Source of the DNA: Terramyces sp. JEL0728 | Lineage: Eukaryota; Chytridiomycota; Chytridiomycetes; Rhizophydiales; Terramycetaceae | Assembly (NCBI GenBank): GCA_027603945.1 | Contig: JADIIU010000095.1 | Span: 1-50,135 of the forward strand | DNA length: 50,135 nucleotides | Direction of reading: 5' to 3' | In this document: piece after piece, positions 1 to 50,135 of the stretch | How positions within the stretch are numbered: position 1 is the stretch's first letter | Layout: each line of letters begins with the position of its first letter | Position numbers and translations under genes: made by a program | Notes under the pieces: model-generated | Seen by the model: the letters and a program-made list of their open reading frames with translations, nothing else | Database searches by the model: none | What the model was told of the DNA's origin: nothing

Positions 1-455
1 GGAGTGGTAACTATTTCAGGAATATCAGTGGTTTGGATGACTTGTGGAGTGTATACAGGTTGGGTAGTTTCCATACATGGTGTGGTAATTTCAGGAATAT
101 CAACAGTAGTGCAAGGGACTGTAGTTGTGGTTTGTGGTTGATCGCACGGAGTGGTAACTATTACTGGCAAGTCAGTGGTGGTAGCTTGCTCGCATGGTTG
201 TGTAGTTGTAGTTTGTGGTTGATCGCACGGAACAGTTGTGGTTGTTTGTGGTTGCTCGCACGGAACAGTAGTTGTTGGTACTTCGGTAGTGCATGGTAAT
301 CTTTCTTTTTGTTTATGGTGTTTATTTCTATTGTGATCCATATTCTTGCCGTGATCCATATTCTTGCCGTGGCCCATATGCTTTGGATGGCTTTCATGTT
401 GCTTCATATGTGGAAGGGCTAAAACAAGCGAGCACAAAACTGCAGCTTTGAACAT
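1..455 (-). CDS. Secreted Thr/Cys-rich mucin-like protein, 3' end cut by the window edge
   Basis: The frame opens at an ATG at 455 and runs leftward without a stop through position 1, so only the N-terminal ~151 residues are present. It begins with a short hydrophobic signal peptide (MFKAAVLCSLVLALP). A His/Lys-rich stretch follows with the repeat GKNMDH, then Thr-rich Cys repeats of the type TTTVPCEQPQ and TTTQPCEQ. Cysteines recur every 10-20 residues within Thr/Pro/Gln sequence, as in O-glycosylated wall or adhesion proteins. Its repeats resemble the TTTECNQ/TTTQCEQ section of the secreted gene at 6376-7578, so the two are probably related. No intron is needed. Function is unknown; an extracellular or cell-wall location is inferred from composition and signal peptide. 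Confidence 0.75.
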   Translation of the reverse strand, partial: MFKAAVLCSLVLALPHMKQHESHPKHMGHGKNMDHGKNMDHNRNKHHKQKERLPCTTEVPTTTVPCEQPQTTTTVPCDQPQTTTTQPCEQATTTDLPVIVTTPCDQPQTTTTVPCTTVDIPEITTPCMETTQPVYTPQVIQTTDIPEIVTT

Positions 456-1083
456 ATCTTTTAAATTATAATAAAGTACCGGGTTATCGTGTCTTTTTAT
501 ATCATTCCCAGCACAGCGATTGGCTCTTTCGCAGGCTTGTTCTTGTTGGGCTTGTTTGGTTCTCATATTGATCGACATCAGTCCAATTGTTCAAATCTAA
601 CAATCTCCACGATTGCAGGCTGGAAAACTGGCGAGGTTCTACACGGAAATATCTGATATTCCTTGTTTACTATAAAGTGTCCATTTTTCTTTTTTTCCCG
701 CATTTACTCGCCACTTTTGCGATTCGAAAAGCTGGAAGCGGCGTCCTTGTAAAAGCCCATACAGGGTATTACCGCGGTACAAATGGTGAGACAGAGGACC
801 GCTCTGTTGAGTTAGTGGGTAAAAACTCCATTACAATCCCACTGATGCTTGAACATTACTAAATTTATTTCACATTAATTTGTAGAGAGTAATGGATTCG
901 AAAAAGTATTTTCGAGTGTTGGTGTCACAAAGGCCATCCTCCTAGTTAGCCTCAAATAAGGATCCTGTCTTCAGAGAGGTATAACCAAAGCCAAGAAAGT
1001 ATTGTTGAAGCCAAGCTGTATTTCGAGGTTCTTTCAAAGGCTCAACTTTGTTACACGCCAAACAACAATGCGAATAAGTTATA
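456..1083. other. 628-bp stretch without an assigned gene
   Basis: Lies between the start of the truncated secreted gene and the stop of the helicase gene. Several short frames exist (for example 587-862 plus and 1002-1199 plus), but none matches a known family or could be joined by the usual ~20-nt introns. A 7-bp inverted repeat (TCGAAAA at 898-904, TTTTCGA at 909-915) is present. Part must hold the secreted gene's promoter and the helicase 3' end. Confidence 0.4.
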
Positions 1084-3340
1084 TTAAATGCGTACCTCCA
1101 ATTTATGCTTATCTATCCATTCTAGCCACTTTCTCCAGGTATGATTGCCGCTCAAAGTTTTCCTATTTCCAACTACTATCAATCCCCGCCTTGCTCTAGT
1201 ATGCATTACATTGAACCGGCGATGGTCAGTCAAAAAGCCCAGGCTATTAACGTCATTGGACCGCGTTGCAGAAAACAAAATAACTTGTTTTTCACGTCCC
1301 TAAGGTAAATAGTTGGATACCTGAAACCCATCAACAGAATTCTGTTCAATCTTATCGTACCGCTCCTTGTGCAGCATCTGCCTCAGAACTCTATTTTGGC
1401 CTGCATACGGAGATATTATTCCGATATCTTCTTGCGTTAAACCTTTGTTTAGCAATTTCTTTAGGATTTGAATAATAGTCTTTGCTTCTTCTTTGTTGGA
1501 TTTTGAAGCACTTTCTCCATTCGAATCTTCTTTATGTAAAGAGTTTACGAACGCTACTGGAATCTTTCCGTGTTTTTTATCTTCTTTCCATGGAAACCCT
1601 AAAGGCGGTTGGCGATCTTTTGGCCCAACTCCAGATTTTAACTCACCGTTGTAAAACAGTTCAGAGGAAATCTGCATAATCATTGGGTGGGATCTGTATT
1701 GAGTATCCAACATATACGGCTCGACATGTTTTGCTAAACGGCTGAATAACGACTCAGAAAACCCTTCCAAGCTAGCCCAATAATTGACGGTTGGTGGTAA
1801 TTGTTGATGGTCACCTACTAGTACAATTGACTGTGTGTTTTTAACGATTGGAATCAAAGCCATTGGCTCCGTGACTTGAGATGCTTCGTCAATAATTACG
1901 TATTTGAAGTTTAAAGCCGACAAGAGTCTACTTGACGCACTATGGACTGTTGAGCAAATCACCTGCTTTCTTCTTAAAAATCCAAGCGCTTGTCCAAAAT
2001 TTGTGTATGGATCTTGAACATTGTGGTCTAAAGAGTATTTCATGAATTCAGGTCTGATTGAAGCCGAATCGCCGCATCTTGCTATTGAAAGGCCTTCTTC
2101 TAAACAGTATTGGACAATATTATCAGTCGCTGCATTTGTTGGAGCGACTACCATGACAGACCCAGGACCATATTTTTTCACCAAACTTTTGATCAGTCTA
2201 ACCAAGGTAAAAGTCTTTCCAGTCCCTGGCGGCCCTTGAATAAGAGAAACTGGCCTATCGATCACACCCATAATGGCTTTAACCTAACATTAACCGATTT
2301 AATACCTGGGATTCGTTCAGTACTTTTGGGGGAATAGTAATCATGACTTCTTTCTTTGGGATATAGTGATCAGCCATTAAAATATCATATGCTTGTGTAC
2401 AATCTGGACCTTTTTTAGCAAATATTTCCAAAGCTTCCATACACCCGTTATATGCAGTAAGAGATTGCACTGAATGAACTTTCCAGCTGTCCAATTGCTC
2501 CGGTGTTCCATATAATTTCAGATTTAGCGTGTCAAATTGCTTCTTTTCGACAATAGCAATAATTTCCTGATTATCGCTGGTCAGCTTCAAGATATCATTA
2601 GTCCGGACATCCCCTGCTAATTTGGTTGTATATGATTTGTGATTTTTCGTTAGTTTGCCATATCCCACATAGGAATGGTGCCCAGCGACTACAGACTCTA
2701 AAATGTCCAGAGTCATTAGATTTGCCCATTTAGTAAAGTAGTCTTTAAGTTTATCGTTTGCTGTCTCAATTACAGGCGCAAGTTTTTTCAGTTCAGAAAG
2801 AAACATCCTCGACGTTTCTTCATCCTTGGCACTGGTTAATATCAACAGCAAGCTTTTGGAATATTTCGCAGTAGTGACTGGAATATTTTTGGAAACTACA
2901 TATTCGACATAGTCTGAAAACACAATAGTATCCTGTGCATCGACAACCAGATTTAAGAAATCCAGATTCTTGATTTTCTTGTTTTCTAATTGATATTTTA
3001 CAAATTCAACTCCAAGTTCAGGATGATTTCGGAATAATTCAAGCAGAGAGTCTGGAATCCTGCTGAATAAAGGGAGAATTTCCTTGAATATTTCAACTTT
3101 GTTTCCGTCCCCATCCTTGATTTTCCCAAGTCCAATATCAATCCGTTTCTTTTTCGATAACTGAGGAGCCTTTGGTTTTGATAAACTTTTCCTGATAGAG
3201 TTTGTCTTTAATGTTGGCTGGATTGGTTTGGATTTAGCAGTCCATTTATTTGGCCTCCATTGTCGCTTGGCTGTATGAAGGAATGAAGTATGCGCTGTAA
3301 GCAGCATCGGCCCGAGTGCGCCAGAAACTATTCTGAACAT
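1084..3340 (-). CDS. Upf1-like superfamily 1 helicase
   Basis: Three exons with introns at 2284-2305 (22 nt) and 1300-1320 (21 nt) give a 737-residue protein. Helicase motifs are clear: Q motif LNESQ, Walker A GPPGTGKT, Walker B as IDEASQ, motif III GDHQQLPP, motif IV region DTQYRSHP, motif V SVDGFQGREKQVI and motif VI HTRARRGLIVVG. These are diagnostic of the Upf1/IGHMBP2/Sen1 group. The first ~340 residues are poorly conserved and start with MFRIVSGALGPMLL, then many Lys/Arg residues, which could be a mitochondrial presequence. The Upf1 CH zinc domain is not seen, so this is probably not the decay factor UPF1 itself. An Hcs1/IGHMBP2-type or organellar helicase is more likely. The protein ends soon after the motif VI region, as expected. 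Confidence 0.88.
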
Positions 3341-3446
3341 TAATTTTGAAAGTTAATTTTTTTTTCAAGTGTGATTTCGAGTCAAATCATCAGCAATAAG
3401 TTGAAGATTGAGATAAAAATAATCGCAGCGTATACAGATTGATTTC

Positions 3447-5980
3447 ATGATAAAAAGGGTTAATTTTTCAGGCCAATCACAATGGCAAGCAGTGAACAAT
3501 GACGTAGGTTCTTTGCGAATGAATATACAAGCAAGAAAGGAGAAAAGTAAAGAACGAAGGGCTAGAACTAATTCATATTCATCAAAGCAAGTCCCACAGT
3601 TTGAGCCGCGCTCAGCGAACGGATTAAGCAGCCCAAGTTATAGACAGCGGTCAACATCAGATTTACGCGATGCACCCAACGTATTAAAGCCTGCATATGT
3701 TCCGCCAAAGAGGGACGACAATGCGAATAGTTCAAAATTAGAGGTAGGTCACAAAGGCTTTTTTAAATGAATATATAAACAGCAAGGAATCAAAAGATAT
3801 GCTGGCATACAAAGAAATCCCATTCGCACTGCCGCTAATTCAAACAACTTCTACGATAGACAGGATAGAAATCGCCGCAAAAGAATTAGCTGTAGCGTTT
3901 AGATAATATTAGGGACAATTGACAATAATGAGCGCGAATTTGTTTAAATCAATACCCCGAAAGGAACTGGAAACTATGGGATGGACAGGACAAGATAAAG
4001 AAACAGTTACACCAAATATCGTAAAATCCACCACTCATTTCAATAATGTATTTGCTAGTTAAATCAGCTCGCGCTCTGGGTTTCGCAAAAAGTGCTAGAA
4101 GCTTCAAAAATCCAAACTAGAATCCAAATAATCGGATATTATCTGTGGGTCGCGCAAGTACTTTCTTTTAATTCAGCATTGCCGCAATTATGACAACTAT
4201 GATTGTGTGAAAAGTATAATATCGGGGCTCCAATCAACTCCTATACATCGCTTAAGCAGAACATGGGAGGTTACATTCTTTTTAATCTAGATGGTCGGTA
4301 GACAAGAAAAAGAAATGTTTGACTGTTTAGCAGAGCTAGTTTCAATGGACAACAACAGCCAAAAGTAGGATAAATTTAAAATAGATATCGTCAAGCAATC
4401 GCAACTGCCAGAGTGCCGTTTATTCCATATTTGGGGATTACTCTGGGTGATTTGACTTATGTGTGGGAGTGTATAAAAAAAGATAAAAACAAACCAGAAC
4501 GGCAGGCGCAATATAACGAGCGGCTACTGCAGTTCAATCAATTAATAGACCAGATTGGTTACATTCAAAACAGTTGCTATTATAGGGTAGCGCTGAATCC
4601 TCTGATAATATCGTACATTGAAAAGGATTACTATAATTTCCCTCAGGAAATTAAAACAAAACAGGACCAGCAGTATGCACTAAGTTATCAATTAGAAGCA
4701 AAAAGCGAGGCTTTACAGCTGCCAAAAGATGATCTGGATTGGAAACTATTCGCAAGTTTGAAAATTAAAGGTAGAAGACCTTCCATAGAAGTCATAAATA
4801 CAGCGATAATTAATAACTTTGCAAGTAAAACATTACCTGGCAGAAACGCAGATATGGATTCGTTATTTTTAGGAAAAAAGAAGAAATCAAGACCAAAAAT
4901 AGATATTAATATATACCAAGCACCTGAACTACCATCACCGCGATTAGAATCTCAGCCTACAATGCCAAATATTGAATCTTCGGATGATGATAAAGAGCGG
5001 CCAAAGATAAAATCAAAAAAGCTGTCTGGATTGATGAAAGCCTTTGGACGGAGGAAAAAGAGACACAGCGCTAGTTCCATAGGGTCTATAAACTCTGATC
5101 GAGAGCCTTCGCCGATAGAACCCAAAACAATAGACATACCACAGATAGTAGCACCAAGCACTGCGTCCAAACACACCTCCGAGCCTCCAAAAACAGAAAG
5201 ACCCGTCTCACTCAAACATAACTTGTCATTTACAGAAAAAATTCAACAGACGCCGTGGGAAGTGGCAGGATCACTATCTCTACAAGGCTATCTGTTGAAA
5301 ATGGAAGAGTTTGACTCTGAAGGTAGCTTATTCCTTACTTAGGCAATCAAATACGCTCAAATGAATGGGAGCCATATTGGTTTGTGCTAGAAGGCTGCCA
5401 ATTATCAATATATCAAACAGAGCCAAAAAAATCCAAATCAATGAATATGCTTTCAAAATACAAATCTTCTGATGCTTTAACAGAAAAGATTGTCCGCAAA
5501 GATGCAAAGAAAAAGTACCAGTCGTTTGATCAATTAAAAGAAAGAGAATTATCCAAGCCGAATCTCTTGGAAACTCTTAAATCTGAAAGCAATGTCGATT
5601 TGCGGATAGACACGAAACCGAAATCCAGATTCAATTCCACAGTTGACTTGTTACTATCGCCCAAAGATTTCTCAATGGATAAAAAGTACTCTTCATCTAA
5701 AGAATTCTCAATGGAGAAAAAGTACTCTTCATCCATGCTAGTAATTATTTCTGACCCAGATCGATAAACCTATTGAACAGTTCACCTTGAATAATTTATG
5801 TAGGATAACACAGGTGCAGAATGAAAGGAAATATGTATTTAGAGCCATGCTGTTCCAGGAGCGGTCGTTTTTGATTTCTTGCGAGAGTAAAAGCGAGATG
5901 GACATGTGGATAGCTGCTCTACAAGTAGCTACTAATATGACCATGGTAAACTCTTCCTAACGCAGTATAAACAATCTTAG
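3447..5980 (+). CDS. RasGEF (Cdc25-type) exchange factor with C-terminal split PH domain
   Basis: Ten exons, ~776 residues. Introns: 3892-3912, 4048-4067, 4158-4176, 4270-4290, 4365-4384, 5323-5342, 5741-5759 and 5946-5965 (19-21 nt), plus a first intron near 3744-3786 whose ends are uncertain. After splicing, residues ~115-370 read as a RasGEF catalytic domain: ELAGQLTIMSANLF, PNIVKSTTHFNNL, ALWVSQKVLEA, SIISGLQSTPIHRL, KYRQAIATARVPFIPYLG and TLGDLTYVWE. A basic/Ser-rich linker follows, then a PH domain starting LQGYLLKMEEFDSEG and ending with a C-terminal helix around MDMWIAALQ. The PH domain is interrupted by a ~115-residue Lys/Ser-rich insert carrying the near-repeat KDFSMDKKYSSS/KEFSMEKKYSSS. 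RasGEF plus C-terminal PH resembles RALGPS. It likely activates a Ras/Ral-type GTPase at membranes. The start is the ATG at 3447, 106 bp from the divergent helicase start. Confidence 0.85.
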
Positions 5981-6049
5981 TATAATTGTAATATAATGTA
6001 TTTATCTGATTTTTGAATTGTTTCAGATCTAAAATTGCAATCAAAAAAA

Positions 6050-6302
6050 ATGTTTCGAGTGCGAATCAAGAGAATAAATAGCTTTAGGAAATTCAGCACG
6101 AATAAATTCGCAGTTCCAAGACCGGCGACTACACAGACTACAATTACCAGTACGATATCAGTTAAATCCACGGATTACAGTTCACTGTTAGCGGAATTAA
6201 CAAGGGGACAGGCAATGCGAACATGGTATCCTAGTGTCATAGAAGATATCTAACAAGTACTGGTTCTCTAACAAGAGTAGGTGTGAGATTGAGGACCGCT
6301 GA
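6050..6302 (+). CDS. Small putative mitochondrial protein, unrecognised
   Basis: An ATG at 6050 opens a frame with a basic, Ser-rich N-terminus (MFRVRIKRINSFRKFS) that looks like a mitochondrial targeting peptide. Removing a candidate 22-nt intron at 6236-6257 joins it to YWFSNKSRCEIEDR, giving 76 residues. The intron starts GTC rather than the usual GTA, so the junction is less certain. An overlapping alternative donor at 6257 leads to a stop in the upstream frame and was not used. No family was recognised. It sits between the RasGEF gene and the 3' end of a secreted gene. Confidence 0.4.
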
Positions 6303-6375
6303 AACAGAATTGGATAATAAATGCAAAAGATATATTACTTTATGGTCTAATGAATTGATTCATTGACATTTACAA

Positions 6376-7578
6376 TTAATCCAGGTTTTCTCTCTTGTGA
6401 TAGCCGCTGTGTTTCTTTTCACCTTTGCTCTTTGGATTTTCTTTGGCATATTTGCCTTTACTCTTGTCTTTGCCCTTGCCCTTGGAGTATTTGTCTTTGC
6501 CCTTGCCCTTGCCTTTGGAGTATTTGCCTTTGCCCTTATGGTGCTTGCCTTTGCCTTTTTGATGCTCGCCATTGCCCTTGTAGCCGTTACCATTGCCGCT
6601 ATTCTTATCACGGTTGTAGCCATTATTATTTACTTGGTTGTAGCCCTTGTTCTGATTATAGCCCTTGTTCTGATTGTAGCCTTTGTTTTGGTTATAGCCG
6701 TTGTTCTGGTTGTAAACTTGGTTGGTTTGAACTGGCGGAAGTTGGTTGATTGTTGGGGTAGCTACCGACTGGTTTTGTTCACATTGGGTAGTTGTTACAG
6801 GAGGTGCTTGGTTGCATTCAGTTGTAGTGACAACTGGAACTGGGGCTTGTGTTTCCTGGTTGCATGCAGCTGTAGTAACTTGAGTACCTTGCTGTGGAAT
6901 GTCTGCTTGTACAGTTGCTTGTGGAACAATGGGATATCCAGCTTGAGGAGTAGCAACCGGTGCTTGTTGGACAACTGGAGTAGGAGCAGATTGTTGATAA
7001 CTAGGAAGAGCAGTCAATCGATACATTGGCTTGATATTTCCATTAAATACATATTGTTTTCTTGGTCCGTTCGCGTAGCATTTCTTGGAGTTTGCAGTGT
7101 AGATTCCATTGGATCCTTGCGAATAAGTAGAGCCATATGAAGTCCCAGAAGTGCTACCTTGGTTGGTCTGTGAAGTGCCTTGGGATGTGGTACCTTGATT
7201 TGTTTGCGAAGTTTGGGAGCCTTGATCGCTGGTTTGCACGACGGTAGTAGCTGCTGGAGGGGGCACATTTGGAGCATTTACTGTCTGTGCAGTTTGCGAG
7301 TCTGTGGTTTGTGCTGGTTGCGAGTCTGTGGTTTGAGCTGCATCTGTTGTTTGTGCTGCTTGCGCTGTTGCTGTTGCAGCTGAGGCATCAGTAGTAGTAA
7401 CTGCTGCAGCCGAGGCATCAGTAGCAGTAACCGCTGCTGCATTTACAACTGGCGAAGTATTAGTACCTGGTGCAGTGCCGTTACCCAACTGTATATGCTG
7501 AAATACCGTTGGTACGTTCAAACCTGGTAGTTGTCCTCTAACTCCTGCAATTACTGCAAGTACGGTTGACAATCTCAT
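6376..7578 (-). CDS. Secreted low-complexity protein with Lys/Gly-rich cationic tail
   Basis: Single exon, 400 residues. An N-terminal signal peptide (MRLSTVLAVIAGVRG) precedes the motif QLPGLNVPTVFQHIQL, which matches the N-terminus of the gene at 19406-19873. The middle is Thr/Ala/Gln-rich with repeats of AAVTTTDAS and AQTTDSQ. A short ordered block contains KKCYANGPRKQ and FNGNIKPMYRL. Thr/Cys repeats (TTTECNQ, TTTQCEQ) resemble the truncated gene at 1-455. The tail has GYNQNK repeats, then KGKGKHHKGKGKYSKGKG, strongly basic. It is probably an exported wall, adhesive or matrix protein. The bias creates long antisense frames (for example 6397-7140 plus) that should not be read as genes. Confidence 0.82.
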   Translation of the reverse strand: MRLSTVLAVIAGVRGQLPGLNVPTVFQHIQLGNGTAPGTNTSPVVNAAAVTATDASAAAVTTTDASAATATAQAAQTTDAAQTTDSQPAQTTDSQTAQTVNAPNVPPPAATTVVQTSDQGSQTSQTNQGTTSQGTSQTNQGSTSGTSYGSTYSQGSNGIYTANSKKCYANGPRKQYVFNGNIKPMYRLTALPSYQQSAPTPVVQQAPVATPQAGYPIVPQATVQADIPQQGTQVTTAACNQETQAPVPVVTTTECNQAPPVTTTQCEQNQSVATPTINQLPPVQTNQVYNQNNGYNQNKGYNQNKGYNQNKGYNQVNNNGYNRDKNSGNGNGYKGNGEHQKGKGKHHKGKGKYSKGKGKGKDKYSKGKGKDKSKGKYAKENPKSKGEKKHSGYHKRENLD

Positions 7579-7605
7579 TTCAAATGTTTTGAACCCTGAT
7601 TCAAG

Positions 7606-8026
7606 TTATAAGTGTTTTATTCCAACGAGCCTAATTGCGCCATGGGTTTGAGCCAACATTCGCTTTTGGCTTTCAGCCAGCAATAAGGAACAGTAACTAT
7701 CAGCGATTAATTCAATGTCGATATGCGGGGAGTTGATGGGATTCGCTTCCCTTCTTTGTCTTTCATTTTCATTATTTTTACCTGTCAAAGTTTACTGTTT
7801 TCAAAAACGGCTTGGGTCCCTGCTTTTCAGTTATGAAACCAACTTTGAATTCCCATTTTGTTATAACCAGAAAGCTGGTTGATTACATCATACCCGGCCC
7901 AACCAGATAAGCTTGATTCGCCTGCACCAGTGTAATATGAGTTTTCCTCATACTCCCATAAGATTCCTTGCAGCATGCCTACTCCTTGCCATCTATCCAA
8001 TGTGAAAGTAACATATTACAACTCAT
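7606..8026 (-). CDS. Unrecognised spliced protein
   Basis: Two introns are well supported because they link three overlapping open frames: 7875-7893 (19 nt, joining GWAG to FLVITKWEFKVGF) and 7760-7781 (22 nt, joining TVNFDR to QRREANPINSPH). A further upstream 20-nt intron at 7993-8012 would give a start at the ATG at 8026 and a 119-residue product; this N-terminus is tentative. The spliced protein reads smoothly with no low-complexity sequence and ends QTHGAIRLVGIKHL. No family was recognised. It is divergent from the kinase at 8230, with a perfect 9-bp inverted repeat between them. Confidence 0.5.
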
Positions 8027-8056
8027 ATAATGTTTTATTAGGATAATATGGTCTCA

Positions 8057-8100
8057 GTAATCGGCCACAGCAATGGAGTGCTATGTCGTGTGCCGATTAC
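8057..8100. repeat. Inverted repeat (GTAATCGGC ... GCCGATTAC)
   Basis: Two perfect 9-bp arms at 8057-8065 and 8092-8100 enclose a 26-nt loop that can pair further but imperfectly. It lies in the gap between the divergent starts of the unrecognised gene and the kinase. It could be a palindromic regulatory site or a structured RNA. No tRNA or known RNA was recognised. Confidence 0.6.
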
Positions 8101-8229
8101 TTGTTTATAAAATGCGAGTGATTTGAGAGCCATAACTGGAAATCGAGCCTCTGGATTTAAGCTCTGCCTTTGCAGTATTTTAGTCTCGAGCACAACAAGC
8201 CTTTTTACAAGTCCAATTTTTCCCAAAAA

Positions 8230-9832
8230 ATGCAGCACAGAGAACCGAAAGGGCTTGTGAAGCGAAGATCCTCAGAATCAGATTCAAGAAAGTCTTCAGA
8301 AGTTTGGGTTCCAGTAAAAGAAACAAACAAGATGAGAAGGGACGTTGATGAGCTGGGAAACAAGATGATCAACCAGTATGTATTTCTCAAAGAACTTGGA
8401 AGGGGAGTCCATGGAAAAGTAAAACTGTGTAAAGATATAAACGATGGCAAATATTGGGCCGTTAAAATGCTGGATAAGAATCCAAGGAGACGCTTCCAAT
8501 CCAAGCTTTCACAAGCAGCAAAACAAAGCGAAGGAGCAAAAAACACTCAGCTGGACAAGATTAAGAGGGAGGTCGCAATCCTCAAGAATTGCTCGCACCC
8601 TCACATAGTACGGCTAAAGGAAGTGATTGATGATCCTGGATACGACAAAATATACCTTGTTTTAGAATATTTACCTGGAGGAGAAGTGTTGTGGCAGGAT
8701 GATCACGATCCACCTGGACCTGCACAAACAGAAGAATCAGCAAGGAGAATCTTTAGAGATTTGGTTGCCGGCGTACAGTATTGTATTTTTGTTTTAACCC
8801 AGTGCATTACCAAGGAATAGTGCATCGAGACATCAAACCCGCAAATTTACTATGGACTGCAGATCACAAGGTTAAAATCTCTGATTTCGGAGTGTCAGTG
8901 TTTGTAGGAAAGATTAAAAAAGGCAAGAATAATTTACCAGTGGCCAACGAATTTGAATTAGGAAAGACTGCGGGCAGTCCAGCATTCTTTGCTCCTGAAT
9001 TGTGCAATATTGACGTGGAGGACGGATTAAAAAGCACCAGTAACTCATCATTGGATAGCGCTGTAGTCGAATCTACGTCTGAGGTAAAAGACAAACTGCC
9101 AAAACACCTTAGAATGATGCTTCCATTAAACAAGGCAATCCCACCTCCAGGAGCACCGATAGATATCTGGGCAATGGGGGTTACGCTGTATTGCTTGCTC
9201 TTTGGCAGAGTGCCGTTTGCTGCGCAAAGTGAAATTGAGCTGTTCCATGTAATCAACAAACAACCGTAAGTCTAAACTAACGCAGATTAATATACCCAAG
9301 AAACAGCAAAGCCTCTACCAAAGTCCAAAATTTACTCTCCAAGACTCTAGAAAAAGATCCAGAAAAGCGGGTTACAATGGAACAAATTAGGTTTCACGAA
9401 TGGACAACGTTTGATATGACTGAAGAGGATCGAGTAACTTGGCTAGATGAGACTGATCCATCTCATGCGTTTGCCGCCAGAGTGCAAGTAAGCGATGATG
9501 ATGTCAATCAAGCTCTTACAATTCAAGTAGTAGTTTTTTAATTCCAGGATAAAATCAAAGTAGGAATGAGAAAGATTTCTCATTCATTTCAAAATCTGGC
9601 TTCCAACTTTTCCAAAAGCCTTTCCCCTCCGATGCAATCTGACACAAAGAAATCCACTTCGATGCCAGTTGTAATGGGATATCTGCCCTACTCTTTGGAA
9701 AAGAAGGCAAACAAGCTGGCTACTTCTGGGCCTCCCTCACCATTAGATAATGCCGTTGGAGGAGCTGACTGGGTTAGATGGGAACCTGATAGAGAATGGT
9801 CGGATAGTTTTGAAGTCAAGAAAGATTCCTAG
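8230..9832 (+). CDS. Ser/Thr protein kinase, Ssp1/Sak1/CaMKK-like
   Basis: Four exons, 513 residues; introns 8783-8802 (20 nt), 9266-9285 (20 nt) and 9527-9547 (21 nt; an 18-nt alternative starts at 9530). Kinase motifs: glycine loop GRGVHGKV, Lys in YWAVKML, HRD as [15 protein letters not shown] as ISDFGVS, and FFAPEL for APE. The long insert between the APE region and [21 protein letters not shown], and the C-terminal block [27 protein letters not shown], match the fungal kinases upstream of SNF1/AMPK (S. pombe Ssp1, yeast Sak1/Tos3) and CaMKK. It probably phosphorylates the activation loop of an AMPK-type kinase. The ATG at 8230 is used because the longer frame has no upstream ATG. Confidence 0.88.
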
Positions 9833-9923
9833 GTTTCATTGTAATAAAATTATATCAAGCTAGTTTCACCTTTGCTGATTGCTGGTTCGTGGCAGTTCAA
9901 ATTTAGCAAATCAGAAATCTCAA

Positions 9924-11870
9924 ATGGGCTTACTCAAAGGATTCAACCGAGAAGTATTCCGCTTAAAATCAAGGAGAATCGCATTTGGCATATTCAAAAC
10001 CATCTTTTCCAAATACGCAATCATAGTTTATTTGCTAGGACTTTTATCACTTGGTTTATTCCCTTCGAAATTACTACACGATCATGCGAGACCGGATGAA
10101 AAAGCGCTGCTAATTGGACAAGTAACGAGATATTACAACTATGGAGATTCGTACAAATTCGTATTACCGGAAAGTATATGGGAACTTGATAATGAAAAAC
10201 GGGCGGAAGAATTGCAAGGGCAATTTGAGCTTTTGGGGTTGGACACTTCACTGCAATCGTTTCAGTTGAATAGAGAAGGGGAAGTTATCAAGGGAAAGAA
10301 TGTGCATGGGATTCTTCGAGCTCCAAGAGGCGAAGGAACAGAAACTATAGTAATTTCTGCTCCGCAATACGTCTATAATGGTGGTATTAATCGTAACGGA
10401 ATTCAGTTACTATTCAGTTTCGCTCAATTCTGTAAAAGTATTTTCCGTCTGATTTAGAATTTTCATTTTGGTCCAAGGATATCCTGTTTTTGATTACTGA
10501 CCAGGAATACGTTGGAACACTAAGTTGGCTAGAGGCTTACCATGGATTTACATCTGCAAATAATTTGGAATTTGATGGGCTAACCAATCACGCTGGTTCA
10601 ATTGTCTCAGTTTTGAATTTGGAGTTTGAAGGGACAGGAGGCTACTCTTCAGTTGCTCTTCATCCAATCGGTGTGAATGGCAGGCTATCTAATGCTGATT
10701 TGATCACTACTGCAGTTTTTAGCTTTGATTATGCTGGGATTCTGGTTGTTTTGCATGAGGACGGAACACATCCTGCCCACCAACTGGGAGAATATGGCTA
10801 TTACAATAGTGCGCTCAAGAATCTATGGTCTTTTATCAAAGTTCAGGCGCTTGGATTCCCCACTAGGAATCACGTTTTATTCCCACGCTATAATATTGAA
10901 TCAATCACATTGTCAGGCGTCAAAGGAGAGCAGGAAAACATAGATGTAACTAAGATCGGGCTGTAATACTTACTAATGATAGCGCTATTGAAACTGCATG
11001 CAGATCGCTTAACAATTTGTTGGAAAAGTTTCACCATGCTTATTGGTTCTACTTTATGCCCTCTGCATTTGACTTCATCCCTATTTCAAAGTATGTAGCT
11101 CCACTAGCTATCTTGATTGCGACTCTAATTGCCCAAAGTGCGCAAATATGGGTTACTTCTGGCGAGCTGCAGGTTGCTCCACCGAAAGGCTATGTACGGA
11201 AGCCGTGGAAATACGTACAAAGAGAGTACGGGTCTAGTTCCTTTTCCAACAGGATCAGACCTGTTTATATGCCTGTACTAACTCTGGCTTTTAGCTTCTT
11301 GTTTCCAATGGCGGTGTTTTCCATAGTAGATATTGTCCAGTTCACGGTAAAAACCCAACTGGATTCGGTAAGTTGATTTTAAACCAGGCATTATTTATGT
11401 TTGCGGCCATATTTGTTGGACAGCAAACCATGACTTGGTTTATGATTCCGCTGTTGCAGCGATTAATATGTGCAGATGCTGGAGCTTCTCGATCAACTAC
11501 AGCTGCAGTATGGCTAGTCCTGAAATCATTCATATTGGCTTTAATGGGGCTGTTTCTCTTTTCCATTGCGACAATGAATCCAAGCTTGTCTCTGCTTATA
11601 TCAATACCTGTGGTTCCTGTATTCCTTTTGATCAAGCCAACTGCCAACATTTTCTATTACGTGCAAATGTTTGTCCTGGTAGCATTTTCCCCACCAGTGC
11701 TTTTGTTTATATATGCGGTTATTCAGCAAGATCATTTAGCTGCTGCCGAGTTATTGACAAATAGCTACTTTTATTGGGAGTTGTTTGGCGGGCTGCTGCT
11801 CCCTTGGATAGCACTTGCATATTGGCCGCTTAATATGGCTGCTCAGGTAATGATTTCGATGGAACTTTAA
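9924..11870 (+). CDS. GAA1: GPI transamidase subunit GAA1/GPAA1
   Basis: Four exons, 628 residues; three introns, each 20 nt (10438-10457, 10963-10982, 11368-11387). A hydrophobic segment near residues 30-50 (IIVYLLGLLSLGLFPSK) anchors the protein. A large lumenal domain follows with GKNVHGILRAPRGEGTETIVI, FWSKDILFLITDQ and WLEAYHGF, and the C-terminus carries several hydrophobic helices. This pattern matches GAA1/GPAA1, the M28-peptidase-like subunit of the ER complex that attaches GPI anchors to proteins. It starts 91 bp after the kinase stop on the same strand. Confidence 0.9.
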
Positions 11871-12049
11871 TAAATACCAGAAATATATCAGCATTGTGAG
11901 GTTACAACCGCCAAAAGAGTTTCGATGAGCCATACGCTGCTCCTGGAATAATATTTACTATGCATTATTAAAATATCAGTAAAATAAGAGTGCTTTTTCT
12001 ACCATGATCCAGAAATATATTTTGCCAAACAAAAATTGGGCAATCTGAA

Positions 12050-13842
12050 ATGCCTGAACTGCAGCAAATAACAGCGAACCCACAACACTATCCAATTCAA
12101 TTGAAATCGTGGAAAGTTTCGGTGGACGATACAGTAGAAAAGAACCAGATTCTTGGAATTTACGAATATTTGACTGAAGATGATGTATCTACAAGGTGCG
12201 AAATCAAAGCTCCCTATGCAGGAACCATAGAGGAACTTGGAGAGCCAGAAGCAATATTCACTGATGAGTAGATTTTACTAATGAAAGTGAGCCTGTATGT
12301 GCTATTAGAGAGAGCTGTGCTCACGATGTTCAGTACCACGGAATATGCACTCAATGTGGAAAAGATTTGACTTTTGGACACTTTACGGGAACTGACGTGA
12401 GGAGAGCTACAATAAATTTAACCCATGACGATCGCGGTGTAAAGTTGTCAAGAAATGTACATCAACCTGACAATAGGAAGCAACTCGAATCGAAAAAGTG
12501 AATACAGATAGATTAATCAGCCACAAGAAGCTTTCTTTACTTTTGGATTTGGATCAGACTGTAGTCCACGCAACCACTGATCATACAATAAATGAATGGC
12601 TGGTCGATCAGCCAGTCATCCAAGAACAAATATATTCATTTACCTTGGGCGGCTCGGATACGGTTTATTATGTTAAACTACGGTATTCTTTTATTTGACG
12701 ACAGGCCGGGAACTAAAGAATTTCTAGAAGCAGTTCATGAAAAGTATGAAATGCATATATATACCATGGGAACAAGGAATTATGCACACGCAATTGCAAA
12801 TGCGATAGATCCAGCCAAAAAGTATTTCTCAGAAAGAATCTTGTCTCGCGACGATAGTGGGAGTAATTTCAAATTTATCAAGGCTTTATTCATAAAAGTA
12901 TCCAGCGGCTATTCCCGGTTGACCAATCGATGGTTGTCGCAATTGATGATAGAGCAGATGTGTGGCATTGGTCTCCTCATCTGATAAAAATAAGACCATG
13001 TAAATTCATTTTAAACTAGACAACTTTTTCATTGGGACAGGAGATATCAATGAACCCTTAAAAGAAAATCCTTCTGAGGCTATACCTGCTCCCGAGACTG
13101 CTGACACAGCTGAATCCACTAAAACTGACGAATTCAAAGCCCCAGCTCCTCGATCACCAAAGAAGCAAAGACAGCAAATAATAGAGGACGATAATGACTT
13201 GTCTTACATATCTACAATTCTTCATCAACTGCATACAGAATACTATGAACGATTCACTCAAAATGCGCCTTTGCCCAACGTTGGGCTAATTCTACCCAGT
13301 CTCCGTAAATCAGTATTACAAAATGTCCATATTGTATTCAGCGGCATAATTCCACTTGTCCAAGATGTCAGGACGCACGAATTATGGATCCAAGCCCAAC
13401 AATTTGGAGCTACTTGCCACCATGAACTAAACTCTACAGTTACCCACGTATTGGCGAAAAAGGCAAGCTTTACTAATATAGACTGGTACCAATAAAGTGA
13501 ACCAAGCAAAAAACATGGACATATGGATCGTAACTCCCGATTGGTACTTTTATATAACTCAGGTTGACAGATTCCATCATGCAATGGCAGAAAGTGAACG
13601 AAGAAGATTATATACTTGATCCGTCGTTCCTCAAAGTCGCCGAACCTATTTTACTTGATGAAGAATGGGATACGATGGATAAGGAGGTAGCTGATGCTCT
13701 TGGATCAGATGAAGATGGCGAAGAGTCAGATGATGAAGATGAAGGCGATGATTTTGATCTAGACGATGATGATTGGCTTGAATCAGAGATTAATGCTACT
13801 TTAAATACTAACAAGCGCAAGTTTGATGATGCAAATATATAA
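12050..13842 (+). CDS. FCP1: RNA polymerase II CTD phosphatase FCP1
   Basis: Eight exons, 550 residues; introns 12268-12287, 12457-12476, 12683-12704, 12863-12882, 13000-13019, 13463-13481 (a GC-AG intron) and 13544-13562, all 19-22 nt. The order is: lipoyl-like N-terminal module (IKAPYAGTIEELG), a Cys pair (CAHD...CTQC), the FCP homology domain with catalytic LLLDLDQTVVHAT, MHIYTMGTRNYA, RDDSGSFIHKSIQRLFP and VVAIDDRADVWHW, then a BRCT domain (VTHVLAKKTGTNKVNQA...WIVTPDWLTDSI) and an acidic tail. FCP1 dephosphorylates Ser2/Ser5 of the Pol II CTD and recycles the polymerase. The gene converges on CAP-H with 22 bp between stops. Confidence 0.95.
13463..13481 (+). other. GC-AG ultrashort intron in FCP1
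   Basis: Sequence GCAAGCTTTACTAATATAG, 19 nt. Removing it joins VLAKK to TGTNKVNQAKN in the BRCT domain; leaving it in ends the frame within 15 codons. The donor is GCAAG rather than GTAAG. The branch-like CTAAT sits just before the acceptor. Confidence 0.85.
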
Positions 13843-13864
13843 TAATTAATTCACTTGGATTTAT

Positions 13865-15913
13865 TTAGGAAATTATCAATTCTTTCATGTTGGAATCTCC
13901 TTGTATAGTCAGGTTGTTTTCGTTTGCCAAGTGCAAAACGCAGATAAAGCAGAACGCAACGGAGATATCCCTGCGTTGTTTAGGCTGATAGACTTGATCA
14001 AGTTTGGACACCATATGAGTAAAAGACTTTGCTTCCTTTTCATCGCTGATATTTTCCCAGAGGTTTTCTTTCAGTTTCTGCACGTCAACTCTCTTTGCTT
14101 GTCGTGCAAAGAAGATTGGCTTGGATTTCGTGCGAACTGGCTCTGACACAAGTTGATCGCCAAACTCTAGTTCGGCAGCACTAGAAATGTGCGCAGGAAT
14201 AGTCATTTGAGAAGGTAATTCATCGAGGGGATCGTCATTTACATCGTCGTCATCAAATCCACCAAAGTCGCCACCAACATCTACATTAATCAAATTTACC
14301 ATCATCCATGTCCATAGACTTATTTTCAATGGCGGGTTCATGGTTGTCCATTGCAGGAAGTTGAAAATCGCCGGTTAATTCCGCTCCAGGTTGAATTTGC
14401 GAGTGGTCCCGCGAGACTAAATTCTTGTGGTACTGCTTAATTTCTTGTATCTAGATTAATCAAGAATACTCTAAATGGTTTCAAGAATAAAGCTGTCATT
14501 TTTTCCCAGCTATACTTTAAATCTTCTGGTAGTAAGTGACTATCAGATGATTTGGAAGACTTTGAAAGCAGAGTGGATGTTTTTCCTTTCGCAAACAGGA
14601 CTTCAGGATCAATAATTTCCCCTTCGACAAATTCCAGAGTGGTTTTTGGTTTTCTCTTTGAAGCGGTTTTCGGAGCAGGTTCGGAATTCTTTTTGACTGA
14701 ACGCGACTTCCAAAATTCTGGCCCTGCCCAGTTTCTGCCTTTCTGTTCAAAGTATGCAAATCCGCTATCGTCTAGTGCTACAGAATTTTCAACCATTTGA
14801 ATAATTTGTTCAGTTTCTTGAGGAGTAATGGTGGTATTACCAACATCAAACACATTTGAAGTTTCATTGAATGACATATCACCTCCATTAAAATCACCTC
14901 CATTAAAATCCCCTCCATTAAAATCGCCTCCATTAAAATCACCTCCATTAAAATCGCCTCCAATGTCATTGAAATCTTGAGTATGGTCTACTTTGGCAAT
15001 CTGTTCTTCTTCATCAAAATTGGAAATGGTTTCCAAATGTTCTGCGTAGAAATCTTCTCTGTTTAAGGGAACAGTGAACTCTTCTGAGGATGGGTTGAAC
15101 TGGAAATTCGAGAATGTAGGACAGATTTCAAGCAAAGAGATATTTACCAACTTTGCGGAAAATTCAGCTACAGTTAACCAAAAAGTGCCTTTTAAATCCG
15201 ATAAATCTAAATCTTCATCCTCCCCCACAAAAAGATCAGCAGAATCAGACGCATCAAAAATTAAATTTCCATTAGGCGAAATATCCAAGTGGGATAGAAG
15301 AAGTCCTTTGGCACCACATTCATCAAAGTCTGAAGCGGTCTTTTGAAATAATGGATCAACAGTAAAATCCAGTTCAAATTCTTTCATTGAAAGTGCGCTG
15401 TTATCGTCCAAAGTCTTGGCTGCTTGCTGAATTTAGTCCTAGAATACCTTTCTCCGTTTGACGACCTTTTCTTCTCCCTCTACCGCTTCCTTTTCTTCTT
15501 CATTCCCAGCCAATCCAATTAGTAATTTCCTAGCCTCGGAATCAACTGAATCAATTCTCGACGTGTATACTTTAACACACCCGTCAAGTGTAAATGAAGC
15601 TTTTTGGAAGTTGATCGAATCCCCTTCCCTCAACAAAGTCATATCTGCAAAATAATCAATAAGAGCGAGATTCCAAGTGTTCTGAACATTGATTTTCTAT
15701 CTGTAAATTTAAAAGTACGTTATCTGCTGCAATTTTAAGCCATTCGTCAAATGACCTCTTTCTGTCTTCACTTGTGGTTCTGCTGCGTGGAGTTCCTCTT
15801 GGGGTTTGTGCTGGAGTCCCAAATGGCGATGGCGACAAGAAACCTCCAAACGACGGTCTTCCTTTTTTAAGCGGTGTCCCAAATGTTTTGTGTTTTGCTT
15901 CCCTCCCCAACAT
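13865..15913 (-). CDS. BRN1: Condensin complex kleisin subunit CAP-H/Brn1
   Basis: Five exons, 655 residues; introns 15697-15718, 15427-15447, 14451-14469 and 14281-14299 (19-22 nt). The N-terminal kleisin signature appears after splicing: DNKINVQNTWNLALIDYFADM. Also typical are FTLDGCVKVYTSRIDSVDSE, WAGPEFWKS, FLKPFR and the C-terminal block RVDVQKLKENLWENI...DISVAFCFICVLHLANENNL. CAP-H links the SMC2/SMC4 heads and recruits the HEAT subunits during chromosome condensation. A run of DFNGG repeats lies in the disordered middle (14881-14965). The start ATG at 15913 precedes a Ser/Pro/Gly-rich segment with likely phosphorylation sites. Confidence 0.93.
14881..14965 (-). repeat. 15-nt tandem repeat encoding DFNGG
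   Basis: Five near-identical 15-nt units and one partial unit sit in frame within CAP-H, encoding a DFNGG run. The copies differ only at a third-codon position, which suggests recent expansion. Confidence 0.9.
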
Positions 15914-16240
15914 TTTGAGATTTATTTTGATTTCTGGACAAATTCGGAATCTCCATATTTAAGTGCTCCCGCTAGATCCAAATCGTTAGATGTCATATAA
16001 CTGGATCTATCCTCGCAGCCAAGTACTGATCGCTTTCATTATGGCAATTAGTGATCTTTAAAAACCAAATTTAGTGGTGCAGCAGAAATTCCATGCAGGT
16101 AGCTAATATAAGAGCACGCAAGCGGCCAGAATTCATTATTGTGGTTTATCGCTGGTTGCAGGTTGAAATAGAACAATGAGTATCCATGACAATGCTACTA
16201 TAATAAAGGCAATAAATAATTTGACATTCAAAAATCTAAA
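15914..16240. other. Divergent intergenic region between CAP-H and the gene at 16241
   Basis: 327 bp that must contain both promoters. A minus-strand frame (16136-16336) ends in a hydrophobic segment (LFIAFIIVALSWILIVLF) but has no ATG and overlaps the neighbouring start, so it is not called. Confidence 0.4.
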
Positions 16241-17030
16241 ATGGTTGCCCAAGCAATTCCAAAGCCTTATACTGAGACTGCAACACCAAGACCTCAAAGG
16301 CGTCACTATTTTGACAGCTTTGCGCGGTACACTCAATGTAACCTAGAAATTTGGAAACGAAAATCATTACATCAGATGTACAGGCAGAAACTTCAAACTC
16401 CACTTATAGCGAGGATTTTGTCCCTGCTGAGAAGCAATATATTACCGTTGGTAAAGAACCTCGACGAACGAGACGTGTATATGATCCCCATGCGCCTCCA
16501 TTAAACGATTTAGCAGTATATATCGCTAAATTAGGTGCTGGAACAAAGGGCAAAGCAATTCAATATATCAATCACATCCCCAAAAATCAAGAACGCGGAC
16601 GAGTTGCTTTATTTATCCACCTACCAAGTTGGGTACGACAAGAAATGCACCAAGACAGGTACAAGCAACTGACATAGTCAATTCCTCAAAGATCCATTAC
16701 TTTGACGAGCTTCCCGCCAAACAACGGCAATCTGCATCACAATCACTCTACCAATCTTCATTTGACAAGCAGCCAGAGGTTGACAAGGAAAAACTAAACA
16801 ACCCAGGAAAAGAGCACGCCATGACAAAAATGTTGTACCAAGTAGTTACTCCCAACTTGACTGCACGCGACTTGTTCCACTCAGGCGGACCATTAAGAAA
16901 CGCAACAGCTTACAAATTCGATTTTCAAAATGCAAATAGATTTACACCATCAGTGCCAGCAGAACGGCCTAAACCGGTCTTTATACACACTCCCCGCGCT
17001 ATAAAATATCGAAAATGGGCAGAACAATAA
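16241..17030 (+). CDS. Unrecognised protein next to TTLL1, possible axonemal protein
   Basis: Three exons, 247 residues; introns 16327-16346 (20 nt, well supported by the frame change) and 16603-16628 (26 nt, starting GTTG; the only option found that joins the two long frames). The protein is basic and Pro-rich with blocks RVYDPHAPPLNDLAVYIAKL, IHYFDELPAKQRQSASQSLY and KMLYQVVTPNLTARDLFHSG, and has no membrane segment. No family was recognised. It converges on a TTLL1-type polyglutamylase with only 7 bp between stop codons. Lack of domains and this neighbour make a microtubule-associated role conceivable, but that is inference only. Confidence 0.6.
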
Positions 17031-17037
17031 AATGTTA

Positions 17038-18324
<1,287 letters not shown>

Positions 18325-18410
18325 GAAACTAAAACTACGCGTTCAGCTCATCGCGAACAAAAGGTATTACTAGGTATATATATTTTAAAAATGTTATTGT
18401 ATAAATTGCA

Positions 18411-19098
18411 TTAAGGTTTACGGAATTCTACAGTTAGTGGAGCCATACCATTCAACACAGGGAAAATGTTTTCAAATGCTTGATAAATTTCTTCTCGCAC
18501 TTTGGCGCCTGTCAATACAATCTTTCCGGAAACGAAAATAAGTAATACGATCTTTGGCTTTACCATTCTATAAATTAACCCTGGGAAAAGTTCGGGTTCA
18601 TACTATGGTTAAAGCACATCCATACACTTGAGAAATGACCGTGGGCAAATGCGAGCCCTTCCAGACGTACTGGGAACTTTACATCACAAGAACCGACAAT
18701 ATTTTGAATCTTAAAGTCGGTAAACTTTGCCTGGAACCCCAATTTCTGTACAATTCTGGCATACTTTCTTGCTGCCAATTTAGATTGCTCTTCACTCTTT
18801 GCACCAGTCACTACCATCTTTCCAGAAGCGAAAATCAGAGCTGTGGTTTTTGGTTCTCTGATACGCATGATAACAGCAGCGAAACGCTACTGTCAAATGA
18901 ATAATACCTTTGGATTATATTCCGCATTTCTTGCGTGCAGTGCGATGGTCTTTAGATCTAATTTGCAATCAAGATTCACAGTTGCAACTATATTTCTGAA
19001 GTTCAAAATCAGACTTACTGTAAAGTAGGTACAATTCCAGAAGCATGTTGATTTTCTACTGGTGCGGATCCAGCAAATAAAGCAGGAGCTTTTGACAT
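18411..19098 (-). CDS. TBP: TATA-box-binding protein (TBP)
   Basis: Four exons, 206 residues; introns 18996-19018 (23 nt), 18887-18907 (21 nt) and 18603-18625 (23 nt). Both TBP repeats are intact: repeat 1 with [59 protein letters not shown]; repeat 2 with [57 protein letters not shown]. The N-terminal extension is short (~25 residues), as in yeast-like TBPs. It nucleates preinitiation complexes for Pol I, II and III. Its introns are slightly longer than those of neighbouring genes. Confidence 0.97.
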
Positions 19099-19405
19099 CT
19101 TTTTAGGAAACCAACTTACTTTAGATGTAAAAAAGAAAAGGAAGAATTTTTCAGACATTGGTTTTGATAACCCTCACACGAAAAATGATTGGTTGGTTTC
19201 ATTTCAGCCACATTTTCTTTGATTCAGCCTGTGAAACTTTTGTTTGATGATCTTGATGTTGCAGACGATTGGATCTATACTGGATTGCTTGCATCTTCCG
19301 AATTCCTATTAGGCGGAATGATCGCCTATTAAGACTCGAATAGGATAGAAATCGCACGTTTAACAAACAATAATATTCTTAAATACTAACAATTTATTTT
19401 ACAAG
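19099..19405. other. Gap with an unresolved plus-strand frame
   Basis: A plus-strand frame (about 19217-19332) ends VKLLFDDLDVADDWIYTGLL ASSEF and a TAA, and another upstream frame contains NFSDIGFDNPHTKNDWLVSF. They read like protein, but no ~20-nt intron joins them and no start was found. They may be a decayed gene fragment or chance frames. The TBP promoter also lies here. Confidence 0.3.
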
Positions 19406-19873
19406 CTAAAAGTGATCAATCTTTTGCGGTTGTTTGATATGGAAATTAGATTTGAGTTTAAAGTTCCTCCCAGTTGGACTACATACATGTTTTGTTGGAA
19501 GAAAAACTCCATTTGGGCCTTGCTGCGGTGGAGACGGTGCTTGAGGTTGTTGAGGAGTAGACGGTTGTTGAGGAGTAGATGGTTGTGATGGGGTTTGTGG
19601 AGGCATTGGCATCATTGTTGGCACTGGGACTTGTGGTGCAACAGTTGGTGCTGCAGTTTGCTGAACATCTGTCGTCGTTACAGCCGGGACAGCGGTTGTG
19701 GTTGCTTGTGCTGGAGGAAGATTGACACCATCACTTGTTGTTGCTCCAGCTGGCGGTGGTGGTAAGTTTACTGCAAGTTTGATATTATTGTAACTTGAAG
19801 GCACACCTAGCCCAGGCAATACCTGTGCAAAAGTATATGTAATTACAGTTAATAAAACAATATATATTTGCAT
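19406..19873 (-). CDS. Small secreted Pro/Thr-rich protein, relative of 6376-7578
   Basis: Single exon, 155 residues. A signal peptide (MQIYIVLLTVITYTFAQ) is followed by VLPGLGVPSSYNNIKL, closely matching QLPGLNVPTVFQHIQL in the gene at 6376-7578. A Pro/Thr/Gln-rich middle contains repeated PQQPSTPQQ. The end (KHVCSPTGRNFKLKSNFHIK) mirrors the KKCYANGPRKQ...GNIKP block of the same gene. The conserved parts are therefore the mature N-terminus and a Cys-containing basic block, separated by variable repeats. Probably exported; function unknown. Confidence 0.78.
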   Translation of the reverse strand: MQIYIVLLTVITYTFAQVLPGLGVPSSYNNIKLAVNLPPPPAGATTSDGVNLPPAQATTTAVPAVTTTDVQQTAAPTVAPQVPVPTMMPMPPQTPSQPSTPQQPSTPQQPQAPSPPQQGPNGVFLPTKHVCSPTGRNFKLKSNFHIKQPQKIDHF

Positions 19874-20237
19874 TTCTGAAAGGAATTAAATTCAAGGAAT
19901 CTGTTATATATGGCGGTTTCAAATTGTTGGAGCCAACGGCAGAGCCTCGTTGACGTGTATTAATCAAACGTGAAACATCAAAAAATAAGTTAAAAATCAA
20001 TATGGGAGAATACTGGCTTATAAATCGTATCGGCGAATGCGCTACTGCCCCCGCAAAGTACTTGTCCAACCACTTGAACTCAAAGATTCAAATTTGCGAA
20101 TTGTCCTGGCGGTTAGATTTCTTGGGACAGAGCAATGACGTCAAACAGTTGGGTATGTAATCGTGCTTGCAAATAATTCATCACCTCTGTCATAACTCTT
20201 GTGCAATTAATTAGAACCAAGCTTTATTCATAGTGTG
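19874..20237 (+). other. Gap with a possible short protein (20002-20160)
   Basis: An ATG at 20002 opens a 52-codon plus-strand frame ending at 20160, containing KIQICELSWRLDFLGQSND. This weakly resembles the Trp-Arg core of COMM domains, but the rest of such a protein was not found, so it is only a note. The remainder holds the promoter of the secreted gene and the 3' flank of the DUF1275 gene. Confidence 0.25.
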
Positions 20238-21173
20238 TTAGATCAATCTACTGCTTTCGTCAAATTCAGCATCGTTAGACTTTTTCGCAGCTACCACTGG
20301 CTGTAATTCGATTACATTAGCTTTGTCGGTATCAATATCCGCCAAAAAGTTCTTCATATCCGTGTTTAGCTTGGATTGATAGGTGTTTAAAGCGTGGTTG
20401 ACTTCTCCACTCTTTTCAAATGGCTTTTCGAGACCTGGGATGATTTCCGGCAACACATCATCCTGGAGCTTTTTGGCTGCTTCCTTGACGAATGGAAGAG
20501 AGAAATACACGAACGATGCCCCGCCAGTAAATATAACAGGAACGAATAAAGCACATTCTCTGAACCACAGCCATCCTAAATTGCCAAAAAATCCTCCAAC
20601 CAAGAACCCAACGAATATTGGAACATGAATCTTTAATCTCCACAGTTCGGCCTTGGAGTCAGAGCGACAAGATTGTCCTAAAATATTACCTATATCCGTT
20701 ACTAACCCAGTCATATGTGTAGTTCTAACTGCCATTCCAGAGAAACTGGTAACCATCGCGTTTTGGAGTCCACAGGCAAACGCAGCGCACCATTCGCCAA
20801 GAATATATTCTTGACTAAGGAATAAATACGATGCAAACAAAGCCCCAGATTCTATAGCCAGACACACACCGTACGGAGCTCCTAAAGTAAATTTATGGTC
20901 TCCAACAATAAACCCCGCAATAAAACATCCAAACATGAATGAAACTAGTACCGATGTAACGAGAACAAAGGTTTCAAAATCTTCAGCGAATGTAGAGATT
21001 GCTACACGAGAGACTAATCCTGTAACATGCGATACTGTCACGCCTACAATTAAAAGAGAGAAACCTGGAAAAATACCAGCCATCGAGACTACATTGATAT
21101 ATCCTGCATTCGCTGCTAATAGTGCTCCTCCAGCTACGATAGTATAGAATTCTTTGGCTGGAAGGTTATTCAT
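20238..21173 (-). CDS. DUF1275 (YoaK-family) multi-span membrane protein
   Basis: Single exon, 311 residues, start ATG at 21173. About six hydrophobic helices occupy residues ~10-235. Motifs typical of DUF1275 are present: AGYINVVSMAG near the N-terminus, SHVTGLVSR in helix 2, and GLQNAMVTSFSGMAVRTTHMTGLVTDIG in the middle (shown here as GLQNAMVTSF and RTTHMTGLVTDIG). The family is common in bacteria and present in fungi; its function is not established. The hydrophilic C-terminus (~70 residues) is probably cytosolic. It lies tandem to the OPT transporter on the same strand and, like it, is membrane-bound. Confidence 0.85.
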   Translation of the reverse strand: MNNLPAKEFYTIVAGGALLAANAGYINVVSMAGIFPGFSLLIVGVTVSHVTGLVSRVAISTFAEDFETFVLVTSVLVSFMFGCFIAGFIVGDHKFTLGAPYGVCLAIESGALFASYLFLSQEYILGEWCAAFACGLQNAMVTSFSGMAVRTTHMTGLVTDIGNILGQSCRSDSKAELWRLKIHVPIFVGFLVGGFFGNLGWLWFRECALFVPVIFTGGASFVYFSLPFVKEAAKKLQDDVLPEIIPGLEKPFEKSGEVNHALNTYQSKLNTDMKNFLADIDTDKANVIELQPVVAAKKSNDAEFDESSRLI

Positions 21174-21237
21174 TTTGGAAAAATTGAAATGACGTTATCC
21201 TACTTTTTTATCAAATATACTTTTATTCAACAAAACT

Positions 21238-23717
21238 CTAAGGAATAGGCTTGCCGCGATAGTCGACATTTCTGCAGTAATAATCTGGTGCGGCAGCAGG
21301 GTTGAATGGACCTACAGAGTCATCATAGTAAAGGGTTCTCATAATTGGAGGAAGAATTGCAATCAAGGAAGATGCTGAATCAAATGCGATACAAATAATC
21401 CAGACATATTTCTCCCAGAAATCTCTTTTGTATCGGTACAGGTAGAACTGGCAGATAAACGCAACAATGAATGGAGTAACAATACCCACTTGTGGGTAGC
21501 CTGAAGGGAAGGCGGAATTGGCAATGACTACAATATTGATCATACGCCAGTATTTGCTTGGGAAAGCCTTGTTGAGCAACCATGGAATGAATGGAAGAAC
21601 AAAACCAATAAAGTAGCCCCAGTTCAATACAGCATAGTTGTCACCCCAGAATCTAGCTGGTCCAATAGCTCCCTGATGTTAACGAATAGTTACCCAGATA
21701 CCTCCTGCGTTAGCGAATGTCGCGTAGTTGTTATAAACCCAGCCATTGGGTAATTTAGGCATATCAATTGCATCACTAGTAGTCGCGTTCAAGAAGATTG
21801 CGTTTAATGCCCAGAAAGCACCACCGTTGTTAGTCAATGCACCAATTACAGTTCCAATGAATTGGGCAGCAACCATAGCAATTGGAGCAATGTGCATGTA
21901 GTGTCCCAGTTTCAAATCACCAACAAGTGATAACGATTGAATAACAATATCATAGCCAAGTGTTTTGAATGCCATGACACCAATAGCATCTCCAGTAAGA
22001 GTGAAACCACCAACAATTTGGGTTAGAATGTTCAACCCTGCTTGATAACCAGTAATAGCTTGGATGATACCAATAGGAATGGAAAAGAGGAAACCAAGGA
22101 GAATACAGAGGATAGTAGCCCACCATGGCATCGCGAATGGAGTAAATTCACAAACAATGACAGTCAAGACGGTAGCAACCCCAAAAAAGATGAGATAATG
22201 TAAAATCTGGATATCACCATATGACTTCATGATCTTGTAATGCGGATCTTGGGCATCCAATTCACTATCCTTTTGTGCTAATGCTTCTCTGAATTGGCGA
22301 TACACATCCTTGCCATACCACAGCAAAACTTGAGAAATGACAGCACCGAGAGAAATGAAGCTGGTGAAATAGCCTACGGCAAAGTCACTTGTTATAACGA
22401 CATTGTGCCCAGTAGCATCCCAAGTTTTTTGATTCAATGTATTGTCAAAGGTAAGCAAATGTGGATAATCATCACCTAAAGTTACTTTGAATTACCTCTA
22501 GCCATCGTTAACGGGGCACCTGTTTTACCATCATACAAGTATGGATTGTTGTAGGTTGCCCAAGGATCAAAGTGAACGGTGGTGTTGAAATCATTGCCCA
22601 TTGAATCTGTACCAGAGTAAACGTACCCATCAGTATGTTCACCACCATCAACAAAGAAAGTACCATTCATAAATGTGTCCAAATCCATAAATCTCCCACC
22701 GCCATAGTTTAAAGTTGGTAAAAGGGAAACAGGATGGAAAGCATTTTTGTACTGGAGAACCGGTCCAACAACCCAGCCCCATAAAATAGCTCCAAAAACA
22801 GCATTGATTGTAGTATAAAATGGAAAGTAGTACCAGGTTTGGACAGAAATGATTGTCCAATCAAAAGTCAGTGACAAGATACCAGGTCCTGACATTGCAT
22901 TACCTAGCCATCTAGCATCGCGATTGTTGGTAATCAAACACAAGACTGAAACTGCACCAAGAGATTGCGCAAAGTAAGACGGGAGGAACGCATAGACAAG
23001 CATCAGCAAAAAGGCTAACCAAAAAGTACCATATCTCGATAAAGAGTGTCTGTATTTTTCAGTTTCGAGTTTTCCAGTATCGTGGAAAGCATTAAAGAAA
23101 GACACTGTGGAGAGTGCGCCAGGCCACAACATCGCAGTTGGCTTAACCAAGAAAGGTCTGCACAAACCAGCGATACCATAACCAATCATTTGAGTCATGA
23201 TAACCCAAGATAGAGAGTTCCAAAAGTTCACACCATGATCGTTAAACACCAATCGTTGAGCAACCACATTGTTCAAACCATAAGGACTCCCGCCTGCAGC
23301 ACCAGCAATGATATTAATGATGACATGCTCTTTGACAGAGAACCCACCTGGATTGAGAGATACGCCAAATACATTGACATTGGGCAAGACAGAGGCCATA
23401 AAGACACCAATTGGATAAGCAAGGATATTCACCAAACTGACCGGAATGATAAAGTAGTTGTTTCTGAATGAAGTAATTGAGTTTATAGTTCCCAAAAACA
23501 CGGCAAACACAACACCAATAAACACAGATCTGATCGTAAAAGTTGGTGTATTCCTATCATCGTCTTCAAGAATAAGTCCTTTTCTGAATTCTGTTGCAAA
23601 GACTGCGTCTTGGAATTCAGCATCATCCGCATTAACACCATCTACAAGTTTGATATCTTCTTGTAGGTTGATTTCAACTGCATTCTTTTCTATATCTACG
23701 GAATCTTTGTTCTCCAT
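21238..23717 (-). CDS. Oligopeptide transporter (OPT family)
   Basis: Three exons, 812 residues; introns 22476-22495 (20 nt) and 21673-21693 (21 nt). The start is the ATG at 23717; the frame opens earlier but with no ATG. About 14-16 hydrophobic helices follow an acidic N-terminus. Family motifs include SLNPGGFSVKEHVIINI (the NPG-KEH signature), FDWTIIS, and GDLKLGHYMHIAPIAMVAAQ in the C-terminal half. In most fungal OPTs this last block reads KIPPRAMF; here the Lys and Arg are replaced, which may alter substrate use. OPTs are proton-coupled importers of small peptides or metal chelates at the plasma membrane. Confidence 0.92.
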
Positions 23718-24234
23718 AATCCTGTCTAGCAATATTGGGGTTTTATAGGGATGTCACCACATGGTTGATCCGCATGGTCGCTGTGACTAACTAAATTGGT
23801 AACTTGACAAAAACTAGATTAGGAATACTGTAATATTTTCAGTTGAAATAGTGTAGAAAGTACCAGCAGGTACATTGCTATTTCCGGTCCATCTAATCCA
23901 ATTCGAACGACAAGGGCACCTTTGAATGCCAAAATTTGATGATCACCGTTAGGTTCACAAAGTGACTCGGGATGTGACGATTTTTAGAACACAAAAGATT
24001 GAAGCTGGTTATCAACTAGCACAAGCGCAATTGGAGAATACAGTATAATCGAGGAAATTAACAAGGGTTTCTTTTGCGAATTGTATATTGGGCATTTGGA
24101 TTGGCCGGCAAGTCCCATTTGGTTCACCTCAACTTAAAGACAGCACAAAATGACATGACAAGAGCAGTGTAACAAAAATACACCTCAGCCGGAGTAAGGC
24201 CGTAATAGACCCGAGATATTTAATTAAATCAGCT
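23718..24234. other. 517-bp gap, possible small spliced gene
   Basis: Separates the OPT start from the GluRS stop. On the plus strand an open stretch reads VTRDVTIFRTQKIEAGYQLA and, after a candidate 23-nt intron beginning GTATAATCG, continues GFFCELYIGHLDWPASPIWF. No start codon or family was recognised, so it is not called. Nothing else is seen. Confidence 0.25.
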
Positions 24235-27204
24235 TTATTTAATGTGGGCATTCTTTAACGATGAAGCCTTAACCACACCACTGGCAGTTTCGAATGGAAT
24301 ACCTTGCCATGTTGCTACTAAACCATCAGTGGTCAAGAAATCTGGCTGAACGGATTCCCATACTTTCTTTTTAGGCTTGAGCTCTGGTTCTGGTTCCCCA
24401 GAGTGTCCTTTGAAAGAGATCTTGTCTCCAGGTTTGCATCCTTGTGGTGGGACCAGCAATTCAACCTTGGTATGGTCATCATTGGATGCACATAGCACCA
24501 TAGCAAAGGACTTGATTCCTCTCATTGAAACAGGCTTCAGGTTTTTCAAGATAACAACCAATTTCTGATCGATTTCTTCTGGCTTCAAAAAGTTTACCAA
24601 GCCAGAAACTACAGTTCTAGGTTGCGGCTCGCCGACATCAATGGTTTCAACATAGAGTGAGTCAGCATCTGGATGGCGTTCGACTTTCAATACTTTACCA
24701 ACTACAATGTCGAGTTTGGTGACAAGAGATGCTAAATAAGTTGAAAAATACCTTCACCTGCTGGTTCCTTCTTTGTCTCTGTCTTTGGTTTATCCTCCTT
24801 TGCTTTTTGCTTTTGTTCCTTGCCTTTCTTTGCTTTTGGTGCATCCTTTGGATAAATAGATTCAATTTCATACATGCTTCCTACTTTGCTCGAAGGATTA
24901 TAACCTCCATCATAAACAGAGTCTACTTCATACATACTGATCTTCCAAGGGTCAGCTTCCTTTTTAGTTGGGGCAGCCTTTTGGCTTTTTTGTTTTGGAG
25001 CTGGATCTTTTGGAGTTGAGTCTTTTTGTTTTGGAGCTGCAGAAGCAGTTGCAGCCTTTGAGGCAACAGAATCTGCTCTTCCATCTGGAATCAAGATCAA
25101 ATGAACAGAACCATCAGCAGTGTATTCCTTATCACAGATATGGTATCCTTTTCTTTCCAATTGGATAATATCTCCCTTCTTCAACAAACGAAGATTGGAG
25201 TCTCCAAGTGCTTCGGTTTTGAATTCAGTTTGCGGCGTGATAAAGTCTTTGACATCATCGTCTTCTTCAAGTTTCTTTTTGGTAATGAGGTAGTCATAAT
25301 CCAATAAAGTTGTCTTGACCAACTTGGAGTCAGAAGTAGGACCTTCAGCGAGCCAAGTAAACTTTTTTTTGGTTTTCTTGAAATCTCCATCCAAGTTCAA
25401 GGTCACATCAATTGATGACACAACATCACCAGATTTCTTGATATCCTTGACAATTACATTCCCCCAATCCATCAAAGTAATTTCTTCTCCTTGTTCTACA
25501 GTGGCAGCATCAACTTGTTCCAAAAAGAACGTTTGAGCGTACGTAGTTAATTTGCTTCCTAAATCAGGGTTCTTTTTGTGCTTTGCAACGGATTTGATTT
25601 CAGTCTTGACAGTTTCTCCAACAACGTTGACTTTAACAATACTGCCGCTGACAAGAGCAGTATGACGAGGCGAAATAGGATCGATTACCTTTTTGTTCAA
25701 TGCCCAGATTTTGTCCCATTCTAATGAAAGTTCTCTTTGTGAAGCACCTTGAGAAATAATGTACTGGCGCAATGCATCAATAGTCATACCTCTGCGACGA
25801 ATACCTCTAACAGTAGGGAAACGTGCGTCGTCCCACCCAGTAACAAGGTTTTCTTCAACAAACCAAGTCAATTTGCGTTTTGAAAGTAAAGTGTAAATAA
25901 AACTTAGTCTGCTGAAATCCCAAATGTGCACTTTTCTAACTTTTGCCTTTTCCAAGAACCAAGCATATTGTGGGTTTCTGTCACGATATTCAATAGTACG
26001 AAGAGCGTGAGTGACACCATCAAAGGAATCAACCAGCGGGCAAGCGAAATCGTAAGTTGGGTACATTTTCCATTTGGTACCAGTGATATGATGCGGGGTT
26101 AAATTGCAGCGGAACATGACTGGATCACGCATACATTTGTTCTTGTCTTGCATGTCAATCTTTGCACGCAAACAACAGGTCACACCCTAATTTTAGCAAT
26201 AGTTACGAATTCGGTTCCTCTGCGCATTTCATCAAACAAGCGCAAATTTTCTTCAATTGACTTTTTGCGATTCTTGGATTCAATACCATCAAATCTTTCG
26301 TTTCTCATAGTATCAACATCGGTGTTGTCAACGTATGCCAACCCGTTTTTGATGAATTCCAAAGCCTTTTCATATATAGCATCAAAGTGGTCCGAGGTAT
26401 GGACTACAACATCGCCTTTGATTCCCAATAACTGCAGATCTTCCTTGATGCTGTTTTCAAATTCATCCTAGCGTCAAATTCGAATACCTTTTCTTTTGAA
26501 GGGTTAGTGTCGTCGAAACGAACAATCAACTTTCCTTTGTAGGAGCGCGCAAAGTAGTCATTCAGCAAAGCAGCTTTTGCATGACCAATGTGCAAGTAGC
26601 CACTTGGCTCAGGAGGGAACCTAGTAACAACTTGGCCTTCGTAAGCATCAGGCAAGGGAATATCCATATTTCCCTTGTCATTTCTGTCCTTTCCAGAATC
26701 TTTTGCTTTATCCAAAAGAGCTAAAGCCTTTTCGACAGCTTCCAAAGAATTCATGTACTGGTACCATCGATTCAAGTTCTTTGTATCCATTTTCCCGCCT
26801 TTTAGTTGCTTGTTGAAGATTGCGTTGCTTTTCAATGCACCCCAAACAGCAAAGTCAGCAAGAGTGAGATGATACCCAACCATGAATGATCTGAGTGTAA
26901 GGTAGTTGTCCAGATAATCAAAGCATCCAGAAATAGCTTTGAAATCAGCAGTGTAGAGATTATCTTGGCAATAATCCAACCAAAAATCAACTTGACTTGC
27001 TGTAATTGGGTTGTCAAGATGAAATTCCTTTGGATAGATAGTTCCAATCGTTCGTAAAACATGATTGGTGCTTGTAACATCGATTTGATGTTGAAGTACG
27101 ACTGGCTTATCCGTTGAATTGAATTCGATCTTAAAGTTTGGATCAGAGGCTTTTGAAGCATAGTAAGATGCGACTAATGCGCCTTTATTAATATCGATTA
27201 CCAT
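24235..27204 (-). CDS. Glutamyl-tRNA synthetase with C-terminal EMAPII tRNA-binding domain
   Basis: Four exons, 969 residues; three 20-nt introns (26468-26487, 26187-26206, 24732-24751). Residues ~1-170 form a GST-like domain ([19 protein letters not shown]). The class I catalytic core carries HIGH as [14 protein letters not shown] and the KMSKS-type loop as LSKRKL, with [33 protein letters not shown] and [18 protein letters not shown], then the anticodon-binding barrels. After a Lys/Ala/Pro-rich linker with a duplicated [18 protein letters not shown] motif, the last ~190 residues are an Arc1p/EMAPII OB-fold domain: [43 protein letters not shown] and [14 protein letters not shown]. It is the cytosolic-type enzyme charging tRNA-Glu. 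Fusion of the EMAPII domain to GluRS is unusual. Confidence 0.95.
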
Positions 27205-27519
27205 AAGCTGGAGTTGTCTTGAAGGAAAACAAGATTTTTGCTACCGACATTTTTTTGTAGGAATTTTTTTCAAGACAACTTAAAGTCGCTCTGACTCGGA
27301 TGATCCAATTGCAGTCATTTATTCTAGCAGACCCAGTTATTACTAATTCTCGATCCTGCCTCGGTTTAGATGGCATTTTGATGGCCAATTCCATTCTTGG
27401 TGCGTGAGTGTTTGTAGGAAATATATCTGATGCTGTACAACCGCAGCTCATAGGTTGGCTCACTAACGGGGCTATATGGTGATAGCATCAAATTTGTTTG
27501 TCCAAAACACGCGTAAGAA
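27205..27519. other. Divergent promoter region between GluRS and the RING1-like gene
   Basis: 315 bp between two start codons facing away from each other. A minus-strand frame (27188-27463) overlaps the GluRS start and has no family match, so it is not called. No RNA gene was seen. Confidence 0.4.
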
Positions 27520-28094
27520 ATGAAAGACAAAGTGATTGTATTGTAAATAGAAACTAAAAAGGAAAATTGCAGATATACAGACAGATTTCACATGCGCAAT
27601 CTGCCTGAATATCATATCTGACGCTACAGTAACTTCAAACTGTATGCATAGATTTTGCTATCCTTGTATTACAGACTGTCTTCGGTTAGGGTATTCTTTG
27701 ATTAAAAAGAAAAAAGGAATGTCCTACTTGCAGAGCTCCATGTTTAACGAAGCGATCCCTCCGAGCAGACACCAGATTCGACGACTTGATCAAGAGAATG
27801 TTCAAAGTATTTTTGCATTTACAATAGCTGGAGGAAGTGAAATCGGTTGAACCTCATGAATTGCCAATTACTCTAATTGAATTTCAGGGAGAGCATGAAT
27901 TGAAAGTGACAATCAGAAAATCCTCAACTGTCAAACAGCTCAAAGATCAACTCAAGAAAAATCATAAACTGCAGAAAGTAAACATCGGGCACCAGTCAAG
28001 GAAAAAACTGATTTGGTTCAAGGATGAGGAAGTTATTCATGTACAATTAATTAATCTCAGGAATCCAATCTCGTATATTCCACCCATCCCTTGA
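27520..28094 (+). CDS. RING1/RNF2-like Polycomb RING protein with RAWUL-type tail
   Basis: Four exons, 171 residues; introns 27543-27561 (19 nt), 27691-27709 (19 nt) and 27807-27827 (21 nt). A C3HC4 RING is formed by C19, C22, C35, H37, C40, C43, C55 and C58 (FTCAICL, CMHRFCYPC, ECPTCR). It is followed by KRSLRADTRFDDLIKRMF, the hallmark block after the RING of metazoan RING1/RNF2 and related PRC1 proteins (SKRSLRPDPNFDALISKIY). The C-terminal ~80 residues (LPITLIEFQGEHELKVTIRK, VKQLKDQLKK, EVIHVQL) look like the ubiquitin-like RAWUL domain. The predicted role is as an E3 ubiquitin ligase, possibly for histone H2A. RING1-type proteins are rarely noted in fungi. The linker between the two domains is very short. 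Confidence 0.85.
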
Positions 28095-28149
28095 ACCATC
28101 CCAAAGATCACGCTTGAGGTTAATAAAATATTCTTTTGGTTGTAATTCA

Positions 28150-28172
28150 AGATCTGCCATTCAAGCAGATCT
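28150..28172. repeat. Perfect inverted repeat upstream of HSP90
   Basis: AGATCTGC at 28150-28157 and GCAGATCT at 28165-28172 form an 8-bp stem with a 7-nt loop, 163 bp before the HSP90 start and 56 bp after the RING1-like stop. It may act in transcription control or 3' end formation. No clear heat-shock-element array was seen here. Confidence 0.6.
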
Positions 28173-28334
28173 ATTCTGCCATCCGAACCAGCGATCTACA
28201 TTGAAATTGGCTTCTGTAGGGGATATAACAGTGGCGTCTTTTTTCTAAAACCTTCTGTCAAAATCTGTGCAAGAGTCATGTGACTGGTCGATTTTTAAAC
28301 GAATTCAAGAAAAATTTTTCCTCCAGTATCAACA

Positions 28335-30442
28335 ATGTCTGAAACTTTTGCATTCCAAGCTGAGATCTCTCAGGTATCCCTCAGTCTAATCGTTAGCTCA
28401 TGTCCCTTATTATTAATACTTTCTATAGTAACAAGGAAATCTTCCTACGAGAACTGATCTCCAATGCTTCTGATGCTTGCGACAAGATCCGTTACGAATC
28501 TTTGACTGATCCATCCAAATTGGACGCTGAAAAGGAATTGTTTGTCAGAATTATTCCAGATAAGGAAAACAAAGTTTTGGAAATCCGTGATTCTGGTATT
28601 GGTATGACCAAGGCAGATCTTGTCAATAACTTGGGTACAATTGCCAAGTCTGGCACCAGATCCTTCATGGAAGCCCTTTCCGGCGGTGCAGATATTTCCA
28701 TGATTGGCCAATTTGGTGTAGGTTTCTACTCTGCTTACTTGATTGCTGACAAGGTTGAAGTTATCACCAAGCACAACGACGACGAGCAGTACATTTGGGA
28801 GTCAGCAGCTGGTGGATCGTTCACTATCACCAGAGACACCAAATATCCAGCGCTTGGCCGTGGTACTTTGATGCGCTTGCACATGAAGGAAGACCAGCTT
28901 GAATACCTTGAAGAAAAAAAGATCAAGGAAATCGTCAAGAAGCACTCTGAATTCATTGGCTACCCAATCCAGCTTGTTGTCGAAAAGGAGGTTGAAAAGG
29001 ACGTCGAAGTCGAGGAAGAAGTCAAGGAAGGCGAAGATGCAGACAAGCCAAAGATTGAAGAAATCACTGACGAAGAAGAAAAGCCAAAGACCAAGAAGAT
29101 CAAGGAAATCACCAAAGAAACCGAAGAGCTGAACAAGACCAAGCCGCTCTGGACCAGAAACCCAGAAGATATTACCAAGGAGGAATATGCAGCCTTCTAC
29201 AAGGCATTGACCAACGACTGGGAAGACCATTTGTCAGTCAAGCACTTTTCCATTGAGGGACAATTGGAATTCAGAGCTCTTTTGTTTATTGCAAGCAGAG
29301 CTCCATTCGACCAATTCGAGCAAAAGAAGAAGCGCAACAACATCAAGCTGTACGTCCGCCGTGTGTTCATCATGGACGACTGCGAAGATCTCATTCCAGA
29401 ATGGCTTTCGTTTGTCAAGGGGATTGTTGACTCTGAAGACTTGCCATTGAACATTTCCCGTGAAGTCTTGCAACAAAACAAGATCTTGAAGGTTATCAGA
29501 AAGAACTTGGTCAAGAAGTGCATTGAAATGTTCTTTGAAATTGCAGACGACAAGGAGCAGTTCAAAAAGTTCTACGAGGCATTCTCCAAGAACATCAAGC
29601 TTGGTATCCACGAAGACTCTTCCAACAGAGCAAAGCTTGCTGAGCTGCTCCGCTACCACTCCACCAAGTCTGGAGAAGAAATGACCTCACTGAAGGACTA
29701 CATTACTCGTATGCCAGAAAAGCAAAAGGACATTTACTACATTACTGGGGAATCCAAGATTTCGGTTGAAACAGCACCATTCTTGGAAAAGCTCAAGAAG
29801 AAGGGCTTTGAAGTCTTGTACTTGGTTGATCCTATTGACGAATACTCTGTCCAGCAACTCAAGGAATTTGACGGAAAGAAGCTCGTTTCTGTTACCAAGG
29901 AAGGTCTTGAATTGGAAGAAGACGAAGAAGACAAGAAAAAGTTTGAAGAGTTAAAGACCCAATACGAACCGCTCTGTGCGCAAATCAAGGAAATCTTGGG
30001 AGACAAGGTTGAAAAGGTTGTGGTTTCCAACAGAATCGTCAACTCGCCTTGTGTTTTGGTCACTGGCCAATATGGCTGGTCTGCCAACATGGAAAGAATC
30101 ATGAAGGCACAAGCTCTCCGTGACTCCTCCATGTCCTCCTACATGGCTTCCAAGAAGACTTTGGAATTGAACCCAGAAAACGCCATCGTTTCTTCCCTCA
30201 AGACCAAAGCCGACGCTGACAAGAATGACAAGACCGTCAAGGATCTTACTTTCTTGTTGTACGAGACTGCTTTATTGGCTTCTGGCTTTGCTCTTGATGA
30301 ACCTTCTGCCTTTGCCAACCGCATCCACCGTATGATCAAATTGGGTTTGAGCATTGATGAAGATGAAACCGTAGATGTTGCTGACGACCTTCCACCGCTT
30401 GAAGACGTTGCTGTTGAATCTCAAATGGAAGAAGTTGATTAA
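28335..30442 (+). CDS. HSP90: Cytosolic HSP90 chaperone
   Basis: Two exons, 694 residues. The 23-nt intron (28374-28396) follows codon 13, joining FAFQAEISQ to [12 protein letters not shown]. Family signatures include [33 protein letters not shown], the charged linker rich in Glu/Lys (residues ~220-265), [19 protein letters not shown], and the C-terminal MEEVD that binds TPR co-chaperones. That ending marks the cytosolic form. Codons are strongly biased toward AAG, GAA and C-ending forms compared with neighbours, consistent with high expression. HSP90 matures kinases and other clients. Confidence 0.98.
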
Positions 30443-30481
30443 AAGGTTTATTTTACATAATATATTATTTTAAATGTTTAT

Positions 30482-31146
30482 TTAAAACTGTTTTACTTTG
30501 ATCTGCTGGACTCCATTGTTTGGAATTTTCATTTCCTTTTGTTGTGACTGTTGGTGCTTTATAATCTGCTTGATTTCTTGCTTTCTTTGCTTCCTCAACT
30601 CTTTCAAGAATGCTTGATGGGCTTCCAATACAACACGAGCCTAGATTAGCAAAAAGTACTTTGGTGGGGCACTCTGACATGATCTTGATTGCATTCGAAG
30701 TTGTAGGTAAAGCGAAATGCGGGACAATTTCTGGTGCTTCTGGTTCAGAGAGGTGCTTCACACTAACTTAATTGTAAATTACGGTTTTTCCGTCAATAGC
30801 GTATAGATATTTTCAATGAAATGAATGGCTGCTCCATTTTGACACTTCATTACTGCTTCAATCGCCAACTTTGGAATGACAATCTTGTTCTTTTCAAAAA
30901 CTGGATTAACAATAAATACATTTAGATATAACCATCTGAGTCAGTATTAATTACCCAGTTGTTTTGTTTTTGTTGTTCAGAGTTGCCAGTGTATAGCGTC
31001 CATGGCTGCAACTGTCCCGGATAGTAGTGTGAAAATATCACAGCTATAATATATCCATTTGCAAAATCTCTTTTTGGATGGCTGTAGGAAATACCTGTAT
31101 CAAGGCTATCCAGCCATTTAATCACATTTCTGTCTATTCCTCTCAT
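30482..31146 (-). CDS. SPATA4-like CH-domain protein, likely flagellar
   Basis: Five exons, 195 residues; introns 30936-30954, 30901-30919 and 30641-30659 (19 nt each) and 30763-30782 (20 nt). Exon 2 is only 16 nt. The N-terminal ~100 residues form a CH-like domain: NVIKWLDSLDTGISYSHPKR, DFANGYIIAVIFSHYYPGQL, NNWMVISKFF, IVIPKLAIEAV and FIENIYTLLTEKP. This matches SPATA4 and related CLAMP-type sperm/flagellar proteins. The C-terminal third is a Lys/Gln-rich coiled coil (ARVVLEAHQAFLKELRKQRK). It probably sits on axonemal microtubules. The start is the ATG at 31146; the frame opens earlier only with a GTG. It converges on HSP90 with 39 bp between stops. Confidence 0.85.
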
Positions 31147-31285
31147 CAAGTGACGTGTCAAAGAATACACGCGAAATTTGACAGATCATCTATTAGCTAG
31201 AGCAATGTAATTGATACATGAATTTATTGAAATCAAAACGGGGTAAATACACTTATTGCAGCTTGCGATGTTCCTTTTCCTATGA

Positions 31286-32097
31286 TTAATGTGTTGCTAC
31301 TATGATGTGACTGGCTTCTTTGAAAATGTCTTTTGCGGTTTGCTCCAAAGCCAAGTAATTATCAACCAAAGGCTTCCCAGCAGGTTTTGCCTCCAAAGAG
31401 TGTCTGGCATTCCTTGCTGTAGTTCGGATCTTTTTGATGTAGTCCCAGACATGCAAAAAGTCCAAGATCCCAAGTACTCTTTCCAAAACAATAAATTTTC
31501 TGTTTACAAGTTGTATTAATTCGGTAATTCCCCATTCATCTATTGTTATATCCAATTACCACTAAACTTTTCCAATAGCAAAAATGAATTTGCAAATAAG
31601 GAAGCGTAGCTGTCTACCAAGGGGCTGCATTCATTACTAAGAGATAAATCATCCACTGTTGATTCATTTTCACCAGCTGCTGAAATCGCAGTCAAGTCTT
31701 CTTCAAAGAATGTAGTGTCAGAAACTGGAGAGAAGGCACAGTCATTTCGCATAGTAAAATATGAATGTCTCTTCAATTCACACTTTTCCACATAGAAGCC
31801 TGTCATTAGAAAGATAAACCTCCAATCCCGACAAGATTTTGGTTCAATAATTTCTCTGCTGATTTAGGGTTGTGGAACAGTAATAGAGCTTCATTGTGAT
31901 CTTTGTCAACACAAAATACCTTTGTTTGCCTGCTGTAGGTGGAATTTCAGAATGGTTCCGAACGACTCAAAGTACTTGCATAGCGTATCTGCCGATAATG
32001 TCGGTGGAATGTTCTTTACGACGACCAAATTTAAGCCGATCAAATGAGAAAGCGACTGATCTGATGTTGGAGGAAAATTGAGCTGAGTGGAAGGCAT
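31286..32097 (-). CDS. RNA-recognition-motif (RRM) protein
   Basis: Four exons, 250 residues; introns 31901-31919 (19 nt), 31800-31819 (20 nt) and 31540-31559 (20 nt). After splicing, residues ~25-105 form one RRM: NLVVVKNIPPTLSADTLCKY (beta1, RNP2), FESFGTILKFHLQ, then NEALLLFHNPKSAEKLLNQN and VGIGGFYVEKCELKR. The RNP1 aromatic pattern is weak. An acidic Ser-rich linker follows, then a C-terminal helical region (ITELIQLVNRKFIVLERVLG, VWDYIKKIR). The specific family was not recognised. It may be a splicing or mRNA-binding factor. Confidence 0.7.
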
Positions 32098-32350
32098 AAC
32101 TTTTGGTGATCAGTTTGAGGAGATTTGTAGTGTGCACAGACCAACCGAGTCTGACACTTGCCAACCAATCAAAAGTAGAAGAATGGATATGATAATTTGC
32201 GATTAGATCCTACTCGAACCGGAAAATTGATCAATCAACGATTTCAAAATTGAAACTGCCCAATTCAAAACTGTCGAGTATAAAATATATATTCATGTAG
32301 CCAGAGAGAATTCCATACAAGACTACCAGAAGATTTTCCTTGCAAAAAAA

Positions 32351-33720
32351 ATGCAGCGACTGACGAAATATCCAAATATGCTATACGAAAAAATACCCAA
32401 ATCGGATACGCTGGTCTCCAAGATTGGATTTGGTTCATTTCGATCTTTCAACCCATTTGCATTGAAGGAAGCTGTGGAACAAGGAATTAACTTGATTGAT
32501 ACAAGTTCACATTTTGGAAATGGAGCAAGAGAAGCCGCAATCGGGTCAGTAATAGCACAATATCCTCATTTGAGACCAGTAGCCCCAGACTTATAATAGG
32601 ATTTAGTGTTGACTACCAAGGCGGGCTATATTTATAATGGAAACAACAATTTCAAGGAATGCTTCCCAATTAAAGATTCGTTTTACTCTATTCATCCAGA
32701 TTTCCTTCAGTATTCAATTACGGAATCTTTAAAGAGGTTGCAAGTGGACTACTTGGACATTTTTCTCCTAAATAACCCTGAAAGACTTTTGCAAGTACAA
32801 GGCGGCCAAATTGGAAAACAAAGATTGACGGAAATGATTGAAATATCTTTGAAATATTTACAGCAAGAAGTTACAGAAGGGAGAATCAAGAGGTTTGGGA
32901 TATGTTCGAATTCAATCGCGATCCCTTCAGCCTCTGATTATTTTGAAGTTGATCGATTTCTCGATATGGATGGGTTTGAAGTTGCTCAGTATCCATTGAA
33001 CTTGTTTGAACAGGATGCTATCAACGGCCACTTTGGCCAGAGTTTGTCAGAAAGGCTACAGGATAGAGGGATCTATGAGATCACAAACAGACCATTCAAC
33101 TCAATAGCACCAAATGGAGTATTAAAAATGGCAAAGCGGCCGCTTAATGATGTTGAAGTTAATGATCGAGTAACCCGTCAATTTGAAAAAGTATTAAGTC
33201 TGGAACAAGAATTAGAAAACAACCTTAGCGGTGATATTACAGATTCAATTCTATTAAGCAAGTTTTGCGTTGCTCAAATCATTGGAGATAATTTATCACG
33301 TTTGGTAACAAATGAGATGGCATGCAAATTGTATTTTGACAGGGATTTAAAACCAGCATTGGAGCAAGATTTTGAATATTTAAAGGATTCTGAACTGGAA
33401 CCCGAATTTGTTGAAGATTTCATAAAGAATTACAAAAAGGTAATATTTGCTAACAGCAGGAAACGCATTTACTCTTTGACTATGTGGTTGAACTGTGTGC
33501 GTTGGCAGGAAACGCCAAACTGGATGAGATCAACAGGGTTTTTGGAAATGACTTGCCCCTAACGCACAATGTGATCAAGCTCCTACTATCTGTGTCAAGA
33601 GGTTCAGTTCTTGTTGGGATGAGGAAGCCGGAATACTTGGATATGCTCAAAGTAATGGAGGGAGAACTGCTTGAACACGAAGAATGCGAGAAAATCCTAG
33701 ACCACTATTTATTCTCTTAA
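32351..33720 (+). CDS. Aldo/keto reductase relative with altered catalytic residues
   Basis: Three exons, 442 residues; introns 32579-32599 (21 nt) and 33440-33459 (20 nt). The AKR barrel is recognisable: KIGFGSFRSF, NLIDTSSHFGNGAREAAIGS, LVLTTKAGYIYNG, RLQVDYLDIFLLNNPERLL and IKRFGICSNS, with a C-terminal SVSRGSVLVGMRKPEYLDML block. In the usual Asp-Tyr-Lys-His tetrad, Asp (LIDTS) and Lys (TTKAG) are kept. The Tyr position is Phe (SSHFG) and the His position is Asn (LLNNPE). The enzyme may be inactive or use different chemistry. An extra C-terminal helical region (~150 residues) precedes the final block. It converges with SEC24, 25 bp between stops. Confidence 0.82.
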
Positions 33721-33745
33721 TAGATATTATTGAAGTTTATTGGTT

Positions 33746-36700
33746 TCAATTTTTTGCTTTCTGCACGTTTTCTCTGATTGTAGCCAAGAATTGTGGATAA
33801 GATAACAGTTTTTCGATGCGGTCCTCTATTAAATGGCTGAGGAACCACATTCTTAGACTTGGGTCTCCATCTTCTCTTATAACAAACAACTGGCTTTGGA
33901 TTGTTGCCTGCAATAGCCTAGTTAATCGGATATCGTCGATAAGAGCGTAAACTCTCGAGTTCAAATCGTTTTCTAATCTTGGTAAAGTGGTCTAGAATTA
34001 AATCCAAATACCTTTCCGCACACAATCTGATCCAAGCTTTGTTGCCCAAATACGCTTTCGAGCAAAGACAGGTCAGCATTACGTCCAATCCAAATAAATA
34101 CCTGCAAACCATTTTCCAACAAAAAAATCCCCGTTCGATCCAACTTTTCACTACTCAAGTTCAATCTGTTTGGATATACCAACTTGCCATTTTCGTCTTT
34201 CCTGCCAATGGCAGGGTCAGCAATCAAGGTGGAAAGATTCCAGAATCTAGGATACATGTTATCTAATTGGAATTCTGGACAGGCTGCATAATGTAAAGCA
34301 AGCATGTATGAACGCAAATCGCTAGGTATAACACTTGAATCTCTAAAGCACAACTACATTAGCAATATTTACATTTTTCAGCATGCCCAGGATGTAAACT
34401 GGCAAAAGACGTAGGTTATCCGCAATCATTAACTGCTGAGGGTGGGTAGCTTGATTAAATTGGAGTTTGTAGAAGGATAATATTTCTGTAAGTTTGTACG
34501 TCAACGCATCTCTTGCATCTTCAATCTTTGATGTCAAACTTCTATCCACAGCTTTGAATCAACCATGATTTACCTTTCTTTACAAGTAAAGCTGCAATAG
34601 CTGCTTGGTCAGCGCCAATATATACTTCAGATAAGCTGTTTGTAACTGGCACATTCAGAGTTAATACCCGAATTCTACGTTCGCCAGCGCTAGATGTGTA
34701 TAAAACAGCCGTTTGGAAGCAAATGGACGGAGTCTTGATATCTTCCAAAATTTGTAATTCAACAGTGTAAGCGTTATCAGGATTGACATTAGGCAAAGCC
34801 AACAGGTCTGCAGAACGCAGGAAAAAATTTCCATGGAAAGCAGACATTTTAATGGCTTTAGTAGACCGAATTCTGATGACTGCCTCCAAACCAAGCGGTC
34901 TGGTAAGAACATGGGATAGCTCATACGCAAATTTCATTGCATCTTCGCCTTTCGACGCATTGAATCCTTGGTAATAATAGACACCGCCGCCAGTAAATTT
35001 AGCTAATCCGCCTATTATTAATTATCATCTACTGAGGGTAGCGACATCGGCATACTTCTCGTTAAACAAGAAAATATCCAGGGAAATTTGTGCGCCAGAG
35101 CAATCAACTGCAAAAGTTTTGTAAAAGGTAATTGCCGGCTGTAATAAAGTAACTTCTTTAGGTGTGCCCAATAGTTTTGGATCCTCTCTGACTTTTAGCC
35201 AACCTTCATCGTGAGTTGGTAAGGCGTGTTGCAATAGAATAATCTTTCCTCCAATCGATCCAATTAACTTTTCTGCAGACCGAAGTGCTTTTCCAGTTGC
35301 TGAAAGCGATTGGAATGTAGTTCCATATAATGAAGGCAATTTTCTTAGCAGGGCTTTGATGACATTCTTTGATTCACTGAGCGGCACTAGAAGGTCGTAT
35401 GGCAATGGAAGGAACGGCTGCTCCAAGTCCGGAACGATTAACACTTGTGGTTCTGAAAGATGGGCCTAATATGAGTATAATTTACATTAAGGTTATAGAA
35501 ATGAAGCGAAGTGTCAAAGGTAATGAATCCTATCTTGGTCCTATCATCTGTATTTGGAATTTTGTCGATTGATTCTAAAATTGCATTTGCTGCAGTAGCC
35601 ACCATACCCGATTGCACAGCACCTTGGGATACATCAATTACAAAAAGGAGAACAACAGGCTGCGGCGGACGAATCATATACTCTTGTGGAGCAATGTACT
35701 CTACAACCCCCAAATTCAGCTCTGGTCTAGCCATTCTATCAACTCTATTGCGATTATCTTGATCCCAGTCAAAGAACGAGGGCACGTCATTGCTCAATGA
35801 GCACATATTGCACTTCCACCTTGTTCCTTGTTCAACAAACTGGACCCAAGGATTGATATAACTCCTACATCTGCGACACCGTACAATTTGAGGAGCTTGA
35901 ATAACCGGAACTTCAGGCTAAATTAAATAAATATTTACATCTCCCGGGAGTAGTTGTCTGAAAGGTGTAAGCATTACTCCTAATGGTAATTTCGATTTGT
36001 TCAATAGTTGAGAGGAGTTTGGAAAGGCATTTAGCGTGCATCGCTTGTATACCGGGTCGCAATTTGCAGCTGTGGATTGCGTGACTGAAGGTTGCTTTAG
36101 TTTCAATGGGGGAGGAGGGACAGAAAAGCTTTCAATGGATGGCGGGCCGGCCATTATATTCACTCCAACAGGCTATGTTAAATATTTATTACTTGAGTTC
36201 CGCCAATTGCCATATTTTGGAAGCCACTGACTGGTGGTGCAAATCCCATCTGAGGTTGCATCCCAGGCTGTCCTGGTTGAATTCCTGGCTGCATCCCTGG
36301 TTGCATTCCTGTATACAATCCTGGCTGTTGAGGTTGTGCGTTTGGATACACTGTCGGTTGTGCATTTGGATACGCTGTCGGTTGTGCGGGGTTATACTGG
36401 GTAGGTTGTAGTGGTTGCGATTGTGATCCGGGGTAATTTGGCTGTGGAACTCCAAATGGTGGTTGTTGTACTGAATATGGTTGAGTAGGAGCACCGTTTA
36501 TTTGAGCTGGTTCAGGAACATTTCGTGTAGGCATGGGTTGCATGTAAGGTGGATTGGCATTTGGAGGTAAATTATGTTGAACTGATTGGACAGAAGGATT
36601 AAAAGGTTGTGCTGGTGGTACATTCTGTCCATTTGGCATTGCAGGCTGTGACACAAATGGCCTTGGTTGATTTGGATATGGCGAGTTTGCTGCTGAATAT

Positions 36701-37149
36701 GCTGAAGCTCCTGGATTAACTTTGTTTGTTTGATCTGGAATATTTTGCGGTCTAAATCCTTGGTATGGCAAGTTTGGCATGTTTCCACCGGCTTGTGGCT
36801 GATATTAAGATATATTTACTTGTCCTGGATATACACGTCGTGCTGCACTCGCTGGAGATGGAACTGAACTAACTGGTGAGGGGTTTTGATTTTGTTGTAT
36901 TGGATTTGGAGCAGAGTTAATTTGAGGAGAATTTTGTGCAGGAGATTGTAATCCCGGTCTTATAATTGGACGAAACTGTGCTATTGGAGTTCCAGTTGGT
37001 CTTGGTTGAAACTGCGGTCTCATCATCGGCCTGACTCCAGGATTTGCTTGTGCATCACTCTGAGGAGGCCTGATAAATGGTCTAAAGGCTGCTAATATTA
37101 TGTTTTAGTAACCTTGATTTGAATTTGGTTGTTGATTGCTGGAATCCAT
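33746..37149 (-). CDS. SEC24: COPII coat subunit SEC24
   Basis: Ten exons, 1072 residues; introns 37092-37112, 36799-36819, 36173-36192, 35918-35938, 35466-35485, 35012-35032, 34552-34573, 34354-34372 and 33992-34011 (19-22 nt). The N-terminal ~300 residues are Pro/Gln/Asn-rich and disordered. Then come the zinc finger ([15 protein letters not shown]...CNMC), the trunk domain ([59 protein letters not shown]), the beta-sandwich, the helical domain ([17 protein letters not shown]) and the gelsolin domain ([20 protein letters not shown]). SEC24 binds cargo and SEC23 at ER exit sites. The p24 cargo receptor at 44166-44817 is in the same pathway. Confidence 0.96.
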
Positions 37150-37647
37150 TTTGGATTTTGAAAAGCAATTTTTTCACCAACATAAAATTGCAACGTACGA
37201 TATAATGATTGCTTGCAGGTCACTGCAACGACGTCGTGATTAGTTGTTGGCAGTAAATTCACACTAGAACAATTATCAGATAAATCGCGGAATATTCGTC
37301 AGAGATTAAATGAGACATTACTTTGCAAACTCTTGAACTGGCTTATAAGGCAGCAGTTGTTATGCCAATCCATTGAAAGTTTCCTACAGCTCTCTGCTCC
37401 GAATAGAATTTTACTATGCAGACCCATTGCCAGCGGTAAACTAGGAAGCTGTCCACGATTTACCTGCTTCCCAGGTTGAACAATTACTTGGCAATTTCCG
37501 AATTGACTGGTTCTCTAAAATAATTACAAGCACCTTATACGCGCCAGTGGGCTGGATTATTCCGCCATTACTTAATGCTTATATTTTTGGCGGCGAGCAC
37601 GTCAGGTGGTGTAATTTCGTAAATTGCACTTTCAAAAAAATTTAAAG
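37150..37647. other. 498-bp divergent gap between SEC24 and cystathionine gamma-lyase
   Basis: Contains the two promoters. A plus-strand open stretch at about 37255-37480 reads KFTLEQLSDKSRNIRQRLNE and an alternative frame reads LELAYKAAVVM, but neither has a start codon, a family match or a convincing ~20-nt intron. A small unrecognised gene here is possible. Confidence 0.3.
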
Positions 37648-38911
37648 ATGGGCAAGGATTACAAATTCAATACACTCGCAATCCATGCAGGTCAAAAAGC
37701 AGGTAATAATTGATTGATACGAGACCCTACTACTGGCGCAGTAATTCCTCCAATCTCATTATCAACCACGTTCCAACAGGCAAAAGCTGGTGAACATAAA
37801 GTAATTCACATTAATCTCAGGGGTTCGATTACTCTCGTTCCGGCAATCCAACCAGACAGGCTTTTGAAGAAGCTGTCGCTGCATTAGAAGGTGGAAAGCA
37901 CGGGTTGGCATTTGCCTCTGGGTCAGTTACTACTGCTACCGTATCTTCATTATTGGCCAGCGGATCGCATCTAGTTAGCGTCAATGATGTATACGGTGGT
38001 ACCTTTAGATACTTTACCAAAGTATTGTCCACCCACGGAGTATCAGTTGATTTCGTTGATTTGTTCGATCCAAACAATCTCAGAAAAGCAATCAAGCCAA
38101 ACACTAAAGTAATTCGTGGTTAATACAAGATGGTATGGATTGAAACTCCAACAAACCCAACTTTGAAATTGGTGGATATCAAAGCAGTTGCTGATATTGT
38201 TCACTCGTATCCTGGAGTAATTTTGGTAGTAGACAACACCTTTATGTCTTCGTATTTCCAAAGACCGTTGTCGTTGGGTGCTGATATTGTCGTCCACTCT
38301 GTTACAAAGTACCTTAACGGACACTCTGATGTCGTTATGGGTATAGCAGTCACCAACAATGACGAATTAAAAGAGCGATTAGCGTTCTTGCAAAACTCTA
38401 TTGGTGGTGTCCCATCTCCATTTGACTGTTTCTTGGCCAACAGAGGATTAAAGACACTGCATTTGAGAATGCAACGTCACGGAGAAAATGCACTTGCTGT
38501 TGCTAAATTTTTGGAAGCATCTCCATTGGTTGACAGTGTTATTTATCCTGGATTGCCCTCCCATCCACAACATGAGCTTGCCAAACGTCAACAACATGGG
38601 TAATTGTTTTTAATAGTAGATTTGGCGGTATGGTATCATTCAGAGTCAAGAATGCAAATTTGGATGTTTCAAATGCATTCTTGTCCAATCTAAAAATATT
38701 TGTACTGGCTGAATCATTGGGTGGAATTGAATCTTTGGCTGAACTACCAGTAGTCATGACCCACGCATCTGTAGCACCTGCGCTCCGTCAAGAATTAGGA
38801 ATAACAGAAAGTCTAATCCGTATCTCTGTTGGTGTCGAAGATATTCATGATTTAATTGGTGACTTGAAGCAAGCATTGGAAAAGGCTTCCAAAGTTCGCG
38901 CAAAGCTTTAA
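37648..38911 (+). CDS. CYS3: Cystathionine gamma-lyase (PLP-dependent transsulfuration enzyme)
   Basis: Five exons, 393 residues; introns 37703-37723, 37801-37820, 38109-38129 and 38600-38619 (20-21 nt). The Cys/Met-metabolism PLP enzyme fold is complete: [78 protein letters not shown] and the PLP lysine in [17 protein letters not shown]. The C-terminus has HGFGGMVSF and [12 protein letters not shown]. Length and the ESLAELP-type motif favour cystathionine gamma-lyase over gamma-synthase, though they cannot be fully separated by eye. It converts cystathionine to cysteine. Confidence 0.92.
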
Positions 38912-39082
38912 ATAAATCCTACTTATTATCTCGATCCTTTTATCCAAGGTACAAAGCTCGTTGACTCGTTACAAATTAATAAAGTTTTATTAATAAGAGC
39001 TACAGTTAACACTTAACAGTAGGGGGATATTTCTTTTCAAATTGGCCTTTACTAAGATGATGGTGTCTACCATTATCAGCTT

Positions 39083-40419
39083 CTAAATGGCAACATACTG
39101 GATTAGAATACCCTTACCAGATATACTTTTAAACCAAGGGTCATCGACAATATTTTGCGAAGTGAAACGCTCTTTGGGATCAGGTTCAAGCACGCTGTTG
39201 AGTAAGTTTCTACACCCGGATATCAAACTGTCGATTGGCTTAAAATTTCCTTTTCTATTGTGTAAAAACGCATTGTATCGTTCATCTTTAGGCACTGCAT
39301 GCATCCAAGGTAGCCCGGCGTATTTCATTGCGTAATAAATAACACCAGTGGCCCAGATATCTACTTCTCTTCCGTCGTACTCTGAATTTGAAAATTCTTC
39401 TGGGGCGATATAAGGCACTTGGTTAGCAAGTTATTACATGACCCGCATACTCCCTTTGATTTATGGCAAGAATTTTCAAAACATGTTCTAAAGACATCCG
39501 ACGTACCAAAATCCGTTATCTTTAATTGGCCATCCGAATCAAATAAAATATTTTCTAGCTTAATAATAAAGAACCAGGCTTTAGATCTCTATGAGCAACA
39601 CCCATAGAATGGATATAATTAACACCTCCAATTAGTTGTTTGAAGCAGCAATCAATTTCAGATTGCAAAAGAGGTTTTTCTTGGAGAACGTCGTACAATG
39701 TACCACCAGAACAATATTCCATCACTTCGCACCAAGTATGCTTGTCGTCCACTACCAAATCCAGGGTTTCAACGACATTAGCATGATGAAGCGATGAAGA
39801 TATACAAAATTCTGAAGTCATTCTCTTCATGTATTCCTTTTGATTTTCGTTCTTTCTCTTTTTCCTAAATTCCTGTTCTTAGCTACAATTACCTTTACAG
39901 CATATACTTTATTTCCGTCTTTATGTGATATGACTAATCGTACTTTACTCGTGGCTCCCTTGCCAATAATCTGGGACTGACAGTAACCGTACTTTTCACA
40001 AAGCCTCTCGTAAGGTTCGTTTCGTGATACTTTGGGTTTTGCAGTCAGCAAATCTTTAAACAAATCAATCTTTTCCTTGTTTTTACGTACTGGATCCAAT
40101 TGGAATATATCTTTGATCTCTGGCGAAATTATAGGCTCGCTCCTAGGAGACAGCTGCAGTTCGTTCATAATGAGATGCAGCAGATTCCTGTCTTTCTTCT
40201 TGGGTATCTTTGGGCTGTTCGACACTGATTTTGACTTTTCCTCCTTCTTTAAATATTTCAGCGGGTTGATATTTAAATCGCGAGATTGGATGGACTCGTA
40301 CTCTTCGATATCCAACGTTTTAAAAGTAAACGAGGTCCTGTTCTTGCAAACCTTTGAATCAAGTCCCTTGACCCAAATATCTATCGTTAGAAAAATCTAC
40401 TCGTTTGAAAAGTCGCCAT
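39083..40419 (-). CDS. Ser/Thr kinase of the Hal4/Sat4-Npr1 type
   Basis: Five exons, 418 residues; four introns, all 20 nt (40381-40400, 39873-39892, 39555-39574, 39418-39437). The first exon is 19 nt and supplies the ATG at 40419; the main frame has no ATG of its own. Kinase motifs: IIGKGATSKVRLV (glycine loop), VYAVK followed by EFRKKRKNENQKEYMKRM, HRDLKPENILFD, ITDFGTSDVFR and KGVCGSLPYIAPEEF with VDIWATGVIYYAM. The KGVCGS activation segment, poorly conserved N-terminus and EFRKKRKNE block match the fungal Hal4/Sat4/Hal5 family, which controls potassium and nutrient transporters. VPS26 starts 229 bp away in the opposite direction. Confidence 0.88.
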
Positions 40420-40648
40420 ACACTGAAGAAAAAAAGTAAAAAATGTCCATTACGTCTTTGTATTAGCGTTACCTCCAATCATCCATGTTGGTGGTGTCAT
40501 TATCTCCAGGTCATTGTCTCATTGACTGCCGCCAAAAATACAAATAATTGACAATGAGGATTCCATGATAATTTGAGTTTAGTATGATCAGCCATTCTAG
40601 CCTCTGTTTATTTGATTATTTGGGTTTATAAAAAGTTTATTTCGCAAG

Positions 40649-41695
40649 ATGCAAGTAATCACAAATTTTACCATAGAGCCTGTTTGGATTTGTAGGACCG
40701 AACGCAGAGATCGAAGTGGTTTTAAACGAAGAAGATCAACGAAAGCAAATTGAAACCAAGGATAAAATCAACTGCCCCCTCTATTTCGATGGAGAATCAG
40801 TAACGGGAAAAGTACAAGTGCGGCTAAAAGATGGTCGCAAGTTGGAGCATCAAGGGATAAAGATAGAATTTATTGGACAAATTCAATTGTTTTACGACCG
40901 CGGGAATCATTATGAATTTCTGTCTTTAACACAGGAACTATGTGCTCCCGGCGATTTACGACAATCCAGCACCTTTGAATTTGATTTCAAAAATGTTGAA
41001 AAGCAGTATGAATCTTATCATGGGATCAATGTAAAACTTCGGTATATTATGCGTGTGTCTGTCGGAAGACGACTCGCAGATATCTCTGCTGAAAAAGAGA
41101 TTTGGGTTCACTCATACAGAATGCCAACAGAGATCCAAGAAGCAATTAAAATGGAAGTCGGGATTGAAGAGTGTCTGCATATTGAATTCGAGTACAACAA
41201 GGCAAAGTACTATATAGTTAACAAGATATCACTTGCGGGATGTAATAGTTGGGAAAATCTACTTTTTGTTGGTAAGAATAAAGATCAAGAATATGGAATT
41301 GTCAATCATTAGAAGAGAAACTACCGGGTCGGGAAATACGCAATACAACGAAAGTGAAACTATTACCAGGTTTGAAATCATGGACGGCGCTCCCGTTAAA
41401 GGCGAAACGATACCTATTAGACTCTTCTTGTCTGGATTTGAACTTACGCCTACATTTAGGGATGTAAACAAGAAATTCTCGACCAGATATTACTTAAACC
41501 TGGTTCTAGTTGACGAAGAGAACCGCAGATACTTTAAACAGCAAGAAATTACTATTTACAGAGTACAAGGTAATTATAATTAATTGTAGATGATTCCGAA
41601 GAGTATTTTTTGTTAATATTAGATTAAAGACTATTGCTGGTGGTGCAACAGTTGCAGGGTTGAGTACATTTACGCAGGATACAAATAAACTCTGA
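40649..41695 (+). CDS. VPS26: Retromer subunit VPS26
   Basis: Five exons, 321 residues; introns 40655-40676 (22 nt), 41207-41225 (19 nt), 41570-41589 and 41603-41622 (20 nt). The first exon is 6 nt (Met-Gln) and exon 4 is 13 nt. Splicing restores the VPS26 N-terminus MQSLFGFVGPNAEIEVVLNE and the core: CPLYFDGESVTGKVQV, HQGIKIEFIGQIQLFYD, YHGINVKLRYIMRVSV, EYNKAKYHLRDVIVGKIYFL, RIKIKNMELSIIRRETTG, IPIRLFLSGFELTPT and FSTRYYLNLVLVDEENRRYF. The arrestin-like protein forms the retromer with VPS35 and VPS29, sorting receptors from endosomes to the Golgi. Confidence 0.96.
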
Positions 41696-41738
41696 AACTC
41701 TTTTGTACTCGACGATAATAATAATATTAGTATTAGGT

Positions 41739-43068
41739 TTATTTGAGAAGAGTAATTCCGACACTACTTAGGGCATTGGTAATCCACACTGGGTACCCGT
41801 CGTCCCCAATTGCTTTGCCAGGGTCGTTTTGGTTTTCTTCATCGTCATTTGTGCCACCAATACGCTCGTGGTAATATTTCTTCATAAACTGTTGTACAAA
41901 TTCTGGGAATGCACGCTGCTCTATTGAACTTCTAATATCTCTCATCAACCGCATTTGGTATGCGATATTGTGTATTGAAATCAAATGACATCCGACAGTT
42001 TCTTTTTGCCGCAATAAGCGGGACAAGTAGCTTCTAGTGTGTGTTTTGCAAGTATAACAACTGCAGTCCTCTTCTATTGGCAAGTGGTCCATTTCATAAA
42101 TTTGATTTTTCAATTTCATTGCTCCCCTTCTTGTTAGAGCGCTACCAAATCTAGCAGTTCTAGTTGGAAACACACAATCATACATGTCTACCCCTAATGC
42201 TGAGCAGACTACCAACTACTATTAGATTCAATTACATCTTCAGAGTACCCAACTCCCATACAATATCTAGGTTTGTCTTTGGGCAACATGTCGGTACAAG
42301 CAGAAACAATTCTCCAAAAAGTATCTTTGGATTCACCACCAGACAGCCCACCAATCTACATTAGCTGGGATTACTGCATATCCATTTGCGTCCCGCTTAA
42401 CCATTTCTTCAACACAGATCTTTCGTAGGCGTAAATCCAACCCTCCTTGGATAATAGGAAACAGGTTTTGCTCTTTTGGTTTCGCATGAGCTTTAAAGCA
42501 TCGATCTAACCATCTAATGGACCTCCACATTGCTTCTTCAACTCTTGGCCCAGTGATTAGCGAAGACACAACATCATCCAACTGCATCATGATATCTCAT
42601 TAGCAAAAAATACCTGCTCCAATTGCATTTTGAATCTCCATTGAGTGTTCAGGTGTCAACAATGTCTCTGTTACCCCATCAAACGGCGAAATGAATTTCA
42701 CTCCATCTTCAGTAATTTCAGAAAACTTCAACAACGATACCATTTGGAAACCTTCATTAGCAAAAGAAACCTCCAGAGTCTGTCAGCATCCCCCTCTTCC
42801 AATTCATGAATTTGTGCAAACCGCCTACTTGGCTCAATAAATCCTTTCCTGGCTGCAATGCGAGATGGTAAGTGTTTCCCAGTATAATGTGGCAGTCTAA
42901 TTCTTCCAACTGTTGGGTTGTTACTCCTTTCATACACCCTGAAGTTCCCACAGGCATAAACTGCGGTGTATGTACCGTATAGTGGGGCAATTTCATTAAA
43001 GACGATCTGGCTTTCGTAGTTGAGCACGTAGCTTTGATTGTAAATTTTAATGCTGATTTATCGCACAT
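41739..43068 (-). CDS. QTRT1: Queuine tRNA-ribosyltransferase catalytic subunit (TGT/QTRT1)
   Basis: Five exons, 417 residues; introns 42752-42770 (19 nt), 42596-42613 (18 nt, the shortest seen), 42356-42374 (19 nt) and 42216-42235 (20 nt). Conserved blocks: [41 protein letters not shown] (substrate Asp), [47 protein letters not shown] (nucleophile region) and the zinc site [11 protein letters not shown] ending ISIHN. Eukaryotic TGT exchanges guanine-34 for queuine in tRNAs with GUN anticodons, as a heterodimer with QTRT2. It shares a 22-bp divergent region with QNG1. Confidence 0.96.
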
Positions 43069-43090
43069 GTTTCAATTTTTTTTATCGAAA
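43069..43090. promoter_or_regulatory. 22-bp divergent spacer between TGT and QNG1 start codons
   Basis: AT-rich (long T run, TTTCAATTTT). It is too short for two separate core promoters, so promoter elements must lie inside one or both coding regions, or transcripts must overlap. Confidence 0.75.
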
Positions 43091-44156
43091 ATGAATGTAC
43101 AGGAGAGCGCCAAGTACATTGCTGCGAATATGAAACATGTAAAGATAAACGAGGATCAAGTTGCAATCGCAGCTGATCAGATTCTGGAGAAAATGATTGA
43201 GTTAAAGTACGATATTACGCAATGGAAGAAACACACCTTGCATCCAAAGGCACAGGATGGAAGCTCTTTGGATTGGATATTTGTGATGGATTTGCTAAAC
43301 TTTTCTTTTTGGGACGAAAGGAGTGTTAAAAAGAGATATCAAGTAACTCTAGATGGTACAACATACACTGGCTATTGGTCTCTCTGTGCAGCAATGAAGA
43401 GAAGCTTGAATGAAGGAATTCCGATTACCGCACCTTCTTTTTATGCTAATTGCACTCGAGATGAACTGCGCTATTGCTTCAGAACGGAACCAGGATGTGA
43501 TGACATGCCGCTGTTAGAAACGAGAATCGATATGCTGAACAAAGCTGGAAAGATTTTGATGGAATATGGCGGATTTACAAAAATTGTTGAAGAGTGTAAT
43601 CACTGCTGTCAAAGTTTAATCACACGAGTGATTGAATTGTTTGGAGCTTTGTTTGATGATACAGTGGAATACAAAGGGAAGCGTGTTTCATTGCATAAAA
43701 GAGTGCAAATTCTAGTAGCGGATATCTGGGGTTGCTTTGAAGGACAGAGTTACGGGTATTTCCATGATATTTCTACCATTACAATGTTTGCAGATTATAG
43801 GGTGCCACAAGTACTATTTGTTAACCTAGGGGCTATTATACTTTAATTTGCTAACTTATTCCCCCGAATTACTCTCTGTTTTAAGCCAGCATCAGTCTCA
43901 TCATGAATCTCGAGATTCCGATGTTAGGTTGAATGCACAGAATATGCTAAAGAGAGGAGAGGAGTTTGAGGTAGAAATTAGAGGCGCTTCGATTCACTGT
44001 GTTGAATTATTGGTGCAGGCTTTGAAAAAGAGGATTCCGGACAAATACCAGGTCAATGCCATCATAGTAGATTTCTATTTATGGGATATTTCAAAGGAAA
44101 TGGAGACTGAAATGAAGCACCTCCCTTACCATCGCATTAGATCAATATATTATTAA
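43091..44156 (+). CDS. QNG1: Queuosine 5'-phosphate N-glycosylase/hydrolase QNG1 (DUF2419)
   Basis: Two exons, 348 residues; one 19-nt intron at 43811-43829 joins YRVPQ to GLLYFNLLTYSPELL. The whole protein follows the DUF2419 queuosine salvage family: ESAKYIAANMKHVKINED, WKKHTLHP, DLLNFSFWDERS, YTGYWSLCAAMKRSLNEGIP, FRTEPGCDDMPLLETRIDML, HKRVQILVADIWGCFEG, TMFADYRVPQ, FEVEIRGASIHCVELL and IIVDFYLWDISKE. The enzyme frees queuine from queuosine 5'-monophosphate, so TGT can reuse it. The ATG at 43091 was chosen because it fits the family start; upstream ATGs overlap the TGT start. It ends 9 bp from the p24 stop. Confidence 0.94.
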
Positions 44157-44165
44157 GTATTTTAT

Positions 44166-44817
44166 TTAAATCAGCTTCTTTTCGTAAAAGAATGTCTTTA
44201 GTCTCTTTAACTGCCAACCGCAAGTGACAACTAAAATCGCAGTTTGAAGCAGTGTATACGTGTATGATCGTGTGTTTAACCTTTCACTTTCATGTCTCAG
44301 TTCCTCTTCGCGTTCCTTTTGCAGTTTCAGTTCATTACGAACATTGTCTGCTGTCTGAATCAGATCCTTAGTCCGGAACTTAAATTCCAATTTAATATTG
44401 ATTTACCATTCAAGTAACCTTTAGCTTTACCGTCTCTTGGCTGTTCATTTCCAAACTGCAGATCAAAATATATTTTGGTATGAGTGCCAAACCAATCTGG
44501 GGTGTGTGGAGTAATGCAAACCTTGTGAATTCCGGGTTCAGCTTTATTAATAAGGTGTTACCAGTCGTAAACCTAAATTTCCCCTTATTGGCTCCACTTG
44601 TATCAACCAAATTGTGTCCTGTATGGTCGCTATGCACCACAATTTTCAGTGTTGTTAACTTGTCTTCAATGTACGCATTCAGATTTGCTTCGTGATTTAA
44701 TACTTTATATGCCCCGACGATTGTCGTGTGAACTGCGAGCTCCTCGTAGAAACATCTGGTTTCTGAAGCCTCGAGGTAAAAATGCAGGCTGTTCACTAAT
44801 CCAAACAACCAGATCAT
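44166..44817 (-). CDS. p24/TMED family cargo receptor (emp24/gp25L)
   Basis: A first intron at 44542-44561 (20 nt) is canonical. To keep the frame, a second 20-nt segment at 44387-44406 must be removed, but it ends GG instead of AG; the product is then 203 residues, the usual p24 size. Features: signal peptide ending near LHFYLEASETRCFYEEL (the start of the GOLD domain), GKFRFTTAEPGIHKVCITPH and TKIYFDLQFGNEQ, then a coiled coil (VRNELKLQKEREEELR), one membrane helix (LLQTAILVVTCGWQ) and the short cytosolic tail RLKTFFYEKKLI with a dilysine-like and FF motif for COPI/COPII. It cycles between ER and Golgi. Its start is 16 bp from the divergent Scm3-like gene. Confidence 0.85.
44387..44406 (-). 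other. Putative 20-nt intron with non-AG 3' end (GT...GG)
   Basis: On the minus strand it reads GTAAATCAATATTAAATTGG. Length, GTAAAT donor and TATTAAAT branch-like sequence are typical. Only the final dinucleotide is GG where AG is expected. Splicing here is the only option found that links the GOLD domain to the p24 coiled coil in frame. Confidence 0.5.
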
Positions 44818-44833
44818 TTTCGAAAAATTTGAA
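44818..44833. promoter_or_regulatory. 16-bp divergent spacer between p24 and Scm3-like start codons
   Basis: The two ATGs face away from each other with 16 bp between them. Promoter sequences must overlap coding DNA or transcripts must overlap. Confidence 0.65.
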
Positions 44834-46043
44834 ATGACTGTCCAAGAAGAACCAAAGCTAGAAAAGAAAGAAAAAGAGTTGGATTTTCTTCGGTTCAAGT
44901 CGCAGTTTAGATTGAAATTGGCTTGGGATAATATCATTGAAAAATACAGCAAAGATTTCGAAGGAGAAACGGATGAGATTGATTTGGAGACTGAAAAGGC
45001 AAGTATCGTTAATCTAGATTGTAATAGATCGGGGAGCGCTCCGCAGGTCTGAAGCTAAAGTCTTTGGCACGACTGATAGTAACCATATTAGCCCAGAAAA
45101 AGCTAAAGAAGCTTGGAAATCCCCTACTGTCAGAAACTTGTTTGAAGAAAAGGGCTTGATTGATTATTATGACGATGGATCATTAGATTTGGATGAAATA
45201 ATCGCCAGAAAGCAAAACGAGATTGAACATGATGGTTATAGCAGCGGGTCAGATATAGAAGACTTGCAATCGCCAATCAGATATCCAAGGTATATTGTTC
45301 CGCGCTATTTGCATCGACCAAGAATTGTTAGATATCCAACCATAGTTAATACACAACTGCCCTGGCATGGCCAATTGATGTACAAGAGAAGAATGGCGAG
45401 ACTGCGGCAATACACCGAAGGTACAAGCGATGAATATGAATCCGACAAAGACGAGCAGTTCCTAGAAGATGAACGCTATGATTCAGACGACGAAAATGCT
45501 GGCAAGGAGAATTTATCAGAGGACAATAATCGTGAAGGCGATCTGCAAGTATCAGATACCGATAGTAATAACTGTGTTGAACTGAACGAAGACAAAGACG
45601 AACTAATTGACTATCCATCGGATAAGGAAAAGGCAGACGTATTGGCAGAATTAGACCCTGACTCGCCTCATAGGTCAGCGTCAACCCCAAGACGGATCTC
45701 TAGCTATAGTGAGGGTGATAAAGAGAATTGGGATCCAAACACTGCTCATGAAAAGCCGAAAAGAGAGCACTTTGACGACCAAATCAGGGATGCAAATTGT
45801 CACAGATATCCTGCATCCATTTACCACACTCCAAAACGAATAAGAGTTATGCCTGCCCCAGTGTACTCTGCTATTCGCTACGTTTCCCCGCGAATGCATT
45901 CATATCCTACCTATAGCGCGCCGCGTTATCCTATTAGATATCAAATCCCAGTAAAGATGGATGCTGAAGAACAAAAAACCATACCGAAACCCGAAATTTC
46001 ACACTCAAAAGAAAGCGATGAAGATGAACTATTGACGTGTTGA
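44834..46043 (+). CDS. Scm3/HJURP-like protein, candidate CENP-A chaperone
   Basis: Two exons, 396 residues; a 19-nt GC-AG intron at 44999-45017. After splicing the N-terminal ~70 residues read LRFKSQFRLKLAWDNIIEKY, SKDFEGETDEIDLETEKIVI and DRGALRR, resembling the fungal Scm3 block with the pattern KYGxDF...DEIDLxTGEIVxDNGHL. The rest is acidic, Ser/Asp/Glu-rich and then Arg/Tyr/Pro-rich (RYPRYIVPRYLHRPR), with no other domain. Scm3 deposits the centromeric histone CENP-A. The match rests on one short motif recalled from the family, so the call is tentative. Confidence 0.6.
44999..45017 (+). other. GC-AG ultrashort intron in the Scm3-like gene
   Basis: Sequence GCAAGTATCGTTAATCTAG, 19 nt. 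Removal changes a frame ending soon after into DLETEKIVIDRGALRR and a further ~330 residues. It is the second GCAAG-type donor in the window. Confidence 0.85.
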
Positions 46044-46112
46044 AACTAATTTATAAATACGTTTTCTAATATAATAAATTCAAATTTGATTCCGAATGAG
46101 GTACTATTATAT

Positions 46113-46438
46113 TTATTTTGGTTTGGAGACTTGTTTTAGTTCATATAATTGCCCTGATATTAAAAATATTTACCCAGCTGTTCTGGAGACAACGAGTCCA
46201 ATTCCTCTTTACTTAGCTTTATACCAGTAACTTTGCTGTGTAATTTTACCTGTTCTTCTAGTGCGTCTCTATATGCAGTCCAGCCCTGGATAAACCCAGG
46301 AACGTACTGCTCCTTAGCCGTTCTGTGTAATCTGAATTCCTCTTTTACATATCTGTTTCCAATCAAGCGCAAATCTGGCGGTAGTTGTCTATGCAACCGA
46401 CGGATATTTTTATATAGGTCGAGGATCTGTTTCTGCAT
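46113..46438 (-). CDS. SDHAF3: Succinate dehydrogenase assembly factor SDHAF3/Acn9
   Basis: Two exons, 101 residues; a 20-nt intron at 46154-46173 changes the end from GKYF to GQLYELKQVSKPK, as expected for the family. The LYR-type protein shows LYKNIRRLHRQLPPDLRLIG (LYK in place of LYR), NRYVKEEFRLHR, FIQGWTAYRDALEEQ and LSPEQLGQLYEL. SDHAF3 acts in the mitochondrial matrix, helping mature the iron-sulfur subunit of complex II. Its start codon is 8 bp from the GCN5 start. Confidence 0.93.
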
Positions 46439-46446
46439 CCTGAAAA
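46439..46446. promoter_or_regulatory. 8-bp divergent spacer between SDHAF3 and GCN5 start codons
   Basis: The closest divergent pair in the window. If GCN5 starts at its second ATG (46471) the gap is 32 bp. Either way, both promoters must lie within the opposite gene. Confidence 0.65.
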
Positions 46447-47670
46447 ATGGTAGAGAAAAGAAATCACGAACAAATGGAGAATAGCGACGACAGCCAGACA
46501 GAAGAAGTTCAGGATGTCGAAGTAAAGCAGGAAATTACTGAAGCATTTCCTCCAAAGATAACCAAGGCGATTATTGAAGAGAACGACGGAAAAGTCGAAT
46601 TTTGTGTGGTTTTAAACGATTCGACTGATCAATCAATGATTTTGCTGTCGGGATTGCGCTCCATATTTCAAAAACAGCTACCCAATATGCCTAAAGAGTA
46701 CATTGCTCGTTTGGTGTTTGATAAATCGCACTGTGCTATGGCTGTAGTTCGCAGGCCTTACACAGTGCTAGGAGGGATTACTTACAAGCCGTTTATCAAT
46801 GGCGGGTTTGCTGAAATTGTGTTCTGCGCCATAGATACCACTTGCCAGGTTCAGGGTTATGGATCAAGGTTGATGAGCCATGTTAAAGACCATGTTAAGG
46901 TAGCTCATGGAACAAAGCATTTCCTAACTTATGCAGATAACTATGCTATCGGATATTTCAAAAAACAGGGATTCACGACAGATATTACGCTGGAAAAGTC
47001 GTTGTGGATGGGGTATATCAAGGATTACGAAGGAGGAACTATTATGCAGGTAGTTGGTCTTAATCTGTAGTGCACCATGTTGGACAAGGTGAAATATCTG
47101 GATGCAGTAAACATTATGGCGGCACAGCGTTGGGTAAGCTGAATTAACTCTAGGCTGTTTTCAAAAAGATTAGAGATCACACAATGGCCCATATAGTACA
47201 CAAGAATAATTTATTTGATAATGGAGAAGAAAGCTTGGATCCAAGCAAGATACCTGGTCTAAGAGAAGCAGGCTGGATGCCAAATGCAAGTCATCTATCA
47301 TATAGACCAACCCCTAGGCAAAGAAGTCCGCTGTACATATTTATGAAAAAACTGCTGGATGAACTACATGAAAATACACATTCATGGCCATTTGTTGAAC
47401 CTGTTGCTGGCGTTCCTGACTATTACGATATCATAAAGAGCCCAATGGACCTGCGAACGTTGAATGATAATATTGAAGCAAACAAATATAATACACTGGA
47501 CGAATTCACTGCAGATGTGAACCTTATCTGGAATAACTGCAGGACCTATAATCAAGATGGATCCACATATGTAAAATGGTATGCGCATTATTAATTATAG
47601 CGCAAATAAGTTGGAAAAATGGTTCAAAGAGAGGTTCAAAATATTAAGAATTGAAATGGGTGTTCAATAA
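46447..47670 (+). CDS. GCN5: Histone acetyltransferase GCN5
   Basis: Four exons, 386 residues; introns 47050-47070 (21 nt), 47134-47153 (20 nt) and 47579-47600 (22 nt). The GNAT domain contains [29 protein letters not shown] with the catalytic Glu, the acetyl-CoA loop [10 protein letters not shown], and [17 protein letters not shown]. The linker carries [10 protein letters not shown], and the C-terminus is a bromodomain ([31 protein letters not shown], the conserved Asn in [25 protein letters not shown]). GCN5 acetylates histone H3 within SAGA/ADA. The start at 46447 gives a short acidic N-terminus; a second ATG at 46471 is possible. It converges on chitin synthase, 18 bp between stops. Confidence 0.96.
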
Positions 47671-47688
47671 ATGCATAGATCAAGTATA

Positions 47689-49789
47689 TTATCTGTTCCA
47701 GTCCGTGAATAGCCTTTCTGAGACGGATGCAATTTGTGGTAAATCGTAAGGATTATCTTCATCGTCAGAGCTAGAGTTGTTTCGCCCAAGCGAGGATGGC
47801 CTGGACGGTCTATAAGAATTGAACGATGACTGACTTTTGTTTACCAAGCTTATTCTAGATCGTGATCTGCGATCTCCTAAACTACTTTCATATCCGCTTT
47901 CGTCAGAGTCTCTGGATTCCTTTGAGTACATTGATTCTGTAAACCCAGGAGATCCTGAAGAGTCGTAGTCAATCAAGTCCAGTAAAAAGTCACTATTTCC
48001 TTCCAGCTGCAACTCTAAAAGTGTGATGGGTCTACTCAGGTCAATGCGCTGCACTGGTTCTTCTTGGTCTGTACGCGGACCTCCCCATGTTCTTACATTC
48101 CAAGTTAGTGTAGAGTATAAATTAATCAGCAAAAATATCCACGGGATGAATAATACAAGCACAGGGTACATCCAAAATATCTTGAATCTTCTCGTGACTA
48201 TGGCGAAAAAGAATGTCAGTATCCAACTGGCTAAATATGGAACCCAGAGCACTAGCGTCTGCGCTGTTGTGAATGAAACCCCAACGATGTATGAAAATAG
48301 AACCAAATACATTAAAAACCCAGTGGACTGAGATGAAAATAGTAGCAGCTTGTAGATGATTAGAAAGGGAACTCTGAACCACAATCTGACGTCACATAGG
48401 AAATACACTTCATTTGAGAGTGCACCCAGCAACCATCTTCGTCTTTGTTTCAGGAACGAAATCCAATTTCCTGGTGCTTCAGTTTTAGCCCTTGCTGATA
48501 AACAAAATCCAATAGAGTAACTTTTAGATTGCTCCATCAGGATATGTGTCAAATATCGATCTTCCCCCAAGTGATACCTATGAAAATCAAATATCTTTTC
48601 TGTGTTTAGATCTGAAAAGTATAGTTTCGATGCTTGTGCCAATTCCTTCAATCTGACGATAGTTAAAGCGCCGGGTAAGCAGGTTACACCGCCAAGTCCG
48701 GCTTCCAGCGCTCTTGAAAATATTTGCCCCAGCACATACTCTGTGTCTTGAAAAAACCAATATGGATTAAACCCTCGTGATGAAATTGCAGAGATAAATC
48801 CAGTCATTCCCACCATTTCCCTGTTGTCCTCCATTGCTCGTAGAAATTCCAACATACAGTCCCTATGTAAAATGATGTCGGAATCAATAAATAATACAAA
48901 TGTTCCCTTTTCTCTTCCTTCGTAAGCATCGATAATTTGCTCAAATGTCGCTGCTTGGGTATTTCGTTTCCCTCCATGGGGAAATCTGTTGACTATGAAA
49001 TGTATTCGTTGATATATAACCAACACTCTTTCTTTGTAAGCATTCTTTGGCAATTCCTCTCCTCCTGCCAAATATCTCATCAAGTGAAGATACAGCTCGC
49101 TGACTTTGTCCGAATCGAATGACAGATACACTACCATCTTGTTCGCAGGATAAACCGACTGCACTATAGATTCTACTGCGTTGATAAGTGCATCTTTATC
49201 CTCATTGTAGATCGGCATGACGATAATCTAAATTATTTCCATTTACCATATTCGCGATTTTCTTGTTCCTCATCCTCTTTTTTACCCTTTTCTTTGCTTT
49301 GTTGATTACCTTGCTGCTCAACCTGCCTGAATTTCTCCACATCCTGTATTTGATTGACCAGCCAATGGCAAATAATAATGGGAGTACAAGTAAAACCACA
49401 TACAATATTAGCAAGATTGCGAACGAGGTCTTGGTTAGTTTCAACTTACTGAATAAATAAAGTTTGGAAGTATTGGCACTCCGCTGACTGGAATAAACAT
49501 CATGAATAACGGGATATAAGCCAAACGGATTATGCTGAAAACAAGGGCGATGACCACAGGCCCAATTACTTTCTTGCCAAGCGACAGTGCTAATCCATGG
49601 TATAAATTAATTGTGTACACTCCAAAATCAATAATTCCACAAACTACTAGCAACAATTGAATCCCTGCAATTACTGAATTATCTTTCCATAGCGCCGTAC
49701 TGGGATTGTTTGCCTATGTTAGTAATTCGTACGAAATCGGTTGCATTGAATATGGACGAAAAGAAACCGCTGTTGCTGGTTTGGTTCAT
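47689..49789 (-). CDS. Chitin synthase (GT2 family)
   Basis: Four exons, 680 residues; introns 49714-49732 (19 nt), 49430-49449 (20 nt) and 49228-49246 (19 nt). The N-terminal ~170 residues have three or four membrane helices (LLLVVCGIIDFGVYTI, VVIALVFSIIRLAYIPLFMM, AILLILYVVLLVLPLLFAIG). The catalytic domain carries VMPIYNEDKDAL, HGGKRNTQ, FVLFIDSDIIL, PGALTIVRL, GEDRYLTHIL and QRRRW, followed by more helices and a Ser-rich tail with likely phosphorylation sites. It makes cell-wall chitin from UDP-GlcNAc at the plasma membrane. It is short and lacks a myosin head or cytochrome b5 domain, suggesting a division-2 class without those modules. Confidence 0.94.
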
Positions 49790-50007
49790 TTTTTGTAGAC
49801 AAAGCCACGATATTTTGATTTGTTGACACTCAACGAAATTCATTCTCACTGAAAAACTCCCGATTGTTCATCGCTGGTGCTGTCTCATCGAGTTGGTTTG
49901 CCTTGTATTTCTCCATTGGCAGTTAGTTTCGCAGTATGGCCATTCGACTCTCCAGCTATTAGGTAAAAGACAAATCACTTGGTAGCTTGCAATTCTGTTC
50001 AAGTAAA
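49790..50007. other. Upstream region of chitin synthase
   Basis: 218 bp between the chitin synthase start and the stop of the partial gene at the right edge; no gene or RNA recognised. Confidence 0.4.
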
Positions 50008-50135
50008 TTAGTTTTTTATTTTATAAATCTTCTTCAAATCAGTCAAATCACCGTCCAACTTTTGAAAAATTGAATTTACAACGGGGTTGGAGAAAAAAGT
50101 GGACAGTTTGAAGTGGACTCCCGCCACAAACCAGC
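50008..50135 (-). CDS. 3' end of an unrecognised gene cut by the window edge
   Basis: A minus-strand frame enters from the right edge and ends at a TAA at 50008. The visible ~41 residues include KLSTFFSNPVVNSIFQKL and DLTDLKKIYKIKN. No family was recognised from this fragment. It lies on the same strand as chitin synthase, tandem to it. Confidence 0.4.
   Translation of the reverse strand, partial: WFVAGVHFKLSTFFSNPVVNSIFQKLDGDLTDLKKIYKIKN

Follow-up and report, generated by a model that had tools for sequence, protein, structure and literature searches.

Introns of 19–22 nt as the probable genomic standard in the chytrid fungus Terramyces sp. JEL0728

Can introns of 19–22 nt be the standard introns of a fungal nuclear genome? 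To our knowledge, introns so short had been thought to occur only in relict nuclei and certain ciliates and, elsewhere, in a handful of cases. The question is raised by contig JADIIU010000095.1 of Terramyces sp. JEL0728 (assembly GCA_027603945.1, a draft of 15.0 Mb in 231 contigs), whose entire 50,135 bases were analysed and are called the window here. An initial annotation of this DNA had placed ~93 introns in ~27 genes and had claimed that nearly all introns are 18–23 nt long. The window introns were reconstructed independently of those hand-built models. A gene finder was run on a sample of 250 kb, consisting of the window and 20 stretches of 10 kb each, in four passes: the first without splice motifs and with a flat length prior of 10–120 nt, the second with learned motifs and a flat prior of 10–150 nt, the third with learned motifs and a learned length prior, and the fourth with lengths restricted to 16–30 nt, which is not a test of length.

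Even without splice motifs, short lengths stand out when the gaps begin with GT and end with AG: 74 of 147 such gaps in the 250 kb are 19–23 nt long, while seven other dinucleotide pairs gave 5–14 gaps of this size among 120–150. Only 11 of the 73 motif-free gaps of 19–22 nt lie within the window, so that the window without motifs is a weak test. With learned motifs and the flat prior, 192 of 227 introns are 17–24 nt long and 35 are longer than 24 nt; with the learned length prior, the 17–24-nt class comprises 234 of 244 introns in the 250 kb and 65 of 69 in the window. No excess at 15–16 nt was seen in the motif-free and flat-prior passes over the 250 kb. The restricted pass yielded 70 window introns (19 of 19 nt, 34 of 20 nt, 10 of 21 nt, five of 22 nt, and one each of 23 and 25 nt) in 24 of 30 gene models, and hand placement added three (23, 21, and 19 nt), giving 73. 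This length profile agrees with that of the initial annotation, whose count is higher; weak genes and short exons at the 5′ end escape the gene finder. The single 18-nt intron that had been assigned to the window was not recovered there, and the one 18-nt intron among 247 lies elsewhere. A genome-wide survey, which the initial annotation had called for, was made by counting patterns with GTAA donors at spacings of 19–22 and 29–59 nt, with the reversed pattern as the control: 4,709 matches against 274 were found at 19–22 nt, and no excess at 29–59 nt (1,843 against 2,533). Extrapolation suggests a total of ~14,000–15,500 introns; this chytrid appears to have many thousands of introns, nearly all of 19–22 nt. 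Thus, the earlier length range holds in the window and in the 200 kb elsewhere, with the motif count extending it to the whole assembly, and the view that these are genuine spliceosomal introns, numerous among a complete set of nuclear genes, finds support at the same three scales.

The claim that intron removal restores conserved proteins was borne out in five window genes, in which 17 of 23 introns lie inside alignments with chytrid Sec24, chytrid TTLL1, or solved TBP, GCN5, and Vps26 proteins, and all 17 junctions read through; the other six lie outside the alignments. In SEC24 (minus strand), six of eight introns are aligned: 33992..34011 (20 nt), 34354..34372 (19 nt), 34552..34573 (22 nt), 35012..35032 (21 nt), 35466..35485 (20 nt), and 35918..35938 (21 nt). 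The remaining two are in the variable N-terminus: 36173..36192 (20 nt) is spliced likewise in the deposited protein, and 36799..36819 (21 nt), from the gene model, is upstream of the deposited start. All three TBP introns (minus strand), at 18603..18625 (23 nt) and, placed by hand, at 18887..18907 (21 nt) and 18996..19018 (23 nt), give gap-free junctions, as do both introns of GCN5 (plus strand), 47050..47070 (21 nt) and 47134..47153 (20 nt), which are separated by a 63-nt exon. In TTLL1 (minus strand), five of six introns, each of 19 nt, are aligned, at 17501..17519, 17891..17909, 17964..17982, 18114..18132, and 18281..18299, the last of which was placed by hand after codon 8 and has a GTT donor; the sixth, 17147..17165 (19 nt), is in the variable C-terminus. 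In VPS26 (plus strand), one of four introns, 41207..41225 (19 nt), is aligned and its junction is gap-free; from the gene model, 40655..40676 (22 nt) follows codon 2, 41570..41589 (20 nt) is one residue beyond the alignment end, and 41603..41622 (20 nt), preceded by a 13-nt exon, is also outside.

Furthermore, domain matches were obtained for spliced proteins of other window genes. Pfam NIF is matched by the FCP1-like phosphatase (plus strand; 12268..12287, 12457..12476, 12863..12882, and 13000..13019, each 20 nt, and 12683..12704, 22 nt), and Pfam Cnd2 by condensin subunit 2 along 35-655 (minus strand; 14281..14299 and 14451..14469, 19 nt; 15427..15447, 21 nt; 15697..15718, 22 nt, also found by the motif-free pass). 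The tRNA-guanine transglycosylase (minus strand) has a TGT match and introns at 42216..42235 (20 nt) and 42356..42374 (19 nt, also in the motif-free pass). The flagellar-type gene with a CH_2 domain match (minus strand) has introns at 30641..30659 (19 nt), 30763..30782 (20 nt), and 30901..30919 (19 nt), and its gene model has one more at 30936..30954 (19 nt), with a 16-nt exon before the next intron. The chitin synthase gene at 47689-49789 (minus strand), named in the initial annotation, matches PF03142 once 49228..49246 (19 nt), 49430..49449 (20 nt), and 49714..49732 (19 nt) are removed.

The other window introns come from gene models, in a few cases with the motif-free pass in addition. On the minus strand, they are found in a helicase-like gene at 1300-3340 (2284..2305, 22 nt), a transporter-like gene at 21238-23717 (21673..21693, 21 nt; 22476..22495, 20 nt), an aminoacyl-tRNA synthetase-like gene (24732..24751 and 26468..26487, both 20 nt and both in the motif-free pass; 26187..26206, 20 nt; and, at the 5′ end, 27183..27201, 19 nt), and a kinase-like gene with four 20-nt introns (39418..39437, 39555..39574 with a GTT donor, 39873..39892, and 40381..40400), as well as at 31540..31559 and 46154..46173 (20 nt each). 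On the plus strand, a protein kinase-like gene at 8230-9832 has 8783..8802 and 9266..9285 (20 nt) and 9527..9547 (21 nt); the gene at 9924-11870 has three of 20 nt, 10438..10457, 10963..10982 (also motif-free), and 11368..11387; and the gene at 37648-38911 has 37703..37723 (21 nt), 37801..37820 (20 nt), 38109..38129 (21 nt, also motif-free), and 38600..38619 (20 nt). Further plus-strand introns are 4365..4384, 5323..5342, and 33440..33459 (20 nt), 32579..32599 (21 nt), and 43811..43829 (19 nt). A weak plus-strand gene model with a gene score of only 1.5 and no Pfam match carries 16327..16346 (20 nt), 16516..16534, and 16659..16677 (19 nt each).

The splice signals have a nearly fixed geometry, which, like the loss of G at +5, the initial annotation had not described. 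The donor is GTA with a weak A-T-T tail, the G at +5 being mostly lost, and the 3′ end is YAG, 5–6 nt past the branch adenosine. In the motif-trained set, whose geometry counts are partly circular as the second to fourth passes were trained on motifs, the branch motif YTAAY is present in 158 of 234 introns, the branch adenosine is nucleotide 14–15 in 211, and 5–6 nt follow it to the intron end in 210. Free of this circularity, the motif-free introns of 19–22 nt have T-R-A-Y ending 1–4 nt before the terminal AG in 61 of 73 cases, compared with 19 of the 58 gaps that are longer; the adenosine of this motif clusters at positions 14–16. Intron length is the sum of two rulers: 19 is 14 + 5, 20 is 14 + 6 or 15 + 5, and 21 is 15 + 6. 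When the signals and spacing were searched at a threshold retaining 117 of the 234 introns, 146 matches were found in the 250 kb against 10 in the reversed sequence; at a threshold retaining 211, the numbers were 330 and 117. Signals and spacing alone are nearly sufficient to define the introns.

Components of the spliceosome were searched for in the assembly. U2 snRNA was found (140 bits) with the usual branch-pairing stretch GTAGTA, and the large subunit of U2AF rises from 252 bits unspliced, below the cut-off of 310.3, to 334 bits after four introns of 19–20 nt are removed. U1 snRNA gave no match in the assembly, and U6 snRNA gave only two matches, both below the cut-off and one inside a coding sequence, absence of a match being no proof of absence in either case; two U6 core patterns likewise recovered no U6 from the assembly. 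Of two branching factors compared, Cwc25 retains its conserved N-terminal MGGG plug, MGGGDLNLKKSWHP aligning with human CWC25 from residue 1, while Isy1 has lost its conserved N-terminus in the Terramyces lineage, a loss confined, among the relatives compared, to a group of related chytrids. We give even chances to the Isy1 change being unrelated drift in an ordinary spliceosome: the retained Cwc25 plug, the normal appearance of U2 and U2AF, and the small number of factors compared fit drift, whereas the restriction of the loss to related chytrids, and the report that the same part of Isy1 is not conserved in Stentor, with introns of 15–16 nt (PMC9505925), argue for a connection with intron size.

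A sizeable class of normal-length introns might have been overlooked by a finder that favours short ones. The Isy1 gene itself has a 62-nt intron with a GTATGT donor, which agrees with the reading frame and relatives, the 35 introns longer than 24 nt were called under a flat prior, six candidate gaps of 38–123 nt outside the window were given by the learned-length pass, and the genome-wide patterns omit lengths of 23–28 nt and long introns without GTAA. Against such a mixture stand the missing excess at 29–59 nt and the finding that no single longer length occurs more than twice in the flat-prior pass. Moreover, three of the four longer window gaps in the learned-length pass broke down on inspection into short introns (23 nt in TBP, 19 nt at the TTLL1 start, and 21 plus 20 nt in GCN5). 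The fourth, 45021-45111, stayed doubtful; the restricted pass puts a questionable 25-nt intron at 45003..45027 (plus strand) in the region 45003-45111, at odds with the learned-length pass and the inspection. Longer introns are rare yet present, and a large hidden class of them is unlikely.

Far less probable is the possibility that the segments are skipped or removed in another way, by translational bypassing or ciliate-like elimination from DNA. Elements of these kinds likewise break reading frames by short AT-rich inserts. However, the short-length peak depends on GT-AG, a branch motif complementary to U2 stands at fixed spacing, the genome has U2 snRNA and U2AF, and the phases are spread (93, 64, and 53 of the 234 introns in phases 0, 1, and 2, with 24 unassigned), which fits splicing and not bypassing. 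Least credible are assembly or sequencing errors, an objection that the initial annotation had itself raised: the sequence is a draft in 231 contigs and a few gene models are still doubtful, but GT-AG ends, a branch motif, and a fixed spacing would not be common to indel errors, nor would such errors keep the frame at 17 of 17 tested junctions or recur thousands of times above a reversed pattern, and assembly frameshifts are thereby excluded.

The best reading is ordinary U2-type splicing at a near-minimal geometry, and we are highly confident that these are nuclear U2-type spliceosomal introns for which 19–22 nt is the standard size of the genome. They have the marks of U2-type introns: GT-AG ends, a branch motif that can pair with U2 leaving a bulged A, a U2AF in the genome, and in-frame restoration on removal. 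Judging from these sequence features, the segments are probably removed by the spliceosome in vivo. Each intron consists of three short signals set at constant distances, namely GTA with its weak A-T-T, mostly YTAAY, and YAG, and the short spacing may itself serve as a recognition signal in place of the weak 5′ splice site. The 5′ splice-site helix (around positions 1–6) and the U2 branch helix (around 9–15) would almost touch each other, so that U1 would have to hand over or depart before the branch helix docks; by analogy, the altered N-terminus of Isy1 may help the branch to fit.

Several known systems are comparable. Nucleomorphs of chlorarachniophytes (Bigelowiella, Lotharella, and Amorphochlora) are reported to have 793–1,028 GT-AG introns of 18–23 nt, with rare longer introns resembling fusions of two short ones (PMC4494063). 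The Terramyces introns share this size range and these ends, and its tandem introns may parallel the reported fusions. However, a nucleomorph is a relict endosymbiont nucleus, whereas the Terramyces introns, by estimate ~14,000–15,500 in number, belong to a 15-Mb fungal nuclear genome, in an assembly with TBP, condensin, Sec24, and chitin synthase; their branch motif is strong and locked in position, whereas B. natans nucleomorph introns are reported without a branch-point signature (PMC2483917). In Stentor coeruleus, introns of 15–16 nt are described genome-wide, with the branch adenosine at the 10th or 11th nucleotide and a divergent Isy1 N-terminus (PMC9505925); the branch motif is weak there, and Cwc25 is said to be without the glycine plug. 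Going by that description, Terramyces resembles Stentor in genome-wide ultrashort introns, a branch adenosine nearly fixed from the 5′ end, an AT-rich GTAATT-like donor, and a divergent Isy1 N-terminus, but its introns are 4–5 nt longer with the branch adenosine at 14–15, and it has a clear YTAAY and the MGGG plug of Cwc25. Paramecium also has short introns throughout its nuclear genome and donors that are weak beyond GTA, but these introns are given as ~25 nt (PMC5014332) and reported without a branch-point signature (PMC2483917), while those of Terramyces are shorter with a strong branch motif. The 63 introns of Trichomonas vaginalis, the shortest being 23–25 nt, are described with highly conserved extended motifs and, as in Terramyces, a branch site at a fixed distance from the 3′ end (PMC12316389); Terramyces differs in having thousands of introns and a weak donor. 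The same 2025 paper counts 23 nt among the shortest known, naming only Stentor and Bigelowiella as comparable.

Our literature searches found no published report of these chytrid introns. Chytrids are closer to yeast than ciliates are. In Terramyces, ultrashort introns are the standard of a fungus and the branch point is readable in each, which makes this organism a natural gauge of the smallest distance between 5′ splice site and branch that is workable for a largely ordinary U2-type spliceosome. It also allows a test of the hypothesis that a tight lariat would clash with the branching factors unless these are altered: here Cwc25 is unchanged and Isy1 is changed. Tentatively, and with somewhat less than an even chance of being right, a clade of Rhizophydiales (Terramyces, Boothiomyces, and probably Globomyces, Kappamyces, and Gorgonomyces) may have shrunk nearly all of its introns to a fixed 14–15 plus 5–6 nt, with spacing as a splice signal replacing the G at +5 and the spliceosome co-evolving by way of a reshaped N-terminus of Isy1; the ciliate Stentor, which is unrelated, would then be a parallel case.

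There is also a practical consequence: because of these short introns, deposited gene models of the group leave introns in, miss exons, and join separate genes into one. The departures seen at our junctions each trace to single relatives. Kappamyces Sec24 has one additional residue at the site of intron 35466..35485, and the deposited Sec24 of Boothiomyces has seven additional residues precisely at the site of 35012..35032. Two TTLL1 models of Boothiomyces are fused to TBP and lack one exon; the deposited model omits the 54-nt exon upstream of 17891..17909. The deposited Sec24 of Terramyces sp. JEL0728 itself is identical to our spliced model from residue 75 onward.

The introns of Terramyces sp. 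JEL0728, a fungus in the chytrid order Rhizophydiales, are real and short. Terramyces is a saprobic soil chytrid; the assembly comprises 15,016,339 bases in 231 contigs, and the window is the entire contig C95 of 50,135 bases. A two-strand gene finder of our own was applied to the window and to 20 further stretches, each of 10 kb, taken from 20 other contigs (250 kb in all). In a motif-free pass, which used coding statistics only and admitted any GT...AG gap of 10–120 nt at a single flat cost, 147 GT-AG gaps were found and 74 of them are 19–23 nt long; with seven other dinucleotide pairs, this length bin holds 5 to 14 of 120 to 150 gaps. Only 11 of the 73 motif-free gaps of 19–22 nt lie inside the window, so the weight of this test is carried mostly by the 200 kb outside it. 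In a second pass the finder was trained on the donor and branch motifs of the motif-free set, and all lengths of 10–150 nt were charged alike; 192 of 227 introns then fell at 17–24 nt, the 35 longer ones being scattered in length. When a learned length preference was added in a third pass, 234 of 244 introns were 17–24 nt long (65 of 69 in the window). On the GT-AG-specific length peak and the motif-trained intron set, the readings of these segments as frameshifts of the assembly, bypass elements or DNA elimination were rejected. Longer introns in the third pass were four in the window and six outside, the latter of 38–123 nt as proposed by the finder. The finder's own window introns of 141, 68 and 104 nt were dropped on inspection, as they resolved into short ones, and only the region 45003–45111 remains of the four.

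Removal of the short introns restores conserved proteins. Of the eight Sec24 introns, six interrupt the conserved domain; in comparison with 11 chytrid relatives, the protein continues across every one of these six junctions, apart from single departures in Kappamyces (one additional residue at one junction) and Boothiomyces (seven at a different one). The deposited Terramyces Sec24 equals our spliced model from residue 75 on; in the searched region the identity is 100 percent, followed by Boothiomyces macroporosus (94 percent), Kappamyces (69) and Gorgonomyces (64). At the three TBP introns (23, 21 and 23 nt) the alignment with solved TBPs shows no gap, and the two GCN5 introns (21 and 20 nt) flank a 63-nt exon. 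Five of the six 19-nt introns of TTLL1, and one of the four Vps26 introns, are within the alignments. In these five genes, 17 of 23 introns fell within alignments and all 17 passed; together with the third-pass counts, these junctions uphold the initial annotation, which had described abundant introns of 18–23 nt from the sequence alone. Furthermore, the score of the U2AF large subunit, encoded on another contig, rises from 252 to 334 bits (cut-off 310.3) once four introns of 19–20 nt are removed.

The genome-wide survey of lengths proposed in the initial annotation gives the same picture for the motifs counted. A short pattern, GTAA-N6..8-YTAAY-N1..2-YAG (span 19–22 nt), has 4,709 matches in the whole assembly versus 274 for the reversed pattern, while the same signals at 29–59 nt spacing have 1,843 versus 2,533; there is therefore no excess of longer motif pairs in these counts, which cover GTAA donors at spacings of 19–22 and 29–59 nt. 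Since the short pattern captures 67 of the 234 introns of our own set, the scaled total is about 15,500 introns. An estimate from density is about 14,000, and duplicate assembly copies may inflate the total. Longer introns do exist: the Isy1 gene, on a stretch outside the window (L045), has a 62-nt intron (1441–1502, minus strand) with a GTATGT donor, which fits the frame and the relatives. Such longer introns may have a stronger donor. At the 5′ end of the same gene (L045 1963–2027, minus strand) the finder places three introns (20, 20 and 21 nt) with exons of just 1 and 3 nt between them. All three are motif-perfect; alternatively, the region is a single fused intron of about 69 nt, as the deposited Boothiomyces protein would imply. 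Adjacent short introns with tiny exons also occur at 4717–4758 of L018 and 7986–8034 of L020 (both outside the window), and at 41570–41622 and 30901–30954 of the window, the exons being 0, 6, 13 and 16 nt, respectively; the pair with the 0-nt exon may be a fused intron.

The donor is GTA followed by a weak A-T-T, with G at +5 in only 15 percent and A at +4 in 58 percent. Of the 234 introns in the motif-trained set, 116 have the branch adenosine at nucleotide 14, 95 at 15 and 21 at 16, and the tail after it is 5 nt in 115 and 6 nt in 95. As this geometry is partly built into that set, the motif-free introns were checked: T-R-A-Y ending 1–4 nt before the terminal AG is found in 61 of 73, versus 19 of the 58 gaps that exceed 24 nt. 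Its adenosine is at 14, 15 and 16 in 29, 25 and 8 of the motif-free introns, and nine have none. It follows that intron lengths are sums of two distances, from donor to branch and from branch to end. Lengths divisible by three look depleted in the 250-kb sample when expected counts are taken from independent branch and tail distances: 18 nt was observed once (6.9 expected) and 21 nt 41 times (57.6 expected). Detection bias could explain this depletion; the other reading is selection against frame-preserving introns, and in Paramecium there is selection against stopless 3n introns.

The splice signals total about 17.8 bits. A threshold keeping half of the introns gives 146 matches in 250 kb versus 10 in the reversed sequence, and one keeping 90 percent gives 330 versus 117, so that signals plus fixed spacing nearly suffice, though not completely. 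On the most probable account, GTA, branch and YAG are read at fixed distance by the usual spliceosome. The 5′ splice-site helix with U1 or U6 would cover approximately positions 1–6, and the U2 branch helix approximately 9–15. If those positions hold, about two nucleotides would lie between the helices and about 5 nt from the branch to the 3′ end. In that case, branching would require departure of U1 before docking of the branch helix, and the lariat loop would be 14–15 nt, compared with 10 nt in Stentor.

As for the machinery, the branch-pairing stretch of U2 snRNA is normal. In the whole assembly, nothing convincing was found for U6 snRNA by family search and two patterns, or for U1 snRNA by family search. 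By every feature tested, except that U1 and U6 were not found, the introns belong to the U2 type. A METTL16-type methyltransferase gene is present, in a family that also holds bacterial enzymes; it fits the +4A preference of Terramyces, as such a preference is tied to METTL16 in Saccharomycotina in the available part of the source (PMC10581693). Two branching factors, Cwc25 and Isy1, are described as altered in Stentor in the portion available of that report (PMC9505925). Terramyces Cwc25 retains MGGGDLNLKKSWHP, and its alignment to human CWC25 starts at residue 1. Identically scoring Cwc25 matches occur in two contigs of the assembly (C30:109075 and C33:23034), perhaps uncollapsed haplotypes or a duplication.

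Isy1 is without the N-terminal MARNxEKA...RF stretch, and the alignment with human ISY1 begins only at residue 37. Among the 120 matches listed of 371 Isy1 homologues found, the canonical N-terminal pattern is present in 73, 35 start at an inner methionine directly before RF/RW and 12 are neither, in a comparison where the gene starts of deposited models are uncertain. Those 12 listed proteins comprise two with motif-like starts by eye, five beginning beyond the region and five divergent ones, from Boothiomyces, Globomyces, Kappamyces, Gorgonomyces and one environmental protein. A divergent APG12 gene begins 32 nt from the Isy1 start, so that a hidden 5′ exon would have little space.

Among known systems, chlorarachniophyte nucleomorph introns are of the same size, as far as the accessible text goes (PMC4494063). 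Introns of the B. natans nucleomorph and Paramecium are reported, in the part available, without a branch-point signature, whereas those of Terramyces have one (PMC2483917). Stentor, in the sections available, shares the fixed branch distance, but Terramyces introns are longer, their branch motif is clear and the Cwc25 plug is kept (PMC9505925). For other chytrids, the accessible portions of PMC5364385 and PMC6572847 count introns or mention them, with no lengths given. No printed account of Terramyces or Boothiomyces introns was found, in a search largely confined to open-access literature, to which the probable genome paper does not belong.

Deposited proteins point to short introns in Boothiomyces too, from common intron positions and annotation trouble. 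In Sec24 of B. macroporosus, seven extra residues (NNCLILG) stand exactly at the site of a 21-nt Terramyces intron; read back, they fit a 21-nt stretch with a GT start, a TAG end and room for TTAAT at the usual place, and are thus probably a retained intron. The TTLL1 model of Boothiomyces sp. JEL0866 is without 18 residues, which in Terramyces are encoded by a 54-nt exon between two introns, and it is joined to TBP at an intron boundary. From such proteins we infer a spread of short introns in the clade of Boothiomyces, Kappamyces, Globomyces and Gorgonomyces.

In the window, no tRNA was found and no Rfam family reached the gathering threshold; some genes presumably encode a kinase, a transporter and a synthetase. 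TBP and TTLL1 lie head to tail at 17038–19098 with a gap of about 90 nt, and are fused in deposited Boothiomyces models. Two threonine/proline/glutamine-rich proteins, probably secreted, are encoded at 6376–7578 and 19406–19873 and have in common, by eye, the N-terminal stretch LPGL.VP...I.L; a third repeat-rich protein is located at 1–578.
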